A stretch of 64,000 nt of DNA from Nitrospira sp. (GTDB lineage: Bacteria > Nitrospirota > Nitrospiria > Nitrospirales > Nitrospiraceae). The notes under the pieces are model-generated. The model was not told the DNA's origin. It saw only the letters and a program-made list of their open reading frames with translations, and did not search any database. The stretch lies in NCBI GenBank assembly GCA_005116945.1, contig SWDH01000031.1, positions 216,925-280,924 on the forward strand, read 5' to 3'. How positions within the stretch are numbered: the stretch's first letter is position 1; each line of letters opens with the position of its first letter. Both the position numbers and the translations under genes were made by a program. Below are positions 1 through 64,000 of this stretch, one piece after another.

Positions 1-7
1 AGCTTTC

Positions 8-943
8 ATGACGTTCCTTGAGCTGGAACGTCATGCGTCGCACGAAACGGTGCGCAACTATGGCTCGGATCTCCGGCAGTTTCAGGCGTTCATGCACGCA
101 GAACATCCCGGCACGCCCATACTCGATCCCGCCACCGTGCAAACAGAATCCATTCGAGGCTACCTTCACTGGCTGAATCGCAAGCATGAGAAGAGTACCT
201 CGATGGCCCGAAAACTTTCTTCTCTGCGCAGTTTCTATCGCTATCTGCAGCGAGAAGGCATGGTCGGTCTCAATCCTGCCGACGCCATTAGGATGCCGAA
301 ACAGCCGAAACACCTGCCGCGAGTGTTGAGCAAGGATGACGCGGCGGCGTTGATGGAGTTTCCTGCCGATCAGGCGGCAGGAGGCTCGCTTCGAGACCGC
401 GCCTTGCTGGAGACGCTCTATTCGACAGGGGCTCGTGTGAGTGAACTCGTAGGAATCGATCTTGACGATCTTCGTGCATCCGAGGGATTGGTCCATCTGC
501 GAGGAAAGGGCCGGAAGGAGCGCATTGTGCCGATTGGCGATGTGGCGCTACAGGCTATTCAAGCCTACTTGGATGAACAGCGCCTCACGAAGACTCGATA
601 TCCGACGGCGAAGACCACACGTGTCGCGTCGCCGATTTTTCGAAACAACCGGGGAGGGAGGCTCACGACTCGGAGTGTTGCTCGCATTGTGGCTCGCTAT
701 TCGAACCGGTTGGCCGGTGGTTCCGTGAGCCCTCATACGCTGCGCCACTCCTTTGCCACCCATCTCCTCGATGAAGGGGCCGATCTGCGTTCGATTCAAG
801 AAATGCTCGGACATGCCTCATTGAGCACAACACAAAAATATACGCACCTGGCTACGGATCAACTCCTGGCCGTCTACGATAAGACGCACCCTCGGGCCGG
901 TCGTTCGGTCGGCGCGCGTGTTGTGAAGGACGAAAAACCGTAA
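8..943 (+). CDS. xerC: Tyrosine recombinase XerC (5' end may lie before the window)
   Basis: Site-specific tyrosine recombinase that would resolve chromosome dimers at dif together with XerD. An N-terminal SAM-like core-binding domain (about residues 1-90) precedes the catalytic domain. All catalytic residues are visible: Arg in GARVSEL (about 144), Lys in RGKGRKERIV, the H-x-x-R box in SPHTLRHSFATHLL (about 243-246), His in LGHASLSTTQ and the nucleophile Tyr in QKYTH. The frame stays open to the window edge and XerC proteins usually have a few more N-terminal residues, so the ATG at 8 may not be the true start. argB follows after about 70 bp on the same strand. XerC is preferred over XerD from the general look of the sequence, and the choice is not certain. 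Confidence 0.88.
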   Translation: MTFLELERHASHETVRNYGSDLRQFQAFMHAEHPGTPILDPATVQTESIRGYLHWLNRKHEKSTSMARKLSSLRSFYRYLQREGMVGLNPADAIRMPKQPKHLPRVLSKDDAAALMEFPADQAAGGSLRDRALLETLYSTGARVSELVGIDLDDLRASEGLVHLRGKGRKERIVPIGDVALQAIQAYLDEQRLTKTRYPTAKTTRVASPIFRNNRGGRLTTRSVARIVARYSNRLAGGSVSPHTLRHSFATHLLDEGADLRSIQEMLGHASLSTTQKYTHLATDQLLAVYDKTHPRAGRSVGARVVKDEKP

Positions 944-1016
944 TGATGGTTGCCGGCGAGCTTGCTCGGTCCGCGTTTTTCGGGTACCGTGCTGGATCTG
1001 CCATGGGAGCCTGGAT

Positions 1017-1913
1017 ATGAACAGACTGATCAAAAAAGCCAATGTCCTGATCGAAGCCTTGCCCTATATCCGTACGTTCAAAGGCAAGACGATTGTCATC
1101 AAATATGGCGGTCATGCAATGACCGATGCGCCGTTGAAAGAACGGTTTGCCCAGGATGTCGTCCTTCTGAAATACGTGGGCCTGAACCCCGTCATTGTGC
1201 ACGGTGGGGGGCCCCAGATCGATAAGATGCTCCAACGTTTGGGTATTGAGGCCAAGTTTCGCCATGGGGTGCGAGTCACAGATGAAGCCACGATGGAAAT
1301 CGTGGAGATGGTGTTGGCCGGCAAGATCAATATGGAAATCGTCGATCTCTTGAATCGCCATGGGGGCCTTGCGGTCGGCTTGAGCGGAAAAGACGGGGGG
1401 CTCATGCTGTCTCGACCGCTCACGGCTAAAGCGTGGGCGGCCAGCCTGGAAAAGGATCTCGATGACGGTGAGGAGGATGAGGATTTCGGCTTGGTCGGAG
1501 AGGTGCAGTCTATTGATCCCACGTTGGTGCAAAAACTTCAGCAGGATCATTACATCCCTGTCATCGCGCCGATCGGCACCAATCGGGAGGGGAATACCTA
1601 TAATATCAATGCAGATCTTGTGGCTGGAGCGATGGCCGCTGCGCTCGGTGCGGAAAAGCTAGTGATGATGACCGATGTGAAGGGTATTCGCGATGCGAAG
1701 GGGCGCCATCTCTCCACGGTCTCACGCAAAGATGTGCAGCGGATGGTGAAGAGGGGCACAATCGGCGAAGGGATGCTACCCAAGGTCCACGCGTGCTTGG
1801 ATGCGCTCGGAGGCGGTGTCAGCAAAGCCCATATCATTGACGGTCGAATTTCACATGCCATTCTTCTTGAAGTGTTCACGCGTACAGGTATTGGGACCGA
1901 AATCACCGCGTAA
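1017..1913 (+). CDS. argB: Acetylglutamate kinase
   Basis: Phosphorylates N-acetyl-L-glutamate with ATP, the second step of arginine biosynthesis, in the cytosol. The 298-residue length is normal for the family. Amino-acid-kinase motifs are present: KYGGHAM near residue 28, IVHGGGPQI near 60-69 (nucleotide/phosphate binding) and NINADLVAGAMAAAL in the C-terminal half. An acidic stretch (GEEDEDFG, about residues 150-158) sits in a surface-loop position. The ATG is preceded by GGAG at a suitable distance. It follows xerC on the same strand and no other arg gene is adjacent. Confidence 0.95.
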   Translation: MNRLIKKANVLIEALPYIRTFKGKTIVIKYGGHAMTDAPLKERFAQDVVLLKYVGLNPVIVHGGGPQIDKMLQRLGIEAKFRHGVRVTDEATMEIVEMVLAGKINMEIVDLLNRHGGLAVGLSGKDGGLMLSRPLTAKAWAASLEKDLDDGEEDEDFGLVGEVQSIDPTLVQKLQQDHYIPVIAPIGTNREGNTYNINADLVAGAMAAALGAEKLVMMTDVKGIRDAKGRHLSTVSRKDVQRMVKRGTIGEGMLPKVHACLDALGGGVSKAHIIDGRISHAILLEVFTRTGIGTEITA

Positions 1914-1937
1914 TCGGTTAATCCACACACACATGTT

Positions 1938-2813
1938 GTGCTAACCCAGCGTCTTCGAATCAACCGTCATCTTCAGGCTCTTGTTGGCGAACGTCATCCC
2001 GAGACAAGCCCTGGCCCGCTTCGGAAGGCGGCGCACTACCTGGCGACGCAGCTTACCAAGTCAAACTGGAGCACAAGCGACCAGCTTGTGCGTGCATGGG
2101 GGAAGACCTACCGCAATGTTGTAGCGACCAAATATCCTGACCGGCCAAGCCAAGGAGGGGAGTGGCCTCCACTCTTGATCGGGGCTCACTACGATACGGT
2201 GTCCGGGTCACCTGGCGCAGATGACAACGCGAGTGGACTTGTCGTGCTTCTCGAAGTGGCATTGCGCCTCAGCACGCAACCGCTCGTGCGACCAGTCTGG
2301 CTCGTGGCGTTTTGCCTTGAAGAGCAGGATCGGCTGGGAAGCCAGGCGTTTGTCTCCCGCTTGAGAGCTGAGCGCCGTGAGTTGGCTGGCGCGATTGTTT
2401 TGGAGTGCGTCGGGTTTGCGAAGAGCGAGCCAGGCACACAGCAGGCCCCGCCAGCGGTGCCCATCGCAGTGCCGACTCAAGGAGATTTTCTCGCCATCGT
2501 GGGTAACGAGGCGTCCCGGTCCTTGGTGAACCAACTTGAGCAGGAGGCACAACGGCAGGCGGCCCCGCTCAAGACCCTGTCATTGGTGGTGCCGGGACGA
2601 GGGGAGGCCATGCCTCATACCCGCCGCAGCGACCATGCCTCGTTTTGGGACGCAGGTTATCCCGCGGTGGTGTTAACCGATACGGCGAATTTCCGGAACC
2701 CGCACTATCATCGCGAGACGGATGTCGCGGACACATTGAACATTGAATTTCTTTCCAGCGTGGCTGCGACGGTGACAGCAACCGCGGTGCAGATCGCTGG
2801 AGTGAGGTCATGA
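1938..2813 (+). CDS. M28-family zinc metallopeptidase
   Basis: Aminopeptidase-type M28 protein. The metal-binding pattern is visible in order: GAHYDTV (His and Asp, about 84-86), GADDNASG (bridging Asp, about 94-101), CLEEQDRLGS (catalytic Glu pair, about 130) and a late SDHASFWDAGYPAV with a C-terminal HYHRETD that supplies the last His. There is no signal peptide, so a cytoplasmic location is inferred, which is unusual for M28 because many are exported. GTG is the start; the nearby ATG at 1933 is out of frame and closes at once. The stop overlaps the next gene's ATG (ATGA), so the two are translationally coupled. Confidence 0.85.
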   Translation: MLTQRLRINRHLQALVGERHPETSPGPLRKAAHYLATQLTKSNWSTSDQLVRAWGKTYRNVVATKYPDRPSQGGEWPPLLIGAHYDTVSGSPGADDNASGLVVLLEVALRLSTQPLVRPVWLVAFCLEEQDRLGSQAFVSRLRAERRELAGAIVLECVGFAKSEPGTQQAPPAVPIAVPTQGDFLAIVGNEASRSLVNQLEQEAQRQAAPLKTLSLVVPGRGEAMPHTRRSDHASFWDAGYPAVVLTDTANFRNPHYHRETDVADTLNIEFLSSVAATVTATAVQIAGVRS

Positions 2814-3514
2814 AGACGAGTGCCGCACAGTTGACTCTTGCGACCCGCCGGTTGGTGACCGAGGTCTATGGACGTCTCGACTATGGCGCACTCGCGCCGG
2901 TCTATTGCTATGAGGGTGGGGATGAGTTCTGGCGCGTGAAGCGAGGTTTGTGTCAGCGTCTCGGAAGTCGTGTGGCGGTGTTGTTGAAGAAGAAATTACC
3001 TCGACATGGCCGTAGCCTGTACGTCGGCGCCGGGGTGGCGGAGCTTCCTGCTTTGATTATGGAAACGGTGGAACGGGATCGGGCGGTAGAACCCTACAAT
3101 CTTCGGAGATCCGAAGTTGCCACCCTCAATCGTGCCTGCAGCTCGATTCCCATTACGTTCCGTGCAGTCGATGCAGGGGGGGCCAAGGGTCTCTTCGATC
3201 ATCTGTGGATGGTCAGCGTGCTCAATGACCCTGAGCGGTTCCCGCATCTCTCGCCGCTGTCCTATGGGCGAAGCAATCCACTCACCCTCGATCCTGCGAA
3301 ATTCGATCGCGAGCGTCGCGTTGTGCGCGCCCTGGTTGCCGGCTGTATGGAAAAGCTTGCGAAGCCCGGCCTCGTCACAACCACCACAGAAGAAGTTCTA
3401 TGGATTGCAGAGTGGTGCCATCGGCATCAAGTGACCTATCGGGTTGGGACACGCTACTATCCGACGGCATTAGTGGGAGATCCGATCTGTTTCATTCAAA
3501 TCGGCAAGGGCTAA
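2810..3514 (+). CDS. Uncharacterised protein, possibly methyltransferase-like
   Basis: Not recognised with certainty. The 234-residue protein has a glycine motif, RSLYVGAGVAELPAL (about residues 63-77), placed and shaped like motif I of Rossmann-fold methyltransferases. It is followed by an acidic EPYNLRRSE and later LFDHLWMVSVLND, which could be motif IV-like. There is no signal peptide or membrane segment. Its ATG overlaps the TGA of the M28 peptidase, so the pair is probably one operon and may share a function. The methyltransferase idea is inference from one motif and spacing only. Confidence 0.7.
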   Translation: MKTSAAQLTLATRRLVTEVYGRLDYGALAPVYCYEGGDEFWRVKRGLCQRLGSRVAVLLKKKLPRHGRSLYVGAGVAELPALIMETVERDRAVEPYNLRRSEVATLNRACSSIPITFRAVDAGGAKGLFDHLWMVSVLNDPERFPHLSPLSYGRSNPLTLDPAKFDRERRVVRALVAGCMEKLAKPGLVTTTTEEVLWIAEWCHRHQVTYRVGTRYYPTALVGDPICFIQIGKG

Positions 3515-3515
3515 A

Positions 3516-3552
3516 GAGGTGAAGCGTCGTTTGTGAAGCGTGAAGCGCAGGC
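3516..3552. repeat. GTGAAGC heptad array
   Basis: Directly after the stop of the preceding gene lie several copies of the 7-bp unit GTGAAGC, two of them in tandem near 3541-3550, with one diverged copy near 3519. The same unit recurs at many intergenic sites in this window. It lies between convergent genes and could act as a weak hairpin-forming or spacer element. Confidence 0.6.
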
Positions 3553-3554
3553 CG

Positions 3555-4094
3555 CTAGATTCGGAATCCTGGCTTAGCTATTGAGGTGTTGTCTAAATAC
3601 TGACCCGCATATTTCACGTAGTTCTCCGCGGATTCCTTAATCCACGCACGCTCTTCATCTGTGACTGATCGTTTCACCTTTGCGGGTGAGCCGAGTATCA
3701 GGCTGTTGGGTGGAACGATGGTCTGCTCCGTGATCAGGGCCCCGGCCCCCACGACGGAGTCTTCGCCGATCACAGCGCCGTCCATAATGATGGCGCCCAT
3801 GCCGATCAGCACGCGATCCTGAATTGTGCAGCCATGGAGTATCACCCCGTGGCCGATGGTGACCTCATGGCCGATGATCAACGGATGGGTGTCGTGAGTG
3901 ACATGGAGCATGCAGAGATCCTGCACGTTCGTTCGGTTACCGATTCTGATATGGTGCACGTCCCCGCGAACGACGGCATGGAACCACACGCTGCAGTCCT
4001 CGCCCAGCACCACATCGCCGATGACAATGCCGGTCTCTTCGATAAAGCAGGATGTGGGAATGGTCGGCTTGATACCTTGGAATGTGCGGATCAT
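3555..4094 (-). CDS. Gamma-carbonic-anhydrase-like hexapeptide-repeat protein
   Basis: Left-handed beta-helix protein of the YrdA/PaaY/gamma-carbonic-anhydrase type. Hexapeptide repeats run from about residue 20 to 140 (IVIGDVVLGEDCSVW, then IRIGNRTNVQD, VTIGHGVILHG, VLIGMGAII). The three candidate metal histidines lie in VVRGDVHHIRIG, MLHVTHDTHPL and EVTIGHGVILHG, and the Arg/Asp pair of active homologues (RGD) is kept. The start is placed at the second Met (MIRTFQG), because the first three codons add only MHC and homologues begin near there. Whether it hydrates CO2 or is a silent homologue cannot be told. It lies downstream of nagZ on the same strand. Confidence 0.85.
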   Translation of the reverse strand: MIRTFQGIKPTIPTSCFIEETGIVIGDVVLGEDCSVWFHAVVRGDVHHIRIGNRTNVQDLCMLHVTHDTHPLIIGHEVTIGHGVILHGCTIQDRVLIGMGAIIMDGAVIGEDSVVGAGALITEQTIVPPNSLILGSPAKVKRSVTDEERAWIKESAENYVKYAGQYLDNTSIAKPGFRI

Positions 4095-4208
4095 GCAGTG
4101 CACTGTAGGGGAATCGGCAGATGATCTGCAAGAGGCACGTGTACTGTAGGCCTGTTCATGAAGGCCGACTATCGTTCGCCTGACCAGCGGCGATCGGAGC
4201 AGAATCCT

Positions 4209-5312
4209 TCAGGAATATTGGGGGTGAGAAAGGCGCGTCTGAACCTGTTCGATCGAGTGCCGTAACGCCTGATGGGTTCGGCATCCTGCAATGAGCATCG
4301 CGTCGGAGATCGTGACAGCCCTATAAGGCGCCACAAATCTGTGTTTGAGACGGGTGATCCGGGCAACCGACTGGTCCAGCCGTTCGGGAGAAATTGTTCC
4401 TGCCTCGACCGCCTGCGCCACGGCTTCGAAGGCGGCGATTTCCCGATCCCGATCTTTGCAAATCAACAGCACATCGCATCCCGCCAGCACGGCACGAACC
4501 GCAGCATCTTCCACCCCGTAATGGTCGATGATCGCGTGCATTTCTAAATCATCCGTCAGCACCACTCCGTCGTATTGCAGTTCCTTACGCAAGAAGTTCG
4601 TGATGATAGCCGGCGAGAGGGTGGCCGGCAATTCGGGATCGAGCGCGCGATACAGAACGTGTGCAGTCATCATTGAGACGACACCTTGTGCAACGGCACG
4701 GCGGAAGGGGGGGAATTCGACGGCTTCCAATCGTTCGCGCGGCGCCTCGACAACTGGAAGTTCTTTGTGGGAATCGACCGCGGTATCGCCGTGACCTGGA
4801 AAGTGTTTTCCGCAGGCCACCACCTTATTGTCTTGCAGCCCGGCTGCCGTTGCCATTCCCATTTCACAGACGATATCCGGCGTTGCGCCGAATGCCCGGT
4901 CGCCGATGACCGGATTGTCGGGATTGCTGTTCACGTCGAGCACCGGCGCCATATTCATGTTCACGCCCACCGCCCTCAGCTCTTTCGCAATGGTGGCCGC
5001 AGCCGCGTAGGCCAATTCGGTGGAGTTGCAGCGCCCCAACAGGTCACAGGGGGGGAATATGGTGAAGCCTTTCGGAAGGCGAGAGACCCGACCACCTTCC
5101 TGATCGATTGAGATCAAGAGCGGCGAATGGGGACTGCAGGCTTGCAAGCTGTTGGTCAGATCGACCATCTGCTCGACGGACTCGAGATTTCGCGAGAAGA
5201 GAATGACCCCTCCCGGCTTGTACTTTTTGATGAACGACGCCAAATCTGACGTGACCGACGTGCCCAAAAACCCGACCATGAAGAGCTGCCCGATTTTTTC
5301 GCGTGAAGTCAT
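4209..5312 (-). CDS. nagZ: Beta-N-acetylhexosaminidase (peptidoglycan recycling)
   Basis: Glycoside hydrolase family 3 enzyme that removes N-acetylglucosamine from anhydro-muropeptides in the cytosol. The 367-residue length is typical. The signature GKHFPGHGDTAVDSHKELP (about residues 166-184) carries the catalytic Asp-His loop, DQEGGRVSRLPKG lies near 70, and LTDDLEMHAI near 250 contains the nucleophile Asp. The ATG has an AAGGA sequence just upstream on the minus strand. The space between this start and the stop of pepA is occupied by a dispersed palindrome whose end touches the nagZ leader. Confidence 0.93.
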   Translation of the reverse strand: MTSREKIGQLFMVGFLGTSVTSDLASFIKKYKPGGVILFSRNLESVEQMVDLTNSLQACSPHSPLLISIDQEGGRVSRLPKGFTIFPPCDLLGRCNSTELAYAAAATIAKELRAVGVNMNMAPVLDVNSNPDNPVIGDRAFGATPDIVCEMGMATAAGLQDNKVVACGKHFPGHGDTAVDSHKELPVVEAPRERLEAVEFPPFRRAVAQGVVSMMTAHVLYRALDPELPATLSPAIITNFLRKELQYDGVVLTDDLEMHAIIDHYGVEDAAVRAVLAGCDVLLICKDRDREIAAFEAVAQAVEAGTISPERLDQSVARITRLKHRFVAPYRAVTISDAMLIAGCRTHQALRHSIEQVQTRLSHPQYS

Positions 5313-5323
5313 GAAATCCTTCA

Positions 5324-5452
5324 GCAGGCTGTTGATAAATTCCGCCAGCTCCGTTCTCGGCTCATCGAAATCCTCAACGTACCCCAGGAGGGTACGCCTC
5401 CGGTTTCGACTCGCCTGCGGCCTTGCTGGACGGTCTTTCTAAACAGCCTGCG
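5324..5452. repeat. Dispersed palindromic element, copy A (short type)
   Basis: A 129-bp imperfect palindrome. Left end GCAGGCTGTTGATAAATTCC and the reverse complement of the right end (GCAGGCTGTTTAGAAAGACC) match at most positions. The middle holds a small hairpin around GGTACGCC. It lies between the stop of pepA (9 bp away) and the nagZ leader, in the inverse orientation to copies C-E. Other copies are at 8685, 18899, 20929, 27587, 31175 and 40046. Confidence 0.8.
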
Positions 5453-5460
5453 GGCCATTC

Positions 5461-6972
5461 TTATAAGCTTCGGTCAATGAGGTATTGCAACAGTAAGCGC
5501 GTACCAATTCCAGTGGGACCCTTCGGGATGTAGGCCCGTTCCCGCTCGCTCCAATCCGTACTGGCGATATCGAGATGTACCCAGGGGCAATCACCCACAA
5601 ACTTGCTTAGAAAGAGCGCTGCGGTAATCATGCCGCCGCCACGGCCGCCGATGTTGCGCATATCGGCGACGTCGCTCTTGAGCTGTTCGAAATATTCCTC
5701 CCACAGCGGCATCTCCCACACCCGCTCGCCGGCCTTCTGTCCTGACTTCCGGATTCGTTCTTTGAGTGATTGGTCGGTGCCGAACATTCCGATCGCAAAT
5801 TGGCCGAGAGCGACGACACAAGCCCCCGTGAGCGTCGCAATGTCGATCAAGGCCACCGGGTTATAGCGCATGGCGTAGGCGAGGCCGTCGGCCAGGATGA
5901 GCCGGCCTTCCGCATCCGTGTTCTGTACTTCGACGGTCTTCCCCGACAACGTCGTCACGATGTCGCCCGGTTTCATCGCCCGGCCGCCGGGCATATTTTC
6001 AGCCACGGGCAGGATGCTGATCAGACGCAACGGGAGCTTGAGTCTTGCCGCCGCTCTGATCGAAGCCAGGACTTCGGCTCCTCCCGTCATATCGGCCTTC
6101 ATATGTTCCATGTTCTCTGCAGGCTTGAGAGAGATTCCCCCCGTATCGAAGGTAATCGTTTTTCCGACCAGCACGACCGGACGCGCGTCTTTTTTCTTGG
6201 CTCCGTTGTATTCAAGGATGATGAACTTGGGCGGCTCCTGACTCCCGCGCGCCACGCCGAGCAGTGCGCCCATTCCCAAGCGCTCCATCTCTTTCTGTTC
6301 AAGGATGTTGATCGCAATGCCGTCAGCCTTGGCAATGGCCTTCGCTTCGTCGGCGACCCTCGTGGGGGTCAGGACGTTAGACGGGTGATTACAGAGATCG
6401 CGGACAAAGACGGTAGCTTCTGCCGTGGCGACGCCGCGCCTGATCCCTTCGGTCACCTGTCGCGATTGACCCTTCATCGGGATGAGTATCTTCATCTCTG
6501 CAACATCTCGCCCTGAGGCAGCTTCGCTTCGATAGACGGTGAATTGATAACTGCCCAAGATCGCCCCTTCTACCATCGCTTGCGCGACGTCGAGTGATGA
6601 CATGCCCTCAGGCCTCACGGTCGGCAACGCCACCGAAAAAGATTCAACCTTCGTCTGGCGGACGCGCTTTGCGGCTGAGCCCATTGCTTGCCGGATGGTC
6701 TCAGTGGTCACCTCGTTCTTCTTGCCCAAGCCAACCAGCACCACCCGTTTTGCAGGCACCTTGCCTTGGGTATGGTACAGCACGACTTCGTTAGCCTTGC
6801 CTTCGAACTCCTTCGAGTGAACCAGCGTGCTCAACGCGCCATCGAGGGCGGTATCGAGCCGAGCGGTATCCTGCTTGACCAATGCCTCTCCCTCACAGTG
6901 CAGGAGGACCAACACCTCTGCGGATGCGGCCTCTACCCGCGCAACCTCTACCGTCACCTGCATGATCTTCAT
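5461..6972 (-). CDS. pepA: Leucyl aminopeptidase (M17)
   Basis: Cytosolic dinuclear-zinc aminopeptidase. The C-terminal catalytic domain contains VGKTITFDTGGISLKP (about 268-283; metal Lys and Asp) and the family signature NTDAEGRLIL (about 351-360). The N-terminal macro-like domain (1-160) is diverged, as usual. The start is set at MKIMQV because an AAAGGAG ribosome-binding site lies 6 bp upstream of it; a farther ATG, 18 bp before, would place that site inside the gene. It is followed by a palindromic repeat and nagZ on the same strand. Confidence 0.93.
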   Translation of the reverse strand: MKIMQVTVEVARVEAASAEVLVLLHCEGEALVKQDTARLDTALDGALSTLVHSKEFEGKANEVVLYHTQGKVPAKRVVLVGLGKKNEVTTETIRQAMGSAAKRVRQTKVESFSVALPTVRPEGMSSLDVAQAMVEGAILGSYQFTVYRSEAASGRDVAEMKILIPMKGQSRQVTEGIRRGVATAEATVFVRDLCNHPSNVLTPTRVADEAKAIAKADGIAINILEQKEMERLGMGALLGVARGSQEPPKFIILEYNGAKKKDARPVVLVGKTITFDTGGISLKPAENMEHMKADMTGGAEVLASIRAAARLKLPLRLISILPVAENMPGGRAMKPGDIVTTLSGKTVEVQNTDAEGRLILADGLAYAMRYNPVALIDIATLTGACVVALGQFAIGMFGTDQSLKERIRKSGQKAGERVWEMPLWEEYFEQLKSDVADMRNIGGRGGGMITAALFLSKFVGDCPWVHLDIASTDWSERERAYIPKGPTGIGTRLLLQYLIDRSL

Positions 6973-6984
6973 TCGAGTCTCCTT

Positions 6985-7062
6985 TTCCAAGCTGTCAGCT
7001 ATCAGCTTTTGGCTTTCGGTTCAAACTGAGGGCTGACTGCTGAGAGCTGATAGCTACAACTC
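6985..7062. repeat. AGCTGAY-type heptad arrays facing each other
   Basis: Between queE and pepA two short heptad arrays face each other. The left one reads AGCTGTC-AGCTATC-AGCTTTT, and the right one GGCTGAC-TGCTGAG-AGCTGAT-AGCT. They are roughly complementary and can form a stem with a loop of about 25 bases. The left part lies just upstream of the pepA ribosome-binding site, so the hairpin would be in the pepA leader. Confidence 0.55.
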
Positions 7063-7696
7063 ACACCCCTCGCATATCCGGCGCCCAAATATACTTGTGC
7101 ATCTGCAATTGGAAACGAACTGGTAGGCGATCGGCCAGAATCCATTCGGCCAGCTGACGTACATCGAGCGAGCCGAAAACCGGACTGAAAAGCACCGAAC
7201 AGCGGCTGGCGATGTCGAACCGGGTCAGGATCTCCTGAGCCCAGTCGTAATCGGCTCGGTCCGCCAGGACAAACTTCGCCTCATCCTTGGCCGCCAACGT
7301 CGTAAGGTTCGGCCAATGCATTCGATCGGTCATCCCGCTCCCCGGGCATTTCACATCCAGGATGACATGGACACGCGGGTCGACCGGTGCAATATCGATG
7401 GCTCCGCTGGTTTCAAGGAGGACCGTATAGCCGGCATCGCAGAGGCGGGATAACAACGGGAGACATTCAGGTTGGGCGAGCGGCTCCCCACCCGTGACCT
7501 CTACCAGGCGACACCCATAGGTCTGCACCTTCGCCAGAGTCTCGTCGATCGAATACTCTCGTCCTCCGAAAAAGGCATAGTCGGTGTCGCACCACGTACA
7601 GCGGAGTGGGCATCCGGTCAGTCGTACAAACACACAGGGCTGTCCGGCAAAGCTGGACTCACCCTGAATGCTGTGGAAGATCTCGGTGATGAGCAT
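7061..7696 (-). CDS. queE: 7-carboxy-7-deazaguanine synthase (radical SAM)
   Basis: Converts 6-carboxytetrahydropterin to 7-carboxy-7-deazaguanine in the queuosine/preQ0 pathway. The 211-residue protein opens with the typical FHSIQGESSFAGQPCVFVR, then the iron-sulfur cluster motif C29-x3-C33-x2-C36 in TGCPLRCTWCDTDYAF, and a VTGGEPLAQ SAM-binding motif. No other queuosine gene is adjacent. The end of the coding region abuts a heptad-repeat leader of pepA on the same strand. Confidence 0.92.
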   Translation of the reverse strand: MLITEIFHSIQGESSFAGQPCVFVRLTGCPLRCTWCDTDYAFFGGREYSIDETLAKVQTYGCRLVEVTGGEPLAQPECLPLLSRLCDAGYTVLLETSGAIDIAPVDPRVHVILDVKCPGSGMTDRMHWPNLTTLAAKDEAKFVLADRADYDWAQEILTRFDIASRCSVLFSPVFGSLDVRQLAEWILADRLPVRFQLQMHKYIWAPDMRGV

Positions 7697-7706
7697 GACT
7701 CAAGAC

Positions 7707-7735
7707 GTGAAGCGTGAAGGGTGAAGCGTGAAGCG
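7707..7735. repeat. GTGAAGC heptad array (four tandem units)
   Basis: Four consecutive heptads, GTGAAGC-GTGAAGG-GTGAAGC-GTGAAGC, lie about 10 bp upstream of the queE start and downstream of the HAD-IB gene. This is the longest perfect in-register run of this unit in the window. Confidence 0.75.
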
Positions 7736-7799
7736 CATGTCGGAAACGTGGAGAAGCTGTGTAGCCGCAGAAATGGTTAACATTGAACGATTCATATCA

Positions 7800-8534
7800 T
7801 TACTCCCACGTTGCGACAGGCCAACCTTGGCGTTGCGCCATGCGTGCCATGCCACGGATCGGGTTCACCACCAGGGGATGTCCGACCAGCTCAAGAAGGT
7901 CGTGATCGCCGGGGCTGTCGCCGTACGCATAGGACCCGGCGAGATCGAGATTCATTGTTCGAGCGTGGGCGAGGATCAGCTCGCGCTTGCCACGGCCATA
8001 GGGCAAGGGGGGAATCAGCGCACCGGTATAGGCGGAATTCTGTTGCTCCAGCTTTGCGGCGAAGACCGTAGCCACATCCAAGAATCTCGCAAGAGGCTCA
8101 ATCAAGAAATCCGGCGCGCCAGTCACAAGGATCAGTTGGTGGCCGGCCTGTCGATGGGCGTCCAGCTTCGTGCGACCTTGTTGAGACACCTTGCCGATCA
8201 TCTCGGTCTGACAGAACTCCCGTGCATACGACTCAATGTCTGCGGGGCGCTTGCCGGCCAAATAGATTTTTCGCTCTCGGAGCGAGTGCAGTGAAAATGG
8301 AGGCACATGTCCAGCCAGCCAGGCCGCACTCCGTCCCAACTCGCTCCATCCCACCAGACCGCGCCGCCACAGAAACCGGAAGAATCGTACCTCGCTGGCC
8401 TCTCCCGGCAGGAGTGTATTGTCGACGTCGAACAACGCGGCGATGGATCCCTCTGTCCGCCGCTCACCCACCTCATCCAGCGTGGGCGTGAGACTGAGGA
8501 GACGGTGTACGGTGTTGGAGGTGCCGGTGAGCAT
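7800..8534 (-). CDS. HAD-superfamily subfamily IB hydrolase (SerB-like)
   Basis: Phosphatase of the HAD-IB group related to phosphoserine phosphatase; the substrate is unknown. Motif I is FDVDNTLLPG (nucleophile Asp), motif II lies in LILVTGAPDFL, and motif III/IV in SYAYGDSPGDHDLLELVG. A helical C1 cap (RFFRFLWRRGLVGWSEL and following) lies between motifs I and II. The start is placed at MLTGTS; an earlier in-frame ATG at 8648 would make the leader run through heptad-repeat DNA, giving low-complexity residues absent from the family. It is transcribed away from tRNA-Leu. Confidence 0.82.
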   Translation of the reverse strand: MLTGTSNTVHRLLSLTPTLDEVGERRTEGSIAALFDVDNTLLPGEASEVRFFRFLWRRGLVGWSELGRSAAWLAGHVPPFSLHSLRERKIYLAGKRPADIESYAREFCQTEMIGKVSQQGRTKLDAHRQAGHQLILVTGAPDFLIEPLARFLDVATVFAAKLEQQNSAYTGALIPPLPYGRGKRELILAHARTMNLDLAGSYAYGDSPGDHDLLELVGHPLVVNPIRGMARMAQRQGWPVATWE

Positions 8535-8627
8535 ACGCCGCCCGATTCTACCGGAGCCTCTATTGATTGACAAGGATTTTGGCCCACTTCTATAATGCGG
8601 CTCCCTCGGACTTGTATTCGTTTTTCG

Positions 8628-8645
8628 TGAAGCGTGAAGCGTGGA
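8628..8645. repeat. GTGAAGC heptad pair
   Basis: Two tandem units (GTGAAGC-GTGAAGC) followed by a GTGGAC variant, in the space between the HAD-IB gene and the palindromic repeat that precedes tRNA-Leu. Confidence 0.6.
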
Positions 8646-8684
8646 CATGAAACAACGGGACAGTCTGTTTCAGGGTCTTCTGTT

Positions 8685-8802
8685 GCAGGAGCTTCAAAAA
8701 GCACTGCAACAAGGCCGCAGCGAGCGAAAGCCCGAGGCGTACGGCTGAGTACGTTGAGGGTTTGAGCGATGCGAGAACGCAGTTGCGGCGGGTTTTCAAG
8801 GC
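8685..8802. repeat. Dispersed palindromic element, copy B (diverged)
   Basis: It shares the inner block (caaggccgcagcgagcgaa and gcgtac...gtacgttgag, then gatgcgagaacgc) with the other copies. Its ends have drifted (GCAGGAGCTTCAAAAAGC on the left, GGTTTTCAAGGCGTGC on the right). Its right end stops 2-3 bp before the first base of tRNA-Leu, so the element forms the immediate 5' flank of the tRNA. Confidence 0.65.
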
Positions 8803-8804
8803 GT

Positions 8805-8888
8805 GCCGAAGTGGTGAAATGGCAGACACGCACGTTTGAGGGGCGTGTGGCGCAAGCCGTGCGGGTTCAAGTCCCGCCTTCGGCACCA
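8805..8888 (+). tRNA. tRNA-Leu (anticodon GAG)
   Basis: The acceptor stem GCCGAAG pairs with CTTCGGC, followed by discriminator A and an encoded CCA. The D-arm region contains TGGTGAAATGGCAGAC. The anticodon stem CACGT/GCGTG closes the loop TTGAGGG with anticodon GAG. A long variable arm (TGGCGCAAGCC), as in class II tRNAs, precedes the T-arm GCGGGTTCAAGTCCCGC. All this fits tRNA-Leu reading CUC/CUU codons. Length is 84 bases including CCA. Confidence 0.96.
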
Positions 8889-9249
8889 TCTTATTCGCGG
8901 GTTTATGTACAAGCCCTGGGCGTCGGTTGTGTGGGCCGTGCAGATTTGAATCGCTCGTTCGTTCCCGTACCCTCCTGATTCCGTCCGCAAAGAATCACTG
9001 GTGTGGGTGGGCAGCAATGCGGTTCTTTCTTCCTGATCGACTCCAACAGGACAGGGCTTGGGTTTGTTATAGAGCCGCTCGTTGCACATCTCTGGTTTTC
9101 CATGTCTTCCCGTTCACGCATCTTCATGACCGTCCTACTCAATTAGGTGGCAGAAGCACGATCATCGCTGGTGCGTTTCACCACTTTGATACTAATGATC
9201 TGCACCTATCCGCAATACATCGCCATCTTGCACGCCAAGGAGTCGCACG
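8889..9249. other. Intergenic stretch between tRNA-Leu and the sensor kinase
   Basis: No convincing gene on either strand. The only recognisable signal is AAGGAG at about 9236, which serves the kinase start at 9250. I see no repeat copies or clear terminator. Confidence 0.6.
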
Positions 9250-12200
9250 ATGAGTCATACCGGCCATCTTTCTGAACTCGAGGTACTACGCAGCCAAGTC
9301 GACGACCTCTCGCGCCAGCTGGCCGAGCGGGATCGTTCGGCGCAGGACTTGCGCGAGCACTCGGCAATGCTGCGCGCGATTGTCGAAGGTACCGCAATGG
9401 AAACAGGCGAAGAATTTTTCGCGGCCTTGGTGAGACATCTGACGACAGTGCTACACATCAAGTACGCAGTCATTGGGGAAGTACAGGGAGATCACATCAA
9501 GAAAATCCGCACCCTGGCTGTCTCAGCTGGCGGCGTTCTCGTCGACAACTTCGACTATGAACTTGCCGATACGCCCTGTGCCACCGCCCTGACGCAGAGC
9601 TTCACCTGTTTCGACCGGGATGTCCAGGCCACGTTTCCTCAGTTCCAGCGTTTGACAGACCTCGGCGCCGAGAGCTACTGCGCGGTCCCGATCCGGACGA
9701 AAGGTGGAGCCGCCGTTGGGCTGCTCGTCGTGATGGATACCAAGCCCCTGGAGCATAGGGACTTTCTACCGTCACTGTTGGAAGTCTTTGCCCCGCGCAT
9801 TGCTGCAGAGTTTGAGCGGATGCGCGCCGAACAGGAACGTGCTCAGGCTCTGGCCGACTTACACAATGTCATAGAGACGATCCCCGATATCGTGTTTGCC
9901 CTCGACCGCCAAGGCAACGTGGTGAAATGGAATCGGCGTCTCGGGGATGTCACGGGATACAGCTCTGAGGAATTATTGAACAAGCCGGCATTGTCATTCG
10001 TGCCTCCGGACGAACAGGCCCGCACCGCCGCTGCCATTGAGCGGGTTTTCACGGCAGGGTACGCCGAACTCGAAGGCCATCTCCTAACCAAAGAGCGCCG
10101 CCTCATTCCCTATCACTGGACCGGCGCGTTGCTCAAGAATCGTGACGGAGAGCCCATCGGTATCACCGGAATTGCGCGAGACGTATCTGAACAGAAGCGG
10201 GCGGAAGAGGCTTTGCGTAGGAGTGAAGAGCGTTTCGCACTGGCTGTAGAGGGATCGAACGATATTTTCTGGGATGCCCACCGGCTTCCAGCCGAGCCAT
10301 GGTATGCCCCGCAGACTCCGATCTGGTGGTCGCCACGAGTCCGTCAACTGCTGGGACTACAAGAATCAGACTTGTTTGAGACGTTCGAGCAATGGGCCAC
10401 TCGGCTCCATCCCGATGATAAGGATCGCGTGTTCGGCCAGTTGACTGCGCACATTGAGCGTCGAGTTCCGTACAATGTTGAGTACCGGCTACGCACCAAT
10501 CGAGGAGACTATCGATGGATTCGCGGGCGCGGGCAGGCACTGTGGGATGAGGAGGGAGAGCCTTGTCGCATGTCGGGCTCATGTCAAGACATCACCGAGC
10601 ATAAGCAGATGGAAGAAGAGAGGCAGAAGCAGGAAGTACTCATCACACTGATGCTGAGTACTGGCCCCGCTTGCATCAAGCGCGTCTCGGCCGATGGCGT
10701 GCTCCTACATATGAATCCAGCTGGATTGAAATTGGTCGAAGCGTGCGGAGAGCCTGAGGTGGTCGGGCGTTCGGTATTCGACCTTGTCATCCCCGAGCAT
10801 CGTGACGCCTTCATCAGTATGCATCGGAGTGTGATTGAGGGGCACGCGCGCACATTACAGTTCGAAATTCAGGGCCTCAAGGGAACTCGCCGGTGGACAG
10901 AGAGCTACGCTGTGCCATTTCGGAATCCCGTCACGGGGCAAACAGAACAACTGGCGGTCACTCACGACATCACCGAGCGCAAGCAAGTGGAAGAGACCTT
11001 ACGGTTGAGCGAGGAACGATTCCGGGCCGTGTTCGAAAATGCGGCGGTGGGAATTGCCGTCGGCAGTCATACGACGGGAACTGGTATCGACCAGGTCAAT
11101 CCCGTATTTGCCTCGATGCTTGGATACACACCAGAAGAGCTTTGCCACCTTGGCATGAAAGGTCTCACTTTTCCGGACGACATCTCGGCCAGCAAGGAAT
11201 TGCTGAAGCAGCTGGTTGAAGGCACCAGGAGTCACGGAACTATTGAGAAGCGATACGTGAAGAAAGATGGATCTCTAATGTGGGCTCAAACCACAGTCTC
11301 CAACATTTTCGACAGTCATGGACGTTACCTCAGTTCGATCGCCCTCATTCAGGACATCACCGAGCGCAAGCGAGTGGACGAGGCGTTGCGGGCAAGTGAA
11401 GAACGGTATCGGGATTTGTACAACGAAACCCCGACCATGTACTTCACGCTTGCAGTGGACGGCACGGTGTGTTCCGTCAACCGTTTCGGCGCGGGGCAGC
11501 TCGGGTATCAGGTTGATGAACTCGTCGGACAATCTGTGCTGGGCCTCTTTCACCAAGACGATAAGGAAACTGTTGTAGCTGTTCTATCCGAGTGTTTTGC
11601 GAATCCGGAGGAAACGAGACACTGGGCATTTCGGAAAGTACGGAAGGACGGGAGCATTGTGTGGGTGAGGGAAACAGCCCGTGTGGGTCAGTCTTCTTCT
11701 GGAGAGACAGTCGCGTTCGTGACATGCGAAGACATTACCGAGCGTAAGCAGGTGGAAGCGGCGCTTCAGGTTTCGCAGGAAAAGCTACGGCAGGCTCTCC
11801 AAGCCTCCAATACAGGATTGTGGGAATGGAACACGGACACAAGTGAGGTCTTGCTCTCCAGAGAATGGAAACGCCAGATTGGGCATGAGGAAGCTGACCT
11901 TGCCAATGCGTTCTCGACGTGGGAGACCCATCTGCATCCAGACGATCACGATCGGGCCATCGCGTTCGTGCAGGCCTATCTGGCCAATCCTCTTGGCGAG
12001 TATCAGCAGGAATTCCGCTTACGGCACAAGGATGAGACCTACCGATGGATCGAGGCTCGGGCCTCGTTTGTGACTGAGCCTGATGGCCGGCGGGTTCGCC
12101 TCCTCGGATCGCACACCGACATCACTGACCGCAAGAGGGTGGAGCAGGAGCAAGTTCGCCTCATCGAGGATTTGACGCGTTCGCAACAACACTTTCAATC

Positions 12201-13206
12201 CCTCTTCAACTTGACTCCCTCCGCTGTCGGGATCAGTACCGTGGCGGAAGGTCGGTTTATTGATGTGAATGAGGGGTTTAGCCGGCTGACCGGTTACATG
12301 CGAGAAGAAGTGATGGGCCGTACGACATTAGAATTGGGGCTATGGGCCGATGTGTCGGAACGCGAATCTGTGCTCCGGGAAATTCAGGAACAGGGTTACT
12401 TGCACAATCAGGAAGGGCTGCTCCGTACCAAGTCCGGAGAGATTCGCTCACTCATGGTCTCCGTCGAATCGATCCAACTCGGGTCTACTCCCTGCCTGAT
12501 CTATCTGTGCCATGACATCACCGAGCGCAAGCGCATGGAAGACGCTCTACGCGCGCGAGAACGTGAGTTGCAATCTGCGCTTCAAGAACGCGAACGGATC
12601 AGCCAAGACCTTCATGATGGCATCTTGCAGTCGCTTTTTGGGGTGGGGCTCAACCTCGAGGTGACCAAATCGTTGATGCCTCAAAAAACACGCAAGACGG
12701 CCGGCGGATCACTCGATAAATCCATCGATCAATTGAACCGTGTCATGCGCGAGATCCGGAACTTTATCGCGGGGCTGGACTCCGAATTGTTCGAGGGAAA
12801 GGACTTGCCGGCGGCGCTGAAGCATTTGCTGGAATCACTGACAGAAAACCAGCCTACGCGTGTGCGTTTTGCAGTCGAGGATCGTGCCGCGAAAGCCTTA
12901 TCGGCTGAACAGTCTCTGCACCTGTTCCGCGTCATCCAAGAAGCGGTGAGTAATTGTATCCGGCACGGCCATGCGCAAGAGGCGAGAGTGTCGCTTAAGC
13001 TGCTGAAGCAGGGGGTCCGGTTGAGGATTCGCGACGACGGCCGTGGATTCAGCCAGGACACCGTCAAAACGGGTGGGTACGGGTTGCGTAACATGGCCGC
13101 CCGCGCGAAGAAGATAGGAGGGCGGTTCACCATCTTGTCCAAGGAGAATGAGGGGACACGTATCATCCTCGATTTGCCGAAGGAGGTTCCCCATTTCTCC
13201 CGCTAA
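9250..13206 (+). CDS. GAF plus seven-PAS sensor histidine kinase (NarL/DegS-type)
   Basis: A 1318-residue kinase with no membrane segments, so probably cytosolic. A short coiled coil (1-45) precedes a GAF domain (about 50-200) and seven PAS/PAC units (about 205-1090). Each unit ends in a DITERK-like sequence (DVSEQK, DITEHK, DITERK, DITERK, DITERK, DITDRK, DITERK). The HisKA_3 dimerisation helix carries the phospho-acceptor in SQDLHDGILQSLFGVG, and the ATPase domain ends with RIRDDGRGFS and GGYGLRNMAARA. ATG is preceded by AAGGAG at 7 bp. The response regulator overlaps or abuts its 3' end, so the two form a two-component pair. The signal sensed cannot be deduced. Confidence 0.93.
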   Translation: MSHTGHLSELEVLRSQVDDLSRQLAERDRSAQDLREHSAMLRAIVEGTAMETGEEFFAALVRHLTTVLHIKYAVIGEVQGDHIKKIRTLAVSAGGVLVDNFDYELADTPCATALTQSFTCFDRDVQATFPQFQRLTDLGAESYCAVPIRTKGGAAVGLLVVMDTKPLEHRDFLPSLLEVFAPRIAAEFERMRAEQERAQALADLHNVIETIPDIVFALDRQGNVVKWNRRLGDVTGYSSEELLNKPALSFVPPDEQARTAAAIERVFTAGYAELEGHLLTKERRLIPYHWTGALLKNRDGEPIGITGIARDVSEQKRAEEALRRSEERFALAVEGSNDIFWDAHRLPAEPWYAPQTPIWWSPRVRQLLGLQESDLFETFEQWATRLHPDDKDRVFGQLTAHIERRVPYNVEYRLRTNRGDYRWIRGRGQALWDEEGEPCRMSGSCQDITEHKQMEEERQKQEVLITLMLSTGPACIKRVSADGVLLHMNPAGLKLVEACGEPEVVGRSVFDLVIPEHRDAFISMHRSVIEGHARTLQFEIQGLKGTRRWTESYAVPFRNPVTGQTEQLAVTHDITERKQVEETLRLSEERFRAVFENAAVGIAVGSHTTGTGIDQVNPVFASMLGYTPEELCHLGMKGLTFPDDISASKELLKQLVEGTRSHGTIEKRYVKKDGSLMWAQTTVSNIFDSHGRYLSSIALIQDITERKRVDEALRASEERYRDLYNETPTMYFTLAVDGTVCSVNRFGAGQLGYQVDELVGQSVLGLFHQDDKETVVAVLSECFANPEETRHWAFRKVRKDGSIVWVRETARVGQSSSGETVAFVTCEDITERKQVEAALQVSQEKLRQALQASNTGLWEWNTDTSEVLLSREWKRQIGHEEADLANAFSTWETHLHPDDHDRAIAFVQAYLANPLGEYQQEFRLRHKDETYRWIEARASFVTEPDGRRVRLLGSHTDITDRKRVEQEQVRLIEDLTRSQQHFQSLFNLTPSAVGISTVAEGRFIDVNEGFSRLTGYMREEVMGRTTLELGLWADVSERESVLREIQEQGYLHNQEGLLRTKSGEIRSLMVSVESIQLGSTPCLIYLCHDITERKRMEDALRARERELQSALQERERISQDLHDGILQSLFGVGLNLEVTKSLMPQKTRKTAGGSLDKSIDQLNRVMREIRNFIAGLDSELFEGKDLPAALKHLLESLTENQPTRVRFAVEDRAAKALSAEQSLHLFRVIQEAVSNCIRHGHAQEARVSLKLLKQGVRLRIRDDGRGFSQDTVKTGGYGLRNMAARAKKIGGRFTILSKENEGTRIILDLPKEVPHFSR

Positions 13207-13843
13207 GAAGTCAATTCGCCTGCTGCTAGTGGACGATCACGAAGTGGTCCGTGTCGGCTTGCGCACCGTCTTGCACAAAAACCACGGCATTACCGTTGTC
13301 GGCGAGGCTGGATCCAAAGCCGCCGCAGTACAGGCGGTCAAGCGGCTCAAACCGGACATCGTTCTGATGGATGTCCGACTCCCGGATGGCTCCGGGGTTG
13401 AAGCGTCCCGTGACATATTCGCCGAGCACCCCGCGACACGCATCATTTTTCTCACGTCCTATATGAATGGTGATTCCGCACGGGCAGCCATGCTGGCAGG
13501 CGCACAGGGGTATGTCGTCAAAAATATTGACTCTGACCAGCTGATTCGATCGATTCTTGGCGTTTACAATGGCCAATCGATGTTCGATCCGGTCCTTACC
13601 CAGCAGGCGTTGAGTAGGAATGTTGGGTCGGTTGAAGCCCGTTTGGAGCGGGAACCATCCCTCGCTCCTCAAGAAGAGCGAGTCCTGGCGCTGATGGCGG
13701 AAGGTTTGACGAATAAGGAAATTGCCGTCTCACTGCAACTCAGTGACAAGACGGTCAAGAACTATGTCGCCAACATGTTCCAAAAGCTGCAGATCTCACG
13801 ACGTGCGCAAGCTGCCGCCTACTTCGTAAAACGTCAGCTCTGA
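13193..13843 (+). CDS. NarL/FixJ-family response regulator
   Basis: Receiver domain (about residues 8-120) with the acidic pair in LLVDDHEVV, phospho-acceptor Asp in VLMDVRLPDGSG and Lys in YVVKNID. It is joined to a LuxR-type helix-turn-helix (EERVLALMAEGLTNKEIAVSL, then DKTVKNYVANM). It overlaps the kinase gene by 14 bp and is surely its partner. The start is uncertain. An ATG at 13148 gives a non-family leader read across kinase codons. A strong AGGAGG site lies 6 bp before an ATT codon at 13193, which would give ISPAKKSIRLLLVDD; that rare start is chosen here. Confidence 0.88.
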   Translation: MSPAKKSIRLLLVDDHEVVRVGLRTVLHKNHGITVVGEAGSKAAAVQAVKRLKPDIVLMDVRLPDGSGVEASRDIFAEHPATRIIFLTSYMNGDSARAAMLAGAQGYVVKNIDSDQLIRSILGVYNGQSMFDPVLTQQALSRNVGSVEARLEREPSLAPQEERVLALMAEGLTNKEIAVSLQLSDKTVKNYVANMFQKLQISRRAQAAAYFVKRQL

Positions 13844-14115
13844 GGAGGCGCCTGCGCGATCCAGAGTTGAGAATTCGACGTTCAGTACCCCTCAGATCCT
13901 TTTCTCTCACCAGCCCCGTTTCCCTCGTGAGATTATCTGGTCAGAGGCACATGCTCCTATGTGACTGTGGTCGCCGTCGACATTCTTTCGGCACAGACAA
14001 TGACGAATTGTTTGCCCGCTCACGTGGGAGATGATACAGTCCAGAAGTGTTTTCTGGAAGGCACGCCATGTGAGGAACCGAGGTCCGGAATCATCCACCG
14101 AAGCCGAGGTGCACA

Positions 14116-14517
14116 ATGTCATCCATCCTTGTCGTCGACGACGAAGACCAAATCCGCCGGTTGATTTGCCAAGCATTAGAGGGGGCAGGCTATCACGTCA
14201 CGGAAGCGCGTGATGGGAAGGAGGCTCTCCGTCTGTATCGGTTAGCTCCAGCAGATCTGGTCATTATGGACGTGCTTATGCCAGATCAGGATGGCTTGGA
14301 GACCACCGTTGCATTGCGACAGGAGTCTCCCGATGTGAAAATCATTGTGATTACCGGTGGCAGTGACATGATTGGCATCCTCAATTATCTCGATGTGGCC
14401 ACAATGTTGGGTGCTCACCGCACGCTTCAAAAACCTTTTGAGCTGAAGACTCTCCTCGAATCCATCCACGCTGAATTACAGGCTCCTAGCCCACAGGCGG
14501 CGTATTCGGACCCGTGA
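14116..14517 (+). CDS. Single-domain response regulator (CheY-like)
   Basis: A 133-residue receiver alone: acidic pair in ILVVDDEDQI, phospho-acceptor in VIMDVLMPDQDG, Thr/Ser in IVITGGSD and Lys in LQKPFEL. It has no output domain. Its stop codon TGA is formed inside a GTGAAGC heptad that begins the following repeat region. It may relay phosphate from one of the nearby kinases; no cognate kinase is adjacent. Confidence 0.88.
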   Translation: MSSILVVDDEDQIRRLICQALEGAGYHVTEARDGKEALRLYRLAPADLVIMDVLMPDQDGLETTVALRQESPDVKIIVITGGSDMIGILNYLDVATMLGAHRTLQKPFELKTLLESIHAELQAPSPQAAYSDP

Positions 14518-14716
14518 AGCGTATCTCGTGAAGCGTCGTTCCTGAATGGTGAGCGAGACAAGCACGGCGTGCGCGACAGGCTTGATACGACGTTCGAAGT
14601 TCCGAAAACCTAGAATTTCGGACCTCGAACTTCCCCCCCCTCGTCCCGCTTTTCTCGCACGGCTCACGAGTCTCGCGCAAATAACGAGATACGCGTCACG
14701 TTTCACGCTTCACGGA
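14514..14716. repeat. Long imperfect inverted repeat bounded by GTGAAGC heptads
   Basis: About 200 bp that can fold on itself. The left flank has GTGAAGCGTATCTCGT and the right flank ACGAGATACGCGTCACG followed by heptads in inverse orientation. Internal blocks (GTGAGC, GTGCG, AAGTTC, TCCGAAA) recur as complements in the right order around a centre near 14610. It separates the receiver gene from purE and begins within the receiver's stop codon. The rest of the gap to 14824 holds nothing recognisable except a possible purE leader. Confidence 0.65.
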
Positions 14717-14824
14717 TCGTCGGAGGAGAGTGGCCGCGCTTGACCATCGGTCGGAGAATCGCTATGGTGAGAAATTCGTTAGAGCCATAGGTCTGAGCGC
14801 TGCAGGGGAAGGATCCGCGCATAT

Positions 14825-15403
14825 ATGTCTCGTCTTTATAGGGAGCCACAGTCACGGCGGCGCGGATCGGATCGTGTGCATCCCTTGGTTGGCGTGTTAG
14901 GCGGAAGCAAGTCTGATTTCCCGATCTTAGAAAAAGCCACAGCCATTCTGACGGATCTCGGAGTTCCGCACGAATTGATGGTCGTCTCTGCGCATCGAAC
15001 CCCGGATCGCTTATTCTCGTATGCAGAACAAGCTCCCGGCCGGGGAATCGAAGTCATTATCGCCGGGGCTGGAGGCGCTGCCCATCTTCCCGGGATGCTG
15101 GCTGCGAAAACCCATCTGCCGGTCATCGGTGTCCCGATTCCGACCGAGAATCTTCGCGGACTCGATTCGCTTCTCTCCATCGTGCAAATGCCCAGAGGGA
15201 TTCCGGTCGCCACGGTGGCCATCGGTGGGGCGGAAAATGCCGGATTGCTTGCTGCACAAATCTTAGCAGGCCGGTATCCAGCGATTGCCGCTCGCGTGAA
15301 ATTATTCCGCCAGGCACAGACGGACGCGGTGCTCCGGTCTCCTGAAGCAAAGGGACTGGTAACTGGAACGAAAGGTCCGGGCCGTCCGAGCCGACAATCG
15401 TGA
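14825..15403 (+). CDS. purE: N5-carboxyaminoimidazole ribonucleotide mutase
   Basis: Converts N5-CAIR to CAIR in purine synthesis. The catalytic fold is shown by [15 protein letters not shown] (about 20-34), [13 protein letters not shown] (about 52-64), [15 protein letters not shown] and VIGVPI, then [20 protein letters not shown]. At 192 residues it is slightly longer than the usual 160-175, owing to a polar N-terminal tail and a basic C-terminal tail. Its TGA overlaps the GTG of purK, giving coupled translation. Confidence 0.95.
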
Positions 15404-16578
15404 CGGCGGGCGTTATCGCACCTGGATCTGTCCTGGGCGTCCTGGGCGGTGGACAATTAGGCGCCATGTTCACCGTCGCAGCATGTCGCCTCGGGTATCA
15501 CGTCGCTGTCTGGGATCCAGATCCAGACGCGCCGGCTCATCGTGTTGCCACGCACAGCTTCCCCTTCTCCTTCACCGACCAACAGGTTCTGACGCGGTTT
15601 GCCGATCTGGTCAGTGTCGTGACCTATGAATGGGAAAATGTCCCGGTGGAACTCTGTCGCGCGCTAGAGCAGCGGAAGCCGGTTCGTCCATCGAGTGCTA
15701 TCCTGAGCGTGATTCAAGACCGCATCGCACAAAAAAACTTCTTGGCCACCAACGGATTTTCTGTTCCTCCCTTCGCAGCCCTGGCTTCTCCCGATCAATT
15801 ATTGTCGACGGTCAGGCAAGTTGGGTTTCCCGCTCTCTGTAAAACAGCAACAGCTGGGTATGACGGCAAGGGGCAGTGGAGAATTCCCCACGAGTCCGAT
15901 ATTCCAGAGGTGGAACAAGCCGTATTGGAGTCTGCTCGCCCCGACATGCGATGGATCGTGGAGTCGTTGGTGTCGTTTGAACGGGAGCTTTCAATCCTGG
16001 TGGTTCGCGGATCTGACGGACAGAGTTGTACGTATCCCATGGTTGAGAATGAACATGAAGAAGGAATTCTTCGAGCCACCATGGTGCCGGCGCCGGGATC
16101 GTCTGCTGTGGCCGACCAAGCCGCCGCGCTTGCCATTCAGGTCGTCGATCGCCTGGAGGGAGTCGGAGTATTTTGTCTCGAATTGTTTCATCTGCCTACC
16201 GGGGAATTGCTCATTAACGAGATCGCTCCGCGGCCTCATAATTCAGGCCATTACACGCTCGATGTGTGCACGGTGTCTCAGTTTGAGCAACAGGTTCGTG
16301 TGATCTGCGGGATGCCGCTTGGTGAAGTGCGCCTGCTGAGTCCAGCCGTCATGCTGAATCTTATCGGAGACGATGCTGTCTCCCTCATGAAGGGTGAAGG
16401 ATGTCGTACGCTGCTGGATATTCCTGGTGCGGTACTCCATCTCTACGGCAAGCATGTCATTCGTCCTCGCCGCAAAATGGGGCATGTCACATTCCTCGGA
16501 GAAACGCTCGGTCTTGCCCTCGATCGTGCGAAGCAATTTCGCGACGGTCTCGCAAGCGGTCCCCCTGCCTCCGGGTAA
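15400..16578 (+). CDS. purK: N5-carboxyaminoimidazole ribonucleotide synthase
   Basis: ATP-grasp enzyme making N5-CAIR from AIR, bicarbonate and ATP. The N-terminal pre-ATP-grasp domain begins [16 protein letters not shown]. The ATP-grasp core shows [30 protein letters not shown] and [19 protein letters not shown], with the family's HNSGHYTLD. The start is GTG at 15400, overlapping the purE stop. Length (392) is normal. Confidence 0.95.
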
Positions 16579-16938
16579 TTCCCTTCATTCGGCTGGATTG
16601 GCCACCACCCGGCATCAACCGACAGGATGGCGTGAGTAGGGCCAACAGTCTCTTACGACGCATACCTAATTGACTCCAATCTGCGAGCCATTGTTTGGCC
16701 ATTCTGCCTCGTTCTATTTTGTGACTCGTTGTGGAGAGATGAACCAAATAGTTCAGTTCCTCAGGCAAAGGCCACGGAAAAACCGCGGGGTTCGCCCTGT
16801 TTGCATATCGGTACAGGACTTGCTCCACTCCTAGCCGGATCCGGGATACGCCCGCCCTCACCGTTCTCGAAGCATCAGGATTAGTACAGAAGCGACGCTT
16901 CACGCAGGACGCGGTTGCACGAACAGGAGACCATACAG
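16579..16938. other. Intergenic stretch; possible minus-strand gene remnant
   Basis: No gene is certain. An open minus-strand frame covers it (16487-17017) and contains GVEQVLYRYANRANPAVF and MAKQWLADWSQLGMRRK, which read more like protein than random frame, with a possible GTG start near 16863. The frame continues into purK antisense sequence, so it may be chance or a decayed gene. A GAAGCGACGCTTCACGC palindrome near 16890 resembles the heptad family. AGGAG at about 16925 serves the next gene. Confidence 0.4.
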
Positions 16939-18789
16939 ATGAGCAGTCTTGCCGTATCGTCTGAAAACCATGTTGAATTGCCCTCGGCTGATTCGGGTCA
17001 CGACAGTACAATCTCACGCTCTCGATATCTGGTGCTTCAGTCGTTGGTCGGCATCATGTTGGCGTACCAGTTATTGTCAGGAGCGGAATTCATCGCAAGT
17101 CACCCTGCGATCGGGGTGATTGTCATTGGCTTGGTGGTGATGGTCCTCTGCTTGTGGTATGTGCCGAACACGATCCTACAGGCTGGGTGGTTCAGCGGGA
17201 CCGTAATCGGTATTGATACGGTGCTCGTGACCGCGACTATCTATCTGTCGGGTAATGCTCGGTCGGAACTCTATCTGTCGTATTTCGTGCTCATGCTCAT
17301 TGCGGCCTCGGTACGGCGACTTTCCCATATTATTGGATTATCGCTGTTGCTCTGTGCCGGGTATGGCGTCATCCTCTATCAGGGGATTGTGCAAACCGGC
17401 GCTTTGTCGCCCGGGCATTTGCTTGGAGTCCCGGTGTTGTTGGTGATGGCGACCTTCTATGGACTTGCGTTGCAAACGATCGGGTCTGAACGGCAACAAA
17501 AAGCACAGTTGTTGGAGAGTATCGAAGCGTTGAGAGTGGCTGAGCAGGCCCTGAAATTGTCGCGCGACCAGTTGGAGGTTCGTATCAAGGGCCTCAAGGG
17601 CGATCTGGTACGGGCGAATGAGCATGTTCGCCAGGAGAAGAAGGAACGAGAGGGCCTCGAGCAGCAGTTACATGAAGTACAGAAGATGGACGCAATCAGT
17701 CGGATTGCGGAAGGGGTTGCAGAAGAACTCAACCATCTTGTGTCGGTGATCGGGAAGCAGACGGGTGTCGTTCTTTCCCATCTCAAGGCGAACGACCCAC
17801 TGTATGGGCCGATCGATGACATATTTCGAAGTGGAGGAAAGGCTGCGGCGTTGACTGCTCAACTGGCTGAGTTGGGTGTTCATACCGGCCATGTGAGACA
17901 GGTCCTGTCTGTCAAGGCTGTGTTGGAGGAAATTCGTGACGTGATGAGAGGATTGCTGCCGCCATCCGTAGATCTCAGCATGGTCATTCACAATGCGCCG
18001 ATGGAAGTAGAGGTCGATCGTGAGGGACTCGATCAAGCGCTCCTTCATTTGGCGGTGAATGCTCGAGATGCCATGCCGCAAGGGGGTCGGCTTCGCATTG
18101 AAGCAAAGTTGCTATCTCATGGGCATGAGGGGATGTCTGTGAATGGAAAGGGAATGCATCGCTCCACGGTGTTGATTGAAGTGAGTGATACCGGGAGTGG
18201 AATGAGTCCGGAGACTCAGTCTCACATGTTTGAACCATTTTTCTCTACAAAGGAAATGAACATGGGACTGGGACTGACCGCAGTCTATGGCATGGTGAAG
18301 CATAGTGCAGGCCAGGTCGATGTGGTCAGCCAGCCTGGCAAGGGTACCGTTGTGCGGGTGACGCTTCCTCTCGCAGGACAGGGTCGGCCGCTTGCCCCGT
18401 CAGCTCTGGCACATGGTGTAGCCAAAGGGCAGGAAACGGTTCTGTTGGTAGAGCCAAATGAAATCGACCGCAAGCTCGCGCTCTTGACATTGTTACGACA
18501 TCGTTATCAGGTCTTGGAGGCAAGCTCATCCGTGGAAGCCTTGCTGCTTCCGCAGCAACATCCCGGGGCGATTCATATGGTCGTGAGCGATCTCATGATG
18601 CCGGAGATCGGGGGACGTGAATTAGCCGGACGGTTGTTGAAGCAATGTCCGACGATGAAGGCGCTCTTTATTTCCGGATTTGACGACGAAACCATGATAT
18701 CTCATCGTCTCAACCCGCGGTATCTCTTGAGGCGTCCCTATCGACAAGCTGGATTGGTCGAAAAAGTCCGTGAGTTGCTGGATACGTGA
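16939..18789 (+). CDS. Membrane hybrid histidine kinase with degenerate phosphotransfer residues
   Basis: Six or so hydrophobic segments (about residues 30-185) anchor the protein. A coiled coil (about 190-250), a HisKA-like region, a HATPase domain (about 350-480) and a C-terminal receiver (about 500-616) follow. The H-box reads SRIAEGVAEELNHL where family members have GVAHDFNNL, so the acceptor His is Glu262. The ATPase domain keeps VNARDAMPQGG and SDTGSGMS, but the G2 box is reduced to MNMGLGL. In the receiver, Asp551 is kept, the acidic pair is VEPNE and the KP motif is RRP (Arg599). The start is at ATG 16939 with AGGAG upstream; a TTG 24 bp earlier is less likely. It is probably a regulatory pseudokinase or phosphatase. 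Confidence 0.85.
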   Translation: MSSLAVSSENHVELPSADSGHDSTISRSRYLVLQSLVGIMLAYQLLSGAEFIASHPAIGVIVIGLVVMVLCLWYVPNTILQAGWFSGTVIGIDTVLVTATIYLSGNARSELYLSYFVLMLIAASVRRLSHIIGLSLLLCAGYGVILYQGIVQTGALSPGHLLGVPVLLVMATFYGLALQTIGSERQQKAQLLESIEALRVAEQALKLSRDQLEVRIKGLKGDLVRANEHVRQEKKEREGLEQQLHEVQKMDAISRIAEGVAEELNHLVSVIGKQTGVVLSHLKANDPLYGPIDDIFRSGGKAAALTAQLAELGVHTGHVRQVLSVKAVLEEIRDVMRGLLPPSVDLSMVIHNAPMEVEVDREGLDQALLHLAVNARDAMPQGGRLRIEAKLLSHGHEGMSVNGKGMHRSTVLIEVSDTGSGMSPETQSHMFEPFFSTKEMNMGLGLTAVYGMVKHSAGQVDVVSQPGKGTVVRVTLPLAGQGRPLAPSALAHGVAKGQETVLLVEPNEIDRKLALLTLLRHRYQVLEASSSVEALLLPQQHPGAIHMVVSDLMMPEIGGRELAGRLLKQCPTMKALFISGFDDETMISHRLNPRYLLRRPYRQAGLVEKVRELLDT

Positions 18790-18898
18790 AGAAGTGTCTT
18801 GGAGTGTCTCTGGTGCGCGCTAGCAGGTTAAGGAAAAACTATTGAGGCATGCCAGAACTTCACTGATTTGCACGTCTGGAACAACGGGAGAACACCAC

Positions 18899-19100
18899 GC
18901 AGGATGCTCAAAAAGTCCGCCCAGCAAGGCCGCAACGAGCGAAGAGGTACGCACCGCACTTCGTGTAGCCGTTCGCCTTTGCAATGAATCTTGGCGAACG
19001 GATGAGCCCGTTCAGAAATTCGAATATCTGAGGGGTGCCCCTCACGTTGAGCCTCTGAGCGATGCGAGAACGAAGCTGGCGGGCTTTTACAGCATCCTGC
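18899..19100. repeat. Dispersed palindromic element, copy C (long type)
   Basis: A 202-bp element with ends GCAGGATGCTCAAAAAGTCC and, in reverse complement, GCAGGATGCTGTAAAAGCCC. Compared with short copies it carries an extra internal block of about 75-100 bp containing the hairpin CCGTTCGCC / GGCGAACGG. Its right end is the stop codon of the rhomboid gene (read on the minus strand as TAG-CAGGATGC). Upstream, 18790-18898 holds nothing recognisable. Confidence 0.85.
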
Positions 19101-19804
19101 TAGCTATCCAATCGGTCTCTGCGGCCCGGTGCCAAGAAGGGTACGTCCGGGCGTTTGAACAGACCGATCAACGCCATTCCAGCGAGAAACCCGCCGATAT
19201 GGGCAAAGAATGCGACGCCGCCACCCTCGCTCCCGATGCTCATCCCTCCACTCAACAGTTGCATTACGAACCACATGCCGAGGACGATTGCTGCCGGCAC
19301 CCGTGTGGCGCCTAGGGCGGGCATCATCACCAGCACTTTGGCTCGTGGGAACAGCAACAGGTAGGCGCCTAAGATGCCCGAAATGGCGCCGCTCGCTCCT
19401 ACCATCGGGATCGATGATGACGGATCGGTGAGGGCGTGGCTTAAGGCCGCGAGAATTCCGCATGTGAGGTAGAACGCGATATACTTTGCGTGCCCCATGG
19501 CATCTTCGATGTTGTTTCCGAAGACCCAGAGGTACAGCATATTCCCTATGAGATGCATCCAGCCGCCATGGAGAAACATGCTTGTGAGTAACGTCGCGTA
19601 AGCGGGAATGGCTACGCCCATCTCAGGAGGGTCGGCTTCTCCAAACACGAGGGCAGGGATTGCCCCGTACTGAAAGACAAATGTCTCTCCTGGGCCGGCG
19701 GGAAGACTGGCCTGGTAGAGAAAGACGAGGGCACAGGCCACGATCCAAGCAATTGTGATGATTGGCGGGCGTTCAGTGGGGTTGTCGTCGTGCAGAGGAA
19801 TCAT
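19100..19804 (-). CDS. Rhomboid-family intramembrane serine protease
   Basis: Inner-membrane protease of 234 residues with about six hydrophobic helices. The HGGWMHLIGNMLYLWVFG signature lies at 79-96, the catalytic serine in GASGA (Ser138) and the catalytic histidine in FFAHIGGFLAG (His202), so the dyad is intact. The stop codon TAG is the first element of the adjoining palindromic repeat, which may act as transcription terminator. Substrates are unknown. Confidence 0.92.
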   Translation of the reverse strand: MIPLHDDNPTERPPIITIAWIVACALVFLYQASLPAGPGETFVFQYGAIPALVFGEADPPEMGVAIPAYATLLTSMFLHGGWMHLIGNMLYLWVFGNNIEDAMGHAKYIAFYLTCGILAALSHALTDPSSSIPMVGASGAISGILGAYLLLFPRAKVLVMMPALGATRVPAAIVLGMWFVMQLLSGGMSIGSEGGGVAFFAHIGGFLAGMALIGLFKRPDVPFLAPGRRDRLDS

Positions 19805-19834
19805 GGCACCCTAAGTAGGGGAAGAAGACTGTTA

Positions 19835-19925
19835 TTTGGTGTGTTTCGTTTGTTTGGTTAAATAAGACCAACGTACATACACAAAATAAACCAGATGAAC
19901 CAGAGAGACCAGATCAACCAGGAGG
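19835..19925. repeat. Short 9-bp periodic repeat (ACCAGANNN)
   Basis: The stretch 19890-19925 reads as ACCAGATGA-ACCAGAGAG-ACCAGATCA-ACCAGG, a 9-bp period. The preceding TTTCGTTTGTTTGGTTAA recurs in similar form near 40808 (TCGTTTGTTTGGTTAAG). It overlaps the 3' end of the DHH gene on the minus strand. Confidence 0.5.
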
Positions 19926-20801
19926 CCTGCGACGGTCGACGGTCGATCGGGGAAGCGCCGGGTTATCCGGCAAGGATCCATCGGGCCCAAGAGGGACGGA
20001 AAACCCTGCGGCGTGTGTATGGCCTCCACCGCCGAACGATGCGGCAAGGGTTCCTACATCAGCTCCATCCTCTCGCGAGCGCATGCTGTAATAGCGGCGC
20101 CCATCGCGATCATGCCAAATGACGCAGAACGGATGATCGGCAGACAAGCGTTCACCGATCTGACTTGTCAGGACTGCGCTTTGGACCGAAGGAACGACGG
20201 CTCCGTGGAAGTCCATTAACATTGCTTGGGCCGCAAGTTTGCTCACGAGCTCGCTTTCGTAACGGAGGATGGCACGGCCTTCCTGTTCCAATTCCTTCTG
20301 AGTAAAGTGATTCCAGAGGTGGTAGTCGAATGGATAGGAGGCGACGGCCGCATTAATTTCTCGACTGGAGGGGAGCGTCCACGTCCAAAGATCTTTGTCT
20401 TGGATATAGTCAAGGAGCCACGGAATCGGTTGATCGTGAGCCCATTCCCAGGCCAGGACCGCTCCGGATTTCTTCATGTCGAAGTATGCATAGGGAAGGC
20501 CGGCGAGGGCCTTCTCCGCGGTGATATGATGATCAAGCACAAGGAGCGCCTGCGTCTGAGCCGCCATGGTTTCCAACGTCTCGCGGGCATAGCTAAAATC
20601 CACGATGACGACTCGTTCGTCTTGAAGTTCTGTGGGAGGAGGATTCCCATGCTTCACGGGTATAAACCGAGCCGCTGGAAATCGATTCCATATCGCCCAC
20701 GCGGCGCCGAACCCATCGGCGCATTCGGCGTGATAGAGCACGACAGTGGGAGATTCGGAGAATGGGGGTTGTGTGCGAGAACCGGCCATCGCAGGGAGCA
20801 T
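19914..20801 (-). CDS. DHH-family phosphoesterase
   Basis: A 295-residue DHH/DHHA1 protein. Metal-binding motifs are AECADGFGAAWA (about 27-38), IVDFSYA (about 70), the DHH box in LVLDHHITA (about 91-99) and a late acidic DYIQDKDLW. The C-terminal DHHA1 domain ends in FGGGGHTHAAGF. Members hydrolyse short RNA or cyclic and linear dinucleotides; which applies here is unknown. The last 15 or so residues (LPRSTVDRRRPPG) are poorly conserved in character and read into repeat DNA, so the C-terminus may have been extended by repeat insertion. The ATG near 20801 could alternatively be the next Met (MAGSRTQ). Confidence 0.85.
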   Translation of the reverse strand: MLPAMAGSRTQPPFSESPTVVLYHAECADGFGAAWAIWNRFPAARFIPVKHGNPPPTELQDERVVIVDFSYARETLETMAAQTQALLVLDHHITAEKALAGLPYAYFDMKKSGAVLAWEWAHDQPIPWLLDYIQDKDLWTWTLPSSREINAAVASYPFDYHLWNHFTQKELEQEGRAILRYESELVSKLAAQAMLMDFHGAVVPSVQSAVLTSQIGERLSADHPFCVIWHDRDGRRYYSMRSREDGADVGTLAASFGGGGHTHAAGFSVPLGPDGSLPDNPALPRSTVDRRRPPG

Positions 20802-20928
20802 ACCATGTGCTCCGTCGAGACTAAAGCGCCTTTATGACTCGGACAGGCTCCTAGCAGGCTGCGGGGAAACTCGGTTCACTGGGAAAACACCAGAAATGTA
20901 TCGCAGCATGGCGCTGATACCACAATAT

Positions 20929-21140
20929 GCAGGATGCTCAAAATGGCCGTCCAGCAAGGCCGTAGCGAGTGAAGATCGGAGGAGGTACCGACCCCACTTC
21001 GTGAGGGCCGTTCGCCCGTATAATGGATCTTGGCGAACGGATAAGCTCCACTAGTGTTTCTGCCCTCCGAGGACCCTAATCGGTACGTTGAGGATCTGAA
21101 CGATGCGAGAACGACGCTGGCGGCATTTTTCAGCATCCTG
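20929..21140. repeat. Dispersed palindromic element, copy D (long type)
   Basis: A 212-bp element with ends GCAGGATGCTCAAAATGGCC and GCATTTTTCAGCATCCTG. The internal hairpin CCGTTCGCC...GGCGAACGG is present. Its right end abuts the stop codon (TAA, minus strand) of the LOG-family gene without a spare base. A partial older end (TAGCAGGCTGCGGGGAAAC) lies at about 20852, so the 20846-20928 stretch may be a decayed second copy. Confidence 0.85.
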
Positions 21141-22196
21141 TTAGAGCGCGTTGAGACGGTCGATCAGCTGACGCAACCGGCTCGCACTCCGTCGATTTGA
21201 GGTAAAGGTCAGCCGCGGCAATTCTCGTAGACTCGGCTCGTCAAGCTCTTCGGGGAGCGCCCCGCGCAATTCGAAGGTGCCCTCGGATAACAGATCGCCA
21301 AACGTGTCATGAAGATTGGCCACCTGCTCGGGGGAAATGCTCGTTTTCAGCCGCATGACCAAGAGCCGGCCCACATAGCGGATGGAATGGAACCGGCGAT
21401 AGAAACCGCTGATCTCATCGATCGCCTCGTCTATGGACGTGGTGATTTTGAACAAGCTGAGATCTTCATCATTAATAAGTCTGCGGGCCAAAAGTTGGCG
21501 TGTGATGAAGGTGTACCAGTCGTCCCAATAGTCGCAGCCTGGAGCCTGAAGGCACACGATCGGCTGAGGATCGCTCTTGCCGGTTTGGGCGAGGGTGAGA
21601 ATTTCAAAGCCTTCATCATGTGTCCCGAAGCCGCCGGGAAACAACGCAATCGCGTTGGCCTCTTTCTGAAAGATGAGTTTGCGGGTAAAGAAGTATTTGA
21701 ACGTGACGAGCTTGGGGTCATCGGCGATCGTGGCATTTGGGCCCTGTTCGAAGGGCAGCATAATATTGACCCCGAAGCTGTTCTCTCGTCCGGCGCCCTC
21801 CTGGCATGCGCGCATGATCCCATCGGCGCCCCCGGTAATGACCATGAACCCTTCCTCGACGATCCGACGGGAAAACTGGAAGGCCATCTGGTAGTTGGGA
21901 TCGTCCGAGTCGGTGCGAGCCGAGCCGAAGATGCTGATCTTGCGCCGATCGCAATAGCCATGGAAGACCCGGAAGGCATGACGCAGTTCTTTGACGGCGC
22001 GATTGACGATCTTGAGATCCAGGATGTCTAGATGAGAATCGTGGAGTCGAAGCGTCCCGGCCAGGAGCTCCTTCATGATCGCCGCTTGCAGGTCATCTTC
22101 AGGACTGTCGAGCAGGAGGCGAATTTGACTGAGCAGCTCCTCGTTCGAGGGAAGAGGACGAGAACGGGACTGGGACGTCTTCATGTAGTTATCCAT
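21141..22196 (-). CDS. LOG-family (lysine-decarboxylase-like fold) protein
   Basis: Rossmann-like protein of the LOG/TIGR00730 type. Seen: SIFGSARTD, MVITGGADGIMRACQEGA (about 125-142) and the signature PGGFGTHDEGFE, all expected for nucleotide-monophosphate phosphoribohydrolases. N-terminal (about 1-80) and C-terminal (about 270-350) extensions make it longer than the small LOG enzymes, as in the PpnN group. The start is placed at ATG 22196; a TTG at 22256 adds 20 residues without a clear ribosome-binding site. Likely cytosolic; activity inferred from family. Confidence 0.83.
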   Translation of the reverse strand: MDNYMKTSQSRSRPLPSNEELLSQIRLLLDSPEDDLQAAIMKELLAGTLRLHDSHLDILDLKIVNRAVKELRHAFRVFHGYCDRRKISIFGSARTDSDDPNYQMAFQFSRRIVEEGFMVITGGADGIMRACQEGAGRENSFGVNIMLPFEQGPNATIADDPKLVTFKYFFTRKLIFQKEANAIALFPGGFGTHDEGFEILTLAQTGKSDPQPIVCLQAPGCDYWDDWYTFITRQLLARRLINDEDLSLFKITTSIDEAIDEISGFYRRFHSIRYVGRLLVMRLKTSISPEQVANLHDTFGDLLSEGTFELRGALPEELDEPSLRELPRLTFTSNRRSASRLRQLIDRLNAL

Positions 22197-22279
22197 AGGG
22201 GGTTCTATTTCATCCTTGAGAGAAAAAATTCTATCAGCTGATTGCCTATCGGTCAAAGGAATGGAACATTGGTGTGCGA

Positions 22280-23056
22280 TTAAGAGAGATGGGGGGAAGG
22301 AGGCATTGTTTGGAGCGCCCAGGCTCTGATCCGCCCGAGATCGGGCGATGAGAGGTCAGTGAATTGAATATCGATGTGCCAGGTAGGAGTCTCGCCTGAT
22401 GTGTCATCGGGTTCTACCTGAGGCGCTTCACTGGCCAACACCTTTCCACGAATGGTCAGAGGCGTATTTTGACCGGAAATCGAAAAGGCCAGTACGACGT
22501 TTGTCTTTGGCGTGAGCTGTGTTGCCGATTCGATCAACCCTCCAGCATGGCTCAGCTGGGTGATGATGGCGTTATAGTTGAGCCCCGGTTCTGGGGTTTG
22601 TCCAACCACACTCACCACGACGGGAATTCTCGTGCTCCGTCTGGGTGGGTTGAGCAATACGTCCTGCGCGCTGAGCACCCCGACCGGCTGGTGCTGTTTG
22701 GTGACAATTAAGAGGGAGGCGCCTGTGGCCATCATGAGTATCGAGGCCTCTGTGATGGCCTCATCGTATTCGATGAATTGTACCGGCCGTGTCATGATCG
22801 TCCGGACTTCGATCTCGTGCGGTTCGAGCCCCTGAGCGACAACTTTTTTGACGATGTCGGTTGGCGTCATAATGCCGAACTGTGTGTCGGTATCCTTGAT
22901 AAGCAGACAGGGCGCCTGCTCTCGCTCAAGCAACATGGCTGCCTCACTGACGGAGACGTCCCCTGGAATTTGTACAACCCCTGGTGTCATCATATGGGCA
23001 ACCATCGTGGGTATAAGTGGTGTCGTCTTCACGGACTTGTCATCGTCGTTCATCAT
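22280..23056 (-). CDS. CBS-domain pair with C-terminal PilZ-like domain
   Basis: Two CBS motifs (about residues 20-75 and 85-140; APCLLIKDTDTQFGIMTPTD and ASLLIVTKQHQPVGVLSAQD), ligand-sensing modules for adenosine compounds. They are followed by a domain beginning RRSTRIPVVVSV that continues TWHIDIQFTDLSSPDLGRIRAW, which resembles PilZ (RRxxR then a later D/NxSxxG-like area). A c-di-GMP effector role is therefore possible, but the second motif is imperfect. The start is set at the Met pair MMNDDDK (23056), preceded by GGGAG; an upstream ATG at 23125 gives a non-conserved leader. It is divergent from the MNIO gene. Confidence 0.75.
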   Translation of the reverse strand: MMNDDDKSVKTTPLIPTMVAHMMTPGVVQIPGDVSVSEAAMLLEREQAPCLLIKDTDTQFGIMTPTDIVKKVVAQGLEPHEIEVRTIMTRPVQFIEYDEAITEASILMMATGASLLIVTKQHQPVGVLSAQDVLLNPPRRSTRIPVVVSVVGQTPEPGLNYNAIITQLSHAGGLIESATQLTPKTNVVLAFSISGQNTPLTIRGKVLASEAPQVEPDDTSGETPTWHIDIQFTDLSSPDLGRIRAWALQTMPPSPHLS

Positions 23057-23232
23057 GGGCTCGAGCACTCCCTCGATTGATGCCTGCACGATTCGTGAGG
23101 GCCCGCCCCTGGCGACGTACGCCAAGTATAGCAGACGGGTCCCTCTTGCCTATGAATCGGGCTTCCCTTGTCAAACAATGAGTTCGGCGAATAGACTAGG
23201 CCAATTGTCAGTACAGTACGAGAGTTGATCCT

Positions 23233-24723
23233 ATGCCTGATTCCGGTTTTGTTCAACAGGACTTTCAGCGCCGTCTCAGGAACATTCCTCTGCTGGGAAT
23301 GGGGCTGTCAGTCGACGTCTATTCTCCCAACCTGTTTGAGTTGGTGAATACACTCAAGGCGCAAGGACTTCAGCCCGGCTACCTCGAAATCTTTAAGGCA
23401 ACGGCGACTGTGCTGTCAACGGTTAGACAGGCTCTGCCGGATATATCATTGGGATACCATGGGGAGGGGTTGTGGATCACTCAGCCGGATGTTCAAGACT
23501 CTCCGTTCTTTCAGCAGGACGTGGACGAGATGATTCTGCAACTCAATAGTATACAGAGCCTCTGGCTGAATCATGAATGTGCGATGAAGCAGATGGCGGG
23601 CTATTCGTTCGGTACGTATGTTCCGCCACTCTATACGCGGTTGAGTGCTGAGGTGGTGGCTGCCAACATTGCGGCGGTTCTGCACATGATGGATCGGCAG
23701 AATCGCCGAGCAGATGGGACTGCGCCGCTCTTTCTCTTGGAGATGCCGCCGCTCACATATTTTTCCGCGGGCACGCTATCGATCCCTCATTTTTTTCGGC
23801 TTGTCGCAGAGTTGGTACCCTGTGGCCTCGTGCTCGACATCGGGCATCTCTGGACGGTCTATCGCTATACCACCGCCTGCCGACGGATGTCGCTTGAACG
23901 ATTCGTTGGGGAGTTCCTCGATGAGTTTCCTCTGGATCGAGTCGTCGAAATCCACATCGCAGGGTTAGCCTGTCATGAGTCGATTGGTCAGTCAACCTCG
24001 GGAGAGGAGCTTCCTGAATGGATCGACGCGCATGCGGCTCCGATTCCGTCTATCCTCCTCACCATGCTCGAACAAGTTCTGACCCATTCGAACCTCGTGA
24101 GTCTCCGGGCGGTGGCGCTTGAAGTGGACACCAAGCCGATTGAGATGATCGTGGGGGAGTATGCAGAGGCTGTTCGGCGTTTTTCCCCCGTCGTTCAGCA
24201 GACGATGGCAAGAGGAACGTCTCTCGAACACTCATTAGAGCCGGCGCCCCATCCGATTTCTATCCAGGCGCCGGTGTGCCAGTCAGATCGACAGCAGCTA
24301 TATGACGAGTATACGCGCTATGCGCACATTATCTCGGGGCATGCTCCCGCGACAGGGCCGGAATGGCAGGACGCAGCCACCGAAGCGACCGGTATGACCC
24401 GTTACCGTACGGGATATCTCCCCTATGAGATTCTCCATTGGGGCGGAGATCTCGTGGAGATGTTCCCGCAGACTTGCCGGGTGTTAGCGGAGCGGGGCAT
24501 TGACCTGGCAGAGTTTGTGGCCTTCTGGTTTCGGTCACCACGACCGCTTACGCACTCGTACGATTTCTTCCTCCTGAAGATCGAAAGGTTTCTCGAATTT
24601 GTGACGGAACGTGCATTGGACTTACAGGGCTGCGCACAACAGGAATGTGATATCTTGCGCCAGGCCTATGCTGAGGCGAATGAAGTGGTGGAACCAGTGA
24701 TGGAGATGGAGCGGACTCGATGA
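23233..24723 (+). CDS. MNIO (DUF692) family protein fused to an unknown C-terminal domain
   Basis: Residues 20-310 match the TIM-barrel multinuclear non-heme iron oxidative enzyme pattern. Candidate metal ligands in family order are H76 and E78 (GYHGEGLW), H114 and E115 (NHEC), E170 (LLEMPP), D202 and H205 (LVLDIGHLW), E239 and H241 (VVEIHIAG), D265 and H267 (WIDAHAAP), and E297 and D299 (LEVDTK). The stretch GYSFGTYVPPLYTRLSAEVV also fits the family's G-DLGHLxPLPYT-like block. Residues 330-496 form a second, helical-looking domain, not recognised with certainty, that recalls the DUF2063/HvfC partner (FP..R.L, PLTHSYDF, FLEFV). MNIO enzymes modify Cys or other residues of peptides. No precursor peptide was found beside it. 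The stop overlaps dus by ATGA. Confidence 0.82.
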   Translation: MPDSGFVQQDFQRRLRNIPLLGMGLSVDVYSPNLFELVNTLKAQGLQPGYLEIFKATATVLSTVRQALPDISLGYHGEGLWITQPDVQDSPFFQQDVDEMILQLNSIQSLWLNHECAMKQMAGYSFGTYVPPLYTRLSAEVVAANIAAVLHMMDRQNRRADGTAPLFLLEMPPLTYFSAGTLSIPHFFRLVAELVPCGLVLDIGHLWTVYRYTTACRRMSLERFVGEFLDEFPLDRVVEIHIAGLACHESIGQSTSGEELPEWIDAHAAPIPSILLTMLEQVLTHSNLVSLRAVALEVDTKPIEMIVGEYAEAVRRFSPVVQQTMARGTSLEHSLEPAPHPISIQAPVCQSDRQQLYDEYTRYAHIISGHAPATGPEWQDAATEATGMTRYRTGYLPYEILHWGGDLVEMFPQTCRVLAERGIDLAEFVAFWFRSPRPLTHSYDFFLLKIERFLEFVTERALDLQGCAQQECDILRQAYAEANEVVEPVMEMERTR

Positions 24724-25883
24724 GTTTCTGGCAATCACTTCCCAGACCGGTCATTGGGATGGCGCCGATGGATGGGGTTACTGATGCTACCTTTCGACAT
24801 ACCGTGGCGATGCACGGGAAACCGGATGTGTCCTTCACGGAATTCACACACGTGCATGACGTCTGCCGGGGACCGGAGTTCCTGTTGGACTCCCTCATCT
24901 ATCACGAAGCTGAGCGACCGATTGTCGCGCAACTCTATGGAAAAGAGCCGGACCTCTTTTATCAAGCCGCTCATGCGGTGTGTGAGTTGGGATTTGACGG
25001 GTTAGATATCAACATGGGCTGTCCCTCGCGGAGCGTCGCCTCTTCCGGATCGGGCGCGGGGCTGATCCGAACGCCGGATGTGGCTCACTCCATTATGCAG
25101 GCTGCTCGGCAGGGGATCGCCGATTGGGCGGCTGGTCAGACTCTTGAGGGCGCAGGTCTCAAGCCGGGCAGAGTGGCGGCGATCCACCGGATAAATGAGC
25201 GACGGCAGGATGCCTGCCCGCTCGTTCGGCGCAGGATCCCCCTGTCTGTGAAGACACGCCTCGGCTACGATGTGGTGGTCGTCGAAGAATGGATCGAACA
25301 TCTCCTCAGGGAACAGCCCGCGGTCATTTCTCTCCATGGACGCACCTTGCAGCAAATGTATCGAGGGGAAGCAGATTGGAACGCCATCGCTCGGGCGGCA
25401 GAGATTGTGAAGGGAAGTGAGACGCTATTGTTCGGTAACGGGGACGTACATAGCTATGACGATGTCATCCGTCGCGTGAGGGACACCGGAGTCCATGGGG
25501 TGTTGGTTGGGCGAGCCGCGCTTGGAGCGCCCTGGTTCTTTCGGCAGAAAGAAGACGCGCGAAGAGTGTTGCTGCAACATCGGTCTGAAGAAGGGCCTGA
25601 ACCGTGGGTGCCGCCGCTCGATGTTCGCTTCGAGATGTTGCTTGATCATGCGAGACGGTTTGAAGCGGCCTGCGGACAGGGTCAGTTTCGGCGGATGCGT
25701 AAACATCTGGGGTGGTACTGCAAAGGGTTTCCTCATGCCGCCTCGCTCCGAGCCAATATGTTCCGAGTTTCGTCGGTCGCTGACCTGGAACAAGTACTCG
25801 CCGATTTTCATGCGCACTGTGCAAGTTTCACCGAGGCCTCCGATCGAATGCTGCTTTCTGTTGAACCTTCTCCGGCGTTGTAG
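24720..25883 (+). CDS. dus: tRNA-dihydrouridine synthase
   Basis: FMN-dependent enzyme reducing uridine in tRNA. Family blocks: VIGMAPMDGVTDATFR (5'-FMN binding), IVAQLYGKEP, GLDINMGCPSRSV with the catalytic Cys, VKTRLGYD, ISLHGRTLQQMYRGEADW and LFGNGDVHSYDD then GVLVGRAALG. Length (387) is on the long side, with an insertion at about 135-165 (WAAGQTLEGAGLKPG). The ATG overlaps the MNIO stop, and maf starts directly after this stop, so the three genes form one compact unit. Confidence 0.93.
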   Translation: MSFWQSLPRPVIGMAPMDGVTDATFRHTVAMHGKPDVSFTEFTHVHDVCRGPEFLLDSLIYHEAERPIVAQLYGKEPDLFYQAAHAVCELGFDGLDINMGCPSRSVASSGSGAGLIRTPDVAHSIMQAARQGIADWAAGQTLEGAGLKPGRVAAIHRINERRQDACPLVRRRIPLSVKTRLGYDVVVVEEWIEHLLREQPAVISLHGRTLQQMYRGEADWNAIARAAEIVKGSETLLFGNGDVHSYDDVIRRVRDTGVHGVLVGRAALGAPWFFRQKEDARRVLLQHRSEEGPEPWVPPLDVRFEMLLDHARRFEAACGQGQFRRMRKHLGWYCKGFPHAASLRANMFRVSSVADLEQVLADFHAHCASFTEASDRMLLSVEPSPAL

Positions 25884-26516
25884 ATGCCGATCATTCTGGC
25901 TTCCACCTCTCCGCGCCGGCGCGAGTTACTTGCCTTGCTGGGTATTCCCTTTGACGTCAAAAGCCCAATCTTCGAAGAGCGGCTGGTGGCCGATCGTTTG
26001 GCGGTCGAGCAGGTCCAGTTCTTCGCGCAGGGCAAGGCTCAGTCGGTCGCGAGTAAAGACCCTGAGGCGATCGTCCTGGGGAGTGACACAGTGATTGAGT
26101 TAGATCACGACGTGATCGGGAAGCCGGTCGATCTGGCGGATGCTCGTGCGATGCTCCGGCGCTTGGCTGGCCGCGACCATCATGTGCATACGGCGGTCGC
26201 AGTCGTCTGTTCAGCTCGCGTAATCGATATGGTCGCATTATCTACGACCGTTGTTCGAATGAAGCCGTTTGATGAACTGGCGCATGAACGGTATCTGGCG
26301 ACAGGGGAAAGTCTCGGCAAGGCCGGCGCCTATTCGATTCAAGGAGAGGGCGGTGGCTTGATCGATTCCATTGACGGAGATTTCCCGAATGTGGTCGGTC
26401 TGCCGCTCCGCCTGGTCGCGCAGCTATTGATGCAAATCGGTGTGAGCGTGCCGGTTGATCTCGACGAACTCTATGCCATGAAGCCCTACGCCAACTGGGC
26501 ACGCTTCTCAGTGTAA
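25884..26516 (+). CDS. maf: Maf-type nucleoside triphosphate pyrophosphatase
   Basis: House-cleaning or septum-inhibition pyrophosphatase. It starts IILASTSPRRRELLALLG (about 3-20), followed by VLGSDTVIELD (catalytic Asp) and GKAGAYSIQGEGGGLIDSI, all family signatures. The ATG immediately follows the dus stop with no gap. Length of 210 residues is normal. Confidence 0.94.
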   Translation: MPIILASTSPRRRELLALLGIPFDVKSPIFEERLVADRLAVEQVQFFAQGKAQSVASKDPEAIVLGSDTVIELDHDVIGKPVDLADARAMLRRLAGRDHHVHTAVAVVCSARVIDMVALSTTVVRMKPFDELAHERYLATGESLGKAGAYSIQGEGGGLIDSIDGDFPNVVGLPLRLVAQLLMQIGVSVPVDLDELYAMKPYANWARFSV

Positions 26517-26585
26517 TTGCAAAGGGGTAGGGAGCTTCCGTACAATGCCGCCTCATCAGTCTCTGCCTTGTATACGGAGGGAGTC

Positions 26586-27257
26586 ATGAGCGTGCGATAC
26601 CTGACATCCTCGGCGCGAGTCGGTGGTGTTGCCATCTGTGCGGTCTTGGGGCTATTGACAGTTGTGGCGCTTCAGCCGGTCTCCGCGATCGAGGTGAAGC
26701 TTTCAGCTGAAGAGGCGCAGAAGGCCTTAGAAAGCGGGAGGGCGCCGATGGAGAAAGCCAACACTCCGGAGGACGTCAGGAAGGTCCTCCAGCAAGCCTC
26801 GCTGGTCACGCGCGTGGGAGCTGACCCAGAGAAAGATCCCTGCGGAGCCAGTGCGATCCTCCGGACCAAACGCTATCGACTTGAAGCCTTTGGCCGACAA
26901 GAGGCGGCGGAGTCTAAGAAGCGAAAAATGGATGTGCGCATGCCCGAGGAGTTCATCAAGAAAGTCGTAGACATGCCCAACATGGAGATCGAGGTTCAGC
27001 TCTGTGGCGACGATGAATATTTTGCAGAAGGCGCCGTAATCGAATTGCAACAAGGCTCCAAGAGGATCAAGCCCATCGATATTGGAAAATCCGAACGTGG
27101 CCGAAAGAATGAGGGAGCCGGACCAATCTATCGATCACGCTTTACCGCGCTCTTTGCCTATGAAACATTCGATCCCACGGCCGCCTCAGTTTTCGCCGTG
27201 AATCTTCAAGATGGAACTGAGGCAAGAATCATTGCCGATTTCTCCAAAGTAAGGTAG
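26586..27257 (+). CDS. Secreted protein of unknown function
   Basis: The start is at ATG 26586, preceded by a strong GGAGGGAG. The N-terminus has a basic stretch and a hydrophobic core (VGGVAICAVLGLLTVVAL), followed by VSAIE, a likely signal-peptidase I site. The mature protein (about 195 residues) is charged, with two cysteines (DPCGA, LCGDDEY) that could form a disulfide. Sequences such as FTALFAYETFDPTAASVFAV suggest a beta-rich domain. I do not recognise the family. It lies downstream of maf and may be independently transcribed. Confidence 0.75.
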   Translation: MSVRYLTSSARVGGVAICAVLGLLTVVALQPVSAIEVKLSAEEAQKALESGRAPMEKANTPEDVRKVLQQASLVTRVGADPEKDPCGASAILRTKRYRLEAFGRQEAAESKKRKMDVRMPEEFIKKVVDMPNMEIEVQLCGDDEYFAEGAVIELQQGSKRIKPIDIGKSERGRKNEGAGPIYRSRFTALFAYETFDPTAASVFAVNLQDGTEARIIADFSKVR

Positions 27258-27586
27258 GCGTTCTTCTTCGATTTCATCCCCGCCGCCCACTCTACTGTGC
27301 GACTGGACCTCAAGCCGTGGCTGCGGCTATTCCTGCCGGATGATGTGGTCTCACCTTTGCAGATCCCTGCATTTGAACCGGCAGAAACGTCATAAATAAA
27401 GCGAATAGTGGGGCGTTCTTCCCCAAGCGGTGAATGTGTCTGTAGCCTTTCGCGCCAGAGCAATCTTGACCCTTTATTGAGCAAAGGACTAGTTTCATGC
27501 GCTGGACCATCACAGGTAAGAGCAAATGCTCCTGACTCTGCAGGAAATTCAATGGCTCACATGTTTTAGGCAATGAGGTTAAATGA
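27258..27586. other. Intergenic stretch after the secreted protein
   Basis: About 330 bp without a supported gene on either strand. No repeat copy except at its right edge, where the palindromic element begins. Confidence 0.6.
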
Positions 27587-27713
27587 GCAGGATGCTCAAA
27601 CAGTTCGTCCAGCAAGGCCGCAGCGAGTGAAGAGCCGAGGGCGTACCCTCTGAGGTACGTTGAGGATCTGCACGATGCGAGAACGAAGCTGGCGGACTGT
27701 TTCAGCATTCTGC
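27587..27713. repeat. Dispersed palindromic element, copy E (short type)
   Basis: Best-preserved short copy, 127 bp. Left end GCAGGATGCTCAAACAGTTC and right end, reverse-complemented, GCAGAATGCTGAAACAGTCC match almost base for base over 26 bp. The core contains CAAGGCCGCAGCGAGTGAAG, GTACCCTCTGAGGTAC and GATGCGAGAACGAAGC. It precedes the next gene's start by 15 bp, so the right arm includes part of that leader. Confidence 0.88.
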
Positions 27714-27728
27714 CGAAAGGGAGTCAGT

Positions 27729-29108
27729 ATGACCGAAGACTGGGGCGCGATTCTTGTCGTCGATGACGATGCGGAAATGCGGGCGCTTGTCCACGATGTG
27801 CTCAAGGATCGCGGACATCAGGTCGCGACCGCAGGAGGTGGGGAAGAGGCCTTGAAGCTGTTGGCCGAGCAAGACTATGCCGTCGTGGTGACGGATTTGC
27901 GGATGAAAGGGATGCAGGGGACGGAGTTGCTGACGGAGATCCAGCGCCTCTATCCGGACATCGGCGTCATCCTCATGACCGCCTTTGGGTCGGTCGATAC
28001 GGCGGTTGAGGCCATGAAACGGGGCGCCAGCGACTACTTGACCAAGCCGATGAAAAACGACGAGTTGACTCGCGTCGTCGAGCGTGTGATCCGTGAAACA
28101 TCGTTACGGCGTGAGGTGAGCAGGCTCCGGCGCGAGGTCCACAAGGAGTACAGTTTTCATCAGATCATCGGCAAGAGCAAACCGATGCAGGAGATCTTCG
28201 ATCTGATCCGGCGTGTCGCCGACAGTCCGACGAATCTATTGATCACCGGCGAGAGCGGAACTGGCAAGGAGTTAGTGGCCAAGGCGATTCACTATAATAG
28301 CGATCGCAAAGATGCGCCGTTTATTCCCGTCAACTGTGCCGCCATTCCGGAACAGCTGCTCGAAAGCGAACTGTTTGGCCATATGCGAGGCGCCTTCACG
28401 GACGCGAAGGCGGACAAGCGGGGCCTTTTTGAAGAGGCCCAGAAGGGCACGCTGTTCCTCGATGAAATTAGCGAACTCCCGCTGATGCTGCAGGCAAAAA
28501 TCTTGCGCGCGATCCAGGAGAAAGAGATCCGGCGGGTGGGCGCCAACAGACCGATCGCCGTCGACGTGCGCATCATTGCGGCGACGAACCTCAACCTGAC
28601 GGAAGAGGTCAAGGCGAAGCGCTTCCGAGAGGATTTGTATTACCGGCTCAACGTGATCGAACTGCGCCTGCCCCCCTTGCGTGAGCGCCGCGAGGATATC
28701 CCTCTGCTCGTGGACGCGTTCATGAAGAAGTGTGCAGCCTCTCGCGGGAAACAGATACAGGGGGTGAGCGAATCCGCACTGGCGATGCTGGTGGATTACG
28801 CCTGGCCTGGTAACGTGCGGGAATTGGAAAATGTGATCGAGCGAGCCGTCACGCTCAGCCGAAGCGAAAAGATCGTTTCTGACGATCTTCCGTCGACGAT
28901 TCAGGGAGCCCGTGGCGATCGCCGCGTGCTCGACGATGCAGCTGAACGGACTCTGCCGCTGGATGAAGTGGAAAAAGAATATATCCTCAAAATCCTCGAA
29001 AAGACCGGCGGCAACAAATACCAGGCCGCTCACGCCCTTGGTATCGACCGTAAAACGCTGTATCGTAAGCTCGCTGAGATCGAAGGCAAACCTCATCCAG
29101 AGGAATGA
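27729..29108 (+). CDS. NtrC-family sigma-54 response regulator
   Basis: Receiver (about 1-120; acidic pair in LVVDDDAEM, acceptor Asp in VVVTDLRM, Lys in YLTKPM) then an AAA+ sigma-54 activator domain (about 145-380; Walker A GESGTGKELV, Walker B-type GTLFLDEI) and a Fis-type helix-turn-helix (KYQAAHALGIDRKTLYRKL). The sigma-54 contact loop reads GAFTDA rather than GAFTGA. The start is at ATG 27729 with AAGGGAG upstream; an earlier in-frame ATG is inside the palindrome. The PAS kinase at 29273 is probably its partner. Confidence 0.93.
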   Translation: MTEDWGAILVVDDDAEMRALVHDVLKDRGHQVATAGGGEEALKLLAEQDYAVVVTDLRMKGMQGTELLTEIQRLYPDIGVILMTAFGSVDTAVEAMKRGASDYLTKPMKNDELTRVVERVIRETSLRREVSRLRREVHKEYSFHQIIGKSKPMQEIFDLIRRVADSPTNLLITGESGTGKELVAKAIHYNSDRKDAPFIPVNCAAIPEQLLESELFGHMRGAFTDAKADKRGLFEEAQKGTLFLDEISELPLMLQAKILRAIQEKEIRRVGANRPIAVDVRIIAATNLNLTEEVKAKRFREDLYYRLNVIELRLPPLRERREDIPLLVDAFMKKCAASRGKQIQGVSESALAMLVDYAWPGNVRELENVIERAVTLSRSEKIVSDDLPSTIQGARGDRRVLDDAAERTLPLDEVEKEYILKILEKTGGNKYQAAHALGIDRKTLYRKLAEIEGKPHPEE

Positions 29109-29272
29109 CCGCTTCGTTCCGATCATCGAACTGGATCGTGGTCGCGCAATCCCGCTTCATGGAGGGATCGATCGCATGAAGGCTGTCGACAGTTTCGCGA
29201 TAGATGTCGCTTTCTGGGCAGGAGTGCCTGAGGGTTCGATCCATTACAAGCCCGTGCAGGAAGGACTCGTCA

Positions 29273-31090
29273 GTGCAGAAACACTTTGAAGATATTTTCG
29301 AAGCCTCAGTGGACGCGATGGGCTATGCCGCCCCCGATGAGGCCATCCTCCTCGTGAATCGAGCGTTTTCCGAACTGACCGGTTTCTCAAAAGAAGAGTT
29401 GCTCAGGATGAATGCGCGGGACTTGATTCCCGAACAGCACAGAGAGCAGCGAGATCGCGTTGTGGCTCAAGTCATCCAGACCGGCAAGCCGGTCGAATAT
29501 GAAATCAACTACCTCCGGAAGAATGGCTCACAGGTTCCCGTGTCCATCACTCTGTTTGCGGTGAAGGGGGATGACGGGAAGCCGACCGGTCTTGCGGCGA
29601 TTGTACGCAATCTCACCGAGCGCAAGCGGGCTGGGGAGCAATTCCGTCTAGTGGTCGAAGCGTCGCCGAGCGGGATGCTGATGGTGGATGAGGATGGTAC
29701 CATCCTCTTGGTGAACCGGCAGATTGAGCAGCTGTTCGGCTATGAACGGGCTGAATTGATCGGGCAGTCTGTGGAAATGCTTGTGCCGCAACGTATGCGC
29801 TCGCATCATGCCGGTGATCGGGCCAAATTCTTTGCCCATTCCGAGTCACGCGCCATGGGAAAAGGGCGCGATCTCTATGGTGCGAAAAAAGATGGACAGG
29901 AGTTTCCATTGGAGATCGGTCTCAATCCAATCCGGACGCCGGATGGCATGAAAGTCTTGGCGTCGGTTGTGGACATCAGTGCGCGAAAACGGGCAGAACA
30001 GGCGCTTCAGAAAGAGCGGGATTTCATCGATGCGGTGCTGGAGACCGCCGGGGCGCTCGTGGTCGTGCTGGATCGGGAGGGACGGATTCTGCGATTCAAT
30101 CGCGCCTGTGAACAGACAACCGGCTACTCCTCTGAAGAAGTAATGGGCCGACATGTGTGGGACCTGTTCATTATTCCCGATGAGGTCGCCGGTGTGAAAG
30201 CGGTGTTCGAGCGCCTTCGGGGCGGCGAGCCGCGCAGCGACTATGAAAATTACTGGAGGGGAAAGGACGGGTTTCTAAGACGGATTTCTTGGTCGAACAC
30301 GGTCATCGCAGACTCCAGCGGCAAGGTCGACTATGTCGTCTCATCCGGCCTCGATATCACCGATTTCCAATCCATCCAGGAACAGCTTCGTAGGACGGAG
30401 CGGATTGCGGAACTTGGCACGCTGGCTTCCGGCATGGCGCACGAAATCGGCACGCCGATGAACGTCATCCTTGGACGCGCAGAATATCTGCTTCAACGCA
30501 CAGCCGATGAAGGGATGAAGAAGGGCCTTGCCACGATCATCACGCAGATCGAGCGGATCACCAAGGTGATGAACCAGCTCCTCGTCTTTGCCAGGCGGAA
30601 GCAGCCGGATCGGCAGGTTGTCGATCTCGGTGAAATCGTGGAGGATAGCCTGGAGATGTTCCAGGAACGGCTGACTCACAACCGCATCACGGTGGAAAAG
30701 GCGATCGAGGCGAATGTGCCGTCTATCCATGCAGACCGAGACCAGCTTGTTCAGGTGCTCATCAATCTGGTGACGAACAGCCTCCATGCCATGCCGGAGG
30801 GGGGGCGGCTCAGGCTGAGCCTCGATCGCGAGAATAGTCATCTGCTCCTGGGCCTGTCCGATACCGGTCATGGGATGCCTGAAGAAGTCCGCTCGAAGAT
30901 ATTCGACCCATTTTTCACGACGAAAGATTTCGGGAAGGGAACCGGTCTCGGCCTCACGGTCGTGAAGGGCATCATCGAGGAACATGGCGGGACCATTGCT
31001 GTGGAGAGTGTTGTCGACAAGGGGACAACATTTTTGATCCGGCTTCCCATTGAAGAAGCTCAAGCCGCAAGCGTGAAGCGTGAAACGTGA
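29273..31090 (+). CDS. PAS-domain sensor histidine kinase
   Basis: A cytosolic kinase of about 605 residues. Three PAS/PAC units span about 5-365 (ends ...NLTERK, ...DISARK, ...DITDFQ). The H-box GTLASGMAHEIGTPMNVIL contains the acceptor His, and the ATPase domain follows with NLVTNSLHAMPEGG, LSDTGHGM and KDFGKGTGLGL. GTG at 29273 with AAGGA 7 bp upstream fits the first PAS domain; a farther in-frame ATG at 29204 adds a non-family leader. The gene ends in ...SVKRET-stop, residues encoded by three tandem heptads (31073-31093) that also supply the TGA. It pairs with the upstream sigma-54 regulator; 29109-29272 holds no clear gene. Confidence 0.9.
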   Translation: MQKHFEDIFEASVDAMGYAAPDEAILLVNRAFSELTGFSKEELLRMNARDLIPEQHREQRDRVVAQVIQTGKPVEYEINYLRKNGSQVPVSITLFAVKGDDGKPTGLAAIVRNLTERKRAGEQFRLVVEASPSGMLMVDEDGTILLVNRQIEQLFGYERAELIGQSVEMLVPQRMRSHHAGDRAKFFAHSESRAMGKGRDLYGAKKDGQEFPLEIGLNPIRTPDGMKVLASVVDISARKRAEQALQKERDFIDAVLETAGALVVVLDREGRILRFNRACEQTTGYSSEEVMGRHVWDLFIIPDEVAGVKAVFERLRGGEPRSDYENYWRGKDGFLRRISWSNTVIADSSGKVDYVVSSGLDITDFQSIQEQLRRTERIAELGTLASGMAHEIGTPMNVILGRAEYLLQRTADEGMKKGLATIITQIERITKVMNQLLVFARRKQPDRQVVDLGEIVEDSLEMFQERLTHNRITVEKAIEANVPSIHADRDQLVQVLINLVTNSLHAMPEGGRLRLSLDRENSHLLLGLSDTGHGMPEEVRSKIFDPFFTTKDFGKGTGLGLTVVKGIIEEHGGTIAVESVVDKGTTFLIRLPIEEAQAASVKRET

Positions 31091-31174
31091 AGCGTGGAAC
31101 CAGTTGGTTGCTCTGGAGATTCAAGCGTTTCAAGTTTTCGGAGGCTGTTTCCTGAAACCTGAAATTAGAAACTA
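31073..31174. repeat. Heptad arrays (GTGAARC and GAAACNN)
   Basis: Three tandem GTGAARC units at 31073-31093 include the stop codon of the preceding kinase gene. Downstream, 31150-31172 reads GAAACCT-GAAATTA-GAAACTA, another 7-bp period, opposite to TTTCAAG-TTTTCGG-type units around 31130. The whole region can fold as a weak hairpin. Confidence 0.6.
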
Positions 31175-31506
31175 GCAGTCTGTTGACAAACTAGCTGATG
31201 ACATCGGATATGACATCATGTCTGCGATCACTGACGGAAGCTGCGGGGCCTGCAGGCTGTTCAGAAAGGCTGGACTTCTCACCCGCCCAACCCCGGCGTG
31301 CCGAGACACGCCGTTCCGCAGGCAAGGCCGTAGCGAGCGAAGAGGCGAGGAGGTACGCACCGCACTTCGTGTAGCCGTTCGCCTTTGCAATGAATCTTGG
31401 CGAACGGATGAGCCCCTTCAGTAATTCGAATATCCGAGGGGTGCCCCTCACGTTGAGTCTCTGAGCGACGCGAGAACGCCGCTGGCGGGCTTTGTCAACA
31501 GCCTGC
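31175..31506. repeat. Dispersed palindromic element, copy F (compound, long type)
   Basis: About 332 bp. Outer ends are GCAGTCTGTTGACAAA (preceded by TAG) and TTTGTCAACAGCCTGC (followed by TAG). A second left end (GCAGGCTGTTCAGAAAGGC) lies inside at about 31251, so one copy seems inserted in another. The CCGTTCGCC...GGCGAACGG hairpin is present, and 31338-31485 is nearly identical to copy C. No supported gene overlaps it. Confidence 0.8.
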
Positions 31507-31549
31507 TAGCAATTCCAGTTGGGGCAATACATAACCGGTCTTGCTTCGC

Positions 31550-31849
31550 CTACCCCTGCCGCTTGAGCCAGCGGTCGCTGTCTTTCTTGTGGAAGACGCT
31601 GAGGATGACAACGAGCTGGAGGGTGACTCGATAGGACACTCGATAATCGCCGACTCTTAGGCGATAGAGCGGCGGGGAGAATCCGATCAGCCGCTTGACC
31701 CTGGTCTAAATCTCCCGAACCGGTTCCGTGCTAAGGTGGGCGCGAATTTCTTTAAGAATGAGGCGGGCAATGGCACCGGGGAGCTTCGCAAGATCATGCT
31801 CGGCGTGAGGAGAGACCTCGCTCGATAGAGAAGCGACGCGAGTCTGCAC
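31550..31849 (-). pseudogene. RelE/ParE-family toxin, interrupted by an in-frame stop
   Basis: Read from GTG at 31849, the frame gives HAEHDLAKLPGAIARLILKE, then after one in-frame TAG (31706-31708, codon 48) VKRLIGFSPPLYRLRVGDYR and SYRV...LSVFHKK. This is the usual order of RelE/ParE toxins (HPRAEKDLxKLP, then YRLRVGDYRVxY). Without the stop the product would be about 99 residues, the normal toxin length. The start abuts the frame-restored antitoxin stop. It is therefore a nonsense-broken gene unless the stop is a sequencing error. Confidence 0.75.
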
Positions 31850-32105
31850 TCATTCAGAAAACCGCTTGAGCACCTTCTCCAGCGGACGTCCTCCACGAGT
31901 ACCATACGCCCCCCCAGCGCTTTTCAATGATTTTGCGAAACTTGGGGTCGTGTTCGACGACATAGTCTTTGAGGTCGTCCTCTCCCAGATAGTGGAGGAC
32001 CGCTGTGGGCCGTCCGTTCCTGGTGATGATCATATCCTCTCGCTCTGCTTTCTTGAGGTAGTCCGATAACTTGAGCTTGACGTCTTTGACACTTGCCAGT
32101 TTCAT
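31850..32105 (-). pseudogene. Phd/YefM-type antitoxin with a 3' frameshift in a G7 tract
   Basis: ATG at 32105 follows a GGAGGG site. The first 60 or so codons are a normal Phd/YefM antitoxin (KLASVKDVKLKLSDYLKKAE, then MIITRNGRPTAVLH). At a run of seven C on the plus strand (31909-31915) the frame is lost: the present frame ends at 31854 with an unlikely WYSWRTSAGEG tail. Removing one base restores RWGAYGTRGGRPLEKVLK..., a typical antitoxin end, with a TGA touching the toxin GTG. Confidence 0.72.
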
Positions 32106-32205
32106 GGCCAAGTACCCTCCAAATGGTAGCCACCATTATAGCTACGCTGGTAGCGGAGAACAAACCGGTGTCGCTGAACCAAGACGTGTCCACTCTGAGT
32201 CGCAT

Positions 32206-32350
32206 GGGTTGAGTCAGATGGGGAAACCATATGTCCGGTTCGATGAGCGGATGTGGGGAACCTCCTGACCTCTGTGGTTGGCGGTAGATATGCGCGCATC
32301 GGCACCATCGTGAGCGGCTCCGGGCTAACGCCCACGTACGGCTCTACTGA
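32206..32350 (+). other. Group II intron-like domain V hairpins (remnant)
   Basis: Two hairpins resemble intron domain V. At 32211-32241, GAGTC...GGTTC flank ATGG-GGAAA-CCAT. At 32312-32344, GAGC...GCTC contains GGGC-TAAC-GCCC and ends ACGTACGGCTC, a phrase common to bacterial group II intron 3' ends. The catalytic AGC is altered in the first one. No reverse transcriptase is present here. A perfect CTGTCGCA/TGCGACAG hairpin follows at about 32361. Tentative. Confidence 0.35.
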
Positions 32351-32399
32351 GCGCCTCTGTCGCAATCTGCGACAGGAGGAGGTTGTCATCTGTTGCAAT

Positions 32400-32573
32400 T
32401 CTCATCAGACTTTAGGGTAGTAGCACTCACTGCTCTGATCTTTTCCAAAGAAATCTCCTGCAAGTTTGCTCAGTTCTGGAGTCCAGCGCTTCCCACCAGC
32501 AAGGGGGTTGGTTTGCACGGGTTGTGCATGATGTCCCACAGTAGGTTGCTCAAATAGGCCGTTCGCTTCGTCC
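32400..32573. other. Intergenic stretch before the receiver gene
   Basis: Nothing recognisable on either strand; it separates the intron-like remnant from the heptad region. Confidence 0.5.
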
Positions 32574-32716
32574 GTTGTTCGTGAAGCGTATTTCGTTGGG
32601 GCGTTTCAAGTTCCACGTTTCTAGTTTCTAGTTTCAAGTTTTCAGACGTTGTTTCCTGACAACATGAAACCTGAAACAAGAAACCAGCAACTCCACTCCC
32701 GAACGACGCTTCACGG
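32574..32716. repeat. Inverted heptad repeat region
   Basis: Begins with GTGAAGC and ends with its complement GCTTCAC. Inside, GTTTCAA-GTTCCAC-GTTTCTA-GTTTCTA-GTTTCAA on the left faces TGAAACC-TGAAACA-AGAAACC on the right, all in 7-bp register. The structure is a long imperfect hairpin, similar in plan to the one at 14514. Confidence 0.65.
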
Positions 32717-32778
32717 GTGTCCGGAGTAAAGAAGGCTGGACGCAGAGGGAGACAAAAGATGGCGCAGGGGGGCGGTAC

Positions 32779-33174
32779 ATGACACAGGATAGGAAGTCTG
32801 CTGTGGTGCTCATTGCCGAAGATGATCGGGAGATGCGAAGCCTCCTTTGCGATGAACTCTATGATCTGGGGCTGTCCATCCGGGAAGCGGCTGATGGGGA
32901 TGAAGCGCTTCGATCGGTGCTCGATACCCGCCCCGCTCTGATTCTCACGGATCTCCGTATGCCGGCAGGTGGTCTGGATTATATTGCCAGGCTCCGGACG
33001 TTCGCTCCGGGCGTGCCGCTGGTGCTGATCACGTCATTTGGAGACCAGCAGACGAAAGCCAATGCCTTGGCGCTCGGCGTCGAAGCCTACTTCGATAAGC
33101 CGGTTCGCATCAGCGAACTGAAAGAAGCCGTGCGACGACTGTTAGGCCCGGCATTGGATGGAGAAATCGACTGA
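32779..33174 (+). CDS. Single-domain response regulator
   Basis: A 131-residue receiver: acidic pair in LIAEDDREM, acceptor Asp in LILTDLRMPAGG, Ser/Thr in VLITSFGD and Lys in YFDKPVR. No output domain. It sits 42 bp before a sigma-54 activator on the same strand, and the pair probably work together, with the receiver as the phospho-input for an activator that lacks its own receiver. Confidence 0.88.
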   Translation: MTQDRKSAVVLIAEDDREMRSLLCDELYDLGLSIREAADGDEALRSVLDTRPALILTDLRMPAGGLDYIARLRTFAPGVPLVLITSFGDQQTKANALALGVEAYFDKPVRISELKEAVRRLLGPALDGEID

Positions 33175-33216
33175 TATCTTGTATGGTAGTGACTCTAAAC
33201 GCATGAGAGGTATGGG

Positions 33217-34596
33217 ATGGCCGGATCTCACAAGCAGGCGAATACCGTTCCCTCCTGTGCTGACCCCATCCTCGCCGCTCGACTGGAAGCCATCAAACAG
33301 TTAGCCGGTGGGCTCTCTGAGCGAGTGGCAGTTATGGATCGCGGTTTCAACGTGATCTATGCCAATGAATCCGCATGGTCTGAAGACGTACCCGGTGGGT
33401 CTGGCCACCCGGCGAAGTGTTACGAGGCCTTTGCTCACAGGAGCGATCCCTGTGGTACCTGCCCGGCAACGAAACTGTATGAATCCCCCGAGGTCCAATC
33501 CGTGGCCTGTTCCTCCGGAGGGAATGGGACAGCCTGCGGGATGCATCAGGCATTTCCGCTCGTTTCGAGCAACGGTGAGGTCGAGACGGTGCTGGTGTTG
33601 TTCAAGGCGTCGCCAAAGCTTACGAAACCGGCGAGCCGTGAGCGTCCGGACGCGAAACAGGAATCGACGTTGGGTGAGTTGATCGGTTCGAGCGCGCCGA
33701 TGCGAGAAGTACTCGACATGATCCGGCTCGTGGCAGACAGTTCTGCAACTGTGCTGATTCAGGGAGAGAGCGGGACCGGCAAGGAACTGGCAGCCAAAAC
33801 GATTCACCAGACCAGCTATCGGCGGGACAAACCGTTCATCGTGGTCGATTGCGGTTCGCTGCCGGAAACGCTCCTGGAGAGTGAGTTGTTCGGCCATGTG
33901 AAGGGAGCCTTTACTGGAGCGCATGCCTCCAAACGAGGACTCTTCGAGGAGGCAGACGGCGGGACGATTTTCCTCGACGAAATCGCCGACACGACTCCGG
34001 TCTTTCAAGCGAAGTTGCTCCGGGTGCTCCAGGAGGGAGAGATCAAGCCGGTCGGGGGGAATCAGCCGATCAAGATCGATGCGCGGGTCATTTCGGCGAC
34101 GAACAAGGATCTGACCGAACTTGTGAAGGCCAAAGTTTTTCGGCAAGACCTGTACTACCGCCTTGCGGTGTTGCCGTTGTCTCTTCCTCCACTCCGTGAT
34201 CGGCAGGAAGACATTCCGCTCTTGGTGCAGCACTTCGTCGCATCGTCCTGTAAGCGCCACAAGCAGCCGATCCGGCAGGTGTCGCCGGATGTAATGCAGG
34301 CGCTTACCCAAGCCTCATGGCCCGGCAATGTCCGGGAGTTGCAACATTATCTCGAACGAGCGGTCGTCACGACCAGCGGTCCCGAGCTCACGTGCAAGGA
34401 CATTGTGGCGATGGGATCGGAACCGGCAGAGTACGATCTCCGCACCGTTGCGCGTGGAGCCACCCGCCAGGCAGAACGTGCGCGAATTCTTCAGGCACTC
34501 CAGCAAACTGGGAGCAATCGTGCCAAGGCCGCCAAGCTCCTCAAGATCAGCCGGGCGAGCCTGTACAACAAAATCCGCGACTATCAGATTGACTAG
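33217..34596 (+). CDS. PAS-type sigma-54-dependent transcription activator
   Basis: The N-terminal sensor region (about 1-145) resembles a PAS fold and is cysteine-rich (KCYEAF, PCGTCPATK, VACSS, TACGMHQ), which could bind a metal, cluster or heme; that is inference. The AAA+ domain (about 155-385) has GESGTGKELA, an intact GAFTGA loop in HVKGAFTGAHA and GGTIFLDEIAD. A Fis-type helix-turn-helix (NRAKAAKLLKISRASLYNKI) ends the protein. No receiver is fused; the preceding gene is one. The ATG is preceded by GAGAGG. Confidence 0.92.
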   Translation: MAGSHKQANTVPSCADPILAARLEAIKQLAGGLSERVAVMDRGFNVIYANESAWSEDVPGGSGHPAKCYEAFAHRSDPCGTCPATKLYESPEVQSVACSSGGNGTACGMHQAFPLVSSNGEVETVLVLFKASPKLTKPASRERPDAKQESTLGELIGSSAPMREVLDMIRLVADSSATVLIQGESGTGKELAAKTIHQTSYRRDKPFIVVDCGSLPETLLESELFGHVKGAFTGAHASKRGLFEEADGGTIFLDEIADTTPVFQAKLLRVLQEGEIKPVGGNQPIKIDARVISATNKDLTELVKAKVFRQDLYYRLAVLPLSLPPLRDRQEDIPLLVQHFVASSCKRHKQPIRQVSPDVMQALTQASWPGNVRELQHYLERAVVTTSGPELTCKDIVAMGSEPAEYDLRTVARGATRQAERARILQALQQTGSNRAKAAKLLKISRASLYNKIRDYQID

Positions 34597-34932
34597 CTCT
34601 CCGAATGCCCCTCTCTTCCCCACGTCTCTCATCCAATCGTTCAGAAAATTAGACAACGTAACTCATTATGTTTATATGTAGTGATCCTGGCGAGCCCTTG
34701 GTCGGTCTTATTCTGTAGAAATACGCGCCACAATTTGACCGCACAAATGATTCTCTTCCGTGGGCTAACCTCCGCAGTTGTCGATGAAATGTTTGAGGAG
34801 GCGTCGCGTACGAGCTCAGGCACGGCTGTTGCGAATGTGTAATAATAGGTGGAGGTCTGTTTGATTGGTACTTGGCCTCCGAGTGACTCTTTCCTCGACA
34901 AGGAGGAGAGGGTCGTCAGAAGGGAGAGTCTG
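34597..34932. other. Intergenic stretch upstream of a secreted protein
   Basis: No gene supported. It is relatively AT-rich for this window (34640-34690) and probably holds the promoter of the downstream gene, but no clear -24/-12 or -35/-10 pair could be assigned. Confidence 0.5.
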
Positions 34933-35568
34933 ATGAGCAGGATGTATTCGGCGATGGTTGTGTTAGTCCTCGCACTTGCCAGCCTGGTGGGATATGAATC
35001 TCCAGCAGTTGGAGAGGTGAATCCAATTCGTGTGGCAGAGATGCAGAAGACTCTTCGCGATCTCTGGCTCGGGCATATCTTTATGATTCAGCATGTCGTG
35101 TTGTTCAATACCTCGAACGATCCGGTGGCGCGGGATGCCGCCGATAAACAGGTCCTCGCCAACGCCAAACAGATTGCAAACGTGTTTATCCCGTTCTACG
35201 GCGAAGCGAGGTCTGCGAAGCTCTTTACCCTGCTGAGCGGTCACTATACCGCAGTCAAAGAATATTCCGAGGCCACCATCGCGGGGAATACCCGCCAACA
35301 GGATGCAGCACTGGTCCGCTTGGGGTCCAATGCCGACGACATCGATGGCTTCTTCATCGGCGTCAATCCCAACCACTTGCCGAAAGGTACCGTTCGAGGT
35401 CTGATCGAAGCGCATGGAGCCCACCATGTGCTCCAAATCAACCAGTACAAGAAAAAGGAGTACGCGAAGCTCGAAGAAACCTGGCCGATGATGCGCCAAC
35501 ACGTCTATGTCATTGCGGATACGCTCACGACGGCATTGGCGAAACAGTTTCCGGACAAGTTTCAATAA
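34933..35568 (+). CDS. Exported helical protein of unknown function
   Basis: ATG at 34933 follows GGGAGAG. A signal peptide (MYSAMVVLVLALASLVGY, then AVGEV) directs export. The mature 190 residues are helical with many histidines at regular places (LGHIFMIQHVV, SGHYTAVKEY, EAHGAHHVLQI), giving a possible metal or heme site. The pattern resembles a widespread uncharacterised family in which LGHxxWxRxVV and HGxHHxxQI are conserved, known to me only by resemblance. Not a glycosyltransferase by any visible motif. Downstream 35569-36097 holds no supported gene. Confidence 0.72.
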   Translation: MSRMYSAMVVLVLALASLVGYESPAVGEVNPIRVAEMQKTLRDLWLGHIFMIQHVVLFNTSNDPVARDAADKQVLANAKQIANVFIPFYGEARSAKLFTLLSGHYTAVKEYSEATIAGNTRQQDAALVRLGSNADDIDGFFIGVNPNHLPKGTVRGLIEAHGAHHVLQINQYKKKEYAKLEETWPMMRQHVYVIADTLTTALAKQFPDKFQ

Positions 35569-36097
35569 CTCGTGAGTGGCGCCGCCGCCGGGTCGGTTTC
35601 GAGAGACGGATATGTCAATCAAGTCGGTCTTGCAGGAAGGGGATCCTTTGCGCTACGATTTTGGCTGGTGGCGCGTCGGTTCCGTCAATGAGTACATGCA
35701 GAAGTGCAGTTCTATCTCGAACCTCCTGAACGCGCCGAACTGTGAACGGTCTATCAGTGGAAAACGTTGCTCTTCAATATCCTGATTGGATGTGAGGGAC
35801 ACCGGTGTCCTATCTTGTGCCAGTTTATTTACATCCCCCGTATATTCCGAAGACGATCATCCCGCAAAGACGTTGTGAGGTTGCGCCCACATCTGCTGAG
35901 GTTGACCAGTGCCGCTTTTTGGCTACATGTATGGCGATACGAAGCTGGACTGGCCTTGCGGGGATTCTCGATCGCATCAGCGGGCTCGGCATGACCGTGG
36001 GGTTTCAATTGTCGGGGAGCGCGTCGCAGCTGCAGATATGAAAGTGTGAGTTAGGGCCACAGGCATTGTGCGAGTTGTGTGAATGCGGGGGACCTTT
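35569..36097. other. Long gap between a secreted protein and a methyltransferase
   Basis: Several short frames exist (35576-35785, 35805-36041 plus strand), but none has family character, coherent codon use or a good start. The segment may be decayed coding DNA, because fragments such as GILDRISGLGMTVGFQL read like protein. I see no repeat copies. Confidence 0.4.
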
Positions 36098-37345
36098 ATG
36101 AGAGGACTGACCCGGGAACAGGCCATATTCTTAAGAGTGACTCGTGCCTACGTGAAGGAGGAACGACCGGATATGAGTTTCCGGTTTGCGTTCGACGGTG
36201 TTCCTCAGCCTGTGATCGGCAGCGGTTCAAGACGAGTGGAGGTGTTGTTTCATAATGCAGCGCGACTCTTTCAGCGGATATTCTTGGAAGGAAATATGGG
36301 GTTGGGCGAAGGGTATTCTGAAGGGCAAATAGAGGTCAAGGATGAAGACTATAAAGAGTTTTTGTGTATCTGTGTCTACGCGACGTCGCTACGCATTCTC
36401 CGGCATCTTTCGATCTTCGACATGATTGCCGCCGTCCGCGCCAGGGCGGGCGGGTATTTTACGAAGCCTCGGCAACATGCGACCATCGATAATCATTATT
36501 CTCTGAGCGACTGGTTTGAGAGTGACGATGACTCGAACACGTTCTTCCACTATTGGCTCGACCAGGATCATCGCATGTATTCTTGTGGGAAATGGGACCC
36601 GGAGACCAAGACTCTTGAAGAGTCTGAAACAAACAAATTGGAATTGTATGCCAAGCGAATGGGCATCGATGAGCGCAGCCGGGGAAACACGCTCCTCGAT
36701 TTGGGCTGTGGGTGGGGAGGGGTGTTGTTTTTTATGGCGGAGCGATTTGGCGTGCGCGCCAAAGGGCTGACCTTGTCCACCGCGCAGCATCGGTATATTA
36801 CACGAGAGATTGCCCATCGACAGTTGCACGATCTTGTCTCGGTGGAACTCAGGAATGTCCATGATATGGAGGGGAGATACGACTACATCATTTCCATCGG
36901 CATGTTGGAGCACATTACCGATTTCGATGACCTGTATAAGAAAATAGCCGGGGCTCTGAATCCCGGCGGGCAGGCGCTGATGCATTCGATCTATTCGGAG
37001 TCATGGTTCTACAAGGCAGATCGATGGTTCCTGAAATACATTTTCCCCTACGGAGCCTGTCCGAATTTTTCTTCCAACATGAAATGCTTCAGGAAATATT
37101 TCAACGTTGTGGAATCGAAAAAGATGCCGTACTTGTCCTATCCAAAAACGCTCGACGCATGGTTCGCAAATTTCTGTCACGCTGAGCCGCAGATTCGTAC
37201 ACTTCTACAACAGCGCAGCAAGGTCAAAGATGTGGATTTTGCGGTCAGGACGTTCAAGCACTACTTGGCAATCGCGTCCGTCAGTCTGACATTCGCCGGG
37301 TTTGTGGGACATACGCTCGTTAAGGACCCGAGAGTGCAATCGTAG
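36098..37345 (+). CDS. Cyclopropane-fatty-acid-synthase-type SAM methyltransferase
   Basis: A protein of about 415 residues. Domain order fits CFA synthase: an N-terminal region (LFHNAARLFQRIF, LGEGYSEGQIEV), then the SAM fold with motif I LLDLGCGWGGVLFFMA, then SIGMLEHITDFDDLYKK and the late FPYGACPNFSSN that corresponds to the active-site FPGGxxPS block. It would cyclopropanate membrane phospholipid acyl chains. Start chosen at the second Met (MRGLTREQ), because GGGGGACC lies just before it; the ATG 15 bp upstream has no site. It stands alone in the operon. Confidence 0.86.
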   Translation: MRGLTREQAIFLRVTRAYVKEERPDMSFRFAFDGVPQPVIGSGSRRVEVLFHNAARLFQRIFLEGNMGLGEGYSEGQIEVKDEDYKEFLCICVYATSLRILRHLSIFDMIAAVRARAGGYFTKPRQHATIDNHYSLSDWFESDDDSNTFFHYWLDQDHRMYSCGKWDPETKTLEESETNKLELYAKRMGIDERSRGNTLLDLGCGWGGVLFFMAERFGVRAKGLTLSTAQHRYITREIAHRQLHDLVSVELRNVHDMEGRYDYIISIGMLEHITDFDDLYKKIAGALNPGGQALMHSIYSESWFYKADRWFLKYIFPYGACPNFSSNMKCFRKYFNVVESKKMPYLSYPKTLDAWFANFCHAEPQIRTLLQQRSKVKDVDFAVRTFKHYLAIASVSLTFAGFVGHTLVKDPRVQS

Positions 37346-37506
37346 CCCGCACAACCCATGAGCGCGCTTTCGCGTGACGCGAAACATGAAGTGCTGAGTG
37401 CTGAGTTCGAAGTTCACGAAACCTCGAACTGTCGTCAATCCTGCGTGTTCTGCTCTTTCCGCTCATCACTCACCCCGAACCAAAAACTCGCAACTGGCCT
37501 CCGCCC
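37346..37506. repeat. Intergenic stretch with GTGCTGA heptads
   Basis: At 37391-37405 it contains GTGCTGA-GTGCTGAG, and an 18-bp stretch here (37390-37407) is identical to one inside the Ca2+-ATPase gene at 53453-53470. A TTCGAAG...CGAAC pair and a GCGCTTTCGCGTG palindrome add to the hairpin potential. Confidence 0.6.
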
Positions 37507-37983
37507 GTGATGGTTCTGTTGGTCTGGCTCCATGTGCTCGCGGCAGTCGCCTGGATCGGAGGGATGATTTTTCTTTCCCTGGTCCTGGCCCCCCTGGTCA
37601 GAAGTCGTAAGGCCTTGCCTGAATTTATGGCGCTCTTTCGTTCGGCCGCGCGCCGATTCCGCTTTGTGGTCTGGGGTGCCATTGCCGTCCTATTGAGCAC
37701 CGGCCCCGTGCTTCTTCAGCAGAGAGGCCTTTCTCTTCTCAATCCGGTCGAATGGCCACAGGTCTTGTGGATGAAGCTAGGATTGGTCGGAGCACTCCTT
37801 CTCCTCACAGCTACGCACGATCTTCTCCTCGGGCCACGGGTGAGGAAGATCAGTGCGCTCCCTGAGGGAGCCAGGTCTTCCTGGGAGCAGACCATCGTTC
37901 GTACGTCCTCCTGGGTGCCTCGTATCGCGCTCTTGCTTGCTCTTTTCGTACTTGGCGTAGCGGCGATGCTTGCGCGCTCTTAA
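37507..37983 (+). CDS. CopD-like / DUF4149-like small membrane protein
   Basis: A 158-residue protein with four hydrophobic helices. It opens VWLHVLAAVAWIGGMIFLSL, the His-containing first helix of CopD-type copper-transport or related membrane proteins, followed by FRFVVWGAIAVLLSTGPVLL and a late ATHDLLLGPR. Start: GTG at 37507 and ATG at 37510 are adjacent, and either is possible. Copper handling is only inferred; no copper gene neighbours it. Confidence 0.75.
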   Translation: MMVLLVWLHVLAAVAWIGGMIFLSLVLAPLVRSRKALPEFMALFRSAARRFRFVVWGAIAVLLSTGPVLLQQRGLSLLNPVEWPQVLWMKLGLVGALLLLTATHDLLLGPRVRKISALPEGARSSWEQTIVRTSSWVPRIALLLALFVLGVAAMLARS

Positions 37984-38237
37984 ATTCCTGTGCTGTCGCC
38001 TTCTGCCACAGTACGTTCCGTCATCGCTGTAGCAAGACGCCCCATAAGTCGCGGCATCTTCTCATTTGAATAGTTCAACCGCTGAATAACTCTAGAGAAA
38101 CTTGTGCGATCCTCTGAACGACGAACGGTCTTGGGTTTGCAAAGATTCTGTTCGCAACGTGGTTGTTTCCCTTCGCTTGGCGAGGAGGAACTATACGGTC
38201 ATCTCTAGCCTCTGTTCAACCTGCATAGGTGCCGGCT

Positions 38238-40046
38238 ATGCCAGTGAATAAAAAAACTTCTTTTTCGATCTTGTATGTCTTTCTCGCGATTTTTGCGGTC
38301 ATTCTCGTGCACGATTTCATCGTGGCCACGCAGAAGCTCGAAGAGATTCCGTACAGCGAATTCAAGTCGCTTCTGGCGGCCGGCAAAGTGGCGGAAGTCA
38401 CGCTGACTCAACAGCGAGTGACCGGGATGCTGAAACCTCAAGATATATCCAAAGAGCAGAAATTGTTTACGACCGTTCGTATTGAAGACCTCGATCTCAT
38501 CAAGGACCTCAGCGCGGGCAACAGCAAATTTAGCGGCACCATTGAAAGCACCTTCCTGCGCGATATTCTCTCCTGGGTCCTTCCGGCTGTGGTCTTCGTC
38601 GGCATTTGGTTCTTTGTCATGAAGCGGTTCGGACAGGGCCAAAGCGGGTTCATGACGGTGGGGCAGTCGAAGGCAAAAATCTATGCCGAGAAGGACACCA
38701 AAGTCACCTTCGCTGATGTGGAAGGTGTGGACGAGGCGAAGGAAGAACTGCGCGAGGTGATCGAGTTTCTGAAGACACCGGAAAAGTTCACGCGGCTTGG
38801 AGGAAAGATTCCGAAAGGGATCTTACTCGTCGGCCCGCCTGGAACCGGCAAGACGCTCCTGGCCCGCGCCGTGGCAGGAGAGGCTGGGGTGACCTTTTTC
38901 AGCATCAGCGGATCCGAATTCGTGGAAATGTTCGTCGGAGTGGGGGCAGCCCGCGTGCGGGACCTATTCGAACAGGCGAAGGGCAAAGCGCCCTGTATTA
39001 TCTTCATCGACGAGTTGGATGCGCTGGGGAAAGCACGAGGGATGGGACCGATGGCGCATGAGGAACGTGAGCAGACCTTGAACCAGCTGCTGGTTGAGAT
39101 GGACGGCTTCGATCCCCGCATTGGCGTCATTCTGATGGCGGCGACCAATCGGCCTGAAATCCTGGACCCAGCGCTGTTGCGGGCCGGACGGTTCGACAGG
39201 CAAGTCTTGGTCGATCGCCCGGATAAGATCGGCCGCCTGGCTATCTTGCGCGTTCATGCCAAACAGGTGACGCTGGGTCCCGATGCGGATCTCGAGGTGA
39301 TCGCCGGAATGACCCCCGGGTTTTCCGGCGCCGATCTCGCCAATATCATCAATGAAGCGACGCTTTTGGCCGTGCGCCGGGATAAGGAGCAGGTGGGCCT
39401 CCCCGAATTGCAAGAAGCGGTGGAGCGGGTTGTCGCAGGATTGGAAAAGAAGAACCGGGTGCTCAACAAGATGGAGAAAGAGCGGGTCGCCCACCATGAA
39501 GTGGGCCACGCCTTGGTGGCGTTGTCATTCCCAGGCGCAGACCCGATACAGAAAATCTCCATCATCCCCCGTGGGATTGCCGCGTTGGGCTATACCCTTC
39601 AACTCCCGACAGAGGATCGTTTCCTGATGACCAAGACGGAGCTGGAGAACAAGGTTGCCGTCTTACTTGGAGGACGGATTGCGGAAGAATTGATCTTCGG
39701 CGAGGCCTCCACGGGAGCGCAGAATGACCTAGTCAAGGCGACGGACATTGCCAAGAGCATGGTGAAATCCTACGGGATGAGCGAGAAGTTGGGAACCATC
39801 ACGCTCGATCGTGAACGCCAGCCTCTCATGATGCAGATCCAGGCGCCTCAGGAAAAAGGCGACTACTCGGAAGAGACCGCCCGCGAGATCGACTGCGAAG
39901 TGCGCCGCATCGTCGATGAGCAATACGAGCGCGTGAAGCGGCTGCTGACGGGACGCAAGGCCGCGCTCCTCGAAGGAGCGAAGAGGCTGCTCGAGCAAGA
40001 AGTGATCAGCGGCAGCGATCTGAAAGCCATCATGGACAAGTATTAG
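38238..40046 (+). CDS. ftsH: ATP-dependent membrane zinc protease FtsH
   Basis: Inner-membrane AAA+ protease of about 602 residues. Two transmembrane helices (about 8-25 and 112-132) frame a short periplasmic domain ([19 protein letters not shown]). The AAA+ module has [18 protein letters not shown] and the pore loop [14 protein letters not shown], and the zinc site is HEVGH (His420, Glu421, His424) with [16 protein letters not shown]. Start at the second Met (38238); the GTG at 38229 adds only MPA. The gene ends TAT-TAG directly joined to palindrome copy G. Confidence 0.95.
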
Positions 40047-40171
40047 CAGGATGCTCAAAATGACCGCCAGCTTCGTTCTCGGTTCATCAAAATCCTCAAC
40101 GTACCCCGCGGGTACGCCTCCGGTTTCGATTCGCCTGCGGCCTTGCTGGACGGCCATGTTGAGCATCCTGC
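40046..40171. repeat. Dispersed palindromic element, copy G (short type, inverted)
   Basis: A 126-bp copy in opposite orientation to C-E. Left end TAGCAGGATGCTCAAAATG begins inside the stop codon of ftsH, and the right end GTTGAGCATCCTGC closes the stem. The core contains GGTACGCCTCCGGTTTCG, as in copy A. Confidence 0.85.
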
Positions 40172-40279
40172 GCGAGGTTGTTCTGAGGTTCTAGATCTGC
40201 GAACCATTGAGTTCCCACTCTGCCACATTATTTTTCCGTCAGGCGCCTGGGGCGCAGCTCACATCGGCAATGAAGGTTG

Positions 40280-40756
40280 ATGAGGACATCGTTCAAGACC
40301 GGCCTGAGTTTTGGGCTCACGTCCGGAGTAATTACGACATTGGGGTTGATGGTGGGACTCCACTCAGGCACCCACTCACGAGCCGTCGTGATCGGTGGCA
40401 TCGTGACCATTGCGATTGCCGATGCCATGTCTGATTCGCTGGGCATTCATCTTGCGGAGGAATCGAAGAATAACGGGAACGTGTCGGAGATCTGGGAAAC
40501 GACCATTGCTACCTTCGTGGCCAAGTTTCTAATTGCACTGACCTTTGTGGCGCCGGTGCTACTGTTGCCCTTGGAACAGGCCATGGTGGTGAGTGTCGTA
40601 TGGGGCCTCATGCTGCTCGCAGGGCTGAGCTATTTCTTGGCGCAGGCTCAGCAGATCTCGGCTTGGAAAGTCATCACGGAGCATGTCGTCATGGGGGTCA
40701 GCGTGATCGTGATCGCGCACTTTGTGGGCGACTGGGTTCACGTGGCGTTAGGTTAG
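40280..40756 (+). CDS. VIT/CCC1-type divalent-metal transporter-like protein
   Basis: A 158-residue membrane protein with four to five helices. The first helix GLSFGLTSGVITTLGLMVGL and the second GGIVTIAIADAMSDSLGIHL, followed by AEESK, match the VIT1/CCC1 core; these move Fe2+ or Mn2+ in eukaryotes and bacteria. Start taken at ATG 40280 with AAGG upstream; a TTG at 40277 is adjacent. Substrate is inferred only. The stop (TAG) is immediately followed by GAGGATGCTGAAAAAG, a truncated end of the palindromic repeat. Confidence 0.78.
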   Translation: MRTSFKTGLSFGLTSGVITTLGLMVGLHSGTHSRAVVIGGIVTIAIADAMSDSLGIHLAEESKNNGNVSEIWETTIATFVAKFLIALTFVAPVLLLPLEQAMVVSVVWGLMLLAGLSYFLAQAQQISAWKVITEHVVMGVSVIVIAHFVGDWVHVALG

Positions 40757-40785
40757 GAGGATGCTGAAAAAGTTTATCAGCGGTT
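40754..40785. repeat. Truncated end of a dispersed palindrome (copy H)
   Basis: The sequence TAGGAGGATGCTGAAAAAGT begins at the stop codon of the VIT-like gene. It reproduces one inverted end of the element family with a single change (GAGG for CAGG), but the rest of the element is missing. Confidence 0.55.
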
Positions 40786-41138
40786 CTTATTCATTCAGTC
40801 TGTTCTGTCAATCTCGTTTGTTTGGTTAAGCCAGCCAGACTGATAGATCAGATGGCCACATCGACCTCGTCCGTCTCGCGTCGCGTCTGCACGCGTTCCA
40901 ACGAACCTTCATGGCAATGCGTGTAAGGAGCCCGCGCTTGTGACCTTGCCGGTCTGGCCCTCCAGGATCGTATGTTCCTGAAAGATGCCTATCGGGATCC
41001 CTAACGAGCAATCTGAAGCTGAAAACTAGGTGTATGAACCGGTCGAATGAGGTTGTCTTACTGGCCCTGAAGTGGATACTGCCACAGCCTTGTGGTAGAT
41101 TACGCCCGTTCTGGCGCAAAACAGGGCTGGAGGGAAAA

Positions 41139-41420
41139 ATGCGGAGGAGCATAATTCAATCCATGACCAAAGTGTGCCTCGCGAACTCCGTGCCTTCTCG
41201 TGGACGGCTTGACGCCAACGACTCAAAAAATCATCGGGTACACAATGGGTCTGCTTCGATGGGAGCAGCGCGGATTCATTGGTTGCATCCTCAGGTGTTT
41301 GATGAATCCGCACGAGAGCGGCGAACCGATCGGGAACGTCTGCGTGACGACCAACTGCGGCTTCTTCTGACAGAGATCCCTCCATTGACTGGATCCGTTT
41401 GGACTAAGATCGACGGCTAG
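41139..41420 (+). CDS. Possible small hypothetical protein
   Basis: 93 codons from an ATG preceded by GGAGGG at 5 bp. Composition is polar and basic (RERRTDRERLRDDQL near the end), with no signal peptide or membrane segment. I do not recognise it. The only support is the ribosome-binding site and the uninterrupted frame; it could be a chance frame in the nqr upstream region. Confidence 0.3.
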   Translation: MRRSIIQSMTKVCLANSVPSRGRLDANDSKNHRVHNGSASMGAARIHWLHPQVFDESARERRTDRERLRDDQLRLLLTEIPPLTGSVWTKIDG

Positions 41421-41450
41421 AGTGCGTGAAGACGGAGCCTATATTTGACA

Positions 41451-41468
41451 GGAGATGCATTCATCTCC
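41451..41468. promoter_or_regulatory. Inverted repeat in the nqr leader
   Basis: GGAGATG-CATT-CATCTCC is a perfect 7-bp inverted repeat with a 4-bp loop, directly after TTGACA (41445-41450). It lies about 107 bp upstream of the nqrA start. It may be a repressor operator or a leader hairpin; I see no good -10 box at standard distance from the TTGACA. Confidence 0.3.
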
Positions 41469-41574
41469 AAGTCCCGCCGTTTTGCACCAACTCGGATCAT
41501 ACAATCCGGCTGTTCTAATACGGTTGATCAGATCGATGCATTATGACAGCAGGAACTCAAATACAACTTCTATG

Positions 41575-42930
41575 ATGTTCAGAATCAAAAAAGGCTTGGA
41601 TCTGCCGATCAGCGGGAAACCGGAGCAGCGTGTCCATATTGCCAAAGCGGTCCGCCACGTTGCCGTTCTGGGCGTGGATTATATAGATCTCAAACCCTCC
41701 ATGCTGGTAGCCGAAGGGGACAGGGTTAAGCTCGGCCAAGCACTGTTCGAGCACAAGAAGCTACCAGGCGTGCGCGTCACTGCTCCGGGGGCCGGCGAGG
41801 TGATTGCCATCAAGCGTGGAGCTGAACGCATGCTCCAGTCAGTCATCATCCGGCTTGACGAAACCGAAGACGAGGAGCCCTTCACTACGTACAGTGCCGA
41901 CCAACTGGTCAGCTTGACTGAAGCGCAGGTTGTGGAAAATCTTTTGGGATCGGGTCTGTGGGTGACGTTACGGACGCGGCCCTATAGCAAGATTCCCGAC
42001 CCAGCCACCCGTCCGGCTGCCATCTTCGTGACGGCGATGGACAGCAACCCGCTGGCCGCCGATCCCGTTCCAATTATTACAGCGGAGGCTGAGTCGTTCG
42101 GCCATGGCCTGACGGTGCTCTCGCGCCTTGGCCCCATGCCGCTGTGGGTGTGCAAGTCACCCGCAGCTGACCTGCCGTTGCCACAGGGTTTAGACCACGT
42201 CCGCCAGGCGAGTTTCGAAGGCCCTCACCCAGCCGGTCTGCCGGGAACACACATTCATTTTCTCGAACCGGTAGACGTCAACAAGACTGTCTGGCATCTC
42301 AACTATCAAGAGGTGATTGCGATCGGCAAGCTGTTTACCAGCGGCCGGTTATGGACCGGACGCATCATCGCGCTAGGCGGGCCTCAAGCCAAACAGCCAC
42401 GCCTGTTGCAGACCAGGCTCGGCGCCTGTATCGAGGAGTTGATCGAGGGTGAGCTTCAGGCCGGTGAGAGCCGCGTCATCTCCGGCTCGATCTGGTCGGG
42501 GCGTCATGCCGCCGACTGGTCGTCCTATCTGGGGCGCCATCATTTACAGATATGTGTGCTTCAGGAAGGGGTAGAACGAACGTTCATGGGCTGGTTCGCA
42601 CCCGGGCGGAGAACATTTTCCCAGAGCAACGTCATGCTGTCGAGTCTCTTCCGTTACCGCAAGGAGGAGTTTGGGTTGACCACCGGGCTGAACGGAAGTC
42701 TGCGCGCCATGGTGCCATTCGGTAACTTCGAGGATATCATGCCTCTGGACATCCTCCCGACGCAGCTGCTGCGCTACCTGGTTGTGGGCGACACCGACAT
42801 GGCGCAAAAGCTGGGCTGCATGGAACTGGACGAGGAAGACCTTGCATTGTGCTCCTTCGTGTGCGTGGGCAAGAACGACTACGGCCCGGTGCTGCGGAGC
42901 GTGCTGAGCCAGATTGAGAGAGAAGGCTGA
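41575..42930 (+). CDS. nqrA: Na+-translocating NADH:quinone reductase subunit A
   Basis: Peripheral subunit of the sodium-pumping NADH:quinone reductase. The start of the family sequence MFRIKKGLDLPISGKPEQ is at 41575 (an ATG also at 41572). A longer frame from 41455 adds 40 residues of unusual composition and is not used. The family blocks AVLGVDYIDLKPSMLVAEGD, KLPGVRVTAPGAGEVIAI and the late MVPFGNFEDIMPLDILPTQL are all present. Length of about 451 residues is normal. It heads nqrABCDEF-apbE-nqrM with overlapping or near-zero spacing. Confidence 0.94.
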   Translation: MFRIKKGLDLPISGKPEQRVHIAKAVRHVAVLGVDYIDLKPSMLVAEGDRVKLGQALFEHKKLPGVRVTAPGAGEVIAIKRGAERMLQSVIIRLDETEDEEPFTTYSADQLVSLTEAQVVENLLGSGLWVTLRTRPYSKIPDPATRPAAIFVTAMDSNPLAADPVPIITAEAESFGHGLTVLSRLGPMPLWVCKSPAADLPLPQGLDHVRQASFEGPHPAGLPGTHIHFLEPVDVNKTVWHLNYQEVIAIGKLFTSGRLWTGRIIALGGPQAKQPRLLQTRLGACIEELIEGELQAGESRVISGSIWSGRHAADWSSYLGRHHLQICVLQEGVERTFMGWFAPGRRTFSQSNVMLSSLFRYRKEEFGLTTGLNGSLRAMVPFGNFEDIMPLDILPTQLLRYLVVGDTDMAQKLGCMELDEEDLALCSFVCVGKNDYGPVLRSVLSQIEREG

Positions 42931-44144
42931 TGGCAGGCATGAAACGCTATCTTGATCGTCTGAGGCCCCTGTTTGCCAAGGGCGGCCGCTTTGAAAAGTA
43001 CTATCCCGTGTTCGAGATGGTCGATGTGTTTCTGTATTCCTCTCCGGAAACCACGCACACCGCGCCCCATGTGCGGGATGGAATCGATCTGAAACGATTG
43101 ATGGTGTACGTGGTGGTGGCGCTGATTCCCTGCATCCTGTGGAGCTGGTTCAACACCGGCTATCAGGCTAATCTGGCACTCGCAAAGATGGGGATGGCCA
43201 AGGCTGGCTGGCGTTATGATCTGCTGGCAGCGCTCAATATCGGTTTTGATGCCGGCAGTATTCTTGCCAATACGGTACATGGCTTCTTGTATTTTCTGCC
43301 GATCTATCTGACGACCTTGATGGTCGGCGGTGTCTGGGAAACGGTCTTTGCCACGGTGCGTCAGAAAGAGATCAATGAAGGATTTCTGGTCACCTCCATG
43401 CTCTTCACGCTGACGCTGCCACCCAATATGCCTCTCTGGATGGTCGCAATCGGGATTAGCTTCGGCGTGGTACTCGGCAAAGAGATCTTCGGCGGGACCG
43501 GCAAGAATTTTCTCAATCCAGCCCTGACCGGGCGGGCGTTCCTCTTTTTTGCCTATCCCGCCGAAATTTCCGGTGACCGGGTGTGGGTGGCGGTGGATGG
43601 CTATTCCGGCGCGACCGCGCTCAGCCTTGGTAAAGTGGGCGGCGTAGAGGAGATCATCCGCGGAGGCACGACCTGGTGGGATGCCTTTATCGGCCTGATG
43701 CCAGGCTCCCTGGGGGAAACCTCCACCCTCGCCTGCCTGCTCGGCGCGGCGTTCCTGATCTATACTAGGGTCGGTTCCTGGCGCATTATCGTCGGGGTCT
43801 TTCTGGGGATGGTCGGGGCCTCGCTCCTGTTCAATGTGGTCGGCAGCGACACCAATCCCATGGTGGCGATGCCCTGGTACTGGCACCTGGTTCTGGGCGG
43901 GTTTGCCTTCGCCATGGTCTACATGGCCACCGACCCGGTGTCAGCCGCGATGACGAGTACCGGGCGCTGGGTCTTCGGCATTCTGATCGGAGCCATGACC
44001 GTGCTGATCCGCGTGGCGAACCCGGCTTTTCCTGAAGGCGTGATGCTCACGATTTTGTTTGCCAATGTGTTCGCGCCCCTGATCGATTATGCGGTCGTCC
44101 AGCTGAACATCCGACGGAGGCTACGCCGCCATGTCCGCGCCTGA
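42930..44144 (+). CDS. nqrB: Na+-NQR subunit B (covalent FMN)
   Basis: Integral membrane subunit with about ten helices. The flavinylation motif DGYSGATALS is present, giving FMN attachment at Thr229 (S226-G227-A228-T229). A long conserved region from FVTGYQ-like to FGGTGKNFLNPALTGRAF appears as EIFGGTGKNFLNPALTG. The ATG overlaps the nqrA stop by one base. The 404-residue length is typical. ApbE in the same operon would attach the flavin. Confidence 0.96.
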   Translation: MAGMKRYLDRLRPLFAKGGRFEKYYPVFEMVDVFLYSSPETTHTAPHVRDGIDLKRLMVYVVVALIPCILWSWFNTGYQANLALAKMGMAKAGWRYDLLAALNIGFDAGSILANTVHGFLYFLPIYLTTLMVGGVWETVFATVRQKEINEGFLVTSMLFTLTLPPNMPLWMVAIGISFGVVLGKEIFGGTGKNFLNPALTGRAFLFFAYPAEISGDRVWVAVDGYSGATALSLGKVGGVEEIIRGGTTWWDAFIGLMPGSLGETSTLACLLGAAFLIYTRVGSWRIIVGVFLGMVGASLLFNVVGSDTNPMVAMPWYWHLVLGGFAFAMVYMATDPVSAAMTSTGRWVFGILIGAMTVLIRVANPAFPEGVMLTILFANVFAPLIDYAVVQLNIRRRLRRHVRA

Positions 44145-44940
44145 ACCCGAATCCGCCGTGTCCGCTGCGCCAGTCGAAAGTGCGAGCAGAACGCTGCTGG
44201 TGACCTTTGTCGTCTGTCTGGTATGCTCCGTTGTGGTCGCCGGAGCGGCGGTGCTCCTTCGACCGATTCAGGAATCGAATCAGAAGTCCGACCTCATACG
44301 GAATGTGATTGAGGTCTCCGGCCTCCTCAAGGAGGGACTGACGGAAGCACAAGCGCTGAAACGGATTGACGCGCGCATGATCGAACTGGCAACCGGTGAC
44401 GAGGTGAAGGGGGTCGATCCTGACACCTTTAATATCGTCAAGGCCGGAAAGGATCCCGCGATCTCCACCGAACTCACCCGCCGAGAGGATGTGGCAGGGA
44501 TCAGGCGCGAACCACGCTATCTGCCGGTCTATCGGATTGTCGGCGCCGACGGTGAGTTGAAGAAACTGATTCTGCCGGTGTACGGCTACGGGCTCTGGTC
44601 CACGATGTACGGGTTTCTCGCGTTTGAGAAGGATCTGCGAACGGTTCAGGGCCTCCGCTTCTATCAGCATGCCGAGACCCCGGGGCTCGGAGGAGAGATC
44701 GACAATCCCAAGTGGCGAGCACAATGGACGGGCAAAGTCCTCTTCGACGAGAACTGGAAGGTTCAGGTTGAAGTGACGAAGGCCGCGATTGACAGTTCTA
44801 CACCCGACGCTCAACACCAGGTTGACGCACTCGCCGGCGCCACCATCACCTCGCGAGGCGTGGAGAATTTGCTAAAATTCTGGCTGAGCGATAAAGGGTA
44901 CGGGCCATACCTTTCCCGTTTGCGTCACGAAAGGAGCTAA
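44131..44940 (+). CDS. nqrC: Na+-NQR subunit C (covalent FMN)
   Basis: One N-terminal membrane helix (about 20-40), then a periplasm-facing flavin domain. The attachment motif is [12 protein letters not shown], with FMN expected on Thr238; the first residue of the motif is Ala rather than the usual Ser, which still fits the looser family pattern. Other blocks: [19 protein letters not shown] and [13 protein letters not shown]. It overlaps nqrB by 14 bp, and the ATG lies inside nqrB. Confidence 0.95.
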
Positions 44941-44945
44941 CGATC

Positions 44946-45607
<662 letters not shown>

Positions 45608-45611
<4 letters not shown>

Positions 45612-46216
45612 TTGACCTGATCAATCTGTTTATCAAAGCGGTCTTCGTCGAGAATCTTGCGCTGACATTTTTCCTCGGCATGTGCACCTTTCTTGCCGTC
45701 TCGAAACAAATCGGCACGGCGCTCGGACTCGGCATCGCGGTGGTCGTCGTCCAAAGCCTGACCATCCCGATCAATAATCTGATCTACCAGTTTCTGATAC
45801 GTGATGGCGCGCTGGCATGGACGGGGCTCTCTGATATGAATCTGAGTTTCCTTGGGCTTATCACCTACATCAGCGTCATTGCGGCGGTCGTACAGGTGCT
45901 GGAAATGTTTCTCGACCGATATGTCCCCTCACTGTACAACTCACTGGGGATCTTTTTGCCGCTCATTACCGTCAACTGCGCCATTCTTGGAGGCTGTCTG
46001 TTTATGGTCGAACGTGACTATACCTTTAGCGAGAGCGTCACCTATGGTGTGGGCTCTGGTGTCGGGTGGGCGCTCGCGATCGTGGCGATGGCAGGGGTGC
46101 GTGAGAAGCTCAAGTATTCCGACATCCCCGATGGGTTGCAGGGACTGGGCGTCGCATTCATCACCGCGGGGTTGATGGCCCTGGGGTTCATGGCCTTTTC
46201 TGGAATTCAACTCTGA
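45608..46216 (+). CDS. nqrE: Na+-NQR subunit E
   Basis: Membrane subunit of 202 residues, paralogous to NqrD with inverted topology. Blocks [19 protein letters not shown] and [20 protein letters not shown] hold the conserved cysteines for the Fe centre shared with NqrD. Start ATG overlaps the stop of nqrD (ATGA). Confidence 0.96.
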
Positions 46217-46235
46217 ACCTGATGAGAGGCCGCGT

Positions 46236-47456
46236 ATGATCGAGATCATACTGGGAGTCGGCGTGTTCACCGGGTTCGTCCTCATTCTCGTCGTCTTCAT
46301 TCTGAGTGCGCGATCGAAACTGGTGGCCAGTGGCAATGTCACGATCACCATCAACGACAAGAAATCTATCGAAACTCCGATTGGAGGCAAGCTACTCGGT
46401 GTCCTTGGCGACGCCAAGATTTTTCTTAGTTCTGCCTGCGGTGGCGGCGGTACGTGTGGCGTGTGCCGGGTAAAGGTCTTCGAAGGGGGCGGGGCCATTC
46501 TGCCGACTGAAACCTCGCATATCACCAAGCGTGAAGCGCGTGAGGGCTACCGTCTTTCCTGTCAGGTGGCGGTCAAGCAGAACATGAAGATCGTGATTCC
46601 CGATGAGGTGTTCGGGGTCAAGAAATGGGAATGTACCGTCCGCTCCAACCACAATGTGGCGACCTTCATCAAGGAACTGGTCCTCGATCTTCCCCAGGAT
46701 GAACATGTCGATTTCCGCGCCGGAGGGTACATCCAGATTTTCTGTCCCCCGTATGAGCACTCGTTTAAGAATTTTGACATCGAAGAGAGGTTTCGCAGCG
46801 ACTGGGACCGGCTGAACCTCTGGGAACTTGTGTCCAAGGTTAATGAGCCCCTCGAGCGCGCCTACTCCATGGCCAACTACCCTGAGGAGCGTGGCATCAT
46901 TGTGCTCAATATTCGCATTGCCACGCCCCCACCACGCACGCAGAATATACCTCCGGGGAAAATGTCATCCTACCTGTTCGGGCTCAAACCGGGCGACAAG
47001 GTCACCATCTCCGGACCGTTCGGCGACTTCTTTGCGCGTGACACTAGAAACGAGATGGTGTTTATCGGCGGTGGTGCAGGGATGGCGCCCATGCGTTCGC
47101 ATATTTTCGATCAGCTGAGTCGCCTCAAGACCACACGCAAGATGTCTTTCTGGTACGGGGCTCGATCGAAGCGCGAGATGTTCTATGTGGACGACTTCAA
47201 CAAGCTGGCCGCATCGCACGACAAATTCGAGTGGCACGTCGCCCTGTCCGACCCGCTCCCAGATGACGCGTGGAGTGGCTATACAGGCTTCATCCATAGC
47301 GTGCTGTATAATGAGTATCTGAAGAGTCATCCGACGCCTGAGGACTGTGAGTACTATCTCTGCGGACCGCCGATGATGAATGCCGCCGTGATCAAGATGC
47401 TGGTGGATCTGGGTGTCGAACGGGAAAACATCATGCTCGACGACTTCGGAGGATGA
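46236..47456 (+). CDS. nqrF: Na+-NQR subunit F (2Fe-2S and FAD, NADH entry)
   Basis: Entry site for NADH electrons. An N-terminal membrane helix (about 3-25) precedes a ferredoxin-type domain with cysteines C68, C74 and C77 ([12 protein letters not shown]) and C109 (LSCQVAV). A ferredoxin-reductase module follows with the FAD motif RAYSMANYP, the flavin phosphate-binding FGDFFARD and the NADH-binding [14 protein letters not shown] and [11 protein letters not shown]. Length 406 is normal. Confidence 0.96.
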
Positions 47457-47462
47457 CCGTCC

Positions 47463-48518
47463 ATGCAGCCCTCCATTCTGCGCCCTCGTGCGTTGATTGC
47501 CTTGATCGTGCTGCTGGCTGCCGGTGTTGGCTTCAGCCTGCTGCGTCCTGAGCCGCCTGCCGCAGAGCTGCACATGAGTGGTCGCACCATGGGCACCACC
47601 TATAGTGTGAAATACCGTCCCGCCCAGGACGCTCCGTCGCTGAAGGCTATGCAGATAGAAGTTGACGCATTGCTGGCCGAGATCAATCACACCATGTCCA
47701 CCTACGACCCGGAGTCGGAACTGTCGCGCTTTAACCGTCTGCACACCACGGACTGGGTTTCCGCATCCGCTTCGATGCGTGCCGTGGTCAAAGCAGCGCT
47801 CGAGATCGGAGCCCAGAGCGAAGGCGCATTCGACATCACGGTTGGTCCCCTAGTCAATCTGTGGGGCTTCGGTCCCGAGGTTCATCCAGACCGCATCCCG
47901 CTTGAAACCGACATCGCCGCTGCACGCGCGCGCAGCGGTCTCGATAAAGTCACACTGCGTGAGACTCAACCGGCGATACGCAAGCACCGCCCTGATGTAT
48001 TCCTGGATCTTTCCGGGATAGCCAAGGGGTACGGTGTGGACCAGGTTGCTGAACTCATGACCGCGCACGGCATTAAACATTATATGGTTGAGATCGGTGG
48101 CGAGGTGCGGGTACGCGGCTTTAAGGAGAAAGATACACCCTGGCGGATCGCGATTGAGAAACCGTTGCCGGGCGAACGCTCGGTGCAAACGATGCTGGCG
48201 CTCAGCGACATCGCACTCGCCACATCGGGCAATTATCGCAACTTTTTCGAAATCGCCGGGCGACGCTATTCCCATACCATCGATCCGGCAACCGGATGGC
48301 CGGTCGATAATCATCTGGTCTCGGTGACGGTGCTGGCGGATACCAGCATGCGCGCCGATGCCTGGGCTACCGCGTTTCAGGTGTTGGGGCCTGACCGTGG
48401 CATGGCCATCGCCGAACGGCTCAGTCTTCCCGTCCTCTTCATCATCGAACGTGATGGAACATTCGAGGAGCGCGTCTGCTGCGCCTTCCAACGTTACCGT
48501 CAACAGGAGATGTCATGA
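47463..48518 (+). CDS. apbE: FAD:protein FMN transferase (ApbE)
   Basis: Attaches FMN to the threonine of NqrB and NqrC. N-terminal hydrophobic segment (ALIALIVLLAAGVGFSLL) implies membrane anchoring or export. Conserved features: GRTMGTTYSVKYR, NHTMSTYDPESELSRFN, AFDITVGPLVNLWGFGP, DLSGIAKGYGVDQV and the late SHTIDPATGWPVDNH. The 351-residue length is normal. Position directly after nqrF fits the usual operon order. Confidence 0.95.
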   Translation: MQPSILRPRALIALIVLLAAGVGFSLLRPEPPAAELHMSGRTMGTTYSVKYRPAQDAPSLKAMQIEVDALLAEINHTMSTYDPESELSRFNRLHTTDWVSASASMRAVVKAALEIGAQSEGAFDITVGPLVNLWGFGPEVHPDRIPLETDIAAARARSGLDKVTLRETQPAIRKHRPDVFLDLSGIAKGYGVDQVAELMTAHGIKHYMVEIGGEVRVRGFKEKDTPWRIAIEKPLPGERSVQTMLALSDIALATSGNYRNFFEIAGRRYSHTIDPATGWPVDNHLVSVTVLADTSMRADAWATAFQVLGPDRGMAIAERLSLPVLFIIERDGTFEERVCCAFQRYRQQEMS

Positions 48519-48715
48519 CAATTTTCCTGGTGACCTTTGTCGTCATCGGTATTGCCATACTGGCTATGGCGGTGGGTGTACTGGTTGGCCGCCGTCCGAT
48601 CGGCGGCAGTTGTGGCGGTCTTGAACGCCTTGGGCTGGAGTGCGATGCCGGCTGCGACAAGCCCTGCCCGGAACGTCTTGCCCGTCTGCAGCCTCCGAGG
48701 AAAGAACTGCTGTAA
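48515..48715 (+). CDS. nqrM: NqrM, Na+-NQR maturation factor
   Basis: A 66-residue membrane protein needed for iron insertion into the NqrD/NqrE centre. One helix (about 3-24) then a four-cysteine tail: GGSCGGLERLGLECDAGCDKPCPE. Start ATG overlaps the stop of apbE. It completes the nqrABCDEF-apbE-nqrM operon. A GAGGGC...GCCCTC hairpin lies at about 48717-48740 after the gene but has no T tract. Confidence 0.92.
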   Translation: MTIFLVTFVVIGIAILAMAVGVLVGRRPIGGSCGGLERLGLECDAGCDKPCPERLARLQPPRKELL

Positions 48716-48833
48716 GAGGGCCTCGACAACCACGCCCTCGGTGAATTTATGCACTGGCTGCTTGAATCCGCGAGATATAGTAGGATGTACTGATCTTCTT
48801 TAATTGCTCGCCACTGGCTTGAAAGAGGCCGTT

Positions 48834-49265
48834 ATGCCTAACACAATCTTGGTTCCGTTCGACGGCTCGGAGAGCGCGATGCGCGCACTACATCTTGCTG
48901 TTGGGCGCGCACGTGAAAAACCACAAGGTCGCGTGCATCTCGTGACTGTGCATCCCCCGCTACGCGTTTACGGAGAAATCCAGGTCTACGTGGGCGACAA
49001 GAAAGCCGCGGAAATGGCAGCGCAGCATAATCGCGAGCTTCTCGAACCGGCGGAGCAAGTGCTGCGCTCGTCGGGCGTAGCGTTCGCGAGCAGTACGGAG
49101 GAAGGCGATGCCGCCGAAAAGATTGTGGAGTGCGCCAAAGCAGTTGGGGCCGGCGAAATTGTCATGGGGTCGCGCGGACTCGGGCCTATTGCCGGGCTCG
49201 TGATGGGCTCGGTCACCACCAAGGTCGTCCATCTGACCCAGATCCCCGTCACGCTGGTCAAATGA
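48834..49265 (+). CDS. Universal stress protein (UspA family)
   Basis: A 143-residue single Usp domain. Opens TILVPFDGSESAMRALHLAV; the ATP-binding motif G-2x-G-9x-G-S/T is kept in MGSRGLGPIAGLVMGSVTTK. ATG at 48834 has an AAGAGG sequence upstream. It sits between the nqr operon and the sodium antiporter, suggesting a stress role, but the link is only positional. Confidence 0.9.
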   Translation: MPNTILVPFDGSESAMRALHLAVGRAREKPQGRVHLVTVHPPLRVYGEIQVYVGDKKAAEMAAQHNRELLEPAEQVLRSSGVAFASSTEEGDAAEKIVECAKAVGAGEIVMGSRGLGPIAGLVMGSVTTKVVHLTQIPVTLVK

Positions 49266-49778
49266 CTCGGGTTTCGACGCAACATTTCAAGCCAATCGCG
49301 CTCATTGAACGGATAACCGGGTGATGGTGATGTCCCCCTTGCATCGTCAGTGAAACGCAGGCCAGAAATCTCACCGAGTTGTCTTCGACGCATGCTCCGT
49401 GGAAAGTTTGCCTTGATTTTCACTCATCTGCCTGTGTAGCTTCTGGTTTCGTTTGGATGTTGGGTGTATCTGGATCGTCCGGTTGTCACTTCGAACCACG
49501 ACCTCTGGATCTCTCATTCGGCGGGACACTGACGATCCCCGTCCGACAATTCAAGATCCACCGTAAAACGAACAATCGTTCTCTCAGCTAACGATTGGGG
49601 GATTGGGGGATTGGGGCAAAGTTGGGGATGGGACCCCCCGCCATTCCATGCCCCCAGAAATTCAACAAACTTCCCGTTGACAGTCGCCTGATCGGGCGCG
49701 TGCACGACGACCGCTTTGCGATGGTAGCGGGCTCGCTCCTTCGCATCGATATGATCAACGTGAAGCAGGGGGAGCGTA
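49266..49778. other. Intergenic stretch before nhaD
   Basis: About 510 bp with no supported gene on either strand. The minus-strand frame at 49514-49948 contains VDHIDAKERARYHRKAVVV, which could be a remnant of a mobile-element or other gene, but it overlaps the nhaD start and has no family match known to me. GGGGGAG at about 49770 serves the nhaD start. Confidence 0.4.
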
Positions 49779-51167
49779 TTGCGCCTTGAAGAACAGAAGA
49801 TCCCGTCGTCGCGCGCGGGCATAGGTCCGCGGCTGAGCATCGCCGGAGCCGCGTTCGCGTTATGGCTCGCCCCCTCGTTTGCTATCGCGGCGACCGACCC
49901 ACCCACCGCTTTTGGTATCCCGTTCGATTTCATCTTGTTCGCGCTCACGCTGCTCGGGGTGGCGCTGTTCCACCATCACACGCTGCAGGTGGCACTCACT
50001 GGACTCGGAACAATCGCGTTGTACAAATTGGCGTTCACCGGGTTCAAGACCGGCGATGGCCTGCCGGGCTTGGTCAGCCACCTGGGCCATGAGTGGGTCA
50101 TTCTTTCCAATCTGCTGTGCCTGTTGCTGGGCTTTGCGTTGCTGTCCAAGCATTTCGAGGACAGCCATGTTCCCGCGGTGCTGCCGAAGTACTTGCCGGG
50201 ACAAGCGAAGGGTGCGTTCGCGCTGCTTGCGATGGTGTTCGTGCTGTCCTCGTTTCTCGACAACATCGCCGCGGCGATGATTGGGGGCGCCATGGCGCAC
50301 ACCGTCTTTCGCGGCAAGGTCCACATCGGTTACCTCGTCGCGATCGTCGCCGCCTCCAATGCGGGCGGTTCGGGCAGCGTGGTGGGCGACACAACGACCA
50401 CGATGATGTGGATCGACGGCGTGAGCCCGGTTGCCGTACTCAACGCGTATGTCGCCGCGGTGGTCGCACTGGTCCTGTTCGGTATCCCGGCCGCGTTGCA
50501 GCAGAACAAGTATTCGCCGTTGATGGCCTATGAGCCCGGTGGCACACATGTGGACTGGGGCCGCGTCGGTATTGTGGGGTTCATTTTGGTGGCAGCGATT
50601 TCCACTAACGTGTACATCAACTTGATACACCCCGAGATTGCTGATCGTTTCCCCTTCATCGGCGTAGCCGTGGCACTCGCGACCCTGGTCTCGGCGCCGT
50701 TACGCAAGCCGGATTGGAGTCTGTTACCCGGCGCGACCAAAGGGACGATTTTTCTGCTCGCACTGGTCACCTGCGCCTCGATGATGCCGGTGGAAAAATT
50801 GCCGGTCGCCTCCTGGCAATCGGCCATGGGACTCGGTTTCATCTCCGCGGTGTTCGACAACATCCCGCTCACCGCGCTCGGGCTGAAACAAGGCGGCTAT
50901 GACTGGGGCATGCTCGCCTACGCGGTGGGGTTCGGCGGCTCGATGATCTGGTTCGGCTCGTCGGCCGGCGTGGCCTTGTCCAACATGTATCCGGATGCGA
51001 AGAACGTCGGTCGCTGGGTGTATCACGGCTGGCATGTTGCGGTGGCGTATGTCATCAGCTTCTTGGTGCTGCTCGCGGTCATGGGCTGGCACCCCACTCC
51101 CAAACGCGGCGATCCGCCGGTCACAACGTCTTTTGTTACACAATCAGCCGAGGCGACGGCGCGCTAG
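49779..51167 (+). CDS. nhaD: NhaD-type Na+/H+ antiporter
   Basis: A 462-residue membrane protein with about 12 hydrophobic segments, in the ion-transporter (ArsB/NhaD) superfamily. Characteristic: SSFLDNIAAAMIGGAMAH, NAGGSGSVVGDTTTTMMW and SAVFDNIPLTALGLKQGGY, containing the D-N and D-T-T-T positions of this family. A long N-terminal hydrophobic stretch could be a signal or first helix. Start is TTG at 49779, supported by GGGGGAG 4-5 bp upstream; no in-frame ATG lies near. With Na+-NQR upstream, it suits export of sodium against protons. Confidence 0.9.
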   Translation: MRLEEQKIPSSRAGIGPRLSIAGAAFALWLAPSFAIAATDPPTAFGIPFDFILFALTLLGVALFHHHTLQVALTGLGTIALYKLAFTGFKTGDGLPGLVSHLGHEWVILSNLLCLLLGFALLSKHFEDSHVPAVLPKYLPGQAKGAFALLAMVFVLSSFLDNIAAAMIGGAMAHTVFRGKVHIGYLVAIVAASNAGGSGSVVGDTTTTMMWIDGVSPVAVLNAYVAAVVALVLFGIPAALQQNKYSPLMAYEPGGTHVDWGRVGIVGFILVAAISTNVYINLIHPEIADRFPFIGVAVALATLVSAPLRKPDWSLLPGATKGTIFLLALVTCASMMPVEKLPVASWQSAMGLGFISAVFDNIPLTALGLKQGGYDWGMLAYAVGFGGSMIWFGSSAGVALSNMYPDAKNVGRWVYHGWHVAVAYVISFLVLLAVMGWHPTPKRGDPPVTTSFVTQSAEATAR

Positions 51168-51227
51168 AACCTCTCTCCTTCGTTCTCGAAGGGAAATGCA
51201 TAGAACCGAAGCAGTGTCGGTGTCGCG

Positions 51228-51356
51228 CTGACGGGGCAGGCGAAAGGGAAATATACGTTTTTTAGTCATCTCAAATGGACTCCGGCTATTGCGCTGGGTT
51301 ATGCCGCAAGTATCGCCGTTCATTTCGCATTGAACGGCGCCCTCTTTCATCCTTAG
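51228..51356 (+). pseudogene. 3' remnant of a membrane-protein gene
   Basis: An open frame between stops reads QAKGKYTFFSHLKWTPAI and ALGYAASIAVHFALNGALF, ending at TAG 51354-51356. It looks like the last helix of a transporter and has no start codon in the frame. It lies directly after nhaD and could be the severed 3' end of a related antiporter. The rest of 51168-51705 holds no supported gene. Confidence 0.45.
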
Positions 51357-51705
51357 GGGCCCGCGTTTTTCATTCAGACTTCCTGCGATCGCGCTGTCCC
51401 CTGTGAGAGGCGGGCGGTTGCGCGGGGATAGATCATCTCTGACGCGCACGGTCTCCTGCTGCAGCTATTTTCCCCAACACAACCTGTCCGACTGCCCCTA
51501 TATGCCTCAGCGGGATCGGTGGCTTGCTGAGGGCTCGATGAGGATGAAGGGACAATGTCTTGCGAAGGCGAAGTTCAGGTCCTGCGAACCTATTGGCATT
51601 GGGTCTGCATGTTTCATATCGAGGCAGCGATGTATCGAGAATTGCCTTGTCGGCGAACGGTCGATTCTGCAAACTGATCAGCCATGGCACGAGGAGAAAT
51701 CTCAC

Positions 51706-52269
51706 ATGAGTACAAGGAAAGACAAACGATACGACATATCGTACAAGAAGAAGGAGAATCCCAAGCAAGATCCCTATGCGATGCTCAAGGCCCCGAAAGG
51801 GCCGGCAATCTGCCGGAAATGTCTGGCTATTTATGCGGACAAGCGATGGCATTTCGATAAGGTCGAGGCTCCCAAGCTGGCAGCGTCTCCTCGCACGAAG
51901 AAGCTGGTCTGTTCAGCCTGCCAGAAAATCCGCGACGATTATCCCGAGGGCATCGTCACCCTGATATGGTCGGATTTGAGGGAGCATGATTCTGAGATCA
52001 GGGGATTGATCGCCAATGTGGAAGCGCGCGCCGCATCGGCCAATCCCCTCGATCGGGTAATGAAGATCGTCCGGCGCAGGAAAGAGTTAGAAATACAGAC
52101 GACCAACGACCGACTGGCACAGCGCATTGGCCGTGCGCTGGTGCGGTCGTACAAAGGGAAGGCTGTCTATAACTGGGCTCATCGCGATATGATGGTCCGG
52201 GTGAGATGGCAGGGGCCAGAAGGCAAGAGGGGCGAACTCAAAAAGAGGGAGAAGGTCCTGGCAGGGTGA
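51706..52269 (+). CDS. BCAM0308-family protein (zinc-ribbon-like)
   Basis: A 187-residue basic protein. ATG at 51706 is preceded by GAGGAG at 10 bp; a much longer in-frame leader is not used. Two Cys pairs (ICRKCLAIY and LVCSACQKIRDDYP) form a probable zinc ribbon. The middle ANVEARAASANPLDRVMKI and the end YNWAHRDMMVRVRW are typical of the BCAM0308 family, whose function is unknown to me; nucleic-acid binding is plausible. It precedes the Ca2+-ATPase by 45 bp and may share its transcript. Confidence 0.8.
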   Translation: MSTRKDKRYDISYKKKENPKQDPYAMLKAPKGPAICRKCLAIYADKRWHFDKVEAPKLAASPRTKKLVCSACQKIRDDYPEGIVTLIWSDLREHDSEIRGLIANVEARAASANPLDRVMKIVRRRKELEIQTTNDRLAQRIGRALVRSYKGKAVYNWAHRDMMVRVRWQGPEGKRGELKKREKVLAG

Positions 52270-52313
52270 GTCTCTCACGGGCTTCCCCGTGGTGGTTAAG
52301 CAGATCCGCAACA

Positions 52314-62744: not shown

Positions 62745-62941
62745 TTGAGCGCGGCGCAGGGCCAACGACCTATGAGGCGCGGGTACTGTTGGACAAGCAT
62801 CAGTGAACCGTTTTTCGAGAGGGCGATTATCAATGCCATGGGTGTCGACAAGCGTGAAAAGGCCGGCTAACGCGATGGTTTCTCCCCTGCGAATCCTTTG
62901 CTCCGTCCCTGCCTCACATAGGCAAGAGGGAGGAGGGTGAC

Positions 62942-63130
62942 ATGAAACTCAACGACATGTTGCGGTTGATTGCTGGAGTCTTTGTGCTCGTTGCGGTCAT
63001 CCTGGGCGCAACGGTCCATCCGTACTGGAACTACTTCGCAGTCATTGTGGCGGCGAATCTCATCCAATCGGCCTTTACCGGCTGGTGTCCGATGATGGCG
63101 CTCTTGCGGAAGCTAGGCGTCCAAGAGTAG
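62942..63130 (+). CDS. DUF2892-type small membrane protein
   Basis: A 62-residue protein with two helices, MLRLIAGVFVLVAVILGAT and YFAVIVAANLIQSAFTG, then the family's WCPMMALLRKLGV. The C-P motif after the second helix is typical of DUF2892/YgaP-like membrane stalks. GAGGGTG precedes the ATG. Such proteins often accompany rhodanese or sulfur genes; none is visible here. Confidence 0.82.
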   Translation: MKLNDMLRLIAGVFVLVAVILGATVHPYWNYFAVIVAANLIQSAFTGWCPMMALLRKLGVQE

Positions 63131-63225
63131 CAGGGCGCTGAGGAAGGCTGACAGTTAGCCGAAGGGTGGGTATGTTCGAAGGACGTGTAGCGTCTGAGGG
63201 TGTCGATGATGATAAGGAGTCGCCC

Positions 63226-63774
63226 ATGACGATCCCGTTTGTTCTCGATGGAGTCTTCCCCAGCGAGCAGGCTTTGCGAGACATGGTTGTCGCACGAAGG
63301 GTCTGTTTCGATCACGACCCCTACTACGTGCAAGATGGGTCGGGCCGCATCGTCCAAATCGGATTTCAGCTCAACCTGTACGCGGCTTTTCGGGATCCCA
63401 GGCACTTGCCGACGGGTGAAGATCTTGAGCTTCGTGAGTTGGTGGGGGAACTTCATCTTCTCTGCCGCGTCTTCTTTCAATCCTTAGATCTACTCAAGCC
63501 CTGCCGATACCCGGATCCTCCGATGCATCGGGTCATGTACTCCCCCGAACGTCAGTATCGGGCCGAGGTCTGTCTTCAAATCCCCATCTTTGATCGGGAA
63601 CACTTCGGAGTGAAGCCGGACCGACGTCTTGGCGAACTGCTCGCGACGGCCGAATGTCTGTTGCGACAGCTGGGAGCCAAACGCGGGAAGTGGGAAGACC
63701 ATGAGCGTGCGGAGCCCCGACCCGGCGATAGATGTGAGGACCACGCGCAATCAGCCATGGCGAGTGGGGGTTAG
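63226..63774 (+). CDS. Uncharacterised protein
   Basis: 182 residues starting MTIPFVLDGVFP, with AAGGAG 6 bp before the ATG. No signal peptide or membrane helix. Polar, with ARRVCFDHDPYYVQDG, VQIGFQLNLYAAF and FDREHFGVKPDRRLGELLAT, suggesting a compact cytosolic domain. I do not recognise it. It lies between the DUF2892 gene and the efflux adaptor. Confidence 0.65.
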   Translation: MTIPFVLDGVFPSEQALRDMVVARRVCFDHDPYYVQDGSGRIVQIGFQLNLYAAFRDPRHLPTGEDLELRELVGELHLLCRVFFQSLDLLKPCRYPDPPMHRVMYSPERQYRAEVCLQIPIFDREHFGVKPDRRLGELLATAECLLRQLGAKRGKWEDHERAEPRPGDRCEDHAQSAMASGG

Positions 63775-63813
63775 CCCGCATTATTATTCAGGGAGTGGGA
63801 GCCCATCGCTCAA

Positions 63814-64000
63814 ATGAGAACTAGAGCAGCAAGACGATTGTGCATCGTGGCGGCTCTACTGCTGTCGTTCGGGTGCGGGACAAAAGAAGAGTCGGCCACG
63901 TCCGGCGTCTCGGCTGCGCCGCAATCGGCCATTCAGGCCGCAGTTGTTGAGATCAAGACTGCCCCGGTGCCGATTCGCGTCGAAGTCACCGGGCAAGTCG
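63814..64000 (+). CDS. RND efflux periplasmic adaptor (5' part only)
   Basis: The window ends inside this gene. The N-terminus is a lipoprotein signal (RRLCIVAALLLSFGCG, lipobox Cys at residue 21), and then AAVVEIKTAPVPIRVEVTGQV, the usual first beta strands of HlyD/MFP adaptors of RND pumps. The inner-membrane pump should follow beyond the window. Confidence 0.75.
   Translation, partial: MRTRAARRLCIVAALLLSFGCGTKEESATSGVSAAPQSAIQAAVVEIKTAPVPIRVEVTGQV

Follow-up and report, generated by a model that had tools for sequence, protein, structure and literature searches.

A probable IS5/IS1182-related MITE with frequent stop-codon contact in Nitrospira

The window analysed here is a stretch of 64,000 nucleotides from Nitrospira sp. 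(contig SWDH01000031.1, positions 216,925 to 280,924), in which copies of one palindromic repeat lie among protein-coding genes and a tRNA gene. An earlier note on this sequence had listed at least seven copies, and cores were recovered at all seven places. Three of the seven adjoin a stop codon, and a remnant at a VIT-like gene is additional to these. The features were as follows.

5324-5451, minus strand: element copy; a glycosyl-hydrolase-3 gene has its start codon 11 nt away from the 3' end of this copy
8686-8797, plus strand: degenerate element copy, followed closely by a tRNA gene (8805-8885)
18821..18823, plus strand: TAG, presumed target duplication on the 5' side of the copy with its core at 18899; CTAG/CAGG junction read directly
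18824..19100, plus strand: long-form copy; 5' extension 18824-18898, core 18899-19100 with an internal insert
19101..19103, plus strand: TAG, presumed target duplication on the 3' side of the same copy; the rhomboid TAG stop is read from 19100-19102 on the opposite strand
19100..19804, minus strand: rhomboid-family gene (PF01694, E 2.4e-35), its TAG stop (19100-19102, minus strand) adjoining the element
20855..21141, plus strand: long-form copy; core 20929-21140, TAG at 20852-20854 and 21142-21144
21141..22196, minus strand: LOG/lysine-decarboxylase-like gene (PF03641), its TAA stop (21141-21143, minus strand) adjoining the element
27587..27713, plus strand: hairpin core away from any stop; the same site is occupied in relatives G007, G043 and G006
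31176..31506, plus strand: copy of the TGTTGACAAA-ended subfamily; core 31428-31506, TAG at 31173-31175 and 31507-31509
38238..40046, plus strand: ftsH-like gene (PF01434, PF00004; start by codon model), its stop adjoining the element
40046..40171, minus strand: hairpin core; the ftsH TAG stop (40044-40046) takes its G from base 40046
40754..40772, plus strand: TAG stop of the VIT-like gene (PF01988), followed by a remnant element end, GAGGATGCTGAAAAAG

The contacts at the rhomboid TAG, the LOG TAA and the ftsH TAG, together with the truncated end at the VIT-like gene, were as the earlier note described them. At the rhomboid gene, the copy at 18824..19100 ends in a C, which is the complement of the G in the minus-strand TAG stop. 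The note had placed the first base of the element at the stop; the contact itself was found, mostly through the 3' end of the element.

We found that the element begins with CAGGMTGC(T/G)GAAAAA and finishes with the inverted counterpart TTTTTCAGCATCCTGY. The boundaries given in the earlier note were revised: they are CAGG...CCTGY with TAR on both flanks, and in some copies the start moves upstream by about 75-80 nt (for example to 18824 and 20855). The hairpin core measures 126 nt and folds end to end; on the plus strand the copy at 27587 forms a single hairpin with a fold z of -6.8. The plain 126-bp unit was rejected as the whole element because an 80-nt 5' extension, which members of a subfamily share, holds the true 5' end. 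Element lengths range from approximately 126 to 330 nt, with long inverted ends. Among 44 copies from this genome, double changes were observed in 18 of 32 stem pairs, and an A5-stem-T5 pattern is present on both strands. At the Rfam gathering score the window matched only a tRNA and no family was returned for the element, and we found no published description of this repeat in the open-licence papers searched.

The proposal of the earlier note that these are non-autonomous mobile elements preferring TAR was supported. At eight distinct loci with a transposase of one type (P0001), or a fragment of it, the element's ends flank the gene in inverted orientation, 0.8-1.4 kb from each other; five of these loci have an open transposase and three are broken, one of the broken loci lying in this genome and the others being in relatives. 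In this assembly, which is 82% complete, no intact P0001-type transposase was detected, only the fragment with stops. P0001 scored 280.5 bits against the NCBIfam IS5 model NF033581 (cut-off 140), while a second transposase, P0002, reached 119.5 bits and stayed under that cut-off. Against the IS1182 model NF033551 the scores were 182 and 213.9 bits, below its cut-off of 270. The REP-associated Y1 transposase that the note had suggested as a partner was not upheld: none of 27 Y1 loci, some of them cut by contig ends, had the end pair 0.6-2.5 kb apart, and for these loci a REP/RAYT origin was rejected. An IS630-type origin with a TA duplication was likewise rejected, as none of 28 DDE_3 loci (some also cut by contig ends) had the end pair, and the third base of the flanks agrees too.

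This agreement was assessed in the 36 copies flanked by TA on either side. The third base agrees in 30 of them, compared to 20.0 in shuffles (0 of 2000 reached 30), which suggests that insertion duplicates a 3-bp TAR target. The base preceding TA agrees in 24 copies versus 22.5 in shuffles, and a 4-bp YTAR duplication was rejected for want of any excess. The rhomboid locus of relative G006 provides one clean empty site, with a single TAG and the element absent. With shared terminal repeats, this duplication, and orthologous sites both with and without the element, it is probable that the repeat is a MITE, a short non-coding relic of an IS5/IS1182-type insertion sequence whose transposase would mobilise it in trans. 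A different mode of insertion is proposed for IS1272, which substitutes itself for inverted repeats according to PMC5678879; here a transposase would recognise hairpins beside stops and swap in its own element. The IS1182-model scores, although under cut-off, and the different hairpin found at several gene ends in relatives are in keeping with this. However, IS1272 is described there as lacking a target duplication, which conflicts with the 30 agreeing flanks, and at the rhomboid locus of G006 a single TAG stands with no counterpart of the hairpins that the other relatives have. We regard such replacement as improbable.

The MITE is abundant, with 90 copies counted across 864 kb of the genome and matches in 95 of 117 genomes in an order-wide sample (own genome counted). 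Of the 73 copies with a defined 3' end, 36 have that end in contact with the stop codon of a gene transcribed towards the element, genes being called by a home-made codon model rather than a standard annotation; these 36 contacts are not fully independent because a copy in one species may be the orthologue of a copy in another. The expected share was approximately 5% from TA sites or 10% from YTAR sites (binomial P 2e-27 and 5e-17). In a replicate of 107 named Nitrospira loci, contact occurred in 50/135 cases compared to 9.3% expected (P 3e-18). The earlier judgement that four such occurrences are unlikely by chance therefore holds at larger scale. It was noted that the sequence TARCAGG[ACG]TG coincides with a called stop in 24 of its 56 occurrences, compared to 539/17,848 for TAR. 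No copy lies inside a called gene (0/73), and 27 of the 73 lie between convergent genes, versus 120 of 898 adjacent pairs.

A simple account of this enrichment would be target availability alone, with stops as the commonest tolerated TAR sites and no additional selection. Stops make up 511 of the 5,163 TA sites counted as non-coding-or-stop and 209 of the 1,015 such YTAR sites. Some copies occupy the prmC-murA junction; just 3-11 nt separate the two genes in 23 of the 30 loci from relatives, and the stop there is nearly the sole non-coding target. However, contact on the 3' side reaches about 4-5 times what YTAR sites predict, with the 5' side close to expectation. The exact arrangement, in which a TAA or TAG stop consists of TA plus the element's last base, accounts for 24 of the 36 contacts; the remaining 12, which are one base off or involve TGA stops (TGA in five), speak against availability. 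The zone 1-10 nt from the stop is enriched as well (17/135 vs 1.1%). We consider availability on its own a rather unlikely explanation.

The two ends also differ. In this genome 3' ends contact stops in 36/73 cases and recognisable 5' ends in 6/34 (Fisher P 0.003), the search pattern for 5' ends favouring TAA/TAG. In other species the 3' ends gave 50/135, and the 5' ends gave 11/112 when the 70-79 nt class was counted (P 6e-7) and 17/112 with the range 60-89 nt (P 2e-4). Among the 36 intact copies, 13 make contact by the 3' end only and 4 by the 5' end only (P 0.049), and in a wider set of 49 the numbers were 14 and 6 (P 0.12). The preference is clear in large samples and marginal in copies with both ends intact, and this marginality would suit availability. 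A near-palindromic target does not predict an orientation bias. The bias hints at selection or exaptation.

We examined five genes (rhomboid, LOG, ftsH, prmC and the M50 peptidase) in relatives and found insertion at a pre-existing gene end, with the C-terminus little altered or unaltered. Contact created by gene truncation was seen at none of the five, which are a small part of the many contacts. The rhomboid stop is TAG in 24/30 loci, and this genome alone has the element there (1/30). At the LOG gene, all six alignable relatives have TGA and lack the element at that codon; therefore TGA must have become TAA before insertion or together with it. A copy follows prmC in 7/30 loci, in both orientations (3 and 4). 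The earlier note had named two observations that would count against it, a lack of stop enrichment among genome-wide copies and orthologous sites that never differ in presence; across about a quarter of this genome, 107 loci of relatives and the five genes, neither was found.

At the peptidase-M50 gene the hairpin lies at the stop or at most 9 nt away in 22/27 loci, so that at least one stop-sited copy is kept across much of the genus. In 16 of these loci, own-arm pairing gave -38.4 kcal/mol compared to -30.5 with swapped arms (0/400 permutations). Hairpin interiors swap among these loci, and gene conversion or the replacement of one subfamily by another could produce the covariation. In relatives, several gene ends have another hairpin instead of this element; for that other type, a density scan of this genome returned none at an over-strict threshold, and a profile search gave 18 raw matches in total.

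Conservation at the M50 gene suits a reading in which the copies are domesticated gene-end structures, such as (bidirectional) terminators, protectors of mRNA 3' ends or REP-like translation dampers; selection for function would then explain stop adjacency, and mobility would be mere origin. Consistent with it are the end bias here and in other species, the M50 hairpin with its compensatory changes, and the placement between convergent genes. E. coli REPs at most 15 nt from a stop stall ribosomes (PMC12306157), and the SPRITE repeats of pneumococcus are found close to 3' ends (PMC3049150). The earlier idea that the copies are structured terminators replacing or protecting gene ends is to this extent possible, but the prmC-murA copies in both orientations speak against it. 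Presence is also unconserved at most genes examined, the rhomboid gene among them, and the bias is marginal among intact copies. A terminator scan was negative in the four copies covered; it is weak evidence because only loops of 3-8 were allowed, long loops being invisible to it. Domestication as the whole explanation is possible, though we hold it only tentatively.

For the MITE reading, we propose that an IS5/IS1182-type transposase would act in trans, with insertion probably duplicating TAR, and with a preference for sites where a pyrimidine precedes it. Since TAA and TAG end genes, a stop codon would be one of the few harmless gene-linked targets: the full TAR may be copied to both sides, or the last base of the element may restore TAG or TAA from TA. 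Intragenic insertions would be purged and those at gene ends would persist. Copies with the 3' end toward the gene, their hairpin beginning at the stop, seem preferentially retained, and some may have become long-kept 3'-UTR structures with compensatory changes, most likely serving as structures of the mRNA 3' end. Parts of this model seen directly are the common ends, TAR agreement on both sides, autonomous partners, empty sites and stop enrichment. Counting against it are the lack of an intact partner here, the TGA of the LOG relatives, the 12 inexact contacts of 36 and the unpredicted orientation bias.

Several known repeats share features with this element. RUP and Correia/NEMIS are MITEs with terminal TA, of 100-200 bp, with 5'-3' end pairing and many intergenic copies; RUP is linked to IS630-Spn1 and has ends common to an IS (PMC2229807). 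In contrast, the Nitrospira element has an IS5/IS1182-type partner (DDE_3 0/28), a probable TAR duplication and frequent exact stop contact. SPRITE repeats are enriched near gene 3' ends and terminator-like, and 36 BOX copies provide a gene's stop codon (PMC3049150), whereas the Nitrospira repeat has an identified autonomous partner and a presumed duplication whose three bases spell a stop. REP/REPIN sequences are likewise palindromic and multicopy, E. coli copies often lying at most 15 nt from a stop (PMC12306157), but compared to these RAYT (Y1) systems the Nitrospira element is longer, with long inverted ends, an apparent TAR duplication and a DDE-type partner. IS1272/IS1182 has a related transposase by the NCBIfam IS1182 model and palindromes as context (PMC5678879); the differences are the target duplication suggested here and transposase scores under the IS1182 cut-off. 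QMITE2 of Coxiella burnetii is a MITE with a stable stem at a gene 3' end and a stop immediately before it in the one case reported (PMC5896051), whereas the Nitrospira pattern is genome-wide.

A more far-reaching reading, which we hold only tentatively and consider less likely than not, is this: stop codons may serve as a safe harbour for an element that duplicates a stop trinucleotide, by which hundreds of gene ends in the Nitrospirales would have been seeded with a standard hairpin starting at the stop, some of them kept by the host as orientation-specific 3'-end control elements. These would be under compensatory selection and would affect the stability of the mRNA, the termination of translation or the ending of transcripts. 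A repeat widespread in the order now has a probable origin, and one genus offers many natural presence/absence pairs for the effect of a stop-abutting hairpin on mRNA and translation. For a mobile element in a gene-dense genome this would be a simple lifestyle, in which TAR duplication makes TAA and TAG stops harmless landing sites.

The seven palindromic copies described in the earlier note, together with the stop-codon contacts reported for them, were borne out by direct inspection of the window (C25:216925-280924, from a 3.39 Mb assembly that is 82% complete). Searching 864 kb of this genome with a profile built from 30 copies yielded 90 copies after merging, or about one per 10 kb, which extrapolates to roughly 350 copies genome-wide; a loose first count had given 290 candidates. 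The element-core pattern matched at least 107 loci in named genomes, all titled Nitrospira, Nitrospiraceae, Nitrospirae or Nitrospirota, and because the matches listed all carry such titles, the window was assigned to a Nitrospira genome. With its own genome included in both samples, the element was matched in 38 of 41 genomes of relatives and in 95 of 117 genomes (19 of 24 genera) of the order. It was noted that the window contains further repeats:

3518, 7706, 8619, 14513, 31072 and 56356: scattered repeat of the GTGAAGCGT type, whose palindromic form occupies the place of the 8686 copy of the element in three relatives
9250-13206: reading frame of 1318 aa containing a 51-nt repeat six times, at a spacing of 378-783 nt
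53438-53534: 31-nt inverted repeat of the TGCTGAGTGCTGAG type, with arms 35 nt apart

Contact with stop codons is firmly enriched. A dicodon model made for this analysis called 908 genes in the 864 kb, six of which lay inside elements and were removed; 73 of the 90 elements had a defined 3' end. Among these, 36 had the stop of the facing gene at -2 to 0 of the 3' end and seven more at 1-10 nt, and none lay inside a called gene. Exact contact, in which the stop is formed by TA and the element's last base, accounted for 24 of the 36; the remaining 12 were one base off or TGA stops (five TGA). The contact expected from non-coding and stop TA sites, counting both orientations, was 5.0%, while stops made up 209 of the 1,015 YTAR sites that were non-coding or stops, about 10% per side. 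A facing stop was found at 6 of 34 recognisable 5' ends and at 1 of 77 of the core's own 5' ends. In an independent count, 24 of the 56 TARCAGG[ACG]TG sites were called stops, compared with 539 of the 17,848 TAR sites. A replicate set comprised at least 107 named loci (780 kb), some of which may come from the same genomes as our sample of relatives; the only criterion for picking these was exact identity to the 3' half of the core, so the downstream sequence did not bias their choice. Among the matches listed there, 50 of 135 3' ends touched a facing stop, against 9.3% of YTAR sites, and 17 more lay at 1-10 nt, against 1.1%. By stop-to-core distance, 5' contact among the matches listed was seen for 11 of 112 when 70-79 nt was accepted and for 17 of them when 60-89 nt was.

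Both ends were located in 49 copies (17 from this genome and 32 from named loci), some of which may be orthologous across species and whose 5' ends were sought with a pattern biased to TAA/TAG; TA stood at both ends in 36. The base following TA was identical on the two sides in 30 of these 36 copies, compared with 20.0 in shuffles (0 of 2000 as high), and the base preceding TA showed no excess (24 matches vs 22.5). Because the base after TA matches beyond the shuffles, we infer that the element, CAGG...CCTGY, probably duplicates TAR, usually with a pyrimidine in front. Where a gene runs into the element from the 5' side, its stop is its own TAR; where it runs in from the 3' side, the stop is TA plus the terminal base and reads TAG when Y is C and TAA when Y is T. 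One copy in the relative G007 has TAG on the gene side where G043, lacking the element there, has TAA, and the element may thus convert TAA stops into TAG. TAG stops are frequent in this genome: in the 864 kb, they end 263 of the 908 called genes.

Orthologous gene ends were compared. Among 30 rhomboid loci, this element lies at the stop in this genome only, with short CAGG-like stretches there at three others (L270, L277, L278); 24 of the 30 genes end in TAG, and the position of the stop is constant to about five codons. The relative G006 has a single TAG followed by the sequence found beyond the element here, which is an empty site. All six alignable relatives have TGA and no element at the LOG stop codon. 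At ftsH (30 loci listed, with paralogues among them), the element starts exactly after the stop at five loci, one with TGA, and one base later at a sixth; two of the five keep the outer arms around a different interior. The ftsH stop in G006, G045 and G014 instead carries another palindrome family (TAG, then GAGCCTGT). In some species (L301, L319, L322), members of a palindrome family that has TAGGAGCCTGTCC...GGACAGGCTCCTA as its ends start at the ftsH stop, and an end of this family lies beside the 20929 copy (20840-20854). Ends of the form TARGAGCCTGT were called stops in two of seven cases in the 864 kb.

The prmC gene (TIGR03534) is followed by murA (NF006873), which starts 3-11 nt past the prmC stop at 23 of 30 loci. 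A copy abuts the stop at seven loci, by its 3' end in three and its 5' end in four (two decayed), and therefore at least two insertions occurred. With a copy, murA starts 180-229 nt on in five of seven; in this genome it starts directly after the element with different codon spelling. The peptidase-M50 gene matched PF02163 and no NCBIfam model. At its 27 loci with readable ends (29 fetched), an element arm lies directly at the stop in 19, within 9 nt in three and is absent in five, and the protein is one residue longer at two loci. At the 16 loci with both arms, own arms paired better than arms swapped between loci (mean -38.4 vs -30.5 kcal/mol; 0 of 400 permutations). Two interior types are exchanged among these loci, which means that part of this signal may stem from replacement or gene conversion. 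A pyrimidine-rich palindrome (GGTTTATCTGGTTTG...CAAACCAGATAAACC) lies just 3' of stops in several Nitrospira (L268, L271, L275; G042, G007, G043), at some gene ends filling the place of the element in another species.

The conserved core of about 126 nt is a single end-to-end hairpin, with inserts in longer copies; the five computed folds had energies between -55.8 and -70.6 kcal/mol (z from -4.7 to -8.9). On its 5' side the core is preceded by an extension, some 80 nt long, that is similar within subfamilies only, with BLAST partners for 11-12 copies and, further upstream, for 1-4 only. Since this extension opens with CTAGCAGGCTGCGGAAAAAC or CTAGCAGTCTGTTGACAA, which is matched in inverted form by TTTTTCAGCATCCTGCTAG at the 3' end, the whole element measures about 200-330 nt. 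The hairpin is maintained: in 44 full cores, 96.3% of consensus-structure cells were paired, against a mean of 88.0% (at most 89.1%) over 200 shuffles of the partners, and both sides had changed in 18 of 32 pairs. At L298, L311, L380, L385, L391 and window 31270-31330, the outer arms enclose an unrelated repeat (e.g. CACCCGCCCAACCCCGG...), which suggests nested insertion with the outer stem retained.

The candidate partner transposase P0001, from G015, has DUF772 and DDE_Tnp_1 domains and scored 280 bits with the NCBIfam IS5 family model (cut-off 140) and 182 with IS1182 (cut-off 270). The inverted pair of element ends was found at 11 of 22 loci of its relatives (up to three mismatches), which come down to eight distinct copies that are clear and a ninth that is weak, and at none of 28 DDE_3 and 27 Y1 loci, some of both cut by contig ends. 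The frame is open in G015, G008, G043, G024 and one G044 copy, and broken in the second G044 copy, G047 and this genome (L250). TAG flanks both ends in all seven transposase copies with readable flanks.

The bias towards the 3' end is clear in the larger samples and marginal in the fairest subset, the 36 copies in which both ends are intact (stop at 3' only in 13, 5' only in four, both in two, neither in 17; sign test, P 0.049); all 49 two-ended copies gave 14 and six (P 0.12). This marginal result makes exaptation of the hairpins slightly less likely. The bias, if real, would require something beyond target duplication, most simply that a hairpin right at the stop is tolerated more readily or is of use; the 5' orientation would leave about 80 nt from stop to hairpin. 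A terminator function is possible, with A5-stem-T5 on both strands, and the copies between prmC and murA argue against a strong terminator. A terminator scan that covered four copies found none, which is weak evidence because only short loops were allowed. By analogy, an equally good model would be the translation effects described for E. coli REPs within 15 nt of a stop (PMC12306157).

Known precedents are MITEs with terminal TA that pair end to end, repeats at 3' ends, and REPs close to stops (PMC2229807, PMC3049150, PMC12306157, PMC5896051, PMC6382973 and PMC5678879). For N. moscoviensis, a table in PMC12306157 gives nothing but counts, as far as the available text goes. In the open-licence literature searched, we found neither this family nor any MITE that duplicates a stop trinucleotide. 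The element described here is multi-copy and non-coding, with IS5/IS1182-type ends and TAR on both sides, present or absent at orthologous sites and strongly enriched at stops. It would be moved by an IS5/IS1182-type transposase; insertions elsewhere in genes would be purged, and those at a stop would be tolerated, because the stop survives duplication.
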